A DNA stretch of 64,000 bases from Comamonas sp. 26 (GTDB taxonomy: Bacteria; Pseudomonadota; Gammaproteobacteria; Burkholderiales; Burkholderiaceae_C), in the NCBI RefSeq assembly GCF_002754475.1, contig NZ_PEFL01000003.1, positions 186,001-250,000 of the forward strand, read 5' to 3'. Positions 1-64,000 of the stretch are shown here, piece by piece. Both the position numbers and the translations under genes were made by a program. The notes beneath the pieces are model-generated. The model searched no databases and was not told the DNA's origin. It worked only from the letters and a program-made list of their open reading frames with translations. Each line of letters begins with the position of its first letter. Within the stretch, counting starts at the first letter, position 1.

Positions 1-795
1 GGGATTGGCTGCAATCCAGGCACTGATACCGGGCCAGGTCGCATCGCGCACCAGGTTCTGGTCCAGCAACCAGCGGCCCACGCTCTTGTAAGGCTGGTCG
101 TTGGTGCCCGCATAGGCCACACGAACCATGCGCTGGCGGCCATCGGCCTCGGTCAGCATCAGCCGGCCCGAGCCTTGAATGTGCAATACCAGCATGTCCA
201 CCGGGTCACGCATCCAGGCAATGGCCCGGCCCGCCAGCGCGGCCTGCGCTTCAGCATTGGTGTCTATCTGCTGGCGCGTAAACCATGGCTTGCGCTTGCC
301 AAAGCCTTGCGGCGTCTGGTAGAGCGGCACATTGAAGCCATTGCCCTGCACGCGACGCGCCTCGAACACGGGCTCGTAATAGGCAGTCAGCATGCCGTCG
401 GGGCTACCCGTGCCAGCCTCGATACGGAAGGGCTGCAGGGTGTTCATCATCCAGCTGCGCTGCTCGCCCTCTGAAGCAATGCTCAGGCGACGCACATCCC
501 CGCACAGGCCTGCAAACACGGTACTGGGGCGCTCGCAATTTTTGATCCAGGCATTCCAGGCTTCATTGAGCGAGTCCTGCGGAACACCGGGCAAATCCCC
601 CCACTCCACTGGCACCCAGCGGCTTTTAGTGGGTACATTGGCAGTAAATGGTGGCTTGGACGTAGTCGCAGCCCCTCCGTGCGGAGCCATCTCTGGCACC
701 GGCATCGGGTCGTTTTGCTGCTTGGTGGTGGTACAAGCCACCAGGGTTCCTACAATCAGCGCCAGTAAAGCATGGCGCAGGAGATGGACATTCAT
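1..795 (-). CDS. mltA: Membrane-bound lytic murein transglycosylase A, 3' end outside window
   Basis: The reading frame stays open from ATG at 795 to base 1, giving 265 codons with the C-terminus missing. MltA cleaves the glycan strands of peptidoglycan, forming 1,6-anhydromuropeptides, at the inner face of the outer membrane. The N-terminus is a lipoprotein signal with lipobox LVAC, so Cys21 would be lipidated. MltA-family motifs follow in order: MLTAYYEPVFEA near residue 135, FNVPLYQTP, IQGSGRLML near 205, and AYAGTNDQPYKSVGRWL. The catalytic Asp lies downstream, outside the window. The start codon overlaps that of the divergent small ORF by two bases. No strong Shine-Dalgarno sequence precedes it. 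Family assignment is firm. Confidence 0.93.
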   Translation of the reverse strand, partial: MNVHLLRHALLALIVGTLVACTTTKQQNDPMPVPEMAPHGGAATTSKPPFTANVPTKSRWVPVEWGDLPGVPQDSLNEAWNAWIKNCERPSTVFAGLCGDVRRLSIASEGEQRSWMMNTLQPFRIEAGTGSPDGMLTAYYEPVFEARRVQGNGFNVPLYQTPQGFGKRKPWFTRQQIDTNAEAQAALAGRAIAWMRDPVDMLVLHIQGSGRLMLTEADGRQRMVRVAYAGTNDQPYKSVGRWLLDQNLVRDATWPGISAWIAANP

Positions 796-964
796 GGGTC
801 TGATTTTGCTTGAAGCACTGCTAGCGTTGGCGATTCTGGCCGCTATTGTGTGGTGGACCATGTTCTCGGGTCGAAAAAAGGGTGAGTTACTCTCTTCAGA
901 AAAGGCGACGACGCCAACGAAAACTCATAAGAGTTCGGTACAGGACAAGCCGAATCCAGATTAG
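794..964 (+). CDS. Small single-pass membrane protein, unknown function
   Basis: This 56-residue ORF starts at an ATG that overlaps the divergent mltA start. An AGGAG sequence sits about 10 bases upstream, at 779-783, inside the mltA coding region. Residues 1-22 (beginning MGLILLEALLALAILAA) form one hydrophobic segment. The rest is a short Lys/Ser/Thr-rich hydrophilic tail (GRKKGELLSSEKA...). A longer frame beginning at 392 is open but antisense to mltA, so I prefer the internal start. It precedes the OmpA-like gene by 199 bases. I do not recognise a family; the membrane location is inferred from hydropathy only. Confidence 0.55.
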   Translation: MGLILLEALLALAILAAIVWWTMFSGRKKGELLSSEKATTPTKTHKSSVQDKPNPD

Positions 965-1163
965 CGCACGGCGCTGCAAACTCGTGGAAAGTTGCCATTT
1001 CATCCACAGACAGTGACAATCTTTTTCATCCCAAACCATGCGCTAGCGGGCGTCCTACGTTTTTTGTGGCTTCTTGGCAGTACGCTAGCGTCATTGCCGC
1101 ATTCCAGCAGCGCTGGTTTTTGCACGACCGCTTAAGGTCACTCACCTAACTAAGGAGTTTTCT

Positions 1164-1820
1164 ATGCGCAAGCAAATGGCTGTGACGGCCGCTCTGGCCT
1201 CTGCATTGTTGATCACCGGCTGTGCCAACACGGGTGGCATGTCGGACACCACACGTCGCACCGCCACAGGCGCAGGCGTGGGCGCACTGGGTGGCGCAGC
1301 CATCGGTGCCATCGCTGGCGGCCACGCCGGCTCTGGCGCGCTGATTGGTGCAGGCGTGGGCGCTCTGGGCTCTTACATCTGGTCCAAGAATCTGGAAAAG
1401 CAAAAAGCCGAGATGGAAGCCGCGACCCAGGGCACTGGCGTGGGCGTGACTCAGACCGCTGACAACCAGCTCAAGCTGGACATCCCCAGCGACATTTCCT
1501 TTGACACCGGCCGCTCCGACATCAAGGGCAACTTTGCCCCCATCCTCGATCGCTTTGCCGACGGTCTGCGCAACAACCCCAACGCAGAAGTGCGCATCAT
1601 CGGTCACACCGACAGCACAGGCTCTGACGCCATCAACGACCCTCTGTCACTGCAGCGTGCTGAAAGCACACGCAACTACCTGACATCGCGCGGCGTTAAC
1701 GGTGCCCGCATTCAGGTGCAAGGCATGGGTTCACGCCAGCCCGTCGCATCCAACTCCACTGCCGAAGGTCGCTCGCGCAATCGCCGCGTTGAAATCTTTG
1801 TGGGCGAACGCGCTCGCTAA
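1164..1820 (+). CDS. OmpA-family outer-membrane lipoprotein (YiaD-like)
   Basis: A 218-residue protein preceded by a good ribosome site (AAGGAG). The signal peptide ends in lipobox LITGC (Cys20). Residues about 35-70 form a glycine-zipper segment (TGAGVGALGGAAIGAIAGG), two short Gly/Ala-rich helices likely inserted in the membrane. Residues about 105-215 are an OmpA C-terminal peptidoglycan-binding domain with ISFDTGRSDIK, IIGHTDSTG and SRNRRVEI. It should anchor the outer membrane to the cell wall. A strong terminator follows, so it is probably monocistronic. YiaD-like describes this lipobox, glycine-zipper and OmpA architecture. Confidence 0.9.
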   Translation: MRKQMAVTAALASALLITGCANTGGMSDTTRRTATGAGVGALGGAAIGAIAGGHAGSGALIGAGVGALGSYIWSKNLEKQKAEMEAATQGTGVGVTQTADNQLKLDIPSDISFDTGRSDIKGNFAPILDRFADGLRNNPNAEVRIIGHTDSTGSDAINDPLSLQRAESTRNYLTSRGVNGARIQVQGMGSRQPVASNSTAEGRSRNRRVEIFVGERAR

Positions 1821-1839
1821 GCCAGGCTTTGGCCCAGCA

Positions 1840-1867
1840 AAAAGCCCCGAAGTTCGGGGCTTTTTTC
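1840..1867 (+). terminator. Rho-independent terminator after the OmpA-like gene
   Basis: An AAGCCCCGAA / TTCGGGGCTT hairpin is followed by a T tract, 20 bases after the stop. The A tract on its 5' side means it may also terminate the convergent minus-strand operon ending at 1886. Confidence 0.9.
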
Positions 1868-1885
1868 ATTTCTGAGGCCTGTGTT

Positions 1886-2515
1886 TCAGGCGTGGCGCAG
1901 CAGGTTGGCCAATTCCACCGCAGACTTGACCTGCATCTTGTCAAAAACACGCGCCCGGTGCACTTCCACAGTGCGCACGCTGATGTCGAGCTGGTCAGCA
2001 ATCAGTTTGTTGGGAACGCCCTCCACCACCAGTTTCATCACGTCTTTTTCACGGTCAGTCAGTTCACCTAGGCGGCTGCGCACTGCCTCGCGCTCCTGCA
2101 AAACGGCAAGATGCTCGGCGGACAGCGCCAGCGCCTGCTCGACACGGTCAACCAGCGCATTGTCTGAAAACGGCTTTTCACAGAAGTCGAACGCACCACG
2201 CTTGACGGTATCTACCGCAGTGGGCACATCGGCATGACCGGTCAGGAAGATTACGGGCATGGCCTCGATCTGGCCGCGCTCCAACATGCGATTAAAAAGG
2301 GAAAGGCCACTCATGCCTGTCATGCGCATGTCGAGCAGCAGGCAAGCAGGGCGGCGCTTCACGGGGTTGGTCTGCAGCACGGCCTGCTCGAATTCTTCGG
2401 CATTGCGATAGCACTCGCTGAGCAGTCTGCGCGAACGCAGCAGCCATGCCAATGCCTCTCGGACAGCTGCATCGTCATCCACGACATAGACGGTAGCGTC
2501 GGTTACAGGTTCCAT
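1886..2515 (-). CDS. FixJ/DctR-like two-component response regulator
   Basis: The receiver domain (residues about 8-125) has acidic pocket VVDDD, phospho-acceptor Asp62 in LLLDMRM, Thr in FLTGHADV and Lys in CEKPF. A LuxR-type helix-turn-helix follows (LTDREKDVMKLVVEG ... SVRTVEVHRARV) and ends the 209-residue protein. The chosen ATG (MEPVTD) lies five bases after the kinase stop. A longer frame to 2542 would overlap the kinase and adds residues not typical of the family. It is the last gene of the yhdP-amidase-kinase-regulator operon. The partner kinase is immediately upstream. Target genes are unknown; DctR-like regulators control C4-dicarboxylate uptake, but no dct transporter is in the window. 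Confidence 0.88.
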   Translation of the reverse strand: MEPVTDATVYVVDDDAAVREALAWLLRSRRLLSECYRNAEEFEQAVLQTNPVKRRPACLLLDMRMTGMSGLSLFNRMLERGQIEAMPVIFLTGHADVPTAVDTVKRGAFDFCEKPFSDNALVDRVEQALALSAEHLAVLQEREAVRSRLGELTDREKDVMKLVVEGVPNKLIADQLDISVRTVEVHRARVFDKMQVKSAVELANLLRHA

Positions 2516-2520
2516 GATGC

Positions 2521-4596
2521 CTAGTTTTCTGTGGGTTCCCAATGAGACGGAAGCGCGAAGACAAATTCCGTGCCCTGTGGAAGGTGCGGGCGGTAATCAA
2601 GATGACCGCCATGTTGCTCAACCACCGTTCGGCACAGGCTCAGGCCCAGGCCCATGCCTTCCGAACGGGTGGTGAAGAAGGGGGTGAACAGCAGCTCGGC
2701 GACTTCTTCAGAAATGCCCGATCCACAGTCCATGACGGAAAATTCTACCCAACGCCCGTTATCCCCCTCAGAACTGCGCCTGACTCTCAGAGTCAGAACA
2801 CGGTCCTTCAGGCACGGAACATCCATGGCCTGCATGCCGTTGCGCGCCAGATTGAGCAGCACCTGCTCAACCATGGTGGCATCGCAGAGCACGCCAGGCA
2901 GCTCGGGCTCCAGCTCCAGCTGAACCGTCACATGGAGTTTGTGCGCCTGCAGATAAACCAGCGGCATGACGGCATCAATCAGTTCAATGGGCTGCACGGT
3001 TTCTCTGGATTTATCGCGCCGGCGCACAAAGTCGCGCACGCTCTTGATGACCTTTCCCGCACGGTCGGCCTGAACGCTGATGCGCTCCATGGCCATGCGC
3101 AAGTCCTTGAGGCTCTCACCCCCCGGGCCTGCAGTCTCATGCGCCAGAATATTGAGCGAGCCCGTGGCATAGCTGGATATGGCGGCCAGCGGTTGCGTCA
3201 GCTCGTGGCTGAGCATGGATGCCATCTCGCCCACTGTGGCCAGGCGGGCCGTGGCCTGCAGACGCTCATGCGAGGCGCGCGAGACTTCCTCCATGCGGCG
3301 CTGCTCGCTGATGTCGATGAAGGCACTCATCCAGCCCGTGTGCTGGCCCTGAGCCGTAATCAAGGGTGCTTCAAAAATCAGCACCGGAAAGCGCGATCCG
3401 TTCTTGCGCATGAAAACGCTCTCATGGCCCTGACGAGGGATGGGCAGCAAGCCTGCAAGCCGCTGATCGCGCCGACTCACATACTCCTGCGCCAGCTCTG
3501 GCGGCCAGTAAGGTGCCACATTCAGCCCCAGCAATTCTTTGGCGGTAAAACCCACCATATTGCAAAAGGCTGGATTCACATAGGTGATGCGGCCCTGCAG
3601 ATCACGCGCCCGCATGCCTGTGACCAGGGAGTCTTCCATGGCCTTGCGAAACGCCAGCGCATCGCCCAGATCGCGCTCGGCGCGCAGACGGCGGCGGTTG
3701 TCGCGCACCAGCACCACCACCACCGAAATCAACGCAATAGACATGGCCGTGACCAGCGCCGTCATGACATTGGGGAACACGCTGGGCGCGTGATGCCAGC
3801 TGTCCATGCGCAGCACCAGCGTGTTGCCGGGCAAGTCCAGCAGTTGCTGGGCCGTAAACATGCGCGAGCCACGCCACGCCGCACCCACCATGGCCAGACG
3901 GGTGCCATCAGGCTCGGTAAATGACACCTCCTGAGTGCGCGGCAAGGACTTGGCGACCTGAGTCATCAGAATGCCCTGCAGGCTGTACGTACCCAGCACA
4001 AAGCCAACCACATGGCCGTTTTCCGTCAGCGGCATGCAGACCTGCATGGTCTCCGTGCCTAGCCCTTCACCCAGCAGCTGAAACTTGCTCGCAGAGTACG
4101 AAGGCCCATTGGCGCGCCGCGCCTGAGAGCAGATCAGCGCTTCGCTGGAGTGCAGTTCCAGCGCATGGTTTTCTTCTTCCAGCAGCAAGGTGCGATAAGG
4201 TGTTTCGGCATGCTCAATCATGCCTATGCTCTCGCTGCGCCATTCAATGCGCATCAAGTCCCGGCGCTGCTGCAGCAGATCAGCCGCACGCGCCCGCCAT
4301 GCGGCATGGTTGCTGCTGTGTGCGTTCAGCGCCAGCAAGTCCTGCAGATTGCGGCCCAGCGCTGCGCGAATGTCGCCCACCGCATTGGCGGTATCGCGCT
4401 CCAGCTTTTCCTGCACCTGAGATGCTTCATAGCGCCCGGCCAGCCACACCATGGTGACCAGCATGCTGACCACCAGCGCCACCAACAAAGTCCATAGCGA
4501 CCAGCGCTTCCAGGCCATACGCCAGCGCCGCCAGGGCCAATGGGCGGGGTGGTCCTCGGGCAGTTCGTCAAGAGTGGAGTTCAGCGATTCAGTCAC
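2521..4596 (-). CDS. DctS/FixL-like membrane sensor histidine kinase with PAS domain
   Basis: A 691-residue protein. One transmembrane helix (about residues 33-53) and a second (about 280-300) flank a periplasmic sensor region of roughly 225 residues. A PAS domain follows (GRITYVNPAFCNMVGF ... ISEQRRMEE). The HisKA region has the phospho-acceptor in MLSHELTQPLAA, and the HATPase has LLNLARNGMQAM, DCGSGI and GLGLSLCRTVVEQHGG. The architecture matches DctS-type kinases that pair with FixJ-like regulators. Its start overlaps the stop of the upstream amidase gene by four bases, indicating translational coupling. The ligand is not readable from sequence. Confidence 0.88.
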   Translation of the reverse strand: MTESLNSTLDELPEDHPAHWPWRRWRMAWKRWSLWTLLVALVVSMLVTMVWLAGRYEASQVQEKLERDTANAVGDIRAALGRNLQDLLALNAHSSNHAAWRARAADLLQQRRDLMRIEWRSESIGMIEHAETPYRTLLLEEENHALELHSSEALICSQARRANGPSYSASKFQLLGEGLGTETMQVCMPLTENGHVVGFVLGTYSLQGILMTQVAKSLPRTQEVSFTEPDGTRLAMVGAAWRGSRMFTAQQLLDLPGNTLVLRMDSWHHAPSVFPNVMTALVTAMSIALISVVVVLVRDNRRRLRAERDLGDALAFRKAMEDSLVTGMRARDLQGRITYVNPAFCNMVGFTAKELLGLNVAPYWPPELAQEYVSRRDQRLAGLLPIPRQGHESVFMRKNGSRFPVLIFEAPLITAQGQHTGWMSAFIDISEQRRMEEVSRASHERLQATARLATVGEMASMLSHELTQPLAAISSYATGSLNILAHETAGPGGESLKDLRMAMERISVQADRAGKVIKSVRDFVRRRDKSRETVQPIELIDAVMPLVYLQAHKLHVTVQLELEPELPGVLCDATMVEQVLLNLARNGMQAMDVPCLKDRVLTLRVRRSSEGDNGRWVEFSVMDCGSGISEEVAELLFTPFFTTRSEGMGLGLSLCRTVVEQHGGHLDYRPHLPQGTEFVFALPSHWEPTEN

Positions 4597-5408
4597 AGCA
4601 CGCGATGGGTCAAAGCCGGTAATTGTTGTCTCACTTGCTGCAGGCGGTCGCGGCTCAGTTCACCCAGCACCACGCCAGTACCGCTGGCCTGCAGCGCCTG
4701 CACCTCGCCCCAGGGATCAATCAGCAGGCTATGACCCCAGGTTCGGCGGCCGTTTTCATGCACGCCGCCTTGCCCCGGTGCCAGCACATAGGCCAGGTTT
4801 TCAATGGCCCGGGCGCGCAGCAGCACTTCCCAGTGCGCCTGGCCCGTGGTGTGGGTAAAGGCGCTGGGCACCAGCAGCAAATCAGCGCCCTGCGCGCTGA
4901 GGGCGCGGTACAGCTCAGGAAAGCGAAGGTCATAGCAGACACTCAAGCCCAGACGCCAGGTTTCACCACTTTTGGTCTGTATGTCACAAACCACGGGCTG
5001 CTGCCCGGCCTGCACCACGGCAGCCTCGGTGTAACTCTCTCGCCCGTTGTCGAACTGGAAGAGATGAATCTTGTCGTAGCGCGCCACGCACTCACCGCTG
5101 GGCGCATAGACCAGACTGCTGTTGAGCACATGCTGATCGTCATCAGCCGCCAACGGCAGCGTGCCTGCCACCACCCATCGCTGCAGTTCTTTGGCGGCCT
5201 GTGCCAGGAAGGCCTGAATCGGCCCCTGGCCAAAGACTTCGCGGTACGCCAGCTTGTCCGTATCCCTGGCGCCCATGCCGCAAAAATACTCGGGCAGCAC
5301 CACTAGCTCAGCGCCCAGCGCTGCGGCCTGCTGCATCAGGCTGCGTGCCTGTGCCAGATTGGTGGCCACATTCAGGCCGGAGACCATTTGCAGGGCGGCA
5401 ATTTTCAT
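4593..5408 (-). CDS. Carbon-nitrogen hydrolase (Nit1/omega-amidase family)
   Basis: A 271-residue single-domain nitrilase-superfamily enzyme. The catalytic triad is visible: Glu in VLPEYFCG, Lys in RYDKIHLF and Cys in SVCYDLRFPE. The YDKIHLF and CYDLRFPE signatures are typical of the Nit branch, whose members hydrolyse deaminated glutathione or alpha-keto-omega-amides (metabolite repair). A true nitrilase activity is unlikely. It overlaps yhdP (upstream) and the kinase gene (downstream) by four bases each, so it is co-transcribed with both. Substrate is inferred from the family only. Confidence 0.88.
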   Translation of the reverse strand: MKIAALQMVSGLNVATNLAQARSLMQQAAALGAELVVLPEYFCGMGARDTDKLAYREVFGQGPIQAFLAQAAKELQRWVVAGTLPLAADDDQHVLNSSLVYAPSGECVARYDKIHLFQFDNGRESYTEAAVVQAGQQPVVCDIQTKSGETWRLGLSVCYDLRFPELYRALSAQGADLLLVPSAFTHTTGQAHWEVLLRARAIENLAYVLAPGQGGVHENGRRTWGHSLLIDPWGEVQALQASGTGVVLGELSRDRLQQVRQQLPALTHRVL

Positions 5409-8400
5409 GGTTTTTCCTGTGAGGTTGCGGGGACAGATTCCTTGCCTGCATCACTGGCCGCAGGCTCTGTGGCCGGGCCGGACTTGGGCACGCTGCGGCG
5501 TGGCATCTCCGTTACTTGCGGGTCTTCCCAGCTGCCGTGAATGCGGAATTCCTTGGTGGTTGCAGCAATCAGCGGCCCGCGCAAAATCATCTGCGCCAAA
5601 AAGCTGCCCAGTCCCACCACCGGGTTGATGGCCGTGGCCACCAGCGAGGCTGTCAGTGCATTGATCTCGGGCACCACCACCACATGCAGGTCCTGCGTTT
5701 CCTTGTCGATATCGGCCGAACCCTCCATCAGCACGGCGGCGTTCACACCCTTCATCTGCATATTATTCGTCTTGGCAATACCGCGCTCAATGGTGACGTC
5801 GCCCCTCATGAAGTCAAACGAGAAGCCATTGCGAAACACATCGCGGAAATCCAGCGTCAGCCGCCTTGGCAGGGACTGCAGACTCAGCACTCCCAGCAGC
5901 TTGGCCAGCCCGGGGTCAGCCTTGAGAAATTGGCCCTTCTGCACCTCAAGGTGCAAGGCACCGGACATGGTCTTGAAGACCGGCGTCACAGGCGATCCCG
6001 TCCAGCTGATCTCCCCTTGCAGATCACCCTGACCATTGGCCACCACGCCGGGCATGTCAAAGCGATTGAGCAGCTTGCCCACATCACGCAGGTTGAGCTG
6101 GAACTGCAGCCGCGTCTGGCCCGGATGTTTTTTATCGCTGCTGCGCGTGCCCCATGAGCCTTGCGCTGTCAGAGTCGCTTCGGGGGTGCTGATATTGAAA
6201 CGCGACAGCTGCCACTCGCGCAGCCCCGGCCCGATAGAAAGCCAGTGGTTACGCGCCACCACATCCAGACTGCCCAGCGAGCGCTTGCCCAGCTGAAAAT
6301 CATCCACGCTGACCTGCAAGGCAGGCAGCTCACGCACATCGCTGACCTGGGTTGCAGCGGCATCCAGCCCCTCGTCAGGCCCATCGGGAATCGTCAGACG
6401 CGAGAGCTTAGCGATGACCAACCCGCCCGGCTCCTGCGTGGATGGCTCGCGGTACTCCACACGGCCCGCCAGCTCGCGCGCCTGAATCTGATTGACCCAG
6501 ACCTTGTTGGCATGGGTGAGCTGCAGCGATGCATCGTGCAGCGACCGACCGTGGAGCCTGACTTCCTGAGCCTTCAGCGTCAGCTGCTGCGGCAAAAACT
6601 GGCGCCAAGCCTCATCTCCCATACTCGCCGCCGCACCGGCTACGGGCTCTTTGTCTTCCGGCAACAGACGGCTCCAGGCATCGAGGTCAAGCACCGGCAC
6701 CTGCACGTTGGCACGTATGCCCGATGGCGGCAGGCTGACTTCCGCCTTGCCAGACTCCAGCAGCTCCAGGCTGCCGCGCGTGATGCGATTTTGCTCGCCG
6801 CTGATATCTCGCTCCAGCAGGGCGGCTGCGTGGCTGCTCCATTGCACGCTGATCTGATCGGTCAACGGCTTGGCCACGGGCGGGACGATGCGGTTAACGC
6901 GCAAAGGCAAGGCGCTGTCTGCAGCTTTGCCAAGCGGCGCAGGCAATTGCACGGCCATGCCTTGCAAGTCAGTTTGCACGCTGACTTCAGGCACGCTGTG
7001 CAAAACCTTGATCTGCACGCCATAACGCGCCTGTCCCTGCAGGTGCTGCGCCAGTGCCGACAGCTCGCTCATCTCTTTGGCATCGCGCAGGCCCTGCGCC
7101 GTGGCCACGCCATCCACACGCACCTGCACCTGAGGCGTTGCCGTATCCGCTGCGGGCTTCATGCCGCCCTCAATGCGTACATCGCCACCCAGCGCCTTGG
7201 CCTGCACGCCCTGAAGCTGAAAACCTGTTTCGGAGAACAGCACGCTGCCGCGCGCCTGACTGAGCACAGGCACATCGGGCATGAGCTGCAAGGTATTGCC
7301 CGCCAGAGTGACTTCGCCGTGCACCGTGCTGCGCTCCATATGCATGGTGGGCAGATGCAGCTTGAGGTTGAGCTTGGCATTGCCTGTAGCACGACTACTA
7401 TCTAAAACATGAGCTGTTAGCGCAGACAGGGCGGAGCTTTGAACCACATTCAGCATGTCACTCAAAGCACCATGGGCCTTGGCATTGACCTCGACTTCGG
7501 TCTTGTTCCAGTCGGCCACACCGGCCTGCGCCTCATCCACCACAATGGGGGTGTTGCCAAGAAAGCCTTTGGCCTTGCGCACCTGCATGGAGTTGCGATC
7601 AAACACCAGCTCGCCAGAGAGTTTGGTCAGCGGTGGCCACGGTTTTTCACCGGGGTTGAGAAGGTAGCTGGGCACAAACTGGTAATTGACGTCATGCACC
7701 TGCGCGCTGATGTGAAAGTCGCCCTTGCCAGTCTTTTCAAACGGTATCTGCTCCAGCTCGCCCTTGACGCGGAAATTCACCACGCTGGCCTGGCCTGAAG
7801 TAATGGCCTCGCGCACATAACGCAGCGCATCGCTGCCCAACTCCTTGGGTAGGTAGCGGTAGATGCGCTCACCCTTGCCGCGGCTCAGCTGCCCCTGCAA
7901 ATCCAGCAGCCCTGGAAAGCGCGGCTGCTCTTTGGTGCCTGCGCCTGTCTGCCAGCTGGCCTGCGCCTGCCCCGCCGTATCTTCATTGGCAAAGCGCAGT
8001 CTGGGCACCTGCACCTTGATGGTCTGGCCCTTGTCCTTGATCTCCCAGCGCACCGTGCTCTCCAGCTGATCAAAGGGCACATCGGGGTCTTCAAACACCC
8101 CGGGGAAACTCATCATGGCCTGCCCGGCACCGGGCGTTTTGGCCAGCGTCGCCTCGCCTCTATCCTGGTCCAGCGTGAACTTGCCGCTCAAGCCCCTGAA
8201 GCCCGGAATGCCCAGATGATCCGGCCCATCTGGCGACACTTGCGAGTGCAAAGCCAGCTGCGCAAACTGGCCCGAGGCCTTGTACTGCGCCAGCTGCTGC
8301 AGCGGCCCGCGCCATGAGAGCTTGAGGTCACTGAGCTGCCCGGCCGGTGCCAGCGCCTTGACCTGGGTCTGCACCGCTTCTGGGACTGGCAGGCGCTGCA

Positions 8401-9535
8401 ACATCTGCGCGGCAATGGCCAGATCAATACCGTCGGCCTGCACATCGCCATGCTCACCCTGAGCGCCCTGCTCTGCCGCCCCGGCAGGGGTGTAGTTCAG
8501 ACTGAAGTCACCCTTGGGCCAGTGCAGGCCGTCATCAGCGGTGAACTTCAATCCCTGTACTGAAAACTGATAGCCGTTCTGATCCGTGGCGCGCAGACGC
8601 CCTTGCAAGGCCTGCAACGCCAGCGGCTCGGGCTTGTCCTTCCACTGCAGCTGCAGCTGCTGCACTGCCACATCCGCCACCCCGCCCACAGGCTGGCCAC
8701 GGGTCAAATCGACCCAGGCGCGCACAGAACCATTGCCCTGCTGCAGCTTCCAGTCCTGCCGGTCCAGGTACTGACCCAGTTGCGACAAGTCGATGTGCGG
8801 CAAGTCCAGATAGGCCTGACCACTCCAGCGCTCCAGCCGCCCTTCATGCACCGACAGCAGCGGCTCCTTGAAGCTGCCCATGGCCGTAAAACGCTGGCCC
8901 CAGTCCTCTGGCGGCGTCGCATCAAAGCGCAGCGAATGGCTCCAGCGCTTGTTGCGCATCACCAGGTCCACATCCTGCAACTGCAATGGCGGAGCCCCCA
9001 GCATCTCATCCACCCACTGCAGCTTGCCGTGGCGAATGGCGATTTCGGGCTGGGAAAAAATCCAGTCTGAGTCCGCGCCCTGCTTGGGGTCTGAGGCCAC
9101 GGCAATACCGGCCACAAAAATCTGCCCGTCCGCCGCGCGTCGCACCGTCAGATCCGGGCCTTCTATATAAATCTGCTCAACACCAAGGGTCATTAACGAG
9201 TGGGCAGTCACCGCCACCACCACCTTGGGCAAACGCAAGGCCTCATTTTGGCTGGCAGGATCGTGCAGGGTCACATCACCCAGCTCAAAAGTAGGTACCA
9301 GCCCGGAGCTGTAGGCGCTCAGAGAACCAATGGAGACCGGTACACCCAGCGTACGTGAGGCCAGGGTTTCGAGCTCGGGACGCCACTCTCCGATTCGCGG
9401 CACAATCCAGAAATGGAGTACCCCCCACACGGTGGCCAGCAAAAGCCACAGGCTCAGGACCAGTCCTAATGACCACCGTGCCATGCTGGCCAGCCTATGG
9501 ATTTGGCGAGATGGGAGTGGTTTCGGTTCGATCAT
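5405..9535 (-). CDS. yhdP: YhdP-family AsmA-like large envelope protein
   Basis: A protein of about 1376 residues with one N-terminal transmembrane helix (ARWSLGLVLSLWLLLATVWGVL) followed by a very long periplasmic region of beta-rich repeats. The C-terminal AsmA/DUF3971-type block includes ALHLEVQKGQFLKADPGLA and LQSLPRRLTLDFRDVF. YhdP proteins are inner-membrane-anchored bridge proteins implicated in phospholipid transport to the outer membrane. I chose ATG at 9535 (MIEPKPLPSR); an in-frame start at 9595 would add 20 residues without family character. It heads the minus-strand operon and overlaps the amidase gene by four bases. Gene size matches the family. Confidence 0.88.
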   Translation of the reverse strand: MIEPKPLPSRQIHRLASMARWSLGLVLSLWLLLATVWGVLHFWIVPRIGEWRPELETLASRTLGVPVSIGSLSAYSSGLVPTFELGDVTLHDPASQNEALRLPKVVVAVTAHSLMTLGVEQIYIEGPDLTVRRAADGQIFVAGIAVASDPKQGADSDWIFSQPEIAIRHGKLQWVDEMLGAPPLQLQDVDLVMRNKRWSHSLRFDATPPEDWGQRFTAMGSFKEPLLSVHEGRLERWSGQAYLDLPHIDLSQLGQYLDRQDWKLQQGNGSVRAWVDLTRGQPVGGVADVAVQQLQLQWKDKPEPLALQALQGRLRATDQNGYQFSVQGLKFTADDGLHWPKGDFSLNYTPAGAAEQGAQGEHGDVQADGIDLAIAAQMLQRLPVPEAVQTQVKALAPAGQLSDLKLSWRGPLQQLAQYKASGQFAQLALHSQVSPDGPDHLGIPGFRGLSGKFTLDQDRGEATLAKTPGAGQAMMSFPGVFEDPDVPFDQLESTVRWEIKDKGQTIKVQVPRLRFANEDTAGQAQASWQTGAGTKEQPRFPGLLDLQGQLSRGKGERIYRYLPKELGSDALRYVREAITSGQASVVNFRVKGELEQIPFEKTGKGDFHISAQVHDVNYQFVPSYLLNPGEKPWPPLTKLSGELVFDRNSMQVRKAKGFLGNTPIVVDEAQAGVADWNKTEVEVNAKAHGALSDMLNVVQSSALSALTAHVLDSSRATGNAKLNLKLHLPTMHMERSTVHGEVTLAGNTLQLMPDVPVLSQARGSVLFSETGFQLQGVQAKALGGDVRIEGGMKPAADTATPQVQVRVDGVATAQGLRDAKEMSELSALAQHLQGQARYGVQIKVLHSVPEVSVQTDLQGMAVQLPAPLGKAADSALPLRVNRIVPPVAKPLTDQISVQWSSHAAALLERDISGEQNRITRGSLELLESGKAEVSLPPSGIRANVQVPVLDLDAWSRLLPEDKEPVAGAAASMGDEAWRQFLPQQLTLKAQEVRLHGRSLHDASLQLTHANKVWVNQIQARELAGRVEYREPSTQEPGGLVIAKLSRLTIPDGPDEGLDAAATQVSDVRELPALQVSVDDFQLGKRSLGSLDVVARNHWLSIGPGLREWQLSRFNISTPEATLTAQGSWGTRSSDKKHPGQTRLQFQLNLRDVGKLLNRFDMPGVVANGQGDLQGEISWTGSPVTPVFKTMSGALHLEVQKGQFLKADPGLAKLLGVLSLQSLPRRLTLDFRDVFRNGFSFDFMRGDVTIERGIAKTNNMQMKGVNAAVLMEGSADIDKETQDLHVVVVPEINALTASLVATAINPVVGLGSFLAQMILRGPLIAATTKEFRIHGSWEDPQVTEMPRRSVPKSGPATEPAASDAGKESVPATSQEKP
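7398..7423. repeat. Copy of dispersed AGCTG-TAGCGC repeat, inside yhdP
   Basis: TATCTAAAACATGAGCTGTTAGCGC resembles the copy at 19951-19980 (TATCAAAACAGAAGCTGTCAGCGC, same orientation), with shared blocks TATC-AAAACA and AGCTGT-AGCGC. The yhdP frame stays open across it. Confidence 0.5.
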
Positions 9536-9646
9536 CGGTAGCCTAGCAATGGCAGGAATTATGACCGGCGCCTCCGCGCACGTGACGGTAACCATACGTT
9601 GCCGAGCTGATTACCTGCCTGCCTGACACCATTTTTTACGGTCCGC

Positions 9647-12457
9647 ATGCAGTCCTCAGAGCAAACCATGGCAGAAAACGCCCTCAATGTTTCTTCCCCG
9701 GCTCAGTACTCGCGCTTTGTCCAGCGCCTTCACCGCCGTTACGAAAACTGGTTTGACGCCTTGCCCCCCGGCACACCTGTTCGCCCTCTGATGGAGCAGG
9801 CCCTGGCCACGCTGCAATCGCGGGGCCTGGATCTGCCGGCGGCTCTGCGCGTGCTGCGCCAGCTGGTGATGGATCGCATCATTGCTCTGGACTGTGAACA
9901 AAATGCTCCTCTTTCTGTAGTAACCCGCGCTGTCACTGAGCTGGCTGAGCTGGCTTTAGACCGTGCATGCACTCAGGTGCGCGCAGAACTCGACGCACGC
10001 CACGGCGCACCGCAAGGCCCCGCAGGCCAGCCCGTACAGTTCTGGGTAATTGGCATGGGCAAGCTGGGCGCGCGCGAGCTCAATGTCTCCAGCGACATCG
10101 ACCTGATCTACGTCTACGAGCATGACGGCGAAACCGCCGGTCAGCCCGATGGCCGGGGCGTGCTCTCCAACCACGAATACTTTGGCCGTGCCGTTAAAGG
10201 CATCTACGGCCTGATCGGCGACACCACCGAGCACGGCTTTGTCTTTCGTGTCGACCTAGCCCTGCGGCCCAATGGCAACTCGGGCGCACCTGCGGTTTCT
10301 CTGGCATCGCTGGAGGAATATCTGCAGATTCACGGGCGCGAATGGGAGCGCTTTGCCTGGCTCAAAAGCCGCATCGTCGCGCCGCTGGCCGATGTTCAGA
10401 CGCCCAATGTGCAAGCCCTGCGCAGCGTGGTTCTGCCCTTTGTGTTCCGCCGCTACCTCGACTACGCGGTGTTTGATTCGCTGCGCATTCTGCATCGCCA
10501 GATTCGCGACCATGCCGCCAAGCGCAGCGCCGGTCACCCAGAGCGCGCCAATGACGTGAAACTGTCACGCGGCGGTATCCGCGAAATCGAGTTCATCGTG
10601 CAACTGCTGCAGGTGGTGCGCGGTGGCCAGTTCCCTGAACTGCGTTGCCGCCCCACACTCGAAGCGCTGGAGCGACTAGACCGCGCCAACCTGATGAGCA
10701 GCGAAATCGCTGATGCTCTGGCCCGTGCCTACATCTTTTTGCGCCAGGTAGAGCACCGCATTCAATACCTGGACGACCAGCAGACCCATGTGCTGCCCAC
10801 GCGTGACGATGATCTGCTGTGGATTGCCCGCACTCTGGGCTTTACCGATGTCCGGGGCTTTTTGCACCAGCTCGACGAGCACCGCGAACTGGTGGCCCAG
10901 GAGTTCGATACCCTGCTCGGCGGCGATTCCCAGCAATGCAGCAAAGGCAGCTGCGGCAGCGCCAAGACAGCTGCCAGCGGCAACACGCCCAGAGACATTG
11001 AAGACCTGATTGAAGCCCTGCCCCCGGTGCTGGCTGGCCAGGTGGCGGACTGGCGCAATAACGCTCGCATCAACGGCCTGCGCGATGAAACCCGCGCCCG
11101 CCTGTTCCGGCTGGTAGAGCGCACCGCGCAATGGCTGGAAAGTGGTCAGGCCAGCGTAGAAGCTGCCAAGCGTTTCATGCAATGGCTGGAGCCCTTGCTG
11201 CGCCGTGAAAGTTATTTGGCTTTATTGCTGGAGCGCCCGGCAGTGCACGAAAGATTGCTACACCTTTTGGGTGCAGCACGCTGGCCTGCACGCTACCTCC
11301 AGCAACACCCCGGCGTGATTGATGAACTGGCCAGCGACGCCATTCTGAAAGAGCGCTTTGTGGCAGCCGACTTCGAACGCGAGCTCAGCATGCGCCTGGC
11401 CGCGCTGCAGTCCACGGGCGAAGATGATGACGAAACCCTGCTCAACTTGCTGCGCCGCGCCCACCATGCGGAAGTCTTTCGCACTCTGGCACGCGATATC
11501 GAAGGCCGCATCACCGTAGAACAGGTCGCTGACGATATGAGCGCCCTGGCCGACAGCGTGCTGCGCATCACCGCCCAGTGGTGCTGGGCACGCCTTAAGA
11601 ACCGTCACCGCGATACGCCACGTTTTGGCATCGTCGGCTACGGCAAGCTGGGCGGCAAAGAGCTGGGCTACGGCAGTGATCTGGACATCGTCTTTGTGTT
11701 TGATGACGACGATGATCGCGCGCCCGAGGTCTATGCGGCCTATGTGCGCAAGCTCATCAACTGGCTGACCGTCAAAACCGGCGAAGGCGACCTGTTCGAG
11801 ATTGACACCGCCCTGCGCCCCAACGGCAACTCGGGCCTGCTGGTGAGCAGCTTCGAGTCCTATGCCAACTACCAGCAGCAGCGCGGCAGCAACACCGCCT
11901 GGACCTGGGAGCACCAGGCCATGACCCGCGCCCGCTTTGTGCTGGGCAGCCGAGATTTCCCCTCGCCCGCAGGCGAGCCCGTTACCGATCTGCACCTGCA
12001 CCAGCGCTTTGACGCTGTGCGCGAGGCCGTCATCACCGCCCCGCGCGACCCGGTCGCCCTGCGCGGTGAAATTGAAACCATGCGCGAACGCGTGCGCAGC
12101 GCCCATTCGGTACGCGGCGGCCTGTTTGATGTGAAGCACAGCCCCGGCGGTATGGTGGATGCGGAATTTGCCGTGCAGTACCTGGTGCTGTCACAGTCTG
12201 GCTCTCACCCAGAGCTGATTGCCAACGTCGGAAACATCGCCCTGCTGCAACGCGCCGAAGATGCGGGCCTGCTGCCCAAAACCGTGGGTTATGAAGCCGC
12301 CAAGGCCTACCGAGAGCTACGTCGTCTGCAGCACGTAGCCCGGCTCGACGAGCGATCCGGCCAGCTGGAGCCAGAGCTGGCCAAAACCCAGCGCGAAGCG
12401 GTACTCAAGCTCTGGAATACCGTCTTTCGCGGTGAGGCCGCCACGCAGCCCACGTAG
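9647..12457 (+). CDS. glnE: Bifunctional glutamine synthetase adenylyltransferase/adenylyl-removing enzyme
   Basis: A 936-residue protein with the two nucleotidyltransferase domains of GlnE. The N-terminal deadenylylation domain has GMGKLGARELNVSSDIDLIY. The C-terminal adenylylation domain has GYGKLGGKELGYGSDLDIVF, followed by an unusually acidic DDDDD stretch. Each is followed by ALRPNGNSG and a GlnD-like linker region. The enzyme adjusts glutamine synthetase activity to nitrogen status through PII. Start at 9647; a second in-frame ATG at 9668 (MAENALNV) is an alternative. It is divergent from yhdP, with about 110 bases between. Length agrees with the family. Confidence 0.97.
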   Translation: MQSSEQTMAENALNVSSPAQYSRFVQRLHRRYENWFDALPPGTPVRPLMEQALATLQSRGLDLPAALRVLRQLVMDRIIALDCEQNAPLSVVTRAVTELAELALDRACTQVRAELDARHGAPQGPAGQPVQFWVIGMGKLGARELNVSSDIDLIYVYEHDGETAGQPDGRGVLSNHEYFGRAVKGIYGLIGDTTEHGFVFRVDLALRPNGNSGAPAVSLASLEEYLQIHGREWERFAWLKSRIVAPLADVQTPNVQALRSVVLPFVFRRYLDYAVFDSLRILHRQIRDHAAKRSAGHPERANDVKLSRGGIREIEFIVQLLQVVRGGQFPELRCRPTLEALERLDRANLMSSEIADALARAYIFLRQVEHRIQYLDDQQTHVLPTRDDDLLWIARTLGFTDVRGFLHQLDEHRELVAQEFDTLLGGDSQQCSKGSCGSAKTAASGNTPRDIEDLIEALPPVLAGQVADWRNNARINGLRDETRARLFRLVERTAQWLESGQASVEAAKRFMQWLEPLLRRESYLALLLERPAVHERLLHLLGAARWPARYLQQHPGVIDELASDAILKERFVAADFERELSMRLAALQSTGEDDDETLLNLLRRAHHAEVFRTLARDIEGRITVEQVADDMSALADSVLRITAQWCWARLKNRHRDTPRFGIVGYGKLGGKELGYGSDLDIVFVFDDDDDRAPEVYAAYVRKLINWLTVKTGEGDLFEIDTALRPNGNSGLLVSSFESYANYQQQRGSNTAWTWEHQAMTRARFVLGSRDFPSPAGEPVTDLHLHQRFDAVREAVITAPRDPVALRGEIETMRERVRSAHSVRGGLFDVKHSPGGMVDAEFAVQYLVLSQSGSHPELIANVGNIALLQRAEDAGLLPKTVGYEAAKAYRELRRLQHVARLDERSGQLEPELAKTQREAVLKLWNTVFRGEAATQPT

Positions 12458-12798
12458 AAAAGCAAGGAGACTGGAGGGGTGTGAGTGCTTTTTTTCAGCG
12501 TGCTGGCAGACTTCGTCAAAAAAAACCTACAGCCAGCGTCAAACTGTTACAAAAATGAAACCCACCGGGGCTGGAACTTCTGCAACAGTGTCTCATCTGA
12601 TAGACAAGTGCAATGAAGTTAAAAGGTCTGCATCCACCCATTTCCAGTTGCGAAGCCCTTGGGTCTGCCCATTGAGAATCCCCGGAGCGCTTCTCCTCCC
12701 TCCCTCTCTTAATTCGTTTCGGGATGCTTCGCAGCTTTTTTATTCCGCAGCAAAAAGGCCACTGACAAGTGGCCTTTTTCTTTGGCTGCGCTCAATGC
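12458..12798. other. Intergenic region between glnE and the GST gene
   Basis: About 340 bases without a credible gene. Open frames here lack ribosome sites and family character. The only clear element is the hairpin terminator at 12752-12779. Confidence 0.6.
12752..12779. terminator. Bidirectional terminator between glnE and GST genes
   Basis: AAAAAGGCCACT / AGTGGCCTTTTT is a symmetric stem with an A tract on one side and a T tract on the other. It can serve both glnE (+) and the convergent glutathione transferase gene (-), whose stop lies 20 bases away. Confidence 0.85.
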
Positions 12799-13416
12799 TC
12801 AATGGGGAACGGTATTCACAAAACTGGGCCGCGCCGCCAGCTTGGTCAGCAAGGTGTTCAGATTCGGGTGATCAGTGCGCCAGTCCAGCTCGGGGAAGCG
12901 GAAATCCAGCCAGGCCAAAGCACAGCAGACGCTGATGTCGGCCAGCGTCAAATGCGTGCCGCCGCAGCAAAACGGCTTCTCACCCAAGCCCTGAGACATC
13001 ACCTTGAGCGCCGCCTTGACCTTGTCCATCTGGCGGTCCATCCAGGCTTGGCTGCGCTGCTCCTCGGTGCGACCGGGCCAGGTCGCCTCCAGCCGCATCA
13101 AAATGGCGGCATCCAGCATGCCGTCGGCCAGCGCTTCCCAGGTTTTAACCTCGGCGCGCTCACGGCCCGAGCCCGGAATCAGCTTGCCCACGGGCGAGAG
13201 AGTGTCCAGATATTCGACGATGACGCGCGAGTCGAACATGGCCTCCGTGCCCTCCATCACGAGACGCGGCACCTTGCCCAGCGGGTTGCCAGTGCCGGGC
13301 GAGAGTTCCACTTCCCAGGGGTTCTCTTCGACAAATTGATAGTCGAGCTTCTTTTCGGCCAGCACAACGCGAGCTTTGCGCACATAGGGGCTGGTAGTGG
13401 AGCCGATCAGTTTCAT
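12799..13416 (-). CDS. Glutathione S-transferase family protein
   Basis: 205 residues from ATG at 13416 (MKLIGSTTSPYVRKARVVLAE). The N-terminal thioredoxin-like domain has the active-site Ser/Thr region STTSPYVRK and the glutathione-binding GKVPRLVMEG ... DSRVIVEYL. The C-terminal all-helical domain contains LTLADISVCCALAWLDFR. An upstream extension to 13548 is open but carries Cys/Gly-rich sequence unlike the family, so it is excluded. Substrate is unknown. It is convergent with glnE and divergent from purB. Confidence 0.88.
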   Translation of the reverse strand: MKLIGSTTSPYVRKARVVLAEKKLDYQFVEENPWEVELSPGTGNPLGKVPRLVMEGTEAMFDSRVIVEYLDTLSPVGKLIPGSGRERAEVKTWEALADGMLDAAILMRLEATWPGRTEEQRSQAWMDRQMDKVKAALKVMSQGLGEKPFCCGGTHLTLADISVCCALAWLDFRFPELDWRTDHPNLNTLLTKLAARPSFVNTVPH

Positions 13417-13466
13417 AGCAGCTATTCCATCGCACATAAGGTTCCGGCCGCCGGGCCGGGTGATGA

Positions 13467-14975
<1,509 letters not shown>

Positions 14976-14986
14976 GTCGTAAAAAA

Positions 14987-15015
14987 GATAGCTGCTAGCG
15001 CTTGATAAAAAAGCA
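14987..15015. repeat. Copy of dispersed AGCTG-TAGCGC repeat, between purB and yaeQ
   Basis: GATAGCTGCTAGCGCTTG followed by an A-rich tract, 12 bases after the purB stop. It shares the AGCTG-TAGCGC core with copies at 7398 and 19951. I recall similar sequence being frequent between genes of Comamonadaceae; that is memory, not a search. Confidence 0.55.
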
Positions 15016-15025
15016 CTTCAGCATC

Positions 15026-15075
15026 AAAGAGCTGCCAAAGCCAAGATTAACTGGCGCTGGCAGCTCTTGTTTTTG
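15026..15075 (+). terminator. Terminator after purB
   Basis: An AAGAGCTGCCA / TGGCAGCTCTT inverted repeat with a loop of about 20 bases, followed by GTTTTTGA. The stem is long and perfect, and the downstream T run is short. Confidence 0.7.
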
Positions 15076-15118
15076 ATAGTTTAAAAAGGACTGCCTGCGG
15101 GCAGCACTGCTCACCGCC

Positions 15119-15679
15119 ATGGCCATCAAGTCCACCATTTTCAAAGTCAATCTGTCGATTGCCGACATTGACCACGGCTACTACGCCGACCACAACATGA
15201 CGCTGGCCCGCCACCCCAGCGAGACCGACGACCGCATGATGGTCCGCCTGGTCGCCCTGGCGCTCAACGCCTGGAAGCTGCAAGACCTGTGCAACGGCGA
15301 CGGCACGCTGGGCTTTGGCATTGGCCTGTCCGACCCGGATGATCCCGATGTGCACATCACCGATTACACCGGCCAAAAGCGTCTGTGGATCGAAGTCGGC
15401 CAGCCCGACGAAAAGCCCATCACCAAGGCCTGCAACAAGTCCGACCACATGCTGGTCTACCCGTTTAACCACGCCGCCCACATCTGGTGGAAAGGCCTGG
15501 AAGGCAAGCTGGCGCGCCAGAGCAAGCTCGAAATTCACTACATCGACTCCGAAATCGCCCAGCAACTGGGCTCTCTGGCCGAGCGCAGCATGCAGCTGCA
15601 AGCCACGATTCAGGAAGGCCAGCTGACCCTGTCCAGCAATCTGGGCATGGTGTTTGTCGAGCCTGTTCGCTGGAAGTAA
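15119..15679 (+). CDS. yaeQ: YaeQ family protein
   Basis: 186 residues, the usual YaeQ length. The family start (MAIKSTIFKVNLSIADIDHGYY), GIGLSDPDDPDV, and LWIEVGQPDEKPITKAC are all present. YaeQ has a PD-(D/E)XK nuclease-like fold. Cellular function is not established; an early report linked it to suppression of rfaH defects. Only 10 bases separate its stop from the convergent DUF3717/DUF1289 gene. Confidence 0.93.
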   Translation: MAIKSTIFKVNLSIADIDHGYYADHNMTLARHPSETDDRMMVRLVALALNAWKLQDLCNGDGTLGFGIGLSDPDDPDVHITDYTGQKRLWIEVGQPDEKPITKACNKSDHMLVYPFNHAAHIWWKGLEGKLARQSKLEIHYIDSEIAQQLGSLAERSMQLQATIQEGQLTLSSNLGMVFVEPVRWK

Positions 15680-15689
15680 ACGCCTCGGC

Positions 15690-16112
15690 CTAAAAGCTTT
15701 GACCGCGTCGCTCTGCGGCGCGCTCGGCGTAGCGGTTAAAACGCCAGGAATCACCCTCGATCGTGATGCGCCTCCACACGGCACGCTTGTCTGCAGGCTC
15801 CATCGCCGTCCACAGCTGCACCTCATCAAAGCTGCGGCCGCAGCCCTTGCATTTTTCATCGCCCTGACTGGTGGAGCAGATGGCAATACAAGGCGTATCG
15901 GGCATGGCGTCAAACCAGACCAGCCAGGCCGCCATGGCATAGGTCGGAAAGCCTTCCACCGCCACCTCATGCTCGCGTGCATGAATCATCAGCGCATACA
16001 CCTCGGCCAGCGCACGCACCTCGGGTGCCAGCAGCACGCCATCGGGTGATGGGGCGCGACCTCGCCAGTAGTTGATGGCAGCTTCGATGTCGGTGATGTG
16101 AATGGCGGTCAT
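15690..16112 (-). CDS. DUF3717-DUF1289 two-domain protein
   Basis: 140 residues. The N-terminal DUF3717-like region begins ITDIEAAINYWRGRAPSPDG and continues to about residue 60. The C-terminal DUF1289 region has four cysteines (CIAICSTSQGDEKCKGCGRS) likely to bind a metal, then WTAMEPADKRAVWRRI. DUF1289 proteins are small and of unknown function. The two-domain form is known in Burkholderiales. It is convergent with yaeQ. Confidence 0.85.
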   Translation of the reverse strand: MTAIHITDIEAAINYWRGRAPSPDGVLLAPEVRALAEVYALMIHAREHEVAVEGFPTYAMAAWLVWFDAMPDTPCIAICSTSQGDEKCKGCGRSFDEVQLWTAMEPADKRAVWRRITIEGDSWRFNRYAERAAERRGQSF

Positions 16113-16307
16113 GAGGGGGAAAACGCTTGGACGCAGGAATCATAAGCCGCAGCCCCATGACTTGCCCCGGCAAGGTTGCTCCTGTTGCGATAGCAAGTAA
16201 ATGGCCCGTAGCAATGGCTGCGAAAGCCATTCAATTTATAAAACCTGTGAACTACCTGGGTTTTGAGGCTTGCCTTCACCTGCCCGCTGTGTTGAAATCC
16301 CATGCTT

Positions 16308-16560
16308 CGAAGGGGAGTAGCTCAGTCAGAACCGCAATAGGGTGCTGGCAGCGAACTGGTCGTCAATACGAAGCTTCACGCTTCCGGCCATTCGGATTGC
16401 AGTCATGCTGCAGTTGAGCAAGACCTTTGATGGACCCGTGACGGTCGATCAAAGTGACTCCCCGAGCCAGGTTTTTCCTCGCCCGGATAGCTCCTTGACT
16501 TACGTCGCAACGGTCAATTGGCAGCGGTGGCAAGTGGGGTGTTCACCCCACGCTAGCTCC
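16308..16560 (+). promoter_or_regulatory. yybP-ykoY (manganese) riboswitch upstream of terC
   Basis: The long leader has the hallmarks of the yybP-ykoY element: a 5' GAAGGGGAGTAGCT box, an internal GGTCGTCAATAC segment, GACTCCCCGAGCCAGG pairing back to the first box, and a 3' CACGCTAGCTCC closing strand. A strong GTGGGGTG/CACCCCAC hairpin at 16534-16551 lies before the ribosome site. The class senses Mn2+ (and pH in E. coli alx) and commonly controls TerC-type and Mn-export genes, matching the downstream gene. Boundaries are approximate because I judged them by eye. Confidence 0.85.
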
Positions 16561-16589
16561 GATACATTGGACAACGAGGAAAACAACAC

Positions 16590-17344
16590 ATGGACTTGGA
16601 CTTTCTAACCCACACGCCCTTCTGGATCGCGCTGGGCCAGATCATCATCATCGACATCTTGCTGGGCGGCGATAACGCAGTCGTTATCGCTCTGGCCTGC
16701 CGCAAGCTACCCCCGAGCAACGCCGCAAGGGCATCATCTACGGTACCGCAGGTGCCATCGTGCTGCGAATCATCCTGATCGCCTTTGCCATGGTGCTCCT
16801 GGCCCTGCCGTTCTTGAAGGTTGTGGGCGCCATCCTGCTGATCTGGATCGGTATCAAGCTGATTGCTCCTGATGACGAAGGTCACGACAACATTGAAGGC
16901 AGCGACCGTCTGTTTGCAGCCATCAAGACCATCATCGTTGCCGACCTGGTCATGTCAGTTGACAACGTGATCGCCATTGCTGGCGCCGCACAAAGCTCGG
17001 GCGAACACCAGATGCTGCTGATCGTGCTGGGTCTGCTGATCTCGGTGCCCATCATCGTCTGGGGCTCGCAGCTGGTTATCAAGCTGATGGAGCGCTTCCC
17101 CATGATCATCGTGGCCGGCGGCATGCTGCTGGGCTGGATTGCAGGCGGCATGTTCGTGACCGACCCCGTCTTCGTGAACACTGAAAAGTGGCTGTGGATG
17201 CCCAAGCTGGGCACGACCGATGCACAAGGTCTGGCTGAAATCTCCAAGACCCTGTACTGGTCCGCTCACATCGGTGGTGCACTGCTGGTGCTGGCTCTGG
17301 GCAAGTTCATTGCCAGCCGCCGCCCAGCACCTGCTGCTCACTAA
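16590..17344 (+). pseudogene. terC: TerC family membrane protein, interrupted by a one-base frameshift
   Basis: The reading frame from ATG at 16590 encodes a normal TerC start (FWIALGQIIIIDILLGGDNAVVIALACRKLPP), then shifts at a run of five C (16710-16714). It would end after 62 residues. The expected continuation (EQRRKGIIYGTAGAIVLRII ...) resumes in another frame at 16715 and runs to 17344. Restoring one base gives about 251 residues, normal for TerC, with the second conserved motif VMSVDNVIAIAGAA. TerC/Alx proteins are multi-pass inner-membrane proteins linked to Mn2+ export. A ribosome site (GAGGAAA) precedes the start. Either a real mutation, slippage-prone tract, or sequencing error. 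Confidence 0.88.
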
Positions 17345-17420
17345 TTCAGTAAACGCCTGAAAAATTCGTGAAGCTCTGCGGAACTGTCTGCATCTTCACG
17401 AATCACAAACTCATCAAGTC

Positions 17421-17442
17421 GGCATATCTCTGCAGATATGCC
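17421..17442. repeat. Perfect inverted repeat downstream of terC
   Basis: GGCATATCT-CTGC-AGATATGCC, a 9-bp stem with a 4-base loop. No T tract follows, so it is not a typical terminator. It lies 36 bases before the next gene. A second inverted repeat (ATTCGTGAAG / CTTCACGAAT) lies just upstream at about 17366-17403 and may be the terC terminator stem. Confidence 0.6.
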
Positions 17443-17477
17443 GCATCCTTCAACCTTCGTTCCAGTTAGGACGCACT

Positions 17478-17951
17478 TTGAACCCCATCATTGTTTACGT
17501 GGATGACGCCACATACGCCCAGCCAATGCTCGAGGCACTGGCGGGGTCTAGCCAGGCGGCTTCCTCCCACTGGTTGCTGGTGGCCTGTGCTCCGCGCATG
17601 ACCCATCGAGTGAGCAAGTGGGTCAGCCACCGCGCCCGCGAAAACTGGCGTGGCAAATGGGCAGACAAGCTGTTTACAGCCCTGATGCCTGTGATGGCGA
17701 CTGCCGGTGGCAAAGTCACTCCTGTGCTGGCCAAAGGCCCGCTGACTGAGCTGGTTGCCGAGCTGCAACAGGAACACGGCGCCGCACAAATCATCGATGC
17801 ACGCCGCCCCAAGCAAGATGTGATGCAAGCCGCTCCAGTCAAGCAAGGCGCACAAACTGCTGCCACAGGTAACCGCTGGAATCTGCCTGGCACCATGGCA
17901 GCTATTGCCGCCATGATGGGCTTTGTCATCGACGATTCGCTCTCGATTTAA
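17478..17951 (+). CDS. Conserved hypothetical protein
   Basis: 157 residues starting at TTG (17478) with AGG eight bases upstream. The first strand (IIVYVDDATYAQPMLEAL) resembles the start of universal-stress-protein-like alpha/beta folds, but I see no nucleotide-binding signature. The middle is basic and the tail ends with a hydrophobic segment (GTMAAIAAMMGFVID) that could be a membrane helix. It follows terC by about 130 bases and is followed by a strong terminator. I do not recognise the family. Confidence 0.7.
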   Translation: MNPIIVYVDDATYAQPMLEALAGSSQAASSHWLLVACAPRMTHRVSKWVSHRARENWRGKWADKLFTALMPVMATAGGKVTPVLAKGPLTELVAELQQEHGAAQIIDARRPKQDVMQAAPVKQGAQTAATGNRWNLPGTMAAIAAMMGFVIDDSLSI

Positions 17952-17973
17952 GAGCTTCAACTGCTCTATATAT

Positions 17974-18010
17974 AAGCCTTGCGCGGCAAAAGCCTCGCAA
18001 GGCTTTTTTC
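17974..18010 (+). terminator. Rho-independent terminator
   Basis: AAGCCTTGCG / CGCAAGGCTT stem followed by TTTTTC, 22 bases after the stop of the hypothetical gene. Confidence 0.9.
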
Positions 18011-18067
18011 ATGCCGTTTCAAGACATGCGCAGGCCGCTGAAACAGCCTGCTGCTATGCTGGTCAGC

Positions 18068-18418
18068 ATGAAAATCCTCGTCAAATGGCTTCTTTGTGCG
18101 GCAGCGCTGCTCGGGCTCACCTATGTCTACAGTGGCGTGCAGGTACAGAGCTTTGGCTCAGCCATGATTGCTGCGCTGGTCATCGGCCTGCTCAACACCA
18201 TCATTCGCCCCATTCTGGTCATCCTGACCCTGCCCGTGACCATCATCACCGTGGGCCTGTTCCTGCTAGTGGTCAACGGCCTGATGTTCTGGATGGCCTC
18301 AGGCATGCTGGGCGGCTTTCATGTCACCAGCTTCTGGGCGGCAATGCTGGGCGCGCTGATCTACTCGGGGCTGGGCCTACTTATTGATCGCCTTGTCGCT
18401 CAGCTGTTCTCTGAGTAA
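18068..18418 (+). CDS. YvlD/'phage holin family' small membrane protein
   Basis: 116 residues with four hydrophobic segments: about 5-20, 30-55 (IGLLNTIIRPILVILTLP), 58-80 and 90-108. The NTIIRPILVILTLPVTIITVG block is the signature of the PF04020 family, often labelled phage holin family although its members are chromosomal membrane proteins unrelated to lysis. Start at MKILVKW (18068); an upstream in-frame ATG (18011) would add 19 non-hydrophobic residues. Its 3' end overlaps the convergent M48 protease gene by 42 bases. Confidence 0.85.
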   Translation: MKILVKWLLCAAALLGLTYVYSGVQVQSFGSAMIAALVIGLLNTIIRPILVILTLPVTIITVGLFLLVVNGLMFWMASGMLGGFHVTSFWAAMLGALIYSGLGLLIDRLVAQLFSE

Positions 18419-20020
18419 TTCACTCACGGCACGCAGACGTGTGTCGATGATGGACGCTTCAAAGTAATCGACCCTGGCCCCGGCCTTGCGGGCCAAGTCC
18501 TGCGCGGCCTTGAAGCGGTCCACCGCTGCCGCATAGTCATAATGCGCCACCTGCGCCTCGGCCTCGGCGCGCAGCGCACGCAGCTCCTGCCCCTGACTGC
18601 GCCACACGCGGGCCAGCATCTGCCATGCCCCGCCATCACGCGGATGATCTGTCACCCAGGTCTGCAGCGGGCTGGCAATCGGGCCTGCCTGATTGAGCTT
18701 GAGGAGAATATCCGCCTTGAGCAGCAGCTCAGGCCTGCGCGGGGCCACACTCTCGACCACATCAATGGTTGCCAGACTCGGCCCCGACAGATTGCCACTG
18801 GCCGTAACTTTGGGTGCGGCTTGAGGTGCTTTGCTGGACTGCAAAGGCAAGGCGGCCAACGCAGCCTGCGCATTGTCAGCCTTGAACTCCAGCTCGGCAT
18901 CCAGCCACTTGGCCTGAATATTCGCCTGCGCATTGCCAGCGGTGGCAGTCAGCAGGCGCTGCACCATCTCACGGGCAATGACCCAGTCGCGCAGATACAG
19001 GGCGCTGAGCGTGGCGGCATACAGCTGCGCGACCTGCTCGGACTGCGGCAATCCCGCAAAGCTGCCAGAGCGCGGCAAAGTGGCCCACTGCCGGCGTACC
19101 TCGGCTCCGGGATTAGAAATCACGCGCGCCCGTGCGGCCATCATCACGTGCTCCAGCGTGGGCGCGGGTTCAGCGGCCCGCTTGCCGGGTGGAATGCGTG
19201 CATCCATGTCAGCAATACGCTGCGTCGTCAGCGGGTGGCTGCGCAGATAAGGCCAGCTGCCGTTGTCATTGAGTCGGCTGGCCTGCTGCAGCTTGCCAAA
19301 CATGCTCACAAAACCCTGGGGCGCAAAGCCAGCGGGCGACATCAGGCTGTAGCCCATGCGGTCCGCCTCGCTTTCCATCGAGCGTGAGAAATTCAGCTGG
19401 TTTTGCATCATGGCGGCCGGTCCGCCCATCATGATGGCCATGGCCGCATCCGGGCTGCGCGTGGCCGCCAGAGCGCCCAGCAACATGGAAGCCAGCATCA
19501 GCGGCGTCTGCTTGCCCTGCTGCGCCATCATGCGGGCAATATGGCGCTGAGTGATGTGGCTGGTTTCATGCGCGATGACCGATGCCAGTTCATCCCCGCT
19601 ACTCACCACACCGATCAGGCCCAGATAAACGCCCATATAGCCACCGGGCAGCGCAAAGGCATTGACCTGCCTATCCTTGCCCAGGAGCAGCGTCCAGGCA
19701 AAGCGCTCCTCTAGCTCGGGGGACAGCTCGCCATTCTTGCGCGCCGCATCCTGCAAATGCAGCCAGATGCCCTCCACATACTCCTGCAGCACCGGGTCAT
19801 CCAGATAGTCTGGGTCGCGGTACAGCTCGCGGGCGATGGAATCACCCAGCCGGCGCTCATCACCCGTGGTCAGCGACGACGCGCCATCGCCCAACGTAGG
19901 CAAAGCTGCGGCATACGCGGGAGACATCAACAGAGAGACACTCTGAATCGCTATCAAAACAGAAGCTGTCAGCGCTTTTAAGATATGGGCTTTAGGCAAT
20001 TTTTGCATCAAAAGTGGCAT
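18377..20020 (-). CDS. M48-family periplasmic metalloprotease with TPR-like C-terminus (BepA-like)
   Basis: 547 residues from ATG at 20020. A signal peptide ends near AYA-AALP. The M48 domain has the zinc motif HETSH (HExxH), with the third ligand Glu in SMESEADRMGY. Methionine-rich repeats lie between them. The C-terminal half is helical and TPR-like, as in BepA/YfgC, which monitors outer-membrane protein assembly. The frame is open to 20143, but that extension is not signal-like. The signal-peptide codons overlap a dispersed repeat (19951-19980). Not in an operon; convergent with the small membrane protein and divergent from moaC. Confidence 0.9.
   Translation of the reverse strand: MPLLMQKLPKAHILKALTASVLIAIQSVSLLMSPAYAAALPTLGDGASSLTTGDERRLGDSIARELYRDPDYLDDPVLQEYVEGIWLHLQDAARKNGELSPELEERFAWTLLLGKDRQVNAFALPGGYMGVYLGLIGVVSSGDELASVIAHETSHITQRHIARMMAQQGKQTPLMLASMLLGALAATRSPDAAMAIMMGGPAAMMQNQLNFSRSMESEADRMGYSLMSPAGFAPQGFVSMFGKLQQASRLNDNGSWPYLRSHPLTTQRIADMDARIPPGKRAAEPAPTLEHVMMAARARVISNPGAEVRRQWATLPRSGSFAGLPQSEQVAQLYAATLSALYLRDWVIAREMVQRLLTATAGNAQANIQAKWLDAELEFKADNAQAALAALPLQSSKAPQAAPKVTASGNLSGPSLATIDVVESVAPRRPELLLKADILLKLNQAGPIASPLQTWVTDHPRDGGAWQMLARVWRSQGQELRALRAEAEAQVAHYDYAAAVDRFKAAQDLARKAGARVDYFEASIIDTRLRAVSELLREQLSDKAINK
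19951..19980. repeat. Copy of dispersed AGCTG-TAGCGC repeat, in signal-peptide codons of the M48 gene
   Basis: CTATCAAAACAGAAGCTGTC followed by AGCGCTTTTA. It closely resembles the copy at 7398 and shares its core with that at 14987. It is translated within the signal sequence of the protease. Confidence 0.55.
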
Positions 20021-20207
20021 GGCAATCACGACATTGCCAGCATTCAGGATTCTGAGCTGCCAGCCGTTCAACACCCCACTATGATGCCCTGATTGATTCG
20101 CACCGCCGCATGACGGCCTGTTACAGCGGGGTAAAGCCCGCATGCCTTGGTGTGCACCCCAGATATTTGAGCTGCCCCTTGCAAGCAGCCCTTACAGGAA
20201 AGTCCAC

Positions 20208-20678
20208 ATGTCCTCTCTCACCCACTTCGATGCCCAAGGCCAGGCCCATATGGTCGACGTAGGCGCCAAGCCCGCCACCCAACGCGTGGCAGTGGCCGAA
20301 GGCCGCATCACCATGAAGCCCGAAACGCTGGCCATTGTGCAAAACGGTACCGCCAAAAAAGGCGACGTGCTGGGCATCGCCCGCATCGCCGCCATCATGG
20401 CCGCCAAAAAGACCAGCGACCTCATCCCCCTGTGCCACCCTCTAGCCCTGACCCGCGTGGCCGTTGAGTTTGAGTTGCAGCCCGAATCCAGCTCCATCCT
20501 CTGTACTGCCACCGTTGAGCTGCACGGCCAGACCGGCGTGGAAATGGAAGCTCTGACTGCCGTGCAGATCGGTTTATTGACTATTTACGATATGTGCAAG
20601 GCTGTGGATAAGGGGATGGTGATGGAGGAGATCAAGGTTTTAGAGAAACGAGGTGGAAAAACAGATTTCAATCTTTGA
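20208..20678 (+). CDS. moaC: Cyclic pyranopterin monophosphate synthase
   Basis: 156 residues with good ribosome site ACAGGAA. MoaC converts 3',8-cyclo-7,8-dihydro-GTP (made by MoaA) to cPMP in molybdenum cofactor synthesis. Family motifs present: [34 protein letters not shown] (active-site region), [12 protein letters not shown] and the C-terminal Lys/Asp of [10 protein letters not shown]. The start at 20208 is family-typical; an upstream extension to 20142 is excluded. No other moa gene is nearby. Confidence 0.97.
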
Positions 20679-20679
20679 A

Positions 20680-21402
20680 TTATTCGTAAGGATCAAATGA
20701 GTAGAAATTTAATATTTCTGCATTTTTTAAATCAATACTAGCAACCCAATATTTATTATTATCAATTACCGGAATAAATCCTAAATCATCATTGTTAATA
20801 TTTTGATTTATAAAATAATTTTTAATTTTTTCAGAGTTTTTCCATTTTTTTGCTTCACTTTTTATCGAATCATAAGATTTCTCATATGGTTGCCACAAAT
20901 TGTGGTTAAAACTCAGCGAATATCCATTTAGAGCCATAAATATTAGTTTATGTTGCTCTGCCTCACTCTGGAATGGTCTCAGAGCTACTTTCAACGGTTT
21001 CCCATATGAGGCATTATGATAATTAGAAAGGAATTTAGATAATTCTTTTATGTTTACATCTGAGTATCTAACAACTCTAAACCTATCATATTCAAAAACA
21101 AATAATACTGGCCTTTTAAACCACCCCCAGAAGAGCACAAATATAAATAAAAAAACAATTACGCTATTAAATAAAAATGATAATTTATCTGTTTTTACTT
21201 TTGGATAAAAGTATTTTCCAAAATTATATACAGTGTAAATTGATATTAAAAATATCAACAAGAGGAAATTCTCATTTCCTCCAGATAGAAAATTAAATGG
21301 AAAACTATAAAATACAAATAAACTAAAAACTGAAAAAAATAAAAGAATTACTACTGCTAACAGTAAAAAGCAATGCTTCTTTGTAAGAAAAGAAAATTCC
21401 AT
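20680..21402 (-). CDS. TfpX/TfpZ-family type IV pilin accessory protein
   Basis: 240 residues from ATG at 21402 (MEFSFLTKKHCF). Three to four hydrophobic segments lie in the first 110 residues. Then comes the family-typical RPVLFVFEYDRFRVVRYSDV and, at the C-terminus, LGFIPVIDNNKYWVASIDLKNAEILNFYSFDP. TfpX/TfpZ proteins are encoded beside particular pilin alleles and assist their assembly, which fits the pilin just upstream. The gene is strikingly AT-rich compared with both neighbours, a sign of horizontal exchange with the pilin allele. Its start lies directly behind the pilin terminator. The gene ends one base after moaC on the opposite strand. Confidence 0.8.
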   Translation of the reverse strand: MEFSFLTKKHCFLLLAVVILLFFSVFSLFVFYSFPFNFLSGGNENFLLLIFLISIYTVYNFGKYFYPKVKTDKLSFLFNSVIVFLFIFVLFWGWFKRPVLFVFEYDRFRVVRYSDVNIKELSKFLSNYHNASYGKPLKVALRPFQSEAEQHKLIFMALNGYSLSFNHNLWQPYEKSYDSIKSEAKKWKNSEKIKNYFINQNINNDDLGFIPVIDNNKYWVASIDLKNAEILNFYSFDPYE

Positions 21403-21436
21403 AAAAAAAAACCCCTTGGAGTTACCCAAGGGGTTC
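21403..21436 (-). terminator. Pilin terminator whose stem abuts the accessory-gene start
   Basis: On the minus strand: GGAACCCCTTGG, loop, CCAAGGGG, then nine T, then immediately the ATG of the accessory gene. The 3' arm AAGGGG lies nine bases before that ATG, where a ribosome site should be. Confidence 0.85.
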
Positions 21437-21446
21437 CTTAAAAAAC

Positions 21447-22001
21447 TTATTTGCCTGCAGTAATAGCAGCGCCGTCTGCATCCTTCACACTAGGATCAGC
21501 AGCAAATTTCACGTTACAGGATCCAGGCAGAAACTTTGCAACCTTGGCATCTGAATAACCACAGGCCCATTGATTGACTTGCACATTCACAACTGGGGTG
21601 GCACCAATGGTTGCAGCAGCAGTATATGCTGTACCAGTGCTATCGCGAGGCTCCAAAATCACAAATTGACCATCAGCATTGGAGTCAATTGCTTGGATTT
21701 TTGCAACAGCAACACCATCCGCACTAGTACCAACAGAATTCACAAATTTGGAGACCTTGCCTGCATCCGCAGTCTTGGTTTCACAACCCCAACCACCGGC
21801 ACCAGGAGCAGCTGTGCCAGTCTGAAATTTCTCAGTAATCGTGGTACGGCAGGAGCTGACTGCCAACACCACTTCCGACATACGGGCCTTCTTGATGTAA
21901 TCCTGATAAGCAGGCAGAGCCACGGCAGCCAGAATACCGATAATCGCTACAACGATCATCAGTTCGATCAGGGTAAAACCCTTTTGAATGGAACGCTTCA
22001 T
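21447..22001 (-). CDS. pilA: Type IV pilin major subunit (PilA-like)
   Basis: 184 residues. The type III signal MKRSIQKG is cut before Phe (FTLIELMIVVAIIGILAAVALPAYQDY), with Glu5 of the mature protein conserved. Four cysteines: one in VLAVSSCRTT, one in GWGCETK, and a C-terminal pair (WACGYSDAKVAKFLPGSC) forming the D-loop. Subunits polymerise into pili used for twitching, adhesion and DNA uptake. A sigma-54 promoter lies 40-55 bases upstream and a terminator directly downstream. The TfpX/TfpZ gene next to it indicates an accessory-bearing pilin allele. Confidence 0.93.
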   Translation of the reverse strand: MKRSIQKGFTLIELMIVVAIIGILAAVALPAYQDYIKKARMSEVVLAVSSCRTTITEKFQTGTAAPGAGGWGCETKTADAGKVSKFVNSVGTSADGVAVAKIQAIDSNADGQFVILEPRDSTGTAYTAAATIGATPVVNVQVNQWACGYSDAKVAKFLPGSCNVKFAADPSVKDADGAAITAGK

Positions 22002-22039
22002 AAAAAAATCCCTTGGTTAATGAAGTAACGCTTATATTA

Positions 22040-22056
22040 AGCAAGTGGCGTGCCAA
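22040..22056 (-). promoter_or_regulatory. Sigma-54 promoter of the pilin gene
   Basis: On the minus strand TTGGCACGCCACTTGCT matches the -24/-12 consensus (TGGCACG-N4-TTGCW) exactly at the GG and GC doublets. It lies about 40 bases before the pilin ATG. PilA genes of many proteobacteria are RpoN/PilR dependent. Confidence 0.85.
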
Positions 22057-22181
22057 TTTTTCGCTAGTTGCGAGTAGTCAAAAAGTGACATGTTTTGCTA
22101 CATGCAACAAAAAACCGCGAACATTTCTGGCGCCTCTGACTGAAAAGATGACAATTTTGTCAGCTCAAATGTCAGAGATAT

Positions 22182-22898
22182 TCACTCCACGATAAAGCGC
22201 ATGGAGCTTCCGGCCAGTTCTACGGTGTCTCCATTGAGCAGCGGCACAGACAAAGGGCCGACGATCTGACCATTGAGCTTGAGTGACTCACTTTCACCTT
22301 CCAACTGGGTCAGCACAAAGCCATGAGGCTTTTGCGTGATGGAGGCGATGGCTACGCCGGGCTTGCCCAGGGTAGTGACAACTTTGAAGAGCGGAACTTC
22401 TTTGCCTTTTAGGCTGCCGCTGAGCATCCGAATCATGGCGTGGCGCTCTGGCAGTGCGGAGAGGGATCCCTGAATGGTGGATGCGAAGCTGGAAATTTCA
22501 CCAAAGCCCGAGGGCGAGGCCAGTTTGGCGTAGTCGCTATCCACTTCTTCAGAAATATGGGCCAGCACCTTCTTGATAGCCGCGGCAGCGGGGGTATCTG
22601 GGTCGGCAATCACAGTGTCCAGAAAGCGAATTTTGTAGCGGCCAATGTCCAGCAGGTCGCCGTTGAGCAATGGTTGCCTCTGGATGGCTCGGCCATTGAC
22701 ATAAGTGCCATTGGTGCTGCGCAGGTCTTCGATGCTAACTTTACCGTCAGCGAGAATGATCACGGCATGCTCGCCGCTGACGGCCAGATTTTCGATCACG
22801 ATGTCGTTATATGGACGACGACCCAAGGTCGTGCGCTCCTTAGTGAGCTGCACTTCCTTGATAACAGCACCATCGATTGAGATGACCAAAGTTGGCAT
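22182..22898 (-). CDS. FHA domain protein
   Basis: 238 residues from ATG at 22898, with AGGAG ribosome site. The N-terminal FHA domain (residues about 22-90) shows the phosphothreonine-binding pattern TLGRRPYNDIVIENLAVSGEH and DLRSTNGTYVNG. A C-terminal region from about 155 (MIRMLSGSLKGKEVPLFKVVTTLGKPGVAIASI ...) looks like a second, FHA-like fold. It probably recognises phosphorylated proteins of a Ser/Thr kinase circuit. No kinase is nearby. It lies next to the pilin gene but has its own region upstream. Confidence 0.85.
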   Translation of the reverse strand: MPTLVISIDGAVIKEVQLTKERTTLGRRPYNDIVIENLAVSGEHAVIILADGKVSIEDLRSTNGTYVNGRAIQRQPLLNGDLLDIGRYKIRFLDTVIADPDTPAAAAIKKVLAHISEEVDSDYAKLASPSGFGEISSFASTIQGSLSALPERHAMIRMLSGSLKGKEVPLFKVVTTLGKPGVAIASITQKPHGFVLTQLEGESESLKLNGQIVGPLSVPLLNGDTVELAGSSMRFIVE

Positions 22899-23235
22899 GC
22901 TCGAAGCTCCTGAGGAAACGCCAAGTTCTACTTGGCTGCACTGGCTGGGATCGTCCACACTGTAAGTGCGATCGCGCACAAAGTCACCAATCGTAACGCT
23001 GGTGAAACGCTATCGCATATCACATCTTATTTCATGAATTAGATGGGATCAGGGGTTTTGATTGATTTTCTCAACGGGGCTCCTGTAAGCAGAAAACATG
23101 CCGGTTTTCCTGCCATGCGTTGACGGCTTAGGCCGCTAGATGCAGCAAGGCCCGCGTTCTTACGAATGGCGGGCCTTTTTTGTCAGTGATTCAGCCTGCG
23201 CTGAAGCTTTTTAAAAGGGCAGAGGTCACCTTTTG
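22899..23235. other. Non-coding stretch with an isolated terminator
   Basis: No convincing gene. A 27-codon ORF (23043-23123, +) lacks a ribosome site. The strong + strand terminator at 23149-23184 has no annotated gene upstream on that strand, so a short unannotated transcript is possible. Confidence 0.4.
23149..23184 (+). terminator. Isolated rho-independent terminator at the left island edge
   Basis: AAGGCCCGC / GCGGGCCTT stem with a 12-base loop, then TTTTTTG. It resembles the ssb terminator at the right edge (61624-61660), which points inward from the other side. Confidence 0.85.
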
Positions 23236-23334
23236 TGTAAACATCTCTCTGAAAGCTAGTCAGAAGGCCGACTACGTAAAATTTTACTCTAACCCATGTA
23301 AACAAGTAAGCGTTTTTTGGCAAGTTGTTTACAT
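23236..23334. repeat. Left-end recombination-site motifs
   Basis: TGTAAACAT (23236-23244), GAAGGCCGA (23263-23271), ATGTAAACA (23296-23304), and the inverted GTTGTTTACAT (23324-23334). The last two form an imperfect inverted repeat of 10 of 11 bases around a 19-base spacer, the layout expected for paired tyrosine-recombinase binding arms. About 100 bases separate the cluster from the first cargo gene stop. Confidence 0.6.
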
Positions 23335-23432
23335 TGCGTGATTAGGTGCCCCATGAAGGATGTTCCAACACTAGCTAGGTGACGAAATCGCACCAAGCAG
23401 AGCAGAACAGCCAACCACTGAACAGCATCAAG

Positions 23433-25349
23433 CTAGCCCAGCACTTCTATCGCCCATCCTTGCTGTTGAAGTGCGGTCACGCAGTCCGCAGATACGCGTG
23501 CTTGGTTCACCGCTAGGCACAAGAAGCTAGTGGGCCTGGACATCCCGACATATAAGCCTCTAAATTGCGACAGGACACTTTCCTTCATCTTAGGGTCACG
23601 AACATTTAGGCCGGCGAGGACAGGTAGGGCCTCTTGCAAATCAAACCTGCGGCTTCGATACCCAAGCGACTCAAGCACTAGAGTGGCAAGGTGGGTTTCA
23701 CCCTTCATTGAAGCAACTGTGCCAATTTCCACCTCCACACTACGACCATCCTTGGTGACACGGCAACGCTGCTGGTCGACTTCCTGCTCAGGCTCTTTTT
23801 CAGGAGGGGCAAAGACAGGAAGAGCCTGGAACTTGGCAAATGTCATCCCGGCTGGAAACAAGGGATGCAAGTATTGATAGAAGATAGCTACTGCTCTGGC
23901 CCGTCCGTCGTCACTGCCATCGAGGTCCGTCGCAAGAGCCAGAGTGTGAAATAGCTGAACGACAGCGGTTGAGTCTTGTCCCGCGTCCGCGAGACGTCGA
24001 ACCAATTGAGAGCCGTCGCGCACGCCTTCAATGTGTGGAGACTTCACTGCACGCAGTACGAGTAACGTGGCTCGCTTTACATCTATTGCCCTCGAGTACA
24101 TCGAACCTTCCCTGAGCTTCGCCTCGGAAGGTTGACGTAAAAGAGCCCAAAGGCGCTCTGAGCGTCCTCCAGCTTTGGATTGTTCAAGATAGGCTGGCCA
24201 GTAATCGAGCAGCGTGCGACCAGGCTCCTGCGTTGCGGCGTTACCTTGCTTGCGAGCACAAAGAGCCTTTACCGAGCTTTTGTCTAGGGTGGCATCGTCG
24301 AACCTGTCGAGTACACAGTGGGCGAAGTGCCCGACCACATCTGCGACGCGTGCTGCCGCGTACATCAATAGCATGGGCGGGTGGACATCCCCCGCTGCGC
24401 CAGTGACCGCTGCACCGCCAACCCTTACGGTCGATACTGCGGAGGCAATAGTGGGACCAAACCTCTTGCTGCTGCTTATTGGCAGTGCGACTGTGCCGGG
24501 GAAACTCAGTTTCGATGGGTCTGCTCCGCTACCCAGTATGCGTTGGTTGACGTCACCGAATCGCTGTACTAGCACCGATGCATTGAAAAGCTTGTCGAGC
24601 AAGGCCTCCTGCTCGATGGACGTATCCTGCATTTCATCGATGTAGACCATTGGAAATCTACGCGAAATATGCTCTTTGATGTCGGGGTACTGAGCAAGCT
24701 GGGCCTCTGCGATGGCGAACATATCCGCGTATCGGAAGATGCCGGCCGCTGTGAGTTCAGCTTTGACGTTCGCGAGGACGGGATAGGTCTTTGCACTCTC
24801 TTTCGGAAGGGTTCCTTCCTCAGAATGCAGCTCTAGGGCCGGTCCTCGGAAAACCAAGCCTCCAATCATCGGCTTTACGCCTTCACTTTTCTTTGCCCAT
24901 CCCCACACTGAGGGGTTTTTTATCGCAAGAGCAATGGCTTTTTGGGCGAACACATCGTCATCGATGACATCGACGGTAATGCCGCTGCTACGCAATGCAG
25001 GTAAAGCCAGGAAGCGGTCAACGAAGCTATGAATGGTGCCGATGAAGTGTGGGTAGGCTAGAAGCCGGGCCCCTTCAGGAGTCGCCGCTAGTCTCTTTTG
25101 GATTTCATCACGAGCGACCGTCGTGTGACTGAGTACGCAGATGCCGCGCTGGTCATACGGCCACTTGCGTGCGTGCAACAAGAGCTTGGCGGCAAGGACA
25201 GTAGTCTTTCCACTACCAGGTGCTGCATTGATATCCCAAGTACCAGTTGCCAACAATACTGCTTGGCGCTCAGCGTCGGTGAAGTCGAGTCCGGGCGCTA
25301 GAGACTTCAGTTCAGCGAGGTCGTCTGGGGTAATGGCAGGGATGCTCAT
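23433..25349 (-). CDS. UvrD/Rep-like helicase, Gabija GajB-like
   Basis: 638 residues. The superfamily-1 helicase core has Walker A NAAPGSGKTT (residues 41-50), motif Ia LSHTTVARDEI, motif II MVYIDEMQDTS, a QRFGDVNQRI motif III, and a C-terminal FRGLYVGMSRPTSFLCL (motif VI). In Gabija the GajB helicase-like subunit works with the GajA nuclease against phage. Here it starts four bases inside the end of the OLD-nuclease gene, so the two are coupled. It is longer than the founding GajB (about 490 residues), so this is a divergent member or another class 2 OLD system. Confidence 0.8.
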   Translation of the reverse strand: MSIPAITPDDLAELKSLAPGLDFTDAERQAVLLATGTWDINAAPGSGKTTVLAAKLLLHARKWPYDQRGICVLSHTTVARDEIQKRLAATPEGARLLAYPHFIGTIHSFVDRFLALPALRSSGITVDVIDDDVFAQKAIALAIKNPSVWGWAKKSEGVKPMIGGLVFRGPALELHSEEGTLPKESAKTYPVLANVKAELTAAGIFRYADMFAIAEAQLAQYPDIKEHISRRFPMVYIDEMQDTSIEQEALLDKLFNASVLVQRFGDVNQRILGSGADPSKLSFPGTVALPISSSKRFGPTIASAVSTVRVGGAAVTGAAGDVHPPMLLMYAAARVADVVGHFAHCVLDRFDDATLDKSSVKALCARKQGNAATQEPGRTLLDYWPAYLEQSKAGGRSERLWALLRQPSEAKLREGSMYSRAIDVKRATLLVLRAVKSPHIEGVRDGSQLVRRLADAGQDSTAVVQLFHTLALATDLDGSDDGRARAVAIFYQYLHPLFPAGMTFAKFQALPVFAPPEKEPEQEVDQQRCRVTKDGRSVEVEIGTVASMKGETHLATLVLESLGYRSRRFDLQEALPVLAGLNVRDPKMKESVLSQFRGLYVGMSRPTSFLCLAVNQARVSADCVTALQQQGWAIEVLG

Positions 25350-27277
25350 GCTGCACCAGGCTTTCCTGTAAGCCAGTTAAGTGCATGTTGCAAATACGGT
25401 GGAAGCTTTGCGAATAGCTGGTCACCGGACCCATAGTTTCCAGTCGCGACAAGGTGGGCTGCGTATTGCGCAGTGACAGCTTTAGATGCCTTACCAGCTG
25501 CAAGTGGCTCATAGATGGCCGAAGCGAGGGCATCTGCATTGGGGGCTGTCGACGTGAGCGCTGCCCATTTCACCTCGGCTTCGGCCAAAGCGAGCAGCTC
25601 GTCTTTTTCATCCAGGCTTTCGCCTTTGGCCTCTGCCTTTATCGCGAGCTGGATAGCAATAAACATCAGCTCTGCGCAGCCATAACGGGCCAAGTCGTAC
25701 TCAAAGGTCCAGTGGTCAGATACGCAGACAATGGTGTTTCCGCCTGCTGCCCGCTTGACCTTCCCATCCACCACAGCCAGCAACTCAGCGGGTGAATAGT
25801 CAGATTCGAACCGCTTCTTCCCGTTTTCAGGCTTCTTGATGTACTTAACCGCTGTATCGGGAACGACATCTCGGTCGGTCAGGCATGCCACCGGGATAGG
25901 GATGACCTCATCCTCTTTTGCACGTTGGAGAATCCGCGCGTAGTGGTACAGCCCGACACCACCGACGTTCACCACAGCGAGGCCGTGCTTTGAGAAGGAC
26001 ATGCCGCAGGCCTTAGCCAAAGCAGGCAGCAACAGTGCTTCGGCCGGGCCTTCCACAATTGCGACACCTCTGGCGAAGAAGAGGTTAGCCTTGGTCGCAT
26101 CCAGGAAGCGGCGCAGAAATTCGTAATCACTCATCTTCAGCTTCGTCTTGTCATGCGCCAGGCTAAACACTTGGGCTTTGTGGACAAGCGTCATCGAAGC
26201 GATGTTGGCTCCAGCTGCAAGGGATGGGCTGTGGGTGGTCATGATGACCTGGACCGGACGCTTCCCTTCTTGAGGGTGGTTGGACGTTTGCTCCAACAGC
26301 TCTTGTACTCGCTCCTGCAGCTGAGGATGCAGGTGTGCTTCGGGCTCTTCGATAAGGAGCAGTGCCAGCTCATCCCCATCTCTGAGCAATACAAGCTCGG
26401 TGGCCATGAAAAGTGCATTGTTGTAGCCGAGCCCTCGTGCACATCGCAAATCTGGATGAATGCCTGCCGACGGCAACAGGCCCAGTTCAAACTTCTCAAG
26501 GACAGGTTGAAGGGCCAAATCAGGCGCAATCTGGATACGCGATTCAAGCGTATCGCCCGCAAAGGCAAACTTCCCCAGGTAGTTCTGGTTGATATCGTCC
26601 TCAACACCCTTGATGACGGGATGTTTGCCAAGGTGATGCTGGGTAAACGCCATCAATCCAACCAAATTTTGGGGAGTCTTGTCGGCATCCGTCGCATCAA
26701 AATCGTTCTCTTCCTGGCCTTGGATGCTCCTATGTGCTCCAAGAATTTGTGAGAGCCGCGATTGACGTCCTGGCTTCAGTTCAGCCTCGGCATCCCGTAG
26801 GGGGCGCAAGTATGTAGCGCGTACCAGTTCACGGATGGCGCTACCGATTTCTGGTCCGTTGCCGTCTCTACCTGCGCGAGTGATTGCATCAACGCGGCCT
26901 CGCTTGTTGTCGCGTGGAGGTATCCAGCGGGCTTGGAGGTGAAGGATGAGGCTTCGCGTCCCGTCTTCTTCGTAGGTCAGCCACTCAAGTACCGCTGCTT
27001 CTTGGTCGGCATTCAAGCCAACCAGAGTAGCCTCGATGAACATCGACTGGGCGCGAGTTGAGCCCTGCGTGTGGAAGTCTTGCTCCTGCAGCCGAATGAA
27101 CTCATAGCTCGTAGTCCATAGAACGTGGCGGATGGCGTCGATGATTGAGGTCTTACCCGCGTCGTTCTCGCCAATCAGAATATTTAGACCGGGAGCCAGG
27201 TTCCAATCTAGCTGCGAAGAGGTCTTACCGTCACCGAAAGCACGAAAATTCTGGGCACGGATTCGCTGAAGATGCAT
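25346..27277 (-). CDS. Class 2 OLD-family ATPase/TOPRIM nuclease, Gabija GajA-like
   Basis: 643 residues from ATG at 27277, chosen for its GGGAGA ribosome site. The N-terminal ABC-type ATPase has Walker A GENDAGKTS (36-44), Walker B LLLIEEPEAHLHP (about 307-318) and switch His in TTHSP. The C-terminal TOPRIM nuclease domain has Glu409 in AIVEGPAEALLLPAL and Asp468/Asp470 in LTDRD. Class 2 OLD nucleases are by definition next to a UvrD-like helicase, as here. This pair corresponds to Gabija, an anti-phage system that nicks or degrades DNA when nucleotides are depleted. Founding GajA is about 580 residues. Confidence 0.82.
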   Translation of the reverse strand: MHLQRIRAQNFRAFGDGKTSSQLDWNLAPGLNILIGENDAGKTSIIDAIRHVLWTTSYEFIRLQEQDFHTQGSTRAQSMFIEATLVGLNADQEAAVLEWLTYEEDGTRSLILHLQARWIPPRDNKRGRVDAITRAGRDGNGPEIGSAIRELVRATYLRPLRDAEAELKPGRQSRLSQILGAHRSIQGQEENDFDATDADKTPQNLVGLMAFTQHHLGKHPVIKGVEDDINQNYLGKFAFAGDTLESRIQIAPDLALQPVLEKFELGLLPSAGIHPDLRCARGLGYNNALFMATELVLLRDGDELALLLIEEPEAHLHPQLQERVQELLEQTSNHPQEGKRPVQVIMTTHSPSLAAGANIASMTLVHKAQVFSLAHDKTKLKMSDYEFLRRFLDATKANLFFARGVAIVEGPAEALLLPALAKACGMSFSKHGLAVVNVGGVGLYHYARILQRAKEDEVIPIPVACLTDRDVVPDTAVKYIKKPENGKKRFESDYSPAELLAVVDGKVKRAAGGNTIVCVSDHWTFEYDLARYGCAELMFIAIQLAIKAEAKGESLDEKDELLALAEAEVKWAALTSTAPNADALASAIYEPLAAGKASKAVTAQYAAHLVATGNYGSGDQLFAKLPPYLQHALNWLTGKPGAA

Positions 27278-27654
27278 TAGGTCTCCCTCAGTAGGCGCTT
27301 GAGTATTTTTATGATGTGGCCTGTTACTGGCCATCCAACTGGGTGCAAGCTAAATGCTGGGTACACCCGCCTGAGTAAACCAATGTACAGCAGCTGCTCG
27401 GGAGCACTGCATGGTTCAAGATGGCTCAACTCTCAGGCCGGGTTGTACCAGAGAAAAACCGCAAAACGCATCCTGCTGAGGGTGGACTCCTTGCATCAGT
27501 TTTTTGCGCCTTCGGACATCTCATTTTCAAAAATCAGATAAAAAACACTTCCAAGTTATTGTTTTTAAAGGAACAGATATCACGCCACAAAAATTTTGCG
27601 GGACAGTGGTAGTAATGGTTATAAATTAAGCTGCGTGACATCAGGAAGGGCGCA
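27278..27654. other. Divergent promoter region between Gabija-like operon and nuclease gene
   Basis: About 380 bases. A 63-codon frame (27421-27612) is open but has no recognisable family. The 3' half is AT-rich (27530-27640), suitable for the promoter of the gene at 27655. No repeat or terminator noticed. Confidence 0.5.
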
Positions 27655-29145
27655 ATGGATATCGAGCAATACTTGGAGGACTCTGGACCTCAGCTTGCGT
27701 CAACCATCAGTGCTTGGCTTGAAGGCCACGGCGTCCTGCCTGACGCTGCGCGAAAACGAATTTCCCGAGTTAAAACTCCTGTTCGTTCTTTCCCTGTGCC
27801 CTTGTTCCCTAAGGGCACACGGTTCTTATATCTACAACAAGAGCGCGAGTCTCAGCGGTTCTGGAGTTCACTGCACCGAGACCTCCGAGCTACTGGCTCA
27901 GTCTACGGAATGGCGTTGGATGGCTTGATAGCTAGAAAGGGCGCCGTTCTTTCCGAAGACTTTGGCGTTATAAGCGGCGCAACCGCAGTCCCCATAAAAA
28001 AGCAGGTGACATCAGACACAGTCCTCCAAAGGCTCATGGAGTCAGGTCTGGTAGGTCAAGGTGATACGGGCAAAGGACAGCACATTCACGTTCGGCCATA
28101 CGACTTGCTCGTACCAGACCTCCCCGGCCTGCATGCCCGTGATGCCGTTGAGCGAGTCATTCTCGACGGATTGCGAGAATGGGCTCGCAACATCGGACTG
28201 GCCTCTTACAACCAAATTGCTATTCGCGGTGAGACGTCACGCGTTCCGGTCCAGCAATTTCAGTTTGACCTTTCTGGGCCGAGCTATCTTTTGCCCCTCA
28301 GGCGCGGGAACCAGGCTGAGCCAGGATTTCTTGTGGCTGATGTTTTTTCAGATGGCATCTTGAATGAGCACCACATCCGTTATTTTTTACGGAAAGCGAG
28401 AGCTCTTCACGCAACCTTAAAAAATGGCACTGTGCTTCCAATTTTGGTCGCTGATGGCTTCACCAGCAAAGCCCTGACATCAGGTCACGCAGCCGGTGTG
28501 ATGATGGCAACACCAACCGCATTGTTTGGAAGAAAGGTGAGTGGTGCGTTGCAAAGCCTCTTAGCGACTCTTACAAGAGTCGCGAGTTATGCCTCAGCAG
28601 AGAATTCCAATCGAATCGTTGACCTTGTAAGGTCATTGGCAGACATCGAGGGGCGCTCCCACAACCTTCGAGGTCCTCTTTTTGAGTTGATTGTGGCTTA
28701 CCTGGCGCGCAGGGATGCTGTGTCCGTCGACGTTGGGGAGAGAGCCACCGACCCTAAAACCAAAGAGCAAGCGGATATCGACGTACTCAAAGTAAAGAAA
28801 AAGGGCGAAGAGCTCGTCGCTATCGAGTGCAAAGCCCGAGAGCCCGGGGGCATGGTGGATGTTGAAGAGGTTCAGCACTGGCTGAAAAAGCTGAAAGTTG
28901 TGCAGAGCCATTTAAGAAATCGCGACCGCGAGGCTCATATCAGCTTTGAGATTTGGACCACTGGCGTTTTTACACAAGATGCTCAAGCACTGCTCGAGAA
29001 AGAGAAAAAGCAGCGAACCAAAAGTCCAATCAGTTGGAAAAGCGGAGCAGAAGTGGCACTATACGCATCCAGCCTGAAGGAAAAAGCAGTCTCCGACGTG
29101 CTGAAACAGCACTTCCTTCAGCATCCGCTAACGAAAATGGCGTAG
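27655..29145 (+). CDS. PD-(D/E)XK nuclease-like protein of unknown function
   Basis: 496 residues. The C-terminal part has a restriction-endonuclease-like core: KEQADIDVLK (Asp376), then VAIECKAR (Glu391, Lys393). The N-terminal 130 residues look mixed alpha/beta and the middle (about 190-300) contains repeated hydrophobic strands, but I recognise no family. There is no methyltransferase or specificity gene nearby. It is divergent from the Gabija-like pair with a 377-base spacer, so it could be a third part of that locus or a stand-alone defence gene. Start ATG follows GAAGGGCGCA, a weak ribosome site. Confidence 0.7.
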   Translation: MDIEQYLEDSGPQLASTISAWLEGHGVLPDAARKRISRVKTPVRSFPVPLFPKGTRFLYLQQERESQRFWSSLHRDLRATGSVYGMALDGLIARKGAVLSEDFGVISGATAVPIKKQVTSDTVLQRLMESGLVGQGDTGKGQHIHVRPYDLLVPDLPGLHARDAVERVILDGLREWARNIGLASYNQIAIRGETSRVPVQQFQFDLSGPSYLLPLRRGNQAEPGFLVADVFSDGILNEHHIRYFLRKARALHATLKNGTVLPILVADGFTSKALTSGHAAGVMMATPTALFGRKVSGALQSLLATLTRVASYASAENSNRIVDLVRSLADIEGRSHNLRGPLFELIVAYLARRDAVSVDVGERATDPKTKEQADIDVLKVKKKGEELVAIECKAREPGGMVDVEEVQHWLKKLKVVQSHLRNRDREAHISFEIWTTGVFTQDAQALLEKEKKQRTKSPISWKSGAEVALYASSLKEKAVSDVLKQHFLQHPLTKMA

Positions 29146-29483
29146 AGGCTTGACGGCTGACCTGTACGACGGATTCGAGCACCCAGTTGCTGTTACCTAG
29201 GTTAGCTCGAAGGCTCTACTGTTGTGCACCTGATGGAGATGCACTCCCACCCCATCGGAATCACAACTGAGCTCTCAGAGGCTCTTGCGATATGCGTGAG
29301 TACCTCGGTGAGTCTGCTTGATATCGCTGACAAACCAAGCGCCCGACCAAGCCGAGCTAAGCAGCTGAAGATGCAAGCGAGCCTCCGCCTAGCTTACTTA
29401 CACTTCACAAACGGCAATTGAGCGTAATTGCGAATTGCGACATAGGTGCCATGACGACGTGCAGAAAATCTAAGCAGAGCTGC
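29146..29483. other. Intergenic region
   Basis: About 340 bases. A 65-codon frame from GTG at 29224 has no ribosome site or family likeness. No hairpin or repeat noticed. Confidence 0.5.
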
Positions 29484-29960
29484 TCAAATTGATGCGTCGC
29501 TACATGCCACCTTGGCTAAACAAAATCGCAAATGCTCTACATCCGCACGCGATATCCCCTGCAGAAGGGCTTGTTCGATGCGCCGCTCTAGCTCCATCCC
29601 TTTTCGATAGGCAACCCGTCCCTGAGCCGTTGCAGCAAGAGCATGCGTGCGCTTATCTGCGCCCTCTTTACGCACCGCATATCCAGCAGCCTGCAGTTTG
29701 TCCACTAGAGCCATTGTTGACGCCCTGTTAATGCCCAAGCTTCGACCAAGCGTGGCTTGGTCAGCATCATCGTTGTAAACGAGATAAGCCAAGCCCAACA
29801 TCCTGCTAGGCGTGAGCTGAAGGGGTCGAAGTGCGTCGGCATAGGTGTTGTGAAAACGAATCCATGCACGGGACAGATGGAATGCAAGGGTGTCTCCGGT
29901 GTCCCCCAGTTCACTGCCTTCTAGACACCCATTTGCTTCTCGTTGATTGGTCATATCCAT
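29484..29960 (-). CDS. MarR-family transcriptional regulator of the catabolic block
   Basis: 158 residues from ATG at 29960, the first of two nearby ATGs after GGTGG; a GTG at 29975 is possible. The winged helix-turn-helix spans about 45-115: QLTPSRMLGLAYLVYND, LGINRASTMALVDKLQAAGYAVRKEGADKRTHAL with the wing Arg/Asp pattern (KEGADKRTHALAAT) typical of MarR. It is divergent from a feruloyl-CoA-synthetase-like gene, and a perfect 23-bp palindrome lies between them. MarR proteins next to such ligases (CouR, FerC) respond to acyl-CoA products, so a similar CoA-thioester ligand is plausible. Confidence 0.87.
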   Translation of the reverse strand: MDMTNQREANGCLEGSELGDTGDTLAFHLSRAWIRFHNTYADALRPLQLTPSRMLGLAYLVYNDDADQATLGRSLGINRASTMALVDKLQAAGYAVRKEGADKRTHALAATAQGRVAYRKGMELERRIEQALLQGISRADVEHLRFCLAKVACSDASI

Positions 29961-30114
29961 TGAGATTACCACCAAGAATCATTGCTAGTGGATACCTCGT
30001 TGTCGTCCTTTTTTGACCCCAAAGCTCTCGATGCGGCTCACAAATTGCCCACAAATACGATAGGAAATCTCTAGGGGAATCCATAAAGCAAAAGCTCCTT
30101 CAACGTGTTGCTCT

Positions 30115-30137
30115 AATCGTATGTCAGACATACGATT
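30115..30137. promoter_or_regulatory. Palindromic operator, probably for the MarR regulator
   Basis: AATCGTATGTC-A-GACATACGATT is a perfect 11-base inverted repeat around one base. It lies 60 bases before the ligase ATG and 155 bases before the MarR start, the right place to control the ligase promoter. A related half site (ATACGAT) occurs about 60 bases upstream, at 30056-30062. Confidence 0.75.
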
Positions 30138-30196
30138 CGAAAATTCCGATAGTGATTTCGAACTCGGTCAACACAGATTTGAAGGTTTCAATACGC

Positions 30197-31951
30197 ATGT
30201 CTCAAGTGCTTCGTCCGGCTCTCAGTCTTGCTGAACCACTCGCAGCCATCGAACGGCGACGCGACGGTTCGCTGTTGCTAAGGTCCCCACACCAATTGGG
30301 AAATACAGCTCGCTGTGCTTCCGAATGGCTACATAAGTGGTCACAACTCGACCCCAGCCGGACTTTTGTTGCTGAACGCTCGGGCGATGGATGGAGGCGA
30401 GTTAGCTACGCTGAAGCCTTGGATTCCGCACAACGTATTGGACAAGCGCTTGTCCGCCGAAACTTGGGTGTTGACGCACCTGTGATGGTTCTCTCGGAAA
30501 ACAGCGTGGACCATGCGTTGATAGCACTAGGAGCAAGCTACGTCGGCGTGCCGCTGGTTGTCGTCTCGACGGCATATTCGCTCTTGAGTCAGGACCATGA
30601 AAAGCTTCGGAATATTGCCAAGCAGGTGAGTCCAGGGCTCGTTTACGTCTCGGACCCTACGCGGTACCAAAGAGCATTACAGGCAATTGCTATGCCTGCC
30701 ACTTCAATCGAAGAATTGCTTGCTGAGCCTTCAGATGGCACTGCCGAGCGAGCCAATGCAGAGGTTCAACCTACTGACATAGCAAAAATTCTGTTTACCT
30801 CAGGCTCAACGGGCGCACCAAAGGGCGTAATTAATACGCACCGAATGATTACGGCCAATCAGCAGCAGGTACTTCAGATTTGGAAATTTCTAGCAGAGAC
30901 CCCACCCGTTGTTGTTGACTGGCTTCCATGGAGCCACACTTTTGGAGGCAACTTCAACTTCAACATGGTTCTGGCAAACGGCGGGACTCTGTACATCGAT
31001 GGTGGCAAACCGCTGCCTGGCCTCTTCGACGTAACGTTGCGCAACCTTCGCGACGTCTCTCCGACGATGTACTTCAATGTGCCACGCGGATTGGAAATGC
31101 TCTTACCGCATCTCGAATCGGACGCAGAGCTTCGTCAAACGTTCTTCAAGAAGTGTCAGATAGTTTTCTATGCAGCGGCGTCACTTCCAAAGCATGTGTG
31201 GGCTGGCTATGAGCAGCTTGCGGCACAAGAGCGAAACGGAGACATGGCTCTGGTATCGGCTTGGGGTTCCACAGAGACAGCTCCAATGGCTACAGCCGTC
31301 CACTATCCCGGAAGCACCTCTGGAGTAATCGGCCTTCCTGTGCCTGGCTGCGAGGTCAAGCTTGTGCCAACGGCTGGGAAATTGGAAGCAAGGCTACGTG
31401 GACCAAACATTACGCCGGGCTACTGGAAGCAAGAAGAACTCACAAAACAGGCGTTCGACGAGGAAGGCTTCTACTGCATTGGAGACGGTCTCAAGTTTGT
31501 CAAGGACAGTGCTCCTGAACTGGGCCTGATGTTTGACGGCCGAGTCACGGAGGACTTCAAGTTGGTCACTGGCACTTGGGTGCATGTCGGCGCTCTGCGA
31601 GTTCGACTTTTAGAAGCAGCAAAGGGTCTGATTCAGGATGCCGCAATTACAGGTCATGACAGGAGCTGGGTTGGTGCACTCGTATTTCTGAACCCATCCA
31701 TCGCTGCCAGCCTATCAACTATCGAAATTCAGACGAGGCTCCGCGAGGCCCTGCACGTTTTGTCATCTGGCGCGCAAGGAAGCTCACTCATCGTCGCGCG
31801 GCTGCTGCCACTTACAGAACCAGCGTCCCTTGATGCAGGCGAAATTAACGACAAGGCGTACCTCAACCAAGGTGCAGTCCTGCGTCACCGTGCTGCAGAC
31901 GTTGAGCGCCTCTACGCAGACGCTCCTGAGCCTGAAGTCATTCAGGCCTGA
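30197..31951 (+). CDS. Feruloyl-CoA synthetase-like AMP-dependent ligase
   Basis: 584 residues from ATG at 30197 ([21 protein letters not shown]); GTG at 30152 is an alternative. ANL-superfamily motifs: P-loop [49 protein letters not shown], and a [12 protein letters not shown]8 region. The WLPW-HTFGGN-NFN stretch is characteristic of feruloyl-CoA synthetases. The enzyme should activate an aromatic or cinnamic carboxylic acid to its CoA thioester. No feruloyl-CoA hydratase/lyase or aldehyde dehydrogenase is in the window, so the actual substrate and next step are open. First gene of the plus-strand demethylase operon. Confidence 0.82.
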
Positions 31952-31997
31952 AATCTCTTCTCCAGCTTCCCCTCTCCTTCCTCACTCAGTCTTCAAT

Positions 31998-33344
31998 ATG
32001 CCCTCTCCTGCTGCCCCTCAAACCATCAATTTGGTTAGCGAAGTTCCCTTTGACCCAAACGTCATCACCTACACACGATTTCTCACGAACTATGAAGCTG
32101 CGGAGTACTCCGGATGGGTTGATGAGAGCATGTCCTGGAAAACCCACTGCTACATCGGCGACTGGTCTCCACTCTTGAAAATACAGGTGAGTGGACCAGA
32201 AGCACTCCAGTTTTTCTCCGACATCTCGGTGAACAGCTTCACGAAGTTCGACATAGGTCAGGCCAAGCACGTCATCTTCTGCAACGTTGAAGGCAACGTC
32301 ATGGGTGAGGGAGTACTCATGCGACAAGCAGAAGAGTCGTTCCTCTTCACAAGCGGGACAGGCGTTCCATGGGCCATCTATCAGTTCAACTCTGGCGGTC
32401 GAAGCTATGACGCAGTACTGACCAACCTCACAGACAAACAGTTCATCTTCCAAATTCAAGGTCCCAATGCGCTCTTTGTCGTGGAAAAGGCCATGAAGCA
32501 AAGCGTGCGGGACATCGGCTTTATGCGCTTTCGCAAGGGCAGCATCGAGAATCTGGAGTTCGACATCCTGAGGCAGGGCATGGCCGGCGAGCTGGGATAT
32601 GAGCTACACGGCTCCGCAGAGCATGCAGTTCAAATCTACAACTTGCTACTTAACGCTGGCGAAGAGTTTGGAATCAGGCGCCTCGGCGGTCGCACGAAGT
32701 TGGTGAATCACGTAGAGGCGTGCTTCCCGACACCAACGATTGACTATGCTCCTGCATTTGAGGGTGCTCCCGATTTCCATGACTGGTTTGCCAGTCGTCG
32801 TGGCGTTGGCCCACTGAAATTCTTCCAGAACCATCGTGGTAGCGCGCTGGTGCAAAGCCCCCGGGACTTGCATCGCAATCCATACGAATTGGGCTGGGGA
32901 CGCAACGTCAAATTCGACCATGAGTTCATTGGTCGCCAAGCACTCGAGAAGATGTCTTCAGAGGGGACCAGAGTCATTGTGACGCTCGTATGGAACAGTG
33001 AAGACGTCATGGATGTACACGCATCCCTTTTCAGGAAAGATGAGCGTCCATATCAACCCATGGAGTTGCCACGCGACTATCTCGGTACATTCCAGAGCGA
33101 CCGCGTTGAGGTCCTTGGCAAAGTGGTTGGCGCTACGAGCTCGCGCTGCTACAGCTATCACTTCCGCGAAATGCTGTCTCTTTGCACTATCGACGCGGAG
33201 TTCGCTCAAGAGGGAACCGAAGTTGTGGTTATCTGGGGAGCGAAGGGCCAACGCGAAAAGGCTATTCGAGCCAAGGTAGCCCCCGCCCCCTTCAAGAAAG
33301 ATAACCGTCGCGCAGATGTGGCGGACTTGCCTTCCTACATCTGA
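31998..33344 (+). CDS. LigM/DesA-like tetrahydrofolate-dependent aromatic O-demethylase
   Basis: 448 residues from ATG at 31998. GcvT (aminomethyltransferase) fold: FQIQGPNALFVVEKAM, ILRQGMAGELGYELHG, and C-terminal NPYELGWGRNVKFDHEFIGRQALEK. The last block closely resembles LigM of Sphingobium, which moves the methyl of vanillate or 3-O-methylgallate to tetrahydrofolate. Gene context agrees: purU and folD, which process methyl-THF-derived C1 units, follow in the same direction. No metF is seen in the window, so the chromosomal MetF would have to serve. Only 46 bases separate it from the ligase. Substrate is inferred. Confidence 0.83.
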   Translation: MPSPAAPQTINLVSEVPFDPNVITYTRFLTNYEAAEYSGWVDESMSWKTHCYIGDWSPLLKIQVSGPEALQFFSDISVNSFTKFDIGQAKHVIFCNVEGNVMGEGVLMRQAEESFLFTSGTGVPWAIYQFNSGGRSYDAVLTNLTDKQFIFQIQGPNALFVVEKAMKQSVRDIGFMRFRKGSIENLEFDILRQGMAGELGYELHGSAEHAVQIYNLLLNAGEEFGIRRLGGRTKLVNHVEACFPTPTIDYAPAFEGAPDFHDWFASRRGVGPLKFFQNHRGSALVQSPRDLHRNPYELGWGRNVKFDHEFIGRQALEKMSSEGTRVIVTLVWNSEDVMDVHASLFRKDERPYQPMELPRDYLGTFQSDRVEVLGKVVGATSSRCYSYHFREMLSLCTIDAEFAQEGTEVVVIWGAKGQREKAIRAKVAPAPFKKDNRRADVADLPSYI

Positions 33345-33358
33345 TAGAGGAGATGCTC

Positions 33359-34219
33359 ATGCAAACGCGAAAGTTCGTCATGCGCCTCTCCTGCAAAAAC
33401 AGGCCAGGCATCGTTGCCGCCGTGTCTAGCAAGCTGTTTGAGGCCGGCTTCAACATCCTAGACTCACAACAGTTCGACGATACGGAGACAGATATGTTCT
33501 TCGTGCGTATCGCCGTCGAATGCGAGCAGCAGTTCACCCGGAATGACATGACGGCGCTCATGGTGCCGCTCGTTCAGCGCTTCGAGATGGACCTGGACGT
33601 AAGAGATACGGCGGTCCGCCAACGCGTCGCCATCCTGGCATCCAAGGCTGACCATTGCTTGGCAGACCTGTTGTACCGCTGGAGGTCTGGCGACCTGGAT
33701 ATTGACATTGTGGCCGTGATTTCCAATCACCCAGTGGAGGTCTACCCCAACCTCAACTTAAGTGGTATCACCTTCCACCATATGCCAATGACTCCTGGCG
33801 GCAAAGCTGAGCAGGAAGCGAAGATTCTGGATGTGCTGAAAGACGTCAATGCAGAGCTCGTGGTGCTCGCAAGGTACATGCAGATTCTCTCAGATGACAT
33901 GGCCAGCAAATTGGCTGGTCGTTGCATCAACATCCATCACTCCTTTCTTCCTGGCTTCAAGGGCGCCCGTCCATACCACCAAGCGCACGAACGCGGCGTC
34001 AAGTTGATTGGCGCTACTGCTCACTACGTGACAGCTGACCTCGACGAGGGACCCATCATTGAGCAGGACGTCGAACGTATCAGCCATCGCCATGCGCCAG
34101 ATGAGTTAGTTCGAAAAGGTCGAGATATTGAGCGTCGCGTGCTTGCGCGAGCAGTTCGGTATCACGTTGAAGGCCGGGTGCTTCGTAACGGCACGAAGAC
34201 CGTGGTGTTCCCCGAGTGA
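33359..34219 (+). CDS. purU: Formyltetrahydrofolate deformylase
   Basis: 286 residues. I chose the second ATG (33359) because AGAGGAG lies six bases before it; the ATG at 33353 is too close. The N-terminal ACT domain (RLSCKNRPGIVAAVSSKLFEAGFNI) is followed by the formyl-transferase domain (VISNHPVEVYPN, MPMTPGGKAEQE, HHSFLPGFKGARPYHQAHERGVKLIGATAHY, LDEGPIIEQDV). PurU hydrolyses 10-formyl-THF to formate and THF. Beside LigM-type demethylases it regenerates free THF and disposes of the methyl carbon as formate. It follows the demethylase by 14 bases, so it is co-transcribed. Confidence 0.93.
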   Translation: MQTRKFVMRLSCKNRPGIVAAVSSKLFEAGFNILDSQQFDDTETDMFFVRIAVECEQQFTRNDMTALMVPLVQRFEMDLDVRDTAVRQRVAILASKADHCLADLLYRWRSGDLDIDIVAVISNHPVEVYPNLNLSGITFHHMPMTPGGKAEQEAKILDVLKDVNAELVVLARYMQILSDDMASKLAGRCINIHHSFLPGFKGARPYHQAHERGVKLIGATAHYVTADLDEGPIIEQDVERISHRHAPDELVRKGRDIERRVLARAVRYHVEGRVLRNGTKTVVFPE

Positions 34220-34304
34220 CTCAAGGTCCCTGAGCCTGGAAGTGGGGAAACACCCATAGACCTGGTCAGGGCCTAACTAGCAAGCACATAAACAGGAGAC
34301 AAGA

Positions 34305-35273
34305 ATGCAGAGAAGAGATTTGATAGCAGGTGCACTGGCCTGGACATCTGCAGCAATGCTGCCGACCTACGCTCAGGGAAAGCCAATCCGTATCCTCGTC
34401 GGCTTCCCCCCCGGTGGTTCATCTGATGTACTTGCCAGAGTTTTGGCGGAAGGCCTTAGAGACAAGCTCGATGGTCCGGTACTTGTGGAAAACCGCGCGG
34501 GTGCAGCTGGACGTGTAGCTGTTGAGATACTGAAGTCATCGCCCGCCGACGGCACGACCCTGCTGGTCACGCCCAACGTGGCTGTCACACTGTACCCGCA
34601 CACATACAAACGACTTGGGTATGACGCAGAACGCGATGTGAAGCCTGTGGCACGACTCGCGACATTCCCGCAGCTCATTGGCGTTGGCCCCAAGGTTCCA
34701 ACCTCCGTTAAGACAGTGAAGGACCTAATCACCTGGTTCAAGGCCAATCCGAATTTGGCCTTCTATGGGTCATCTGCTCAAGGCTCTACACCACACTTCG
34801 TCGGACAGATGCTGGGCAAAGCTGCCGGCGTCCATCTAAGCCACGTCTCATACAAAGGCGATGCACCAGCCGTTCAGGACTTGATTGGTGGACAAATTGC
34901 GATGAGCGTTAACCCTCCGGCGGCACAGATGCCTCATGTCAGCTCGGGCAGATTGCGCGTCTTGGCTGTCTCTGGTCCAGAGCGGATGAAGCATCTACCG
35001 GACGTGCCCACCCTCGCAGAGTCGGGCTACCCCATACAAACAACTGATTGGTTTGGTGTTCTGGCACCAAGCGCAATGCCTGCCGCTACCACCCAGAAGG
35101 TGGAATCCGCAATCAAAGCAGCCATGGCCACCGCTGCTGTTCGAGAGGGCATTGAGAAGCTCTTTCTGACGCAAGACTATTTGCCAGCAGCTCAGTTGGC
35201 TAAGGACATCCGTAGCGAATCAGCCCATTGGGCTCCAATCGTGAAGGAGTCAGGTTTCCTTCTTGATGACTAG
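34305..35273 (+). CDS. Bug-type tripartite tricarboxylate transporter substrate-binding protein
   Basis: 322 residues. The signal peptide begins MQRRDLIAGALAW (Tat-like RR) and ends near AYAQGKP. Bug-family motifs: IRILVGFPPGGSSDVLARVLAEGL, ENRAGAAGRVAVEILKSSPADGTTLL, and LPDVPTLAESGYP. These periplasmic proteins bind small carboxylates, including aromatic acids, and normally feed TctAB. No TctA or TctB gene is present in the island, so it is an orphan, as is common in Burkholderiales. It sits between purU and folD, suggesting it binds the pathway substrate. Confidence 0.93.
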   Translation: MQRRDLIAGALAWTSAAMLPTYAQGKPIRILVGFPPGGSSDVLARVLAEGLRDKLDGPVLVENRAGAAGRVAVEILKSSPADGTTLLVTPNVAVTLYPHTYKRLGYDAERDVKPVARLATFPQLIGVGPKVPTSVKTVKDLITWFKANPNLAFYGSSAQGSTPHFVGQMLGKAAGVHLSHVSYKGDAPAVQDLIGGQIAMSVNPPAAQMPHVSSGRLRVLAVSGPERMKHLPDVPTLAESGYPIQTTDWFGVLAPSAMPAATTQKVESAIKAAMATAAVREGIEKLFLTQDYLPAAQLAKDIRSESAHWAPIVKESGFLLDD

Positions 35274-35343
35274 GCATTCGCCAACGGGTCCACCTTAAAG
35301 AAGGTGGGCTCCGGCAATCTATACAGCGTGAAGAGCATATTGA

Positions 35344-36228
35344 ATGGCAGCAAAGAAAATAGATGGGAAGACCGTAGCGGCGGAACTTAGAGCAAAGGTC
35401 GCGGCAGCGGCCCAGCAATGGACGCAGCGCCACGGCAAGGCCCCAGGGCTGGCGGTTGTACTGGTTGGAAATGACCCCGCCAGCGAGGTATACGTACGCA
35501 ACAAAGTGCGGCAAAGCGAGGAGTGCGGAATCTCATCCTACGAGTACAAGCGCGATGCGAGCTGTTCCGAGCAGGAACTCTTGGCGCTCATTGCCTCACT
35601 GAATGCGAACGATGCAGTGCATGGAATCCTCGTGCAGCTTCCACTCCCCAAGCACATCAACACCGCAGTGATACTTGAGAGCATCCTGCCCGAAAAAGAT
35701 GTGGATGGGTTCCACCCTGTGAACGTTGGTCGCTTGAGCAGTGGAATGGAGGGCCTGGTACCTTGCACACCTTATGGTGCGATGGCTTTAATCCAGAGCG
35801 TGCATCCCAAGCTTGATGGGCTTAATGCAGTTGTTGTCGGCCGCTCCAACATCGTTGGCAAACCGATGGCTCAGCTACTGCTGGCACGAAACTGTACAGT
35901 GACCATTGCTCACTCCAGGACGCGTGACTTGCCTGAAGTTGTCAGGCAGGCGGACATTCTGGTTGCAGCGGTCGGGCAGTCCGAGTTCATACGCGGTGAT
36001 TGGATTAAGCCTGGAGCTTGCGTCATTGATGTCGGTATCAATCGCGTTAGTGCAGCTGATGGAAGTACACGACTGCTTGGAGACGTTGCCTTTGACGAAG
36101 CATCCAACGTGGCAGGAGCCATCACCCCAGTCCCAGGCGGGGTAGGCCCGATGACTATTGCATGTTTGCTGCGAAATACCCTCGTAGCTGCTACCCAGTC
36201 GCGGGGAGAGACACTGCCTGCAATCTAA
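35344..36228 (+). CDS. folD: Methylenetetrahydrofolate dehydrogenase/cyclohydrolase
   Basis: 294 residues. FolD oxidises 5,10-methylene-THF to methenyl-THF and hydrolyses it to 10-formyl-THF. Motifs: [16 protein letters not shown], the catalytic-Lys region [55 protein letters not shown] and [15 protein letters not shown]. Within the island it links the demethylase's methyl group (after MetF) to PurU. It is probably a second copy beside a chromosomal housekeeping folD, which I cannot check here. Confidence 0.95.
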
Positions 36229-36307
36229 AACGTCGCAGAAACTCTTCGAGTTAGTAGCCTGATTTCCGCTAAGCATGAAGCTGCTTCTGAGCGGAAGAAC
36301 AAACAAG

Positions 36308-36332
36308 TGTGGGCCACCAGGCTGCCCACACC
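36308..36332. terminator. Hairpin between folD and porin genes
   Basis: GTGTGGGC / GCCCACAC, an 8-bp stem with a 9-base loop between two convergent genes. The T tract is poor, so function as a terminator is likely but not certain. Confidence 0.5.
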
Positions 36333-36349
36333 TGTTATGTCCCCCTTTC

Positions 36350-37444
36350 TCAGAAACTATGACGTAAGCCCGCTCCAAAGCCCGTCTGATTGACACCAGG
36401 CATAGGCGTTCCTCCCGCCTGAGCGCCACTGACTCCGAAAGCAGCATTGCCGCTGTTCTTCACATAGCCCAGCGATGCATAGACCGCAGTACGCTTAGAC
36501 AGATTGTAAGTACCGCGCAGTACTACCAACTGTCCCTTGTCCGAGTTGTCTTTGTACTTGAGCTGGTTGTACTGAGCATCTACCGTCCATGGTCCCATTG
36601 GGTAGGTCACACCCACAAACCATAAATCATTGCGTGGTGACGCGACATATCCATCGTTCTTCCGGCGCATATAGCCCCCACCAATCTTTGCACCACTAAC
36701 CTTCACGTAGCCATTGAGCATGGTGCGCTTGTCAGCCTTGTCGCTACTGGTCAGCCCAGCGAAAGCGCCGGGACCGCCTCGCAGCTCGTCGTGAGCCAGC
36801 GCAGCACCCCACGACGCCGTGTCGTACTTGACCATGGCGGACCACTCACGGCAGGTCTTGGAGTCAGTGCTGCTTTCGCCTGCGCAGTTAGTGCCACCGG
36901 GACTAGGACCAGCATTGACGGCATCGCGGCCGAAGCTATAGGTAGCTCCCAGCGTAAGACCTGAGAATGTCCCCTTGTAAGAAATCGCATTGTCGGTACG
37001 CGCATTGGGGAAATAGCTATCTAAGCTGCCCATTCCATGCAAGCTCGGGCCGATGACATCTGCATCGAGCACAGACCAGAACAGCATGGTGTATTGACGC
37101 CCCAATCCCAGTGAACCCCAAGGGCCGTTCAAGCTAACAACTGACTGGCGACCAAAACCGCGTCCTCCCTGGTTGAAGGCGCCACTGTCGGGGCCGATAC
37201 CCATTTCCAATATGAAGGATGCACTCAGCCCTCCCCCTAGGTCCTCGCGACCGCGGAACCCTAAGCGGGAAGGAACGCTACCTGTCAAATTGGGCATGCG
37301 TGTAAGGCTGGTTTTTGTCGCTCCCACGTTATTCATGTACTCGACAGCGGTGTCCATGATTCCGTAAATTTGGACCGATGATTGCGCATGAGTGACCCCA
37401 CCCAGGCTCACCAATGCGATGGTGCTTGCAATTTTTTTAATCAA
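36350..37444 (-). CDS. Gram-negative porin (Burkholderiales trimeric type)
   Basis: 364 residues. Signal peptide MIKKIASTIALVSLGGVTHAQ, then the porin start SSVQIYGIMDTAVEYM, the typical SRLGFRGREDLGGGLSASFILEMG, RQSVVSLNGPWGSLGLGRQY and terminal Phe in FGAGLRHSF, needed for outer-membrane insertion. It is a general-type porin and would admit the pathway substrate through the outer membrane. Convergent with folD. Two cysteines in the NCAGESSTDSKTC loop are unusual for this family and could form a disulfide-constrained external loop. Confidence 0.95.
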   Translation of the reverse strand: MIKKIASTIALVSLGGVTHAQSSVQIYGIMDTAVEYMNNVGATKTSLTRMPNLTGSVPSRLGFRGREDLGGGLSASFILEMGIGPDSGAFNQGGRGFGRQSVVSLNGPWGSLGLGRQYTMLFWSVLDADVIGPSLHGMGSLDSYFPNARTDNAISYKGTFSGLTLGATYSFGRDAVNAGPSPGGTNCAGESSTDSKTCREWSAMVKYDTASWGAALAHDELRGGPGAFAGLTSSDKADKRTMLNGYVKVSGAKIGGGYMRRKNDGYVASPRNDLWFVGVTYPMGPWTVDAQYNQLKYKDNSDKGQLVVLRGTYNLSKRTAVYASLGYVKNSGNAAFGVSGAQAGGTPMPGVNQTGFGAGLRHSF

Positions 37445-38252
37445 CTTTGTCTCCGTTTTATCAATCTTTGTACTTCTGAAAATCGTCTGAATTTGCTACT
37501 TGTGGATTCGTCCTCCTCTCCTTTAACTACTTGGATATCCACGTTCTGTCGTGGCTTCATGAATGCTTTTTGAGCGCGCTCCGCCCAGCCGTGCCACGGG
37601 CACAGCTGACGTGTTTTTTGCGGAAAACTACGGCTCAGACCTCTTGTGGAAGCTATCGAGACGCCTAGGCGTCGTTACGCCATGAAGTCGGCTGGCAATG
37701 TCCTTTTTCGGGCTAGCGCAAGTCCCGCATGAACTGTCGGTGTGTCAGGAGCGGCCCCATGAATATTTATTATTCATAACTTATTGAGTTACAAATTTTG
37801 TTTATTTTTTATAATTAATTCAACAAAAAAAAGGACTATTCTCCTAGTGCTTTCCCTTCAGGAAAAACGCTACCTCGATGCAAAGTCGGGTCTCAATGTG
37901 GTGTCACCGTAGGCCCTATTTCGACCATTTGCTCTATCAACGATTTCGCTGAACCCATGTCCAGGGTTCAGCATCAACTCACCTGTGCTCTGGCTCCACT
38001 CATGGAAGGTTGTCTCAGCACATGCAGGTAGTAGACAAGGGCGGCCAACGCCGCAAGCTGAACGGCTCAGTCCAGCAACTGGCATGACCAATGAGAGCGA
38101 TAGGCCTTCATCGACATCGTGACTCTGCCAACTAAAGTCAGAGAGCAGACCATTTCGAGAGAGAAACAAGAAGGCCATCATGCGTGGCAAAAATTCCCGC
38201 TTTCAGGCCCAAATCTGACTTGTAGTCTTCATCCACAACGAAGTCGATTGCA
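37445..38252. other. Gene-poor stretch between porin and hydrolase
   Basis: About 800 bases. Contains the porin promoter region, a small AT-rich palindrome ATGAATA-TTTAT-TATTCAT (37763-37781), and AT-rich sequence to 37840. A 106-codon minus-strand frame (37870-38190) shows no family likeness. No transposase remnant recognised. Confidence 0.5.
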
Positions 38253-39041
38253 CTATCTCGAACCGAGAATATGCTCGGTCAGCACATTTGCGAATTGTTC
38301 AGGCGCTTCCACTGGAGGGAAGTGTCCGGCATCGACCTCTTCATGCCGGGCGCCCGCGATACCACTCTTAAATTCAATGCCTGCTGACGCGGGAACCAGA
38401 GGGTCAGTTTTGCCCGTAACAATCAGCGTTGGCGCCTTAATTTGAGGCAGCGTGTCGTGCAAATCGGTATCTCGTAACACGGCAACTGTCGATGCATAGC
38501 CTTCCCGAGGTGTGGTCAAAAACACCGTGCGCAGCGTATCGATATGCGGATTGCCAGTTGCTCTGAATTCCGCCGAAAACATTCGCTCAACCATTGATGT
38601 AGCCAGGGCGTTCAGGCCAACGGTGCGTGCTGTTTCTGCTCGCGCATCCCAACCTCCAGGTGGCGCGTGCATGTGACTTGAGGCACTGCACACAACCAGC
38701 TTTTCAATACGCTCCGGTGCTAGAGCAGCGGCTCTGGCTGCAGTCATTCCTCCGACGGAGATGCCACACACAGAAAATTTGCTCCAGCCAATTTCGTCAG
38801 CCAGTCTCAATAAATCGTTGGCGAGCAAATCCACAGAGTACTCACCAGGTGTGGCCATCGAACCACCGTGGCCGCGCAGGTCGTAGCGAAGCACTTGGAA
38901 GTGAGGTAGCAAGTAAGGAATGGCTAAATCCCAAAGCGAGTGGTCCGCTCCAATGGGGTGAACGAGGATAAGAGGTGCCCGCGAGGGATTACCTTCGAGC
39001 CGGTAGTAGTGACTAGCACCATTGGAAATGAGTTGTGGCAT
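38253..39041 (-). CDS. Alpha/beta hydrolase, 3-oxoadipate enol-lactonase-like
   Basis: 262 residues. The fold has oxyanion region LILVHPIGADHSLWD, nucleophile elbow GISVGG (Ser), acid Asp in VTGKTDPLVP and catalytic His in DAGHFPPVEAPEQF. The DLRGHGGS and APTLIVTGKTDPLVP pattern is common in PcaD-like lactonases and other carboxylic-ester hydrolases. In a Rieske-oxygenase block it could hydrolyse an ester or lactone intermediate. Annotation as pcaD would be overreach without pcaC/pcaI genes nearby. It is the downstream partner of the GntR gene on the minus strand (76-base gap). Confidence 0.83.
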   Translation of the reverse strand: MPQLISNGASHYYRLEGNPSRAPLILVHPIGADHSLWDLAIPYLLPHFQVLRYDLRGHGGSMATPGEYSVDLLANDLLRLADEIGWSKFSVCGISVGGMTAARAAALAPERIEKLVVCSASSHMHAPPGGWDARAETARTVGLNALATSMVERMFSAEFRATGNPHIDTLRTVFLTTPREGYASTVAVLRDTDLHDTLPQIKAPTLIVTGKTDPLVPASAGIEFKSGIAGARHEEVDAGHFPPVEAPEQFANVLTEHILGSR

Positions 39042-39117
39042 ATGGCTTTTTTGGGTTGAGGAGGGGCTGCCCCACGGACTAAATCCGTGCGGTTAATACA
39101 TGAATATGGTTAAGGTT

Positions 39118-39906
39118 CTAGCGAGTGCCGGTAGCCTTGCTGGGCACTACCAGATTCATACCTGGCAGAAGCAACTTGGAGTCGCCGCCGTTCAAAATGA
39201 GCTTCAGGTACTTCCAAGCAGAGCGTGAATGCTCCATCGTGATGGACTCTGCCCGAGTACCTTCTCGTCGTTTAATGGCATCAACGATGCTTCGATGTTG
39301 CTCTTGGGAGACCATGAGCACCGCACGCACTGCCGCACTGTCCGACTGCGTGACGCTCACAAATGCGTTAGGCGCAGCAAATGGCAAGACAACAATTCGC
39401 TCCAGCGAGCGCATGAGCATCGGGCTCTGCGCGGCCTCATGCAAAAGGTCGTGGAAGTAATCATTCAAGCGAACGTAATCAGTCAAGTCCGGAGAAGTCT
39501 CCAGCCGCGCAATAACTTCGTCCAGGTCATCAACACAGCTTTGCATCCTGGCTAGCAAGTTTGGCGATACCCCACGTTCAGCGGCGAGTCGTGCTGCCAT
39601 CCCTTCAAGGTTGCCGCGAATGGCAATCGCATCGAACACGTCCTCCTCGGAAAAGCGGGCTACAGCGTATCCACCTGTGGGAAGTTCTTCAATCAAGCCT
39701 TCTTCACATACCCGAAGCATCGCTATGCGAGCGGGCGTCCGTGAGACGCCGAGGCGGTCAACCAGCATCTGCTCTAGCACCCGGGCTCCTGGCTGGAGAG
39801 CGCCTTCAATGATGAGACCTCTAAGGCCGAGTACAGCCCGAATGGTTTGAGGTTGCTGACCGCTGTCCTCCGCGACAGCCGAGAGTGTGGATGGTTGTGT
39901 TGCCAT
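39118..39906 (-). CDS. GntR-family (FadR/VanR-type) transcriptional regulator
   Basis: 262 residues from ATG at 39906 (MATQPSTLSAVAEDS); an open extension to 40032 crosses its own operator region and is rejected. N-terminal winged helix (LRGLIIEGALQPGARVLEQMLVDRLGVSRTPARIAMLRVCEEGLIEELPTGG), then an FCD effector domain (FDAIAIRGNLEGMAARLAAERG ... LNDYFHDLLHEAAQSP). The metal/ligand histidine pattern of FCD domains is present. Divergent from the Liv-type transporter operon, with three CGTATACG palindromes between. VanR, a GntR member, represses vanAB in several bacteria, which fits the downstream Rieske genes. Confidence 0.88.
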   Translation of the reverse strand: MATQPSTLSAVAEDSGQQPQTIRAVLGLRGLIIEGALQPGARVLEQMLVDRLGVSRTPARIAMLRVCEEGLIEELPTGGYAVARFSEEDVFDAIAIRGNLEGMAARLAAERGVSPNLLARMQSCVDDLDEVIARLETSPDLTDYVRLNDYFHDLLHEAAQSPMLMRSLERIVVLPFAAPNAFVSVTQSDSAAVRAVLMVSQEQHRSIVDAIKRREGTRAESITMEHSRSAWKYLKLILNGGDSKLLLPGMNLVVPSKATGTR

Positions 39907-39947
39907 GCCGACATTGTGCGTCAAAAGGATGGCAAACGCACCATCAG

Positions 39948-40061
39948 CGTATACGCAACGTATACGTGATTTCCCTGAAATTGCCGATTTATAGCTTGAG
40001 ACCCTAGTATTTTTTCTTCTTTGGGCATACATTTCGGCTCAATCCATCATTTACGTATACG
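39948..40061. promoter_or_regulatory. Three CGTATACG operators between GntR gene and transporter operon
   Basis: The 8-base palindrome CGTATACG occurs at 39948-39955, 39959-39966 and 40054-40061. The first two are centred 11 bases apart, one helical turn. The third lies 50 bases before the binding-protein ATG. GntR/FadR-type proteins bind short palindromes of this style. Arrangement suggests autoregulation plus control of the transporter/Rieske operon. Confidence 0.75.
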
Positions 40062-40111
40062 TTGATGCAGGATTGACACCCAGAGCCATGACCTAGAAAA
40101 GCGAGACAGAC

Positions 40112-41290
40112 ATGAGACAAAACGCCCACATACTTCCCATACTGACGTTAGCCACGTGCTTGATTGCCAGCAATGCCCAAGCTCAGCAGGTAGTGAAGGT
40201 CGGTATCGTGGGGCCGTTCTCCGGCCCATTTGCTTCGTCCTTTGGAACCCCATTTCGTCAGGGTGTTGAGGCGTACGTCGCGCAGAATGGAGACAAGGCT
40301 GGAGCTACACGCGTTGAGTTCGTGTATCGCGACCTTGAGGGCCCTAATCCGGAGCGCGCGAAGGCTCTGGCGCAAGAGCTCATCGTCAAAGAGAAGGTGC
40401 AGTACCTGGGCGGCTTTGTATTCACGCCGAATGCCTTAGCAGTAGCTCCACTCATCCAAAGCGCGAAGGTTCCGACGGTCATTTTCAACGCGTCGACCTC
40501 GATGATTCTGAGTAAGTCGGACTACTTTGTCAGAACCTCAAACACGCTTCCTCAGGTCACGGTGCCGGTGGCCAAGTACGCGCTAGATATGAAGGTCAAA
40601 CGTGTCGTGACGGCAGTGTCTGACTACGGTCCCGGGGTGGATGCGGAAAACGCATTTCGCCAAACCTTTCAGGCAGGTGGAGGCGAAGTGGTCGAGTCGA
40701 TTCGGATGCCTCTGAACGCAACCGACTTTGGCCCATTCTTGCAAAAAGTTCGGGCGCTCAAACCTGATGCGCTGTTCGCATTCCTGCCCTTTGGACCACC
40801 CACCTTCGGTTTTGTGAAGGCATTTAACGACAACGGACTTAAAGCGGCGGGCGTGCGATTCCTTGGTACCGCCGAAACTCAGGAGTCCGACCTGCAGGCG
40901 CTTGGTGAGTCTGCATTGAAGCTCGAGACCGGCTACTACTACTCAGCTGTTCATGACTCCCCCAAGAACAAGGCCTTCGTTGCAACACTAGCCAAAGTCA
41001 AAGCAACTCCAAACCCAGCAACCGTCGCTGCGTTTGACGGAACGCATGTCATCTACAAGATGATTGAAGCGACTGGAGGCACTCCGAATGGAACCAAGGC
41101 CATCGAAGCGGTCAAGGGCATGGCTTGGGATAGTCCGCGTGGCCCAATGAAGATTGACTCGCAAACACGCGACGTAATCCAGAACGTATACATGCGCGTG
41201 GTAGAGAAGCAACCCGACGGTCAATATGTGAACCGAGAAACGAAGACCTATTCGGCGCAGCCCGACTACGGTCTGCAACTGAAGAAATAA
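40112..41290 (+). CDS. Liv-type ABC transporter, periplasmic substrate-binding protein
   Basis: 392 residues. Signal peptide cut near AQA-QQVV. The type I periplasmic-binding fold begins VVKVGIVGPFSGPFASSFG and includes FVFTPNALAVAPLI and TPNPATVAAFDGTHVIYKMI. These proteins bind branched amino acids in classical systems but many bind aromatic acids in catabolic operons. First gene of a six-gene operon (binding protein, two permeases, two ATPases, oxygenase, reductase) under the CGTATACG operators. Confidence 0.93.
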   Translation: MRQNAHILPILTLATCLIASNAQAQQVVKVGIVGPFSGPFASSFGTPFRQGVEAYVAQNGDKAGATRVEFVYRDLEGPNPERAKALAQELIVKEKVQYLGGFVFTPNALAVAPLIQSAKVPTVIFNASTSMILSKSDYFVRTSNTLPQVTVPVAKYALDMKVKRVVTAVSDYGPGVDAENAFRQTFQAGGGEVVESIRMPLNATDFGPFLQKVRALKPDALFAFLPFGPPTFGFVKAFNDNGLKAAGVRFLGTAETQESDLQALGESALKLETGYYYSAVHDSPKNKAFVATLAKVKATPNPATVAAFDGTHVIYKMIEATGGTPNGTKAIEAVKGMAWDSPRGPMKIDSQTRDVIQNVYMRVVEKQPDGQYVNRETKTYSAQPDYGLQLKK

Positions 41291-41384
41291 ATAGCGAAAT
41301 CCATGCACAAGGCGCCGCTCTTAGGCGGTGCCTTGGATGAACACGCCCATACACAGCTCCCCACTTTTTAGTCAGGAGGCTCTC

Positions 41385-42248
41385 ATGAGCCTTATTGCAA
41401 GCATTCTCATTGACAGCATCGCCTACGGAATGGTGCTGTTTGTCATCTCCATTGGACTCTCAATCACTCTGGGCTTGATGGGTTTTGTCAACCTGGCCCA
41501 CGGCGTATTCGCCATGGCAGGCGGCTATGGCGCCGCATGGTTCATGAAGTCGCAAGGGCTTGGTTACGAGATAGCAGTACTCATGTCGGTATCGCTAGTG
41601 GCACTTGCCGCATGGCCTCTACAGCGATTGCTATACAGCCGCTTGCAGGACCGAAGCGACCTAGACCAAGTTCTTTTCACAATTGGCCTTGTTTTCGTCG
41701 GCATCGCTGGCATGGGCGTACTTTTTGGGAACGCAATCACCCCTCTGTCGCTGCCCGACTATCTACGCGGCTCCGTCGACTTGGGATTCAGAGTCGTTCC
41801 AGCACAGCGTATTGCAGCAACCATTGCTGGGGTCGCAGTTTTGGTCAGCCTGGTCTGGCTTTTCAACCGCACTCGCTTTGGAATCGAAACACGAGCTGCC
41901 GTCGAAGACGGCAGTGCCGCACGAGCCCTTGGTATTCGTACCTCACGTGTATACGTTCTTGCGTTCAGTCTCGGCGCTGGCCTAGCTGCTCTGGGTGGCG
42001 TCATTGGTGCAGAACTCATGCCGCTTGAGCCTTACTACCCGTTGAAGTATCTGGTTGTTCTACTGGCAGTCGTCGCAGTCGGCGGTGTCGGCAGTCCCCT
42101 CGGTCTGATGGCTTCTGCTCTGCTTCTCGGGACGGTTGAAACCACCGCGAAGTATTTGGTTCCCAGCCTCTCCTCCATCCTCTTCTTCGCCACGATGCTC
42201 GCCGTTTTGGCATGGCGACCAGCTGGTCTATTTGGGCGTACGCACTGA
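41385..42248 (+). CDS. Liv-type ABC transporter permease (LivH-like)
   Basis: 287 residues from ATG at 41385, which has a perfect AGGAGG site six bases upstream; an open frame back to 41328 is excluded. About eight transmembrane segments. The LivH signature GLSITLGLMGFVNLAHGVFAMAGGYGAAW is near the N-terminus and the cytoplasmic EAA-like loop VEDGSAARALGIRTSRVYVLAFSLG lies near residue 180. With the LivM-like subunit it forms the membrane channel. Confidence 0.93.
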   Translation: MSLIASILIDSIAYGMVLFVISIGLSITLGLMGFVNLAHGVFAMAGGYGAAWFMKSQGLGYEIAVLMSVSLVALAAWPLQRLLYSRLQDRSDLDQVLFTIGLVFVGIAGMGVLFGNAITPLSLPDYLRGSVDLGFRVVPAQRIAATIAGVAVLVSLVWLFNRTRFGIETRAAVEDGSAARALGIRTSRVYVLAFSLGAGLAALGGVIGAELMPLEPYYPLKYLVVLLAVVAVGGVGSPLGLMASALLLGTVETTAKYLVPSLSSILFFATMLAVLAWRPAGLFGRTH

Positions 42249-42253
42249 ATACT

Positions 42254-43243
42254 ATGGAACACGTTCTTGTTGCTCAAAAGCAGAGCCAAGCCTCTCGGGC
42301 AGTCTCTGTTCTCCCAGAAGTCGGGCTATGCATAGCTGGACTACTGCTTTTTTATGTCATGCCTGAGGACCTTGGGTTTGCTACCCGAATTCTCATCGGT
42401 TGCCTATTTGCACTCTCATTGGACCTAGTTCTCGGGTATGCGGGCATCGTGACGCTCGGTCACGCGGCGATGTTTGGCGTCGGCGCATACGCGGCGGGAA
42501 TCTTTGCCGTGAAGGTTTCAGGGGACCCCTTGGTAGGTCTTGTCGTCGGCGCGGCGGCCGGGGCAGTGGTCGCCGCAATAAGCGGACTACTAGTACTACG
42601 CAGCCACGGACTGACCTCGGTGATGATTACTCTCGCCATTGCGCAACTACTGGCAGAGGTAGCGAGTAAATGGCGCACCCTGACTGGTGGAGATGACGGC
42701 CTTTCGGGTATCACCACCAGCCCTCTCTTTGGCAAATTTGAGTTCGATTTCCTTGGTCAAACCGGGTACTTCTACGCTCTGACAGTTCTGATTCTGGCTT
42801 TCGCCTTTTTACGTCGACTAGTACGTTCACCTTTTGGCTTAACGACGGTCGGTATTCGGGAGGACCGTGAGCGCATGTCGTCACTTGGCTGCCGCGTCAA
42901 TCGACACCTAACCATCGTCTACGCAATCGGTGGCGCGCTAGCCGGCATCGCCGGTGCTCTGTCAGCACAAATAACGCAAGTCGTTGGTCTCACCAGTCTC
43001 GGTTTCTCACATTCAGCTGAGGTGCTGGTCATGTTGGTTCTAGGCGGAACCGGACGACTCTGGGGCGCAATCGTCGGAACGCTTGCCTTCATGGTCGTGC
43101 ACCACTATGCCGCGGCGGTTGACCCTTTCCGCTGGATGTTTGTGATTGGCGGCCTGCTTCTCGTCGTTGTGTTGTTCATGCCTGGCGGCATCACTGGTGC
43201 CATCGCCGCTCTCGCGCAACGCTTTAAAGGAGCCAACAAATGA
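42254..43243 (+). CDS. Liv-type ABC transporter permease (LivM-like)
   Basis: 329 residues from ATG at 42254, five bases after the LivH stop. Multi-pass membrane protein with LivM signature LSLDLVLGYAGIVTLGHAAMFGVGAYAAG and the coupling loop VGIREDRERMSSLGCRVNRHLTIVYAIGGALAGIAG. Overlaps the following ATPase gene by four bases. The N-terminus is slightly long and polar (about 25 residues) before the first helix. Confidence 0.93.
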   Translation: MEHVLVAQKQSQASRAVSVLPEVGLCIAGLLLFYVMPEDLGFATRILIGCLFALSLDLVLGYAGIVTLGHAAMFGVGAYAAGIFAVKVSGDPLVGLVVGAAAGAVVAAISGLLVLRSHGLTSVMITLAIAQLLAEVASKWRTLTGGDDGLSGITTSPLFGKFEFDFLGQTGYFYALTVLILAFAFLRRLVRSPFGLTTVGIREDRERMSSLGCRVNRHLTIVYAIGGALAGIAGALSAQITQVVGLTSLGFSHSAEVLVMLVLGGTGRLWGAIVGTLAFMVVHHYAAAVDPFRWMFVIGGLLLVVVLFMPGGITGAIAALAQRFKGANK

Positions 43244-44004
43244 ACAAATCAAACGAGAACGCGCTTGAAGTTCGCGGTTTGAACAGACGCTTCGGAGCTT
43301 TGCACGTCACGACCAACGTGGACATCACGTTGAAACGCGGTGCTCGCGCAGCTCTGATTGGACCAAACGGTGCAGGCAAGACAACCCTCATCAACCTAAT
43401 TTCTGGCGCTCTGCGTCCATCGTCCGGAAGCATTGCTCTGCAGGGCATGGACGTGACATCGCTAGACCAAGCAAAACGAGCTCGTCTAGGACTATTGCGC
43501 TCTTTCCAAATCACCCGGCTGTTCAAACCCATGACGATTGGGGACAACGTCCGCCTAGCCATCCTGCAAAGCAGTGGGCGGCGACTTGGCATCTGGCGGG
43601 ATGTACGTTCAGAAACGGACCTCGACGAGCAGGTCTATGGCGCGCTAAAGACGGTGGGGCTGCACGACCGTGAATCAGTAGGCGTCACCAAGTTGGCATA
43701 TGGCGAGCAACGGCTCCTTGAACTCGCTCTCGCTCTTGCCACAAATCCAAGCGTTCTTTTGCTTGATGAACCTGCTGCCGGCGTTCCACAAAGCGAGAGC
43801 AATGTCATCGTCCAGGCTGTTGAGCGACTCCCCAAGGACTTGGCTGTACTACTCATTGAGCATGACATGGACCTAGTGTTCAGGCTTGCCAATGAAATCA
43901 CTGTCCTTGTTGCAGGTAGCGTCCTCATGAAGGGCTCTCCCAAGGATATCGAAGCAGATGAGCGCGTTCAGCGCTTGTACCTTGGAGACAAGCATGCCCA
44001 TTAA
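43240..44004 (+). CDS. Liv-type ABC transporter ATPase (LivG-like)
   Basis: 254 residues. Walker A GPNGAGKTT, Q-loop FQITRLFKPM, LivG-type signature KLAYGEQRLLELALALA in place of LSGGQ, Walker B VLLLDEPAAG, switch LIEHDMD. The post-Walker-B segment reads GVPQSES rather than the common GxNPxE. Hydrolyses ATP to drive uptake with the LivF-like partner. Confidence 0.93.
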   Translation: MNKSNENALEVRGLNRRFGALHVTTNVDITLKRGARAALIGPNGAGKTTLINLISGALRPSSGSIALQGMDVTSLDQAKRARLGLLRSFQITRLFKPMTIGDNVRLAILQSSGRRLGIWRDVRSETDLDEQVYGALKTVGLHDRESVGVTKLAYGEQRLLELALALATNPSVLLLDEPAAGVPQSESNVIVQAVERLPKDLAVLLIEHDMDLVFRLANEITVLVAGSVLMKGSPKDIEADERVQRLYLGDKHAH

Positions 44005-44749
44005 TGAACTCAAGTTGCAAAGCGTCGTAGCGGGCTATGCCGGAACGACTGTTCTGGAGAACGTTGAGCTGTCCGTCAGGCGAGGTGAACGGGTTGGAAT
44101 CATTGGCCGAAATGGCGCCGGTAAAACAACAACCCTAGCCACAGCAATGGGCTTGACCCAGCAAATCAGCGGTCAAGTGTTTTTCGACGGAATCGACGTG
44201 AGTTCGTTGCCCACTCCTGACCGAGCGCGTAGAGGTTTGGGCTATGTACCGCAAACACGGGACATCTTCAAATCGATGACCGTGCGAGACAACCTGCGCA
44301 CGGGCCTTCAAGGAGGCCCAGATGCGCGTCTCGAGGACGCATATGCCATCTTTCCTCGCCTACATGAGCGTCGCGACAACTTTGGGAATGAGCTTTCAGG
44401 CGGCGAGCAACAGATGCTCTCCATCGCTCGTTCATTGATGGGACAGCCTGACATCCTGCTGCTCGATGAGCCATTGGAAGGCCTAGCACCAGTTGTTGCA
44501 CAGGAGCTGATGAGTTCCCTAACCAAGTTCTCGTCGGAGCGCGGACTCGGCTGCATTTTGGTTGAGCAGCATGTCGCACTCGTCCTAGAGTTCGCGACCT
44601 CCATTCTTCTTTTAGAGCGAGGTCAACCGGCCTTCTGGGGCACAACTCAAGAGCTAAAGAACCAACCAGAGTTGCTCGGCAGCGCCATCGGCCTCAAGAG
44701 CAATGCCTCCTCAAGTATTGAGCGCTCAGCTCAATCGCAGCTCGCATAG
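43994..44749 (+). CDS. Liv-type ABC transporter ATPase (LivF-like)
   Basis: 251 residues from ATG at 43994, overlapping the LivG-like gene by 11 bases; translation is therefore coupled. Walker A GRNGAGKTTT, Q-loop YVPQTRDIF, signature LSGGEQQML, Walker B ILLLDEPLEGLAP, switch VEQHV. The LEGLAP segment is typical of LivF. Gap to the Rieske gene is only 26 bases. Confidence 0.93.
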   Translation: MPINELKLQSVVAGYAGTTVLENVELSVRRGERVGIIGRNGAGKTTTLATAMGLTQQISGQVFFDGIDVSSLPTPDRARRGLGYVPQTRDIFKSMTVRDNLRTGLQGGPDARLEDAYAIFPRLHERRDNFGNELSGGEQQMLSIARSLMGQPDILLLDEPLEGLAPVVAQELMSSLTKFSSERGLGCILVEQHVALVLEFATSILLLERGQPAFWGTTQELKNQPELLGSAIGLKSNASSSIERSAQSQLA

Positions 44750-44775
44750 CAAATTCATCGCCACGGAGAAAAAAC

Positions 44776-45846
44776 ATGTTTATCAAAAACGCCTGGTACA
44801 TCGCAGCATGGGCCCACGAGGTTAAGGACAAACCGTTCCCTCGAACCATTTGCAGCGAAGACATCGTTATGTACCGCGATGCACACACCGGCAAGGTCGG
44901 GGCTCTTGAGGACCGCTGCTGTCATCGCGGAACGCCACTGCGCTTTGGCCAAGTAGTAGATGGAGGCATTGAGTGCGGCTATCACGGACTGGTTTTTGAC
45001 TGCGCCGGTTCTTGTGTCCGTATCCCCGGCCAAGCAAAGATTCCTACAAAAGCCAAGGTTCGCTCCTATCCCATCGTCGAGAAAGACGAGTTCCTTTGGA
45101 TATGGATGGGGGAGCCCGAAAAGGCTGACGAATCACTCATCATCGACTACCCCTTCCACAACGACTACAAGAAGTGGCCGCACAAACATGAGGTCTACCA
45201 TGTGAAGTGCAATTACATGCTGCTCGTGGACAATTTGATGGACATGACCCATCTGGCTTATGTGCACAAGTCGACCATCGGTGGAAGCAATCCCAAAGCA
45301 CTTGTCGAAGCGAAGACCAACGTCACTCCAAATCCCAAAGGCTTGCACTACATCCGCTGGATGCAGGACTGTCCACCTCCTCCGACATACAAGCGAGCCG
45401 CTCCGAGCTTGGGCGAGAGCGTAGACCGCTGGCAAGAGTTCGAGTACGTTGTGCCAGGCAACATCATGCAGTGGAGCGGAGCACTCAATGTGGGCTTGAA
45501 TGCAATGGAGAATCGCGACCAGAGCAGTGGTTTCTCGCTGCGACTGTTTCATGGGTTAACCCCTGAGACAGAGAGCACATGCTTCTATTTTTGGTCAACG
45601 GCAAATGGCTATCGCCAAGATGACCCAGCGGCCACAGAAGAACTGTTTAATGAAATCAGCATCGCGTTTAACGAAGACAAGCAAATCGTTGAAGCTCAGC
45701 AAAAGACGCTAGAGGCAACTGGTGAGACCCGTCTAGTTGACATCGTCTCTGATGCGGCACGAGTTCATATGCGTCGCGCGGTGAATCGCATCATCGCCGA
45801 TGAACAAACGGCATCTGACAATGGCCAGGTAAAGGAACTAGCGTGA
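44776..45846 (+). CDS. VanA-like Rieske oxygenase, terminal component
   Basis: 356 residues. The N-terminal Rieske domain has Cys48-x-His50 (RCCHRGTPL) and Cys67-x2-His70 (CGYHGLVF). The mononuclear-iron site has Asp156-x2-His159-x4-His164 in DNLMDMTHLAYVH. Overall likeness to VanA (FIKNAWYIAAW start, RSYPIVEKDEFLWIWMGEP) and also to dicamba monooxygenase of the same branch. Such enzymes demethylate aryl methyl ethers with O2, releasing formaldehyde, or hydroxylate related acids. Its reductase follows with a four-base overlap. The substrate is likely the compound imported by the Liv system. VanA is a family statement; vanillate itself is not proven. Confidence 0.87.
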   Translation: MFIKNAWYIAAWAHEVKDKPFPRTICSEDIVMYRDAHTGKVGALEDRCCHRGTPLRFGQVVDGGIECGYHGLVFDCAGSCVRIPGQAKIPTKAKVRSYPIVEKDEFLWIWMGEPEKADESLIIDYPFHNDYKKWPHKHEVYHVKCNYMLLVDNLMDMTHLAYVHKSTIGGSNPKALVEAKTNVTPNPKGLHYIRWMQDCPPPPTYKRAAPSLGESVDRWQEFEYVVPGNIMQWSGALNVGLNAMENRDQSSGFSLRLFHGLTPETESTCFYFWSTANGYRQDDPAATEELFNEISIAFNEDKQIVEAQQKTLEATGETRLVDIVSDAARVHMRRAVNRIIADEQTASDNGQVKELA

Positions 45847-46805
45847 GCTCCGAGTTGACTCTCAAGGTTCGGGTGGCTGCGGTCTCAGATGAGGCCGAAG
45901 ACATTCGAAGCCTTGAACTTGTATCGATGGACGGAAGCCTGCTTCCGGCCTTTGCTGCAGGTTCGCATATCGACGTGCACTTAACGGAAAAAATTATCCG
46001 TCAGTACTCTCTATGCAATGCACCATCCGAACGAACGCGATACGTGATTGCGGTTCTACGCGACGCACAAGGGCGAGGCGGGTCTGCTGCAGTTCATGAG
46101 TTAAAGGTCGGCGACGAAATTCTTATTAGCGCGCCACGGAACCTCTTCGAACTGCGAACAGAAGGCAACTCAGTCCTAGTTGCTGGCGGAATCGGCATCA
46201 CCCCCATCCTAAGCATGGCCCAAAGCCTAGCTGCAGCGGGGCGCTCCTTCTCAATGCATTACGCAACGCGAACACGCAAGCGCACTGCATTCCTGGAAAA
46301 AATACGCACCTCCACGTTTGCTTCTTCAGTTTCGCACTACTGGAGCCAAGAGCCGGACGGCCAAAAGCTAGAGCTCGAAGAATTGCTCCGTGCTCCAAAG
46401 CCAGATGACCATTTGTACGTCTGCGGGCCTCGCCATTTCATGGATTCAGTAATCAAAACTGCCAGTGATATGGGTTGGCCTGAAGGGAACGTTCACTATG
46501 AATTCTTCACTGGCGAAGTTGTGCGGCTGGATTCTGACGAGACCTTTAACGTGCAAATCGCCAGCTCTGGTCAATCGATTTCAGTTGGCCCTGAGCAAAC
46601 GGTCGTCGAAGCGCTTGCGGCCGTCGGCATTGAAATCCCGACCTCTTGTGAGCAAGGAATCTGCGGAACCTGTCTAACAAGGGTTCTACGAGGCGAGCCA
46701 GACCATAGGGATATGTTTCTCACCCCAGAGGAACAGGCATGCAACGACAAGTTCTTGCCCTGCTGCTCACGTTCCAAGTCTAAGATTCTTGTTTTGGACC
46801 TTTAA
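45843..46805 (+). CDS. VanB-like oxygenase reductase (FMN, NADH, plant-type 2Fe-2S)
   Basis: 320 residues from GTG at 45843. FMN-binding RQYSLCNAP, NAD-binding VLVAGGIGITPILSMA and YVCGPRHFMD. The C-terminal ferredoxin domain has CEQGICGTCLTRVLRG with the fourth Cys in FLPCCS. This class IA reductase passes electrons from NAD(P)H to the VanA-like partner. Last gene of the operon. No clear terminator, but inverted repeats (CTCCGC/GCGGAG at about 46906) lie about 100 bases downstream. Confidence 0.92.
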   Translation: MSSELTLKVRVAAVSDEAEDIRSLELVSMDGSLLPAFAAGSHIDVHLTEKIIRQYSLCNAPSERTRYVIAVLRDAQGRGGSAAVHELKVGDEILISAPRNLFELRTEGNSVLVAGGIGITPILSMAQSLAAAGRSFSMHYATRTRKRTAFLEKIRTSTFASSVSHYWSQEPDGQKLELEELLRAPKPDDHLYVCGPRHFMDSVIKTASDMGWPEGNVHYEFFTGEVVRLDSDETFNVQIASSGQSISVGPEQTVVEALAAVGIEIPTSCEQGICGTCLTRVLRGEPDHRDMFLTPEEQACNDKFLPCCSRSKSKILVLDL

Positions 46806-47010
46806 TGGAGCTTGAATCTCTGAGAGAAGGCCGGCTGCCGCCCGTCAAGGCCTAGTTCATCGAACACAACAACTTTGGCGGCGTGAGTAGGGCAAGGGAT
46901 GATTCTCCGCATTAGCGGAGCACCTGAATTTTTCAGGCCTTGCCCGTCTTTCTGAGCTTCGATTTATTCCTCGAACGCAAACGTGCCGCCACTGAAGCTG
47001 TGAGCCCTAA
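46806..47010. other. Intergenic stretch after the reductase gene
   Basis: About 200 bases with nested inverted repeats: GGCAAGG/CCTTGCC (46889-46948) enclosing CTCCGC-ATTA-GCGGAG (46903-46918). This is probably the operon's terminator region, although no T tract follows. No gene. Confidence 0.45.
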
Positions 47011-47326
47011 TCATTCCAAGGCAGCTGCTTCCTTGACTTCCAGCTCCATGGCACCACGGTCGTTTTGAGGAGCGACTAAGTCGGGGAGCGCACCATCTCG
47101 GCTCATGAGCTACAAAGCCATAGCTACATTCCAACGCTCACAGACGGGTCGCTGGCTTCAAGCTACTGCAGCGTTGCCACGGAACGCGCATGCGGCTGGC
47201 CCAACTCCGCAGCGACTCCTTTCGTCCTAGCCGCATCAAGGCCTGGTCCACTTCCAATTTATATAGTGCTACTTGGGTAGCAGGCGGGACAGCACCGAAC
47301 TCTCGGGTGCTCTCTGACATACTCAT
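47011..47326 (-). pseudogene. Decayed XRE-type antitoxin gene
   Basis: Three consecutive pieces in different frames together read as one small helix-turn-helix antitoxin. First piece (47326 leftward): VALYKLEVDQALMRLGRKESLRSWASRM. Then in another frame: SVATLQ-stop-LEASDPSVSVGM. Last piece (47106-47011): MSRDGALPDLVAPQNDRGAM, ending EVKEAAALE. The order matches antitoxins of HipB-like type (RLGRRESLRSWA ... VSVPTLxRLExGDP ... LPDLAAPExDRGALE). Frameshifts and internal stops show it is dead. No toxin partner (hipA-like) remains to its left. Confidence 0.72.
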
Positions 47327-47479
47327 CTATCAGTACAAAAGTACCCAATTTGTACTCATATATCGGTACACCTACAGCCTGCACTCCTTGGCACAGCGGT
47401 GCAATGAAGCGCTAGGACTGGCCGGCAATCACCATGAAGAAACGGGCGGTCCAGCACTACCTTGGCGCACAATTGGCGT

Positions 47480-48538
47480 ATGAGTATTTCAGAGCGCAAG
47501 AAAGCAATATTGGATGCGGTAAAGGCTGCCCGCAGCCCTGTCCGGCCAAGCACATTGATGAACTCCATTGCGAGTTCACGAGCCTCTCTCAATCGCGATT
47601 TGAAAAGCTTGGCCGAGACTGGGCTACTGGAAACTCAGGGCAAGGGGCGTTCGACGCGTTACCTCGCAGGGGTCGACCCCAACGAGCCTCCAAAGGCCGG
47701 CCGGCAATGGTCTTCAACAGCAACGGCGTTGTTTGAGACATTAAGCACATCGTCGACTACGCGCCCACAGTTTCAGTACGATGCAAGTTTCTTGACTGAC
47801 TACACCCCGAATCTGTGCAGCCTTCTACCGCCACAGCTAGCCCTGTATTTGTTCCATGCAGGCTATTACGGACAAGCGTGCCCTGTGCAACCCAAGCCTG
47901 GTTTAGCAGCACAGCAACCTTTTGAGGAACTTGCATGGTCGTCTGGTTGTCTTGATGGCATCTCCATGAGACTTGATGACGCCAAGCTGGTCCTAAACAG
48001 GCAACCTCACCCAGCCGGTCTCAGCAGGGATGCTTTGGTACTTCTCAATCACAAGGATGCCATCGACTACATCAAGGTCAATGCGCCGGAGCAGGACATA
48101 TCCGTTGAGAGCATTGTCGACGTGCAAGCCTTGCTGATGCGGGACCTAGTGGATGCACCGCTCATAGGCAGCATCCGCACGCTGCCTATTTATGGCTGCG
48201 ACTACGCTCCTTGCCACGACCCTGCAGTCTTGCATTCGCTGCTGGCGTCCATCAGCGACAAGGCGCGACAAATACACAACCCTATTGAGGCGGCGTTCTT
48301 CACCTGGGTCAATTTGTCGTACCTGCAAGCATTCAATTTCGGAAATGGCTCCACCGCTCGCCTGGCTGCCAACATCCCGTTGCTACACAAGAACTGTGCT
48401 CCTTTGTCGTTTCAAGGCGTGCCCAGAGATGACTATGAGTTGGCGCTCAGCGGTATCTATCAAAAGCAGGACGTGACAGCCGCGGCAGAACTCTTTGAGT
48501 TCGTATATCGCCAGTCCGCGCAAAGCTTTTACCAGTGA
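47480..48538 (+). CDS. Fic-family protein with winged-helix N-terminus and degenerate motif
   Basis: 352 residues from ATG at 47480. Residues 1-65 form a winged helix (VRPSTLMNSIASSRASLNRDLKSLAETGLLETQGKGRSTRY). The Fic-fold segment at 275-302 reads NLSYLQAFNFGNGSTARLAANIPLL. Canonical Fic enzymes have HPFxDGNGRxxR; here the catalytic His is Gln283, with Ala284, Phe287 and Ser291 also changed. A subgroup with LQPFxDxNKRxSR is known to me, so loss of His may be old, but the anion-hole residues are further altered. AMPylation is unlikely. It is divergent from the dead antitoxin gene. Confidence 0.75.
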   Translation: MSISERKKAILDAVKAARSPVRPSTLMNSIASSRASLNRDLKSLAETGLLETQGKGRSTRYLAGVDPNEPPKAGRQWSSTATALFETLSTSSTTRPQFQYDASFLTDYTPNLCSLLPPQLALYLFHAGYYGQACPVQPKPGLAAQQPFEELAWSSGCLDGISMRLDDAKLVLNRQPHPAGLSRDALVLLNHKDAIDYIKVNAPEQDISVESIVDVQALLMRDLVDAPLIGSIRTLPIYGCDYAPCHDPAVLHSLLASISDKARQIHNPIEAAFFTWVNLSYLQAFNFGNGSTARLAANIPLLHKNCAPLSFQGVPRDDYELALSGIYQKQDVTAAAELFEFVYRQSAQSFYQ

Positions 48539-48611
48539 GCGCATCAAGGTTCTCGCTGGAGGTCTGCGAATGCTCAGAAGGAGCTAGTCAACTCGACCAC
48601 CCATAGCAAGA

Positions 48612-49331
48612 CTACTCACCAAGCTCGTTGTCGTCGACCGGCTTATCAGGGTGTTCATCGCGGTCTAATGGCTCACGGAGTTCGTCCAAACTTTCCTCTT
48701 GCGGTGGCTGGGAATAGTACGCTTGGTGAATGTCATCGAGGGATAGCTCTTGCGCTACGTGCGAGTTAGCCATGCCCGAAGCCAATCGAATACGGGCATC
48801 TCGTGACAACTCAACCACTCGTTGACTCTCACTGCTAAACCTTTCGATGTATCCCAGCCTGTAACGCTTCGATGATTGCAGAACACTCATGCGCGGTCGC
48901 CTCAAACGCATCGGGCGCATAGCCTGCAGGAGGCTTAGAGACTTCATCGCCGTGCGTGGAGGAGCGAGCAGTTGCTGCAAGAACGCATTTGTGGGTTGTA
49001 GGTCGTTCAGGTGGGTCAACACCTCCTCGAGAGTCTCGAAGCGACCACTTTGGGGATTGAAATACCTCCACGGATGCCCCTCATTCGAGTCGCATTCCAA
49101 GCAGTCGCGTGCAAAACTCTCGAAATCAGCGACAGGACATACCCCCACTGGCTGAGGTTTCGTGTTGTTCTTGGCCCGGCTGTCTTTGACCAGCAAAGAA
49201 AAATTCGCATAGCCTTGTTCTAAAGCCAACCGATTCTGGGCTGCATTGAGGGGGATGGATTGCTCGCGAGCCAAGCGTTTAGCTGAACGCTTGAGTTGCT
49301 CCAAACGAGCGGGGGGAAGGCGCTTGGTCAT
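48612..49331 (-). CDS. Hypothetical protein
   Basis: 239 residues, hydrophilic, with a very acidic C-terminus (DELREPLDRDEHPDKPVDDNELGE). The N-terminus (RLEQLKRSAKRLAREQSIPLNAAQNRLALEQGYANFSLLVKD) is a helical motif that recurs at the start of many uncharacterised proteobacterial accessory proteins. No catalytic motif seen. Convergent with the Fic gene, 73 bases apart. Function unknown. Confidence 0.65.
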   Translation of the reverse strand: MTKRLPPARLEQLKRSAKRLAREQSIPLNAAQNRLALEQGYANFSLLVKDSRAKNNTKPQPVGVCPVADFESFARDCLECDSNEGHPWRYFNPQSGRFETLEEVLTHLNDLQPTNAFLQQLLAPPRTAMKSLSLLQAMRPMRLRRPRMSVLQSSKRYRLGYIERFSSESQRVVELSRDARIRLASGMANSHVAQELSLDDIHQAYYSQPPQEESLDELREPLDRDEHPDKPVDDNELGE

Positions 49332-49858
49332 GATTTATTCCCACAGTCACCCTGACACAATGCGCCCACACATTGAGCCTGGATGACCCGTTGGTCAAAC
49401 CACAACCCGGAACTACTACGCTGTCGCGAACAACTTGGCCACCGTGGGCGGGCGAGCCGGCGAGTCGGCTCCGCTTAAAAGTATAGGAAACGCCTGAGCA
49501 GACTTCAAGCAAATTACAGGGTCCTCAGCAACCGCTCAAAGGTTTACTGACGAAGAAATCAACTAGGACCTCAATACTCGCCTGGTTCCTGCTCGCCTGA
49601 GTCGATGTGCGGTCCCTCCAGATTGCTTACGAAAACTCCACAGCATCGCCCGCCAACTACTGAGCTAACGGGACCAAGCTGAAGACATGGTGCCAGTGTT
49701 CCTACCATGGCAGTCTGTATATTCCGGTTGAACTGGCCGGCTGTGGCTGACCAGGCTACTGCTCCTAACCGACTGAGTTCGGCCAGAAGCAGACACTCTG
49801 GGATGACCTCAACCTGTAAGCTACTCACAATATCTTCTATATAAACGATGAGGCCCAA
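49332..49858. other. Intergenic region upstream of the NucS-like gene
   Basis: About 530 bases without a credible gene; a 135-codon minus-strand frame overlaps the next gene's start and lacks family likeness. A CTTCTATATA box at 49833-49842 lies about 20 bases before the next ATG and resembles sequence in the operator cluster at 52964-53030. Confidence 0.45.
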
Positions 49859-50539
49859 ATGTCCCGATACGCTCAGCTCACTTCCGTACTGCTTTCTAAC
49901 CCAGCAGCGCAAGTCATTCTGACGTTCGACGAGCTGGACAGAATCGTGCCGGGCGGATTGCCAGCCTCGGCCAAGCAATATCCGGCATGGTGGGCAAACA
50001 ACGCGTCAAGCCAGCCGCACGCAAAGTACTGGCTTGATGCTGGACGACGAGCCACGCCCAACTTCAAAGCAGGTCGGGCAGTCTTCACCCTGGATGAGTC
50101 CATTGAAACTGGTGAGCTGGCCGCGGCGGTAGTCGATGAGTCGACGCCGCAAGCCCTAACGGAATATGTCGAAAGCAGCTTGAGCCTCGAGCGCGACCTC
50201 GAAGACCAGATAGTTAGTCACCTTGACGTTCTGGAGCCTGGCCTGACGCTCGTTTCGCGCCAAGAAACCAGTGATGTTGGCAGGCTCGACCTACTCGCGA
50301 GGGACGCAGAGGGCCGCATGGTCATAATCGAACTGAAGGCAGGCGAGGCAAAGGACTCATCCATCGGACAAATTGCGCGCTATATCGGCTGGTACGCGCA
50401 GAAAGAAGGCCAACCACCACGGGCAATTTTGGTCGCATCGGGATTTTCGGAGCCAGTAAGGTGGGCGGCCAAGGCAATTCCGGGACTGAAACTGGTGACG
50501 TATCGAGTGCAGTTTGTGTTCGAAGCAGCGACAGTATAA
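49859..50539 (+). CDS. DUF7662-like domain fused to NucS-like nuclease domain
   Basis: 226 residues. Residues 1-75 resemble DUF7662 (YAQLTSVLLSNPAAQVILTFDELDRIVPGGLP ... YPAWWANN ... AKYWLDAGRRATPNFKAG). Residues 110-205 resemble the C-terminal catalytic domain of endonuclease NucS: LEDQIV, then Asp144 in GRLDLLARD, then Glu158 and Lys160 in VIIELKAGEA, and IGQIARYIGWY. NucS cleaves mismatched or branched DNA. The N-terminal DNA-binding domain of true NucS is replaced here. Function as repair or defence nuclease is inference. Monocistronic as far as visible. Confidence 0.75.
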   Translation: MSRYAQLTSVLLSNPAAQVILTFDELDRIVPGGLPASAKQYPAWWANNASSQPHAKYWLDAGRRATPNFKAGRAVFTLDESIETGELAAAVVDESTPQALTEYVESSLSLERDLEDQIVSHLDVLEPGLTLVSRQETSDVGRLDLLARDAEGRMVIIELKAGEAKDSSIGQIARYIGWYAQKEGQPPRAILVASGFSEPVRWAAKAIPGLKLVTYRVQFVFEAATV

Positions 50540-50682
50540 AAAGGGAGATGCTTTACTTCAGCCAGTCGCTGTGGAACGCCTTCCATGACTGGTTAGGGTC
50601 GCATGCAGCCGCTGGTCAGCTCAAGCATACCGGTCAGCTCCGAACGGAATGAAGGTCAACGATGGCCAGCACCCGCAGGCAG

Positions 50683-51183
50683 TCACCACTGCTTAATTTG
50701 CTCTTTCAATTTGTCTGACAGCTCTTTAAGAGCCTGAGGTTCAGATAGTCCTGACGTTCGTTCTGTCAGCACGAGATGCGGGGATGCCGCGGCACCCCAG
50801 CCTTCGTCGTCGTCATCCAGGGCGACCCAGCTAGTTGCAGAGCGGCGTGTGGCATCCGCGAGCACTTGGGCACCTCGGGTCATCGCATCGAACTCGAACT
50901 TGTTCATCGCGCTGTGAAACGTAGCCCCAATCACTCGAGAGCGCAGGGCTTCAGGGAGGTAAGCCTTGGCCTGGGAATAGCTCAGCACGCGCACCCAGGA
51001 AGTAGACAAGACGATGGCGACTTCCGGGTATGGCGCCAGAGCTTCGACAAGGAGCTCCGCGTTCTCGAACAAGCGATGACCAGCATGGTCGACACTGAAG
51101 TACATCCCACCCCTCGGGTGGCGATACACAGGCTCCGGGTGCAGAACTCCGTCGTAGTCCAAGTACAGAATGGTCTTTGACAT
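50683..51183 (-). CDS. HAD phosphatase, Swiss-army-knife (SAK) type, copy A
   Basis: 166 residues. HAD motif I LYLDYDGVLHPE (Asp9, Asp11), motif II VLSTSWVR, motif IV ALDDDDEGW. The STSW and LDD pattern is that of HAD domains first described in multi-domain RNA repair proteins, here as a single domain. Third of three paralogous HAD genes and last in the operon (61-base gap from copy B). Substrate unknown; polynucleotide phosphate removal is the family suggestion. Confidence 0.8.
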   Translation of the reverse strand: MSKTILYLDYDGVLHPEPVYRHPRGGMYFSVDHAGHRLFENAELLVEALAPYPEVAIVLSTSWVRVLSYSQAKAYLPEALRSRVIGATFHSAMNKFEFDAMTRGAQVLADATRRSATSWVALDDDDEGWGAAASPHLVLTERTSGLSEPQALKELSDKLKEQIKQW

Positions 51184-51244
51184 GTTTGCCTGGCTTACTG
51201 GCAGGTCAGCAGGTACAGATGAACGCCGGTTGGTGCCGCTGATT

Positions 51245-51802
51245 TCAAGGTTTAGAACTTATGCCTCGCAGCGTAAAGGCATGCCGAAGGCTTTGAAGCT
51301 CGTCCTTCTGAAAGCCAACACCCTCCTGGCAGAGAACCACGAATTGGCGCCGTTCTCGCGACCAGTTCTCGAATCCTGTGCCTGAGAGTCCGTCATCGAG
51401 CGCAGCCCACGAGTGAGCACATTTTGGATGCAGGTCCAGCCAACTGTTGATTTCCACCGCCCGATGCGCCCGCCGCGAGACTTGAGGTGTGGTCCAGTCC
51501 TGATGCAGCCCCTGTGCGACAAAGCCAAGACCGCCCAGCTCTAGCGTCCTCTCCAATAGGTCTCGGTCAAAAAACCAGCGCCAACTTGTGGAGAGCACAT
51601 ACCGAGGAGAGAACTCCTCATGCACCAGCCTGAGATGCGACACAGCGTGAGCGTCGAACAGCTTGGTCCAGAGCTCATCCCAAGCACACAGCGGTGTACC
51701 TGCCCGAGCTGCCTCATCCAAAGCAGTTAACGCGTCATAGCCACCAAATGGGTTGTTGAGGCAAATGACATCATCGAAATCCAGGAACAGGATGGGGCTC
51801 AT
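51245..51802 (-). CDS. HAD phosphatase, SAK type, copy B
   Basis: 185 residues. Motif I ILFLDFDDVIC (Asp8, Asp10; the usual Gly is Asp11), motif II VLSTSWRWF, motif IV WAALDDGL. It has a longer cap region (about 20-60: GGYDALTALDEAARAGTPLCAWDELW) than copies A and C. Starts four bases inside copy C, so both are coupled. Sequence divergence among the three copies is high, arguing against recent duplication. Confidence 0.8.
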   Translation of the reverse strand: MSPILFLDFDDVICLNNPFGGYDALTALDEAARAGTPLCAWDELWTKLFDAHAVSHLRLVHEEFSPRYVLSTSWRWFFDRDLLERTLELGGLGFVAQGLHQDWTTPQVSRRAHRAVEINSWLDLHPKCAHSWAALDDGLSGTGFENWSRERRQFVVLCQEGVGFQKDELQSLRHAFTLRGISSKP

Positions 51803-52383
51803 ACAGGCTCAGCTCGCTGCGGCTCCTGGCCGAGGAGTCGGAGTTCTCCTTCAGTTGCAGTACTCATGCTATCTGTGTGCAGGTTCATCCAGTCACGAAG
51901 CTTCTGCTGGACGCTGATGTCCGATATCCCCGTCTCACTCTCACAAAGTATCAATGTCGGCCAAGAACCTGGCGGCCCCGGAAAGAACTTAGGTTTGTCG
52001 TCTAGCACGACGTAGTCAGTGATGGCGTTGAGCTCCAACCAGGCACGTATCGCTACGTCTCGTCCTATTTGGGGATTGCCAATGGAACCACCGTACCAGC
52101 GGGCAATTGGAGCAAGGAGTTCTCCCAGCTGGGCGTCATTCAAGAAGATGCGCCAGGAGCTGCTGACAACCACTGCGATATTTGAATGCTTCTGCAGCAG
52201 GTCCGCGAGGATGCCAAGGTGCTGGAAGGTGCCTGGCCATCCCGCTCGAATTTCGTGCGGCTCAAGCGGAGGCCTCGCACCTGCAATAGCTCGGGGTGGA
52301 TGCAGGACTCCGTCAAAGTCTAAAAAAATGACGCGACTGCATTGCTCTGCAAGCTTGTTAGGTCCGTACTTCGATGAAGTCAT
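51799..52383 (-). CDS. HAD phosphatase, SAK type, copy C
   Basis: 194 residues from ATG at 52383; TTG at 52395 is an alternative. Motif I RVIFLDFDGVLHPP, motif II VVVSSSWRIF, motif IV YVVLDDKPKFF. PF18143-like by the same pattern as copies A and B. A hydrophilic C-terminal tail follows the domain. First HAD gene of the operon, 82 bases after the upstream hypothetical gene. Confidence 0.8.
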   Translation of the reverse strand: MTSSKYGPNKLAEQCSRVIFLDFDGVLHPPRAIAGARPPLEPHEIRAGWPGTFQHLGILADLLQKHSNIAVVVSSSWRIFLNDAQLGELLAPIARWYGGSIGNPQIGRDVAIRAWLELNAITDYVVLDDKPKFFPGPPGSWPTLILCESETGISDISVQQKLRDWMNLHTDSMSTATEGELRLLGQEPQRAEPV

Positions 52384-52465
52384 CAGTTCAACCAATCAAA
52401 AGGACAATAACTTGGGTGTGACACGTCGCCGGCAAGCAAGTCGATGCCAATGGACTCGAAATAGA

Positions 52466-52930
52466 CTAATTTCGTGAACGCCTCTTTGCAGAAGCTCCGG
52501 AAATTTCGAACAGTGGTACCCAGTCATCCGACTCAGCCCTCACGACAGGCTTCATAGAGTGGCCGTCGAGATATTTGTCTGGAACGTCAGACGTCTTTAG
52601 GGCTAACTTTTCGCTGTGGCGCCCTGGGCGGACCCAAACCTCTTCTATGGGCTGCATGGCCAAGTTAGTCTGCTGTTTGGAGTAGGTGATGCAGTGCAAC
52701 GCAACAATCAGATAGGACTCTTGGGTGCTTCGAAGCCTACGGAGTGCCTCTACATCCGGGAACATGGCCGTCACTCGCTCTGAAATCGGCTCCCCTCTGG
52801 GTTGGACAGTTGCAATGAACATAGGCGCCGCACAGTCTTTGACGACGCTGCCCCAGTACCCACCACCGTTAGGGAAAAAGACCTTCTGATGCGGGTAGGG
52901 AATCTGGTTTTCGGGCAAGCAAAGAAACAT
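52466..52930 (-). CDS. Hypothetical protein heading the HAD operon
   Basis: 154 residues from ATG at 52930; TTG at 52942 possible. Cytosolic, mixed alpha/beta. A run YLIVALHCITYSKQQTNLAMQPIEEVWV sits in the middle. I recognise no family or catalytic motif. It shares the promoter region with the divergent XRE gene and precedes the HAD genes by about 80 bases in the same direction, so it is likely part of the same system. Confidence 0.65.
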   Translation of the reverse strand: MFLCLPENQIPYPHQKVFFPNGGGYWGSVVKDCAAPMFIATVQPRGEPISERVTAMFPDVEALRRLRSTQESYLIVALHCITYSKQQTNLAMQPIEEVWVRPGRHSEKLALKTSDVPDKYLDGHSMKPVVRAESDDWVPLFEISGASAKRRSRN

Positions 52931-52963
52931 GAAATTCCACAATAGCTACCACTCTATTGTGTC

Positions 52964-53030
52964 ATATATAGCACTACCATATACAGCAACCTTCTATATA
53001 GCACCGCTCTATATGAAGTCGACATATAAG
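52964..53030. promoter_or_regulatory. Cluster of TATATAG-type repeats between HAD operon and XRE gene
   Basis: ATATAGCAC at 52966-52974 and 52996-53004, ATATACAGCA at 52979-52988, ATATGAAG at 53011-53018 and ACATATAAG at 53022-53030. Five related AT-rich boxes in about 65 bases of a divergent promoter. They are probable operators for the neighbouring XRE regulator, possibly overlapping -10 boxes. Confidence 0.6.
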
Positions 53031-53053
53031 GAGAGCTGCAACAACATGTCGGG

Positions 53054-53302
53054 ATGTACATCCCGAAGCTTCCAAAGCAGAAAACGACGGTCTCAACAAA
53101 GGAGGTACTAGCTAAAAATCTCGTGCGCCTCCGAGCGGAACGGCAGATGTCGCAAGAGGACCTTAGCTACATGGCTGGCTTGGGTAGAACATATGTCAGC
53201 CACATCGAACGACGGGAGCGCAATGTCACCCTTGAAACGTTAGAGGCACTTGCGGCAGGCCTTGGCGTCTCTGTTCGTGACCTGTTTGATGAGTCCAATT
53301 AG
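53054..53302 (+). CDS. XRE-family regulator (controller-protein-like)
   Basis: 82 residues. The helix-turn-helix spans about 20-80: LVRLRAERQMSQEDLSYMAGLGRTYVSHIERRERNVTLETLEALAAGLGVSVRDLF, a textbook Cro/C1-type domain close to restriction-modification controller proteins. The best ribosome site (AGGAG, 53029) is nearer to an ATG at 53045 in another frame, which reads a 21-codon peptide ending at a stop at 53111; a translational leader is possible. Divergent from the HAD operon across the TATATAG cluster. Probably represses both promoters. Confidence 0.82.
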   Translation: MYIPKLPKQKTTVSTKEVLAKNLVRLRAERQMSQEDLSYMAGLGRTYVSHIERRERNVTLETLEALAAGLGVSVRDLFDESN

Positions 53303-53593
53303 TACTTTGGGTCGCCAATTGCGGGCGCTGGTATCAAACCATCCCGAGGCGCGATACGGGCCTGCCTGTACGCCCCTTTGCAGACACTGCATGGCGTCCT
53401 ATTGGCACTCATGCAAATTAGATGCGTGCATCCCGATTAGCATTCTCTTGGCGGCGTCTAAGTCGCCTTTCTGAGCTACGGCTTCAGTGTTCGACTCATT
53501 TCTTCTGACAAATAGCCAAATTTCGGCCACTGTATCGCCCCGGCTTTTTGGCCCGACTGTCTGGCCACTAGGGCTTTCGCGTCCGAGCAGTTT

Positions 53594-54586
53594 TTAGCGG
53601 GTCGGCTGCTTCTTTGCTGATAGCAGCAGGTCATTCTCAGTAAAGGTGCCTTTCGCCATGCGCCCTTGTTTGTGAAGAAAGGTATTCAGTTTTAGGAAGG
53701 CGCGACCGAAGGCATTGAGCTGAAGCAACAGGCGATAGGTCCGGACCTCTCCATCCTTATCGATGGGGACAAGCTTTCCAGGGGGAGGCCTTTGCTCATA
53801 CCACTCAGCGAAGGTTTCTCCGTAGTAGGTCGTACCCGTCTCTGGGTCTGTACCCATGTAGCATTCCGCTTCCCAGCTCCCTTCCAAGGACTCTTTGTAA
53901 GCCTCAAGGTCGCTGCCATAGTCCGCCCAGGGAATGAAGTGCTGAAGCAAGTCTTCGATGGTGCTGCCTGCTGCATAGAAAAGCGGCCAACGCTGAGTCT
54001 TACCACCGCCGGTCATCGTCACCTGATAGCGTGGCAGCGATTTGTTGGCCCAATCATCGAACTCCATCACAACTACTTTACGTTGCTGGAGCAGCTTCAT
54101 CCAGGGAACGTCTAGACGCAATCGATTGAGTCGTTGGATGTAGGGTTCTGGTTGGACCATCTCAGCGAACTGAGGCGGAATAACACCCTCCATCAATCGT
54201 TGGCACGTTGGAATTGTTAATTTCCAGCCCTTGCCGGCACTAGCCAGGTTGTCCTTAGTGACCTGCTGCCAGTACATCTCCTTCTCATCTGGATGGTAGA
54301 AGAGCATGAGCACAGGCATTGTGTGATTCAGCCAGTACTCGACATGCTTTTGTTCGGGGCGAAAGATGAAGCTGGATGGACCAGCTTCTTCAAAAAAGCT
54401 TCGACCAGACTTGATTTGAAGTGCCAGAAGCTTTCCCGTGGGGTAGCTTCCGTCGGCATCAAATATTTCGACATGAGCGTCGATACCAAAGTCATGGACG
54501 AACTGCTCGCGAAAGAGCCATCCATAGCTAGCAAAGATTGTCGCAGCGTAGGTAACGCCAAACCGCTCTGTGAGTTGGATAGCCAT
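53594..54586 (-). CDS. DUF4365 domain protein
   Basis: 330 residues. The N-terminal 150 residues match DUF4365: FASYGWLFREQFVHDFGIDAHVEIFD (Asp36, Glu40), LLALQIKSGRSFF (Gln57, Lys59), FRPEQKHVEYWLNHTMPVLMLFYHPDEKEMYWQ. The conserved Asp/Glu/Lys pattern suggests a PD-(D/E)XK nuclease fold. The rest, from about 165, is unassigned. DUF4365 proteins occur often in defence islands. Stand-alone here; upstream gap to the next gene is about 190 bases. Function unknown. Confidence 0.78.
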   Translation of the reverse strand: MAIQLTERFGVTYAATIFASYGWLFREQFVHDFGIDAHVEIFDADGSYPTGKLLALQIKSGRSFFEEAGPSSFIFRPEQKHVEYWLNHTMPVLMLFYHPDEKEMYWQQVTKDNLASAGKGWKLTIPTCQRLMEGVIPPQFAEMVQPEPYIQRLNRLRLDVPWMKLLQQRKVVVMEFDDWANKSLPRYQVTMTGGGKTQRWPLFYAAGSTIEDLLQHFIPWADYGSDLEAYKESLEGSWEAECYMGTDPETGTTYYGETFAEWYEQRPPPGKLVPIDKDGEVRTYRLLLQLNAFGRAFLKLNTFLHKQGRMAKGTFTENDLLLSAKKQPTR

Positions 54587-54779
54587 TTGATATCTGAACC
54601 TCTTCTATTGACGGTGGAGCAGCTGCGGCGGCCCCTCGCAAGGGTGATTTCCGCTTTGAGCCATTGACCTACCTTCTCAAGGGAGTCCTTGGCCGCACGA
54701 ACGGCATCACACCATCATTGGACGGCGTGATGCCTTCCAGAAGTCTCTTGAGCCGCGGATTCGCCGGTTGCGAAGCTTG

Positions 54780-55724
54780 TCAGTCCTCTATGCGCTCAAC
54801 CATACCTACAAGGGTATGGCTGACTTTTGGAGCTCTTGCAGGGCGAGTGACGGTTCTCGTCTTAATAAGAACCCTCCATCGTTCACCTATGGTATTGCCG
54901 GCGGCCAGAAGTGCCTCCAAGTCCCGCCGTGCGAACTCACGAGCGACCGCGCCGACGAGAGGCGGTTCACCTTCGACAAGTCTCAGCTCAAATCGTCGGG
55001 CTGCAGGAAGTATGAAGATGCGGCCAGTGAGCTCTGTTGCCTCGCTATCCACAATGCTGGCCGCTCCGGCGCGCTCTCTTCCTCGGCGGACTGCATCCAG
55101 GTTGAGCTCAACCTCACGCTCTTCCTCGACAACGCGGACCACGGCCCTCTTGTCGTCGAGCACTTCGAAGAACTGGCCTAAAGAGTTCAGAAAGCGTGGG
55201 TCCATGCGCTCCAGCGCTTGCTCGAACTCATCACCTTCCTGTGCCGCAGCGGCCGACACTGTGTCCACAACGTGGTCAACTACCACTTTCAACTGAGTAT
55301 CAGCAAATGCGTCTGTCTGAGCAGCTTCCTCAAGGAGCAAACCAACAGAACCTCTGACAACGTTCGTGACGATGAGGTCAGAGTTGGCTTGCATGGCAAC
55401 GGGCCCACGGCGCCCAATGTCGCCAACTTCTTCGAGTGCGAACTGCTTAGTCACCATCTCCTGGAATAGCGTCACGGTCCTTGCTGCGAACGTGGCGTCG
55501 ATGCCATGCGAGCCAATCACAGGGCCACCCGAGAAAAAAAGACCTACTGCGGCCCTATGGGTGGCTACAGCTACTACCTCATCGACCTTTGCCTGCAAAG
55601 CATCCCGTCTCTGAGACAGTTGCAGGAATCCGATGGGGTCGGCCTCCGGGGTACGTTCTTCCAGCAGGGAATTGATAGACCCTAGGTCTGCGCGCAACGC
55701 TTGAAGTTCAAGCCGCTTGAGCAT
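54780..55724 (-). CDS. Hypothetical partner of the DUF6932 protein
   Basis: 314 residues, very rich in Glu, Arg, Val and Ala. Starts with a helical stretch (LKRLELQALRADLGSINSLLEERTPE) that could be coiled coil. The central part SDLIVTNVVRGSVGLLLEEAAQTDAF is a likely short hydrophobic segment. No family recognised. It overlaps the DUF6932 gene by 17 bases, so the two are translated together and may form a complex or a toxin-antitoxin-like pair. Confidence 0.7.
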   Translation of the reverse strand: MLKRLELQALRADLGSINSLLEERTPEADPIGFLQLSQRRDALQAKVDEVVAVATHRAAVGLFFSGGPVIGSHGIDATFAARTVTLFQEMVTKQFALEEVGDIGRRGPVAMQANSDLIVTNVVRGSVGLLLEEAAQTDAFADTQLKVVVDHVVDTVSAAAAQEGDEFEQALERMDPRFLNSLGQFFEVLDDKRAVVRVVEEEREVELNLDAVRRGRERAGAASIVDSEATELTGRIFILPAARRFELRLVEGEPPLVGAVAREFARRDLEALLAAGNTIGERWRVLIKTRTVTRPARAPKVSHTLVGMVERIED

Positions 55725-56283
55725 CCTGTGCCTCCAATTGTTCTAGTATCACCAGTGCTTGTGCGTCATCGCTGAGCAGAGGCATTGTGACCAGCCCCTT
55801 CCACATGAACGTATCCCGTTGATGTGAGAACAGGCCGTACCAGTACATGGTGTCCTGCACGACATATCGTGCATCCTTTGCCAAGTCTACGAAGTACGCA
55901 TCGCAAGAGTACGCCTCTTTCACTGCTGCTGTATCAAATAGCGCAATGTGCTCACCCAGAAAAGCGGCGGCTTCTTGAGCAGGAACCGGAAGATGTGAAA
56001 AAGTGACCAAGTCGATGTCGCTTGGAGGCCTGCTACGAGTGCGCTCGCAATCCTCCAAAAAGCTGCCGTCGATGATTTGAAAACCAGTCACGATAGCAAT
56101 AGACCGCAGGGCCTGCCGGAAATCCAATAGCCCTCGCAAGATGCGTCTTCGCTCCGGCGAATAGCCGAACTGGACAACCATCTCGCTCATGGACGCCTTA
56201 TAGGGAGACGCCTTCTGACGCTCGTCAGGGCCATCCCCAAGGAAAGGGGGCAGCACTCCAGACGCGTTGAACGATGGCAACAC
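55708..56283 (-). CDS. DUF6932-like nucleotidyltransferase
   Basis: 191 residues from GTG at 56283, which has GGAGAG upstream; the open frame to 56370 adds unrelated basic sequence. The family start LPSFNASGVLPPFLGDGP and YKASMSEMVVQFGYSPERRRILRGLLDF are followed by the nucleotidyltransferase signature: Gly73-Ser74 in IDGSFLED and Asp89/Asp91 in RPPSDIDLVTF. DUF6932 proteins are uncharacterised MNT-like enzymes. With its overlapped partner it may be a two-gene accessory system. Confidence 0.75.
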   Translation of the reverse strand: MLPSFNASGVLPPFLGDGPDERQKASPYKASMSEMVVQFGYSPERRRILRGLLDFRQALRSIAIVTGFQIIDGSFLEDCERTRSRPPSDIDLVTFSHLPVPAQEAAAFLGEHIALFDTAAVKEAYSCDAYFVDLAKDARYVVQDTMYWYGLFSHQRDTFMWKGLVTMPLLSDDAQALVILEQLEAQDAQAA

Positions 56284-56532
56284 GTGTCTCTCCGTTCTCG
56301 TTTTGTTGGGCCGAGCCCAATGATGCCATGTAAACAAATGATTCAGATGTCGTGCTCGAGCCCTAGCCATTCAGGGGTGCCGCATCGAATGGGAATGCGT
56401 CGGAGTTGCCAGTGCCTTAAGCATGGCCTGGACCTTGTGTATGGAAACCCAAAACCACCCTCGCAAACCCGTCCTGCGCGAGCTGACCAGCTCAGTACCG
56501 CTTTCTAGGTCGTAAAGGATGGCGTAGGCCAA
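56284..56532. other. Intergenic region downstream of the recombinase operon
   Basis: About 250 bases between the coiled-coil gene and the DUF6932 pair. No gene, hairpin or repeat noticed. Confidence 0.4.
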
Positions 56533-56943
56533 CTACTTCCTGCTAATGGGAGGCAATGGCTGATTGAGAAAGTTGGCATCCAACCCACGCGTATTCGCGT
56601 TGTATGCCCACCGGACGAACTGTTCAAGCAGCCTCGTGTTCTCAAGCTCAAGCCGCTTATTTTCGGCCTCTAGTCTGTCCGCTCTTTGCCATGCGAGCTC
56701 CAATTCAGGGCTGGAGGCCACCTTTGGACTGCGAGGCTTCTCTGAAGAAAGTGTCTTTTTACGCAGAGTGAAGGCATCCCGAATACGAACGTGTTTGTGC
56801 AACGCCTGGCGCGTGTAACGAACGAAGAGATGCTTCTCAATCGAATCAATGAGGGCATCCCACGTCAAACCGCCTGACCAACCGTCCAATATGCCGACAA
56901 TCCTTGCGATGTCCTCATCATCAAGATTCTTTGCTCGGCTCAT
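56533..56943 (-). CDS. Small coiled-coil protein of the recombinase module (TnpC-like)
   Basis: 136 residues. Residues 1-60 hold a helical domain (DDEDIARIVGILDGWSGGLTWDALIDSIEKHLFVRYTRQALHKHVRIRDAF) that looks like a DNA-binding winged helix. Residues 80-115 are heptad-like (RADRLEAENKRLELENTRLLEQFVRW). Tn554-type elements carry a comparable small third gene (TnpC) that aids and orients transposition. Overlaps the 3' end of the upstream recombinase gene by four bases; last gene of the operon. Confidence 0.75.
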   Translation of the reverse strand: MSRAKNLDDEDIARIVGILDGWSGGLTWDALIDSIEKHLFVRYTRQALHKHVRIRDAFTLRKKTLSSEKPRSPKVASSPELELAWQRADRLEAENKRLELENTRLLEQFVRWAYNANTRGLDANFLNQPLPPISRK

Positions 56944-58685
56944 TCAGTAGCTCCTTCTTCAACAACAATCCATTTCAGCAAGCGGTGCTCGTCGGACTTT
57001 TTTTCAAGGGCTGCGCGGGCTTTCACTGCATGCTGAAGTCGAGATGCTTGCTCAACGTGCGTGAGGCGAATAAGGGCACCCTCCGGAACCCGCGGGTTGT
57101 CCAAGATGGCGATAAGCTCTGACAGGCGAGAGTGGGTCAACGTCTGGTGCTGAACCCAGCGCGACGCACCATACTCCCCGTCGGCATCAGCTTCTTTCGC
57201 AGCTTCCAGCAGACTCGCTGTTTCCTCATGCGCTGCCCTTGCGTTGGCTTCGCCGACCTTGTCCCCCTTGATACACACCTGCTCGTTGCAGTTGTTGCAA
57301 TCCTGATGGAGTGGACATGGGGACATGACGAAGTCGTGGACACAAATACCGAAATCCGTTGTGTGAGCCGCCTTAATTCCTAGCTTCTTGAACTCTGACC
57401 TCGGAACGAGGCTGATGCGAACCTGAGGGACCAAATCGGTCGATGAGCTTTCCTCAACTTCTCTCTTAAGCTCAACAATACGGGCCTGGACGTCACGGTC
57501 GGAGACATGGTTGTATGCCTCGTTTTGGCGAATGTCTTTACGACCGGACCACTTCGCAATGTCCAACTCACTCAAGCCTCCAGCTTGAGCGAGTGTGTTC
57601 AAGTAGTGCCGGAACTGGTGCGTCCGAATACCCTTGCACCACTGCCCTGGTGACGTCCGACTAACAGGCTCAGCGAAAAGGACTTCTCCTAGTTCCTCCA
57701 TGAACAAGTCTTTCCCTCGTAGGTGCTCTAGGTGCGAAGGCAGGTACATCGCGCTCGGATTGTCCTCGTACCAACGAGCCACCTGCCGGGCTTCGGAGGA
57801 AGTGCCCTGCAACCTTCTAATCGCCTCCTGAACCACTGAACTCATTGATGGCACAACCCATTTGACCATCGGGTCTGCACCTTTCGATGGCCAGAAACGT
57901 AGCCCATACGCTTCAGGCGCTTCCTGCCGGGAGCTATGCACCTCACATCCTGTCTGGAGCCTCAGCACTTCATTCACGCGGTCCGGGGCCGAGCACATGA
58001 TTGCGGCCACAGATGCCACAACAACGTCCGGGGTTTCAGATGCAGCACGGAATGCTCGAGCCAGCGCGTCAAGAGCGAAGGGGGAAGGGAGCATTTCCTG
58101 CCGGCGAGCTTCAAACTCTTCACCAACTCGCCCAGCCGTCTGCACCGGGCGCTCAATCGGGTTTACCCAACGCAATGGGACAGAAGCCAACCGGTTGTTG
58201 TCTATGAATGACGCCAACATTTCTAGCTGCTGCCCAGTCCGATAAGCAGTGTCCTTACCGTAATGAACAGTTATGAGCTGAGCTGCGCGATTGAGCACCT
58301 GGCCATGAACGAGAGTGACGTCATTCGAACCATATTCAGCCAATGCAGCACCTAAGGCCCGGGTTGCAGCAAGCCGAGAACCTATGGATTTTGTTGGACA
58401 AAAGGCATGTTGATAGCGGAAGTAGGACTTTGCGAAAGCGGCATAGGGCTCAGCCATAGGTGTCGGCTCGCTGTCATCGGCAGACTCCCACGTGCTGAAG
58501 ACTGCACGCAGTGCCCCATTTTTGCCTTTGAGCTTTATGTGGTTCGTCACATCCCACTTCATCTCGTCGAACGGGAGGTCAGCCCCTAAAGCTGTCAATT
58601 CGTCACGACACATGGCAACGAACGCCACCAGATTTTTCTCAGCACTGAGTTCGCGACGTGGCTTGAATAGAACCAAGTTAGACAT
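56940..58685 (-). CDS. Tyrosine recombinase 3 of the trio
   Basis: 581 residues. Catalytic pattern: Arg in SAPDRVNEVLRLQTG, His-x2-Arg in RTHQFRHYLNTLA, then KWSGRKDIRQNEAYNHV with the nucleophilic Tyr. A Cys/His cluster after it (CPLHQDCNNCNEQVC) probably binds zinc. The long N-terminal half is a SAM-like core-binding region without further recognisable motifs. Overlaps recombinase 2 by eight bases and the coiled-coil gene by four. Confidence 0.87.
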   Translation of the reverse strand: MSNLVLFKPRRELSAEKNLVAFVAMCRDELTALGADLPFDEMKWDVTNHIKLKGKNGALRAVFSTWESADDSEPTPMAEPYAAFAKSYFRYQHAFCPTKSIGSRLAATRALGAALAEYGSNDVTLVHGQVLNRAAQLITVHYGKDTAYRTGQQLEMLASFIDNNRLASVPLRWVNPIERPVQTAGRVGEEFEARRQEMLPSPFALDALARAFRAASETPDVVVASVAAIMCSAPDRVNEVLRLQTGCEVHSSRQEAPEAYGLRFWPSKGADPMVKWVVPSMSSVVQEAIRRLQGTSSEARQVARWYEDNPSAMYLPSHLEHLRGKDLFMEELGEVLFAEPVSRTSPGQWCKGIRTHQFRHYLNTLAQAGGLSELDIAKWSGRKDIRQNEAYNHVSDRDVQARIVELKREVEESSSTDLVPQVRISLVPRSEFKKLGIKAAHTTDFGICVHDFVMSPCPLHQDCNNCNEQVCIKGDKVGEANARAAHEETASLLEAAKEADADGEYGASRWVQHQTLTHSRLSELIAILDNPRVPEGALIRLTHVEQASRLQHAVKARAALEKKSDEHRLLKWIVVEEGATE

Positions 58686-60252
58686 CCTTGGTCTCCTCGC
58701 TGGCTTCTACAGGGAGCAACTTTGTCTCTTCACTTGCCTTAACAGCGGGATTTTTTTTCTCCTCGCAAAGCCGAATCACTGCGGCAACGGCAAAGATAGT
58801 CCGGTCATTGATAGACGCAATTCGCTTGTCTGTGGTTTGAAGCTGCCTGTCACGGTTTTCAAGAAGGTGTGCCAAGACGCCTTCGTGTGGCCCATCAACC
58901 CATGCTTCGAAGCTTGAGCACGTGTAGCAAGCAATGGGAGCATTGAAACCACAGAAACCGTGTTTCCCACAGTCCCCCATAGGTGCACCGCTGCGGTCGA
59001 CACGCAAGTCGATAATGCGATTTGAGGTGTCAACGCCCAACCCATCCACCAATTTCCCAGCAAACGCCTGGGCCAAAGGCGCAATTCCCATTGCAATTAC
59101 TCGGTCGATTCGGTCGATGATTGCTGGAGAGCTGGCTGTATACACCTGAACATTCTGGGTATCACTGTGGTCAAGGAGGGCTGCGATTTCGAGCTCGCTG
59201 TAGCCTTCCTCTGCCGCCCGCGTCCCTGTCGTTCTTCGGAAGCGTGTTGGAGTAATGCTCATCACCTCTCCCGTACGCTCTGAGACGACCGACAGCCCCT
59301 CAAGCACGGTGGTGATAGTCTTTCCAATATCCAGCGCAGTCCGGTGAAATTCGAATCCGTTAGTACCACCCGCCGAGCGCTTTGTCGGAAACAAAGGTGC
59401 CTGCATCGGGTCCACCAAACGGCCCTCAAATTGCTTGCATACACCTTCAGCATAAGCTACAAGAATTTCGCCAAACTGCTCAAGGAGAGAGCGCTCTTTC
59501 AGTTCTGCACGGGCGTTCTTAGTGCGTTTCTTGGCGCGAGGCATGTGTATCGAGTACTTAAGTACCCCCTCAGCATTTCTCTTAACCCGTACATCGCAGA
59601 CCTTTAGGGCTGCGTATTGCTGATTTCGCTGACCCAGCAAAATGTACAACCAAGCCAAGACGTAGTCTTCTTCAGACACTGACCCGCAGGCATAGGCTTG
59701 GTTCAACGCGGCGTGAAGGCCCTCCATCTCGTTGGTTGTGAATGGACCATCTATGGGGTCCCAGGTCAGCACAGCTATACCTTTTCGATTTCCCTTAAGT
59801 CGCAGCTGCTTCAGCAGTAAATCCACGCCCTCATCAACACCGGGATAACCCAGCTGAATCCATTTCCTCAGAAATCCGGCGAGAGTTCCGAGATACCAAC
59901 CTGTCGACTCGTCAAGGCCCGCACGGTAATTGAGTAGGCTCACATCACTGATACTTGAGAGCTGACTCGGCGTCATACGAATGAAGTGCTGGAATCGCTG
60001 AAAAAGATTCCTCATATGAGCGGATGAATTGTTCTCGGCGTACCAAGACAGCACTCTTTTCGCACTCTCACGTAACTCATCTGAAATGTTCGTCAGCTGA
60101 CTAAAGTTCAGACTCACGTCTGTCACGTCATCACGAAATGCCCAGATATCAGCACTGGCGTCAAACTCAATACCAGACTTGGTGCGCACCGGTCCTAGCG
60201 TACTCAAAGGACGGGCGGGGAGATTCTCAGTGGTAGGCAAGTCTTTTTTCAT
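58678..60252 (-). CDS. Tyrosine recombinase 2 of the trio
   Basis: 524 residues. Catalytic Arg in LLGQRNQQYAAL, TRFRRTTGTRAAEEG (box II, with Thr-Arg in place of His at the first position), and LLDHSDTQNVQVYT with Tyr. Cysteines in GDCGKHGFCGFNAPIACYTCSSFEAW form a zinc-like cluster, as in TnpB of Tn554. Overlaps recombinase 1 by one base (stop/start TGATG-type junction) and recombinase 3 by eight. Confidence 0.87.
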   Translation of the reverse strand: MKKDLPTTENLPARPLSTLGPVRTKSGIEFDASADIWAFRDDVTDVSLNFSQLTNISDELRESAKRVLSWYAENNSSAHMRNLFQRFQHFIRMTPSQLSSISDVSLLNYRAGLDESTGWYLGTLAGFLRKWIQLGYPGVDEGVDLLLKQLRLKGNRKGIAVLTWDPIDGPFTTNEMEGLHAALNQAYACGSVSEEDYVLAWLYILLGQRNQQYAALKVCDVRVKRNAEGVLKYSIHMPRAKKRTKNARAELKERSLLEQFGEILVAYAEGVCKQFEGRLVDPMQAPLFPTKRSAGGTNGFEFHRTALDIGKTITTVLEGLSVVSERTGEVMSITPTRFRRTTGTRAAEEGYSELEIAALLDHSDTQNVQVYTASSPAIIDRIDRVIAMGIAPLAQAFAGKLVDGLGVDTSNRIIDLRVDRSGAPMGDCGKHGFCGFNAPIACYTCSSFEAWVDGPHEGVLAHLLENRDRQLQTTDKRIASINDRTIFAVAAVIRLCEEKKNPAVKASEETKLLPVEASEETKDV

Positions 60253-61553
60253 CAGTTTTTCTTATCTGTGGGCTTGAACGATTTGGCTTGCAGCGCTAGT
60301 GAGGCTTCATTGCTCTTTCGTTCGATATGCCTCTTCGTATAGTGACCGGCCATCCTCGATTGAGGGGACCAACCCATCGCCTGGCGCCGCATCCTTTCCT
60401 CATCCTCTGATGACACACCCTTTGTGTCCATTAGCTCGGAGAAATCGTCGTTCCAGGTGTGACGCAGCACATGAGGCGAAAGGTCATTAGTTAGTCCAGG
60501 CACCTTCGTCCGTAGCTCTCTGAAAAGCTTGTTGAGGGCCGGCTTTGACAGTGCTGCACCTGTACCGTTGGCCACAAAAAGGTAAGGATGGCGTCGCGCG
60601 CCCTTGATGCTCGAACGCGAACCCTTTTTATCCTTGCTCTTCCCAATGATGTAATCACGCGTAAGGTCCATTAACCCAGGACTAAGGGCTAAGAGCCTGC
60701 TTCTTGTCTTAACCAGTGGAGCGTTCCCGCGCTCATCCTCCGGGTTATCTGGTCGGCGGGTGATGACAACTTCTCCTTTGCGGAGATTGACGTCATCGAC
60801 ATAGACCCCCAGAAGTTCACCATTCCGAATACCAAGCAGAAGCAGCCACATGAAAATGAGCTGATTCCTAAGGCGAACATGCCTGCCCTTCCAAGGGTTT
60901 TCTGGGCTATCAGGGTTTATGACCTCTAGTATTCGGGCGCGCACCTCAGCACTGACACCTTGTCGGCCACCGGCGTCATGGTCGCGACCAGGGATGCGTG
61001 CATTCAGTTGGCCTACCACAGTCTCAGTCGCTACATTCAAAGCACGGAAGTGCTCGTGACCAACATCAAGCTTCAAGCGTCTGCCTGCGCTTAGCCATTC
61101 AATGTACTTGCGGATATATATGAGTCGAGTGGCCTTCGTTTCAGACTCGACTCGCTTTGAAGCTCTAGCTGAGGTGCGCATACGCGCTCTTTCAAGCGAA
61201 ACAACACGAGACGCTGCCTGCGACTTTTTTTTGTTTCCTAGGAGTGCGTCAAGCTCTTCTTGCTTCAGCCCTGCCAAATTCACAAGCTCATCTACTTCAC
61301 TCAACGAGAGAAGCTTTCCTTGCTCTAGGCGCTGATTCAGGTCGATACCCAAGTAACGAAAAACCTGCAGGCCGACCATCACGGCTCTAGCCGCATGCGC
61401 AATCGTGTTGGTCGCCAAACTGGTAGAGCGCAGCGCCGTCAGGATGAACAGCGTCACATCCCAGACTGGCACTCCAGTTTCTTCGCTTAGTAGCAGCGGA
61501 AGCCGCTCACCAGACTCCAAACGTATCGTTCTGACTTGATAGCCTACTGACAT
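60252..61553 (-). CDS. Tyrosine recombinase 1 of the trio
   Basis: 433 residues. Arg in LLGIRNGELLGVYVDDV, HVLRHTW (His-x2-Arg), MGWSPQSRMAGHYTKRH (His, Tyr). A complete catalytic set (Arg, His, Arg, His, Tyr). N-terminal SAM-like domain before. The ATG at 61553 overlaps a TGTAAACATG motif of the right element end, so the gene's expression may be controlled by recombinase binding there. First gene of the four-gene operon. Confidence 0.88.
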   Translation of the reverse strand: MSVGYQVRTIRLESGERLPLLLSEETGVPVWDVTLFILTALRSTSLATNTIAHAARAVMVGLQVFRYLGIDLNQRLEQGKLLSLSEVDELVNLAGLKQEELDALLGNKKKSQAASRVVSLERARMRTSARASKRVESETKATRLIYIRKYIEWLSAGRRLKLDVGHEHFRALNVATETVVGQLNARIPGRDHDAGGRQGVSAEVRARILEVINPDSPENPWKGRHVRLRNQLIFMWLLLLGIRNGELLGVYVDDVNLRKGEVVITRRPDNPEDERGNAPLVKTRSRLLALSPGLMDLTRDYIIGKSKDKKGSRSSIKGARRHPYLFVANGTGAALSKPALNKLFRELRTKVPGLTNDLSPHVLRHTWNDDFSELMDTKGVSSEDEERMRRQAMGWSPQSRMAGHYTKRHIERKSNEASLALQAKSFKPTDKKN

Positions 61554-61617
61554 GTTTACATTTCCTCAAAGGTAGTCGATAAGTACACACTATCGGCCTT
61601 CGAAAAAAATGTTAACA
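61553..61617. repeat. Right-end recombination-site motifs
   Basis: TGTTTACAT (61553-61561), TCGGCCTTC (61593-61601) and ATGTTAACA (61609-61617), the inverted counterparts of the left-end motifs. A further TTGTTTACAA lies at 61654-61663 beyond the ssb terminator. Spacing of the inner pair differs (31 bases right, 24 left), so the ends are similar, not identical. Confidence 0.6.
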
Positions 61618-61623
61618 AAGAAA

Positions 61624-61660
61624 AAGGCCCGTAGATTCGTCATCTCGGGCCTCTTGTTTA
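61624..61660 (-). terminator. ssb terminator
   Basis: On the minus strand AGGCCCG / CGGGCCT with 14-base loop followed by TTTTTCTTT. It lies about 20 bases after the ssb stop and directly abuts the element-end motif ATGTTAACA. Confidence 0.85.
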
Positions 61661-61680
61661 CAAATCAGGAAAGGTAGGCT

Positions 61681-62244
61681 CTAGAACGGGATATCGTCAT
61701 CCATGTCGTCAAAACCCGACGCTGCGCGCTGGGGAGGAGGGGCCATGGGAGCGGGCGCTGAGCGCTGCTGCATGGGTGCCGGTGCGGGGCGTTGCTGCTG
61801 CATGGGAGCTGGGGCAGGGGCCGCGCGACGTGGAGCTTCGTAGCTGCTTTCGCCATAGCCGTCGTCATTGCCGTAGCCGCCTTGACCTTGTGGCTGACCA
61901 CCGCCTTGGCGGCTGCTCAGCATTTGCATGGTGTCAGCGCGGATTTCTGTGGCATAGCGCTCTTGGCCAGTGGCCTGATCGGTCCACTTGCGGGTACGCA
62001 GGCTGCCTTCTACATAGACTTGGCTGCCCTTGCGCAGGTATTGACCGGCGATTTCAGCCAGGCGGCCATTGAAGGTCACGCGGTGCCATTCTGTGGCTTC
62101 GCGGTTTTCGCCGGTGTTCTTGTCGCGCCAGCGGTCTGTCGTGGCGATGGTAACGTTGGCCACTTGGTCGCCGCTGGGAAAGCTGCGCATTTCAGGATCG
62201 CGACCCAGATTACCTACGATGATGACTTTATTGACGGATGCCAT
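61681..62244 (-). CDS. ssb: Single-stranded DNA-binding protein
   Basis: 187 residues. OB fold at the N-terminus ([74 protein letters not shown]). A Gly/Gln-rich then Pro/Ala/Met-rich linker (about 110-175) follows, and the acidic tip DDMDDDIPF binds replication and repair partners. A core gene flanking the island; start ATG at 62244 is family-typical. Confidence 0.97.
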
Positions 62245-62257
62245 AAATTTGCCTTTT

Positions 62258-62296
62258 CAAAAAGTGGCTCGGGCGATTGATGATGAGTCCCGAGCC
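62258..62296 (-). terminator. Terminator of the MFS gene
   Basis: GGCTCGGG / CCCGAGCC stem with a 15-base loop, then ACTTTTTG on the minus strand, about 70 bases after the MFS stop and just before the ssb start. Confidence 0.75.
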
Positions 62297-62365
62297 AATG
62301 GAGTGCGCATTTTGCCCCAAGCGGGGTATGCCGAGCACGGGATTACCCTATGCCCGTCACGCCTG

Positions 62366-63610
62366 TCAGCCATGGCGGCCCACAGGGCGCAGCGGAAGGC
62401 TGATCACCAGCCACAGCAACGTGAGCACGGCCGTCATGACAAACAGCCCCGGCACACCCGCCCACTTGGCCACTGCACCGCCAATAGCGCCGCCAGCGAA
62501 CAAGCCCAGCGACTGCAGCGTGTTGTAAGCCCCCAGAGCTGCACCGCGCAGCGGCGCAGGCGCCATACGTGACACCAGGCTGGGCTGGGTCGCCTCCAGC
62601 GCGTTAAAGCCACAGAAGAACAGAAACATCAGCAGCGCCATGCACCAGATGGTGGGGATGGTGCCACTGGCGGCCAGCATGCCCAGCCCAATTTGTACCA
62701 GTAGTACCAGACCGATGGCACCCAGCAAAGCCTTGCGCAGTTTGCCCTTGCGCTCCATGGAGAACAGCATGCCCATGGCCACAAAAGACAGCAGCACCGC
62801 CGGCAGATAGATATGCCAGTGCTGCTCTTTAACCAGCCCTGACTGCACCAGCATGGCGGGCACGGCCACCCACATGGACATCTGCACGGTGTGCAGGATG
62901 AACACACCAAAGTTCAGGCGCAGCAGGTCACGGTGGCCTAGCAAGTCGCTGAACTTGCCCTTTGGCGCATTGGCATGCTGCTCAGGCTCAGGCGGCACCA
63001 CCCACAGCACCACGGCAACACCGGCCATGGCCAGTGCGCAAGTCAGGCCAAAAATGCCCGACAGGCCAATCCATGCATTCAGCAGCGGGGCCAGCACCAG
63101 CGCCAGCGCAAACATCAGCCCGATGCTTCCGCCCACCACGGCCATAGCCTTGGTGCGCACACCGTCGCGCGTCAGATCGGCCAGCAGCGCCGTGACGGCA
63201 GCCGACACGGCACCTGCGCCCTGAATGGCACGACCGACCATCAGCCCGGTCAGCGAATCGGCCATGGCAGCCATCAAGCTGCCCGCCGCAAACACCAGCA
63301 GGCCGGCCACGATGACGCGCTTGCGGCCAAAGCGGTCTGACGCCAGGCCAATAGGCAGCTGGAACAGGGCCTGCGTCAGCCCATACAGGCCCATGGCCAA
63401 GCCGATCATGGCCGGGTCATCGCCGCCGGGGTATTTACGCGCTTCCAGCATGAAGACGGGCAGAACCAGAAACAGGCCCAGCATGCGCAACGCAAAGATC
63501 AGCGCCAGCGCGCCGCTTGAGCGACGCTCCAGAGAAGTCATGGTGGTAGAGGATTTTTCCGCGCCCTGCGTGCCCGCACTAGGGGATGTATTGATTTTGT
63601 TCACGCTCAA
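62366..63610 (-). CDS. MFS transporter, YajR-like
   Basis: 414 residues, about 12 transmembrane helices. The motif-A loop IGLASDRFGRKRVIVAG follows helix 2. The GFNALEATQPSLVSRMAPAPLRGAALGAYNTLQSLGLF segment in helix 10-11 is typical of YajR-type exporters. Unlike E. coli YajR it lacks the C-terminal ferredoxin-like domain. Start TTG at 63610 is uncertain; GTG at 63604 or ATG at 63541 (MTSLERRSSG) are possible. It lies between ssb and uvrA, an arrangement I recall from Comamonadaceae. Substrate unknown. Confidence 0.87.
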   Translation of the reverse strand: MSVNKINTSPSAGTQGAEKSSTTMTSLERRSSGALALIFALRMLGLFLVLPVFMLEARKYPGGDDPAMIGLAMGLYGLTQALFQLPIGLASDRFGRKRVIVAGLLVFAAGSLMAAMADSLTGLMVGRAIQGAGAVSAAVTALLADLTRDGVRTKAMAVVGGSIGLMFALALVLAPLLNAWIGLSGIFGLTCALAMAGVAVVLWVVPPEPEQHANAPKGKFSDLLGHRDLLRLNFGVFILHTVQMSMWVAVPAMLVQSGLVKEQHWHIYLPAVLLSFVAMGMLFSMERKGKLRKALLGAIGLVLLVQIGLGMLAASGTIPTIWCMALLMFLFFCGFNALEATQPSLVSRMAPAPLRGAALGAYNTLQSLGLFAGGAIGGAVAKWAGVPGLFVMTAVLTLLWLVISLPLRPVGRHG

Positions 63611-63767
63611 ATTTTGCCAAGAGTCGGAGTCTTATGCCCACGTTAACTAAATCACTGCTGAGCAAAAGAGAAGAAATAGAACTGTAGATTGTCCGTGAAC
63701 CTGAATCCTCTAGTCACGAGCAGGCCCGTCTGACTATCATGGAGAGTTTTCCCCGCCTGGAGCGCCC

Positions 63768-64000
63768 GTGTCCCTGAAGCCTGATTCGTCCCCTGCTCAC
63801 AAGACCGTCGAAACCGACGACAGCCTGTACCTGGGCCGCTCGCTCGCGCAGACACGTATCGCCATTCGCGGCGCACGCACGCACAACCTCAAGAACATTG
63901 ACCTCGACATTCCCCGCAACCAGTTGGTGGTGATCACGGGTCTGTCGGGTTCGGGCAAGTCTAGTCTGGCCTTTGATACCTTGTATGCAGAAGGCCAGCG
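63768..64000 (+). CDS. uvrA: Excinuclease ABC subunit A, 5' part
   Basis: The first 77 codons before the window ends. GTG start at 63768 with GGAG five bases upstream. After a variable N-terminus, [49 protein letters not shown] is the first Walker A region of UvrA. UvrA recognises DNA damage with UvrB in nucleotide excision repair. Divergent from the MFS gene. Confidence 0.95.

What the first reader, a model, noticed from the sequence alone, without database searches (positions are those of the whole stretch)
23236..61617. Island bounded by inverted end motifs with a three-recombinase module
Both ends carry the same three short motifs in inverted order: TGTWAACAT, GAAGGCCGA, ATGTAAACA (left + strand from 23236, right - strand from 61617). 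Three tyrosine recombinases plus a small coiled-coil protein sit at the right end in one overlapping operon. The recombinase 1 start codon lies in a motif. This resembles Tn554-like or recombinase-in-trio elements, but the recombinases are large (433, 524, 581 residues) and the cargo is about 38 kb. The element may belong to a little-described family with defined ends.
Basis: partly seen in the sequence, partly recalled or inferred. Interest (0 to 1): 0.7.

Follow-up and report, generated by a model that had tools for sequence, protein, structure and literature searches.

The report
GInt mobile island beside ssb gene
This is a 38-kilobase mobile DNA island of a known type (GInt) that inserted at the very end of the gene for single-strand DNA-binding protein; comparing it with relatives shows what such islands' ends look like and suggests how they enter new sites.

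Summary
In detail: motifs and the overlapping four-gene module sit where stated. [quoted passage not shown] Bardaji 2017), not Tn554 or RIT.

Beyond filing: (1) ginA-side ends share ACCT 8 nt inside a 6-bp core (11 of 17) and a TGT-type motif at +27 to +29 (16 of 17); 6 of 7 distal ends have ACCT at the same spacing. The founding paper reported no common feature at the distal end. (2) One E. coli GInt in eight replicons has CCGTTC at its distal side in 8 of 8, while the ginA-side 6 bp vary with the target: the SE/Tn554 rule. GInt movement is listed as untested. The window itself is ambiguous on this. (3) GinC keeps R, HxxR and Tyr in 120-121 of 121 proteins, contrary to print. (4) This copy's GinC lacks 103 residues, so it is probably locked. 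(5) GInt-like ends persist where gin genes are absent. Cargo: Gabija and a catabolic cluster.

The parts
23214..23219 (-). distal att core (attR), CCCTTT on the - strand; 23210-23219 and 61680-61689 form a 10-nt imperfect direct repeat
   Evidence: empty site in congener G240 (L016) joins the left flank up to 23219 to ssb from 61682 with an 8-bp overlap
61684..61689 (-). ginA-proximal att core (attL), CCGTTC on the - strand, the Pro-Phe codons ending ssb
61672..61675 (-). ACCT core-type site 8 nt inside the proximal core
   Evidence: same offset in 11 of 17 GInt ends
23228..23231 (+). ACCT core-type site 8 nt inside the distal core
   Evidence: same offset in 6 of 7 distal ends placed by empty site or flanking gene
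   Evidence: TGT at offset 27-29 in 16 of 17 ends
61620..61653 (-). intrinsic terminator carried by the element just downstream of ssb
   Evidence: hairpin plus T-run; found in 16 of 17 GInt ends
60252..61553 (-). ginA, tyrosine recombinase, 433 aa (likely catalytic R243, H361, R364, Y405)
   Evidence: Pfam Phage_integrase 1.8e-11; these four positions invariant in 7 of 7 aligned
58678..60252 (-). ginB, tyrosine recombinase, 524 aa
   Evidence: NCBIfam integrase_1 5.7e-165; alignment of 4
56940..58685 (-). ginC, 581 aa with an internal 103-residue deletion; the 120 listed relatives are 639-743 aa
56533..56943 (-). ginD, 136 aa
   Evidence: 49-61% identical to the fourth gene of three relatives
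23433..27334 (-). Gabija defence system: gajB 23433-25349, gajA 25346-27334
   Evidence: PADLOC GajB 757.6 bits, GajA 734 bits
27655..29145 (+). protein with a weak Mrr-type endonuclease match
   Evidence: Pfam Mrr_cat 9.1e-4, below the family cut-off
30152..46805 (.). catabolic cargo: AMP-binding ligase, GCV_T-fold protein, formyl transferase with ACT domain, TctC, FolD-type enzyme, porin, hydrolase, GntR/FCD regulator, branched-chain-type ABC transporter, VanA-type Rieske oxygenase and reductase
   Evidence: Pfam; methoxyaromatic O-demethylation is inferred
47462..56370 (.). further cargo: Fic protein, NucS-like protein, three HAD_SAK_2 proteins, DUF4365 and DUF6932 proteins, others without match
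61681..62244 (-). ssb, the target gene; its stop codon (61681-61683) comes from the element
   Evidence: Pfam SSB 6.9e-40; TAG here, TAA in the empty site
23147..23177 (.). hairpin that directly follows ssb in the empty site, now about 38 kb away

Best explanation
The island is a GInt integrated at the last two codons (Pro-Phe) of ssb. Shown by sequence: the four-gene gin module at one end, an empty site in a congener, imperfect att repeats, and an element-borne stop codon and terminator for ssb. Inferred: GinA, GinB, GinC and GinD recombine a circular form whose joint is AGGT-N8-[6-bp core]-N8-ACCT, the core being CCNTTY of ssb; on integration the target's own 6 bp stay on the ginA side and the 6 bp carried by the circle land at the distal side. 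Under this rule the distal CCCTTT (also Pro-Phe) would be a relic of the previous host's ssb. This copy has lost 103 residues of GinC and is probably immobile unless helped in trans. The confidence given is for the GInt identity and the boundaries; the 6-bp rule is rated in the section on the most novel reading.
For: Gene order, sizes and target match the published GInt definition. Empty site L016. GInts with GinA 41-65% identical sit at ssb ends in two Stenotrophomonas, Pseudorhodoferax and Roseateles, and five plasmid GInts (two P. aeruginosa, E. coli, K. oxytoca, Citrobacter) sit at plasmid ssb genes with empty comparators. Shared end features. 6-bp rule: one E. coli GInt read in eight replicons has attR CCGTTC in 8 of 8; attL is CCATTT twice, CCATTC twice, CCGTTT once and CCGTTC three times; empty IncN and F sites carry the attL 6-mer of their occupied forms. 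L121, GinA 85.8% identical, agrees: attB and attL CCGTTC, attR CCATTC. Locked copy: GinC deletion and only one ginA match in the own genome.
Against: In the window the sibling's attB core is CCGTTT while attL is CCGTTC and attR CCCTTT, which fits a crossover inside the core as well as the one-sided rule. G206 has attL CCCTTC and attR CCGTTC, while 22 of 28 ssb ends of the genus have CCGTTC: this fits the opposite polarity unless its own ssb carried CCCTTC. L119, L122 and L123 have equal cores and say nothing. Target 6-mers of the IncI and IncY plasmids are read from attL, not from empty sites. A matrix of proximal ends does not find distal ends blind (true end ranked 96, 20, 173, 277, 891, 1, 831). 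No circle or movement was observed.
Confidence: 0.93

Rival explanations
1. A RIT (recombinase in trio) element.
For: Three adjacent recombinase genes.
Against: RIT recombinases are described as 315-410 aa, with 34-bp terminal inverted repeats and three coding regions (table of PMC10214605); here 433, 524 and 581 aa plus ginD, and the ends share only short motifs.
Confidence: 0.02
2. A strand-biased circularizing element (SE) or Tn554-like element.
For: A one-sided 6-bp rule in a related GInt and a small auxiliary protein compared in print with TnpC and Srap.
Against: SE order is intA-tfp-intB-srap, and SE and GInt proteins form separate clusters in print; Tn554 has two recombinases plus TnpC. 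Here the order is A-B-C-D. I did not compare with SE or Tn554 sequences directly.
Confidence: 0.04
3. A patchwork region in which a gin operon happens to lie beside ssb, the 38 kb not moving as one unit.
For: Cargo is functionally mixed.
Against: The congener lacks exactly this segment and both ends carry GInt end features.
Confidence: 0.03
4. GInts move by ordinary cut-and-paste with random repair of a 6-nt heteroduplex, and the one-sided pattern in the E. coli GInt reflects a common donor.
For: Bardaji et al. found attI sequences of both kinds; window and G206 cores are not clean cases.
Against: In 5 of 5 replicons where the two differ, the distal side kept CCGTTC and the ginA side carried another 6-mer; L121 agrees with other letters.
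Confidence: 0.25
5. The short GinC is functional and the 103 residues are dispensable.
For: The deletion is in frame and leaves R236, HxxR and Y391 in place.
Against: All 120 listed homologues (of 1159 found) are 639 aa or longer; the segment is modelled with high confidence in a full-length relative, and confidence in the neighbouring region falls in the model of the short protein; GinC was essential in the GInt tested by Bardaji et al..
Confidence: 0.15

Closest known systems
GInt (Bardaji et al. 2017, PMC5385486; called Tn6571-family in PMC10121019)
   Same: ginABCD operon at one end, ssb target, imperfect att repeats, cargo that includes defence genes
   Different: GinC carries a 103-aa deletion here; a shared end signature, a one-sided 6-bp core and retained GinC catalytic residues are not described in the parts that I read
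SE (Idola et al. 2023, PMC10214605)
   Same: target's 6 bp kept on the integrase side and carried 6 bp placed distally (in a related GInt); small auxiliary protein
   Different: gene order intA-tfp-intB-srap; proteins in separate clusters; narrower host range (as printed)
Tn554
   Same: 6-bp footprint behaviour as described in print; TnpC compared in print with GinD
   Different: two recombinases plus TnpC
RIT elements
   Same: three tyrosine recombinases in a row
   Different: smaller recombinases, 34-bp inverted repeats, no fourth gene (as printed)

Membership tests
GInt | four-gene operon (three recombinase-type genes plus a small gene) at one end | tested here: met
GInt | site-specific insertion with 10-17 nt imperfect direct repeats; end of ssb as frequent target | tested here: met
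   empty site L016; repeats 23210-23219 and 61680-61689
GInt | tripartite structure with cargo (2.5 to at least 70 kb) after ginD | tested here: met
   cargo 23433-56370
GInt | all four gin genes needed for movement (activity of a copy, not descent) | tested here: inconclusive
   all four are present, but GinC lacks 103 residues found in relatives; activity not measured
GInt | excision as a circle | not testable with these tools
   needs PCR or reads
RIT | three recombinases of 315-410 aa | tested here: not met
   433, 524, 581 aa
RIT | 34-bp terminal inverted repeats | tested here: not met
   the two ends share only ACCT and short motifs
SE | gene order intA-tfp-intB-srap | tested here: not met
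   the two proteins with recombinase family matches come first, GinC third
SE | one-sided 6-bp core | tested here: inconclusive
   seen in a related E. coli GInt in 8 replicons; ambiguous in the window
Tn554 | two recombinases plus TnpC | tested here: not met
   three recombinase-type genes; fold match of full-length GinC

The most novel reading that the evidence does not exclude
GInts, SEs and Tn554 share one transposition chemistry in which the target's 6 bp always stay on the integrase side and the donor's 6 bp go to the far side. Because the core is the Pro-Phe codons of ssb, the distal 6-mer of each ssb-GInt is then a record of its previous host's ssb, and GInt ends left behind after decay become ordinary ssb terminators.
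Probability: 0.65. Interest if true: 0.62.

Novelty: new member of a known kind. Interest (0 to 1): 0.45.

Why it matters
How GInts move is listed as not tested (table in PMC10214605). In the E. coli collection 365 of 5,426 genomes hold a match to the ginA-side end of one GInt (360 of 377 records at 99% identity or more), and this GInt carries the defence gene avs4. An end signature, a 6-bp polarity readable from genomes and retained GinC catalytic residues turn the mechanism into simple sequencing tests. A target made of the conserved SSB tip codons would explain why distantly related GInts use the same site, which the founding paper calls remarkable.

Tried and rejected
Results against my reading or without success. 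A matrix trained on GInt proximal ends does not locate distal ends blind (ranks 96, 20, 173, 277, 891, 1, 831). The same matrix, used for scars, scores 2 of 17 true ends below the 99.9% null level in leave-one-out (G039 4.4, G252 6.1), and one of the five flagged loci (L034, 8.0) lies below the highest of 8,400 null scores (9.87). The TGT motif was found by letting the script look at offsets 25-34. Inverted-repeat searches gave the right distal end for the window and G206 but wrong or unclear places for others; plasmid ends were placed by empty sites. The context print chose a wrong downstream match for L119, L121 and L123; their right starts (29539, 33520, 38626) were read from its alignment table and used. 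In one search the line '0 of 120 homologues with 70 or more residues in the missing region' comes from counting only the longest gap run; one search is the valid count. In one search three of 15 rows (G252, G028, G279) were other ORFs picked by mistake and dropped; re-read them: G252 and G028 show R, HxxR and Y, G279 shows box I but did not match the HxxR pattern. In one search, 6 of 16 genome-search loci gave no ginA frame and were not read; of the 10 that did, L047 and L063 show no ssb end upstream. G367's distal end has no empty site and is left out of the seven. A profile search of GinC against solved-structure sequences found no recombinase. Considered and rejected: RIT, SE, Tn554, gamma-mobile-trio (GmtY 21.3 bits, cut-off 340).

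Papers. PMC5385486: parts 1-3 of 6 of the text and passages. PMC10214605: abstract and outline, GInt section, part 1 of 2 of the Background, passages, Discussion. PMC10121019: passages. PMC8138268: one passage, in its reference list. All others: search listings. That GInt core polarity is not in print rests on searches and on these readings; supplements, figures and subscription papers were not seen, and Idola et al. print GInt termini in a figure that I could not see. 'P1-like', 'VanA-type demethylation' and the role of the SSB tip are recalled knowledge.
Full report
Observation. Two of the three motifs are clearly more frequent than in shuffles; GAAGGCCGA alone is not.

Boundaries. Of 53 genomes of the genus (own genome included), 51 gave a match to the ssb query. 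In the nearest (G240, locus L016, 95% identical over ssb) the window's left flank up to 23219 is joined to ssb from 61682 with an 8-bp overlap. Empty site: CTTTTTAAAACGGGATATCG; window left: CTTTTTAAAA|GGGCAG; window right: CTCTAG|AACGGGATATCG. So the element is 23214-61683, 38.47 kb, in the Pro-Phe codons of ssb. The ssb stop changes from TAA in the empty site to an element-supplied TAG; a terminator carried by the element follows; the hairpin that follows ssb in the empty site is now at the far end.

Ends. Seventeen ginA-proximal ends at ssb were compared: ACCT at offset 14 in 11 of 17 and a terminator in 16 of 17; TGT at offset 27-29 in 16 of 17, followed by lineage-specific letters (AAACA, TAACA, CAACA, TGAT, AAAGA and others). 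Of seven distal ends (five by empty plasmids; window by L016; G206 by the adjacent FHA gene), 6 have ACCT 8 nt inside the core. L120, L121 and L123 are related, so this is about five lineages. The founding paper says that no common feature was identified at the 3' end. The signature is too short to find distal ends blind.

Six-bp polarity. The GInt with GinA WP_000414651 was read in eight replicons: IncN (L120), two F-type (L129, L137), chromosome (L132/L133), two IncI (L138; NZ_AP017893, L144), two IncY (L139; L142/L143). AttR is CCGTTC in 8 of 8. AttL is CCATTT (L120, L139), CCATTC (L138, and NZ_AP017893 by 100% identity over the stretch), CCGTTT (L142) and CCGTTC (L129, L132, L137). So in 5 of 5 replicons where the sides differ, the variable 6-mer is on the ginA side. 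F-type L136 showed two proximal ends and no distal end in the stretch and is not counted. The empty IncN and F sites carry CCATTT and CCGTTC as in their occupied forms; IncI and IncY were not seen empty. K. oxytoca L121 (GinA 85.8% identical) agrees. Published SE and Tn554 movement follows this rule, whereas GInt movement is listed NT and its strand bias called elusive. Against: window and G206 are ambiguous or fit the opposite side (see the Against line). The eight attR cores listed (seven elements plus G367, whose end is unverified) all translate as Pro-Phe, as expected of ssb relics.

GinC. In 121 proteins (window plus the 120 listed of 1159 found) the box-I R, the R of HxxR and the Tyr are conserved in 121, the H of HxxR in 120; the second H/W position is R in 121. 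Eight further GinC from fetched loci (L119-L123, G294, G408, G206) agree. Bardaji et al. report the first R missing in GinC; Idola et al. say that it lacks the RHRY motif. Either their GinC differs or the residues were missed. The window GinC is 581 aa, 567 identical to the 684-aa P0001 of Comamonas sp. wu1-DMT with one 103-residue gap; 120 of 120 listed homologues are 639-743 aa; the other 11 valid rows have 101-103 residues there, the window none. Blocks 201-350 of the models score 69-96 in the full-length relative and 56-82 in the short protein. The own genome gave no second ginA match. I infer a locked copy.

Scars. A matrix from the 17 ends, applied to 28 ssb ends of the genus (29 loci; L030 gave no end), puts six above the 99.9% null level of 6.77: L024, which is the occupied G206, and five others (L039, L017, L036, L033, L034). 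The ginA profile found no match in these five genomes, and tblastn of the four Gin proteins found none in about 35-40 kb beside L039, L036 and L033. On plasmids, 525 records match an IncY ssb query; two were read (L140, typed IncHI1B; L141, typed IncY) and have a GInt-like end right after ssb with no ginA in the 1.36 kb stretch; their whole records were not searched.

Cargo. Gabija at the distal end and a cluster whose Pfam content suggests methoxyaromatic O-demethylation with one-carbon recovery (inferred). Of the five plasmid GInts L119-L123, three carry defence or restriction genes by annotation (L119, L120, L123); L121 and L122 show none.

Verdict. A known kind, a new member, probably an immobile copy; the value lies in the comparative evidence on GInt ends, core polarity and GinC.

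Noticed in passing
L125 1995-2546 vs L119 19335-19853; L128 2170-2700 vs L121 19338-19841: In two plasmid pairs the empty-site ssb runs on past the DDIPF tip (552 and 531 nt); GInt insertion supplies a stop and leaves ssb genes of 519 and 504 nt ending at DDIPF.
   Followed up: partly
L140 and L141 from position 874: A GInt-like end directly after ssb without ginA in the stretch; in L140 an anti-phage dGTPase gene follows, a product also annotated in the cargo of the Citrobacter GInt L123.
   Followed up: partly
L047 (G246:C1:2521075-2522325): A ginA relative in a congener whose upstream sequence is not an ssb end, so perhaps another target site.
   Followed up: no
L136 11842-20701: An E. coli plasmid with two copies of ssb plus GInt proximal end in the same orientation.
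   Followed up: no
G252, G028, G279, about 4.4 kb into the fetched island stretches: A similar P-loop (GGAGVGKTT) protein lies after the gin genes in three GInts.
   Followed up: no
50683-52395: Three successive HAD_SAK_2 proteins of unknown role in the cargo.
   Followed up: no
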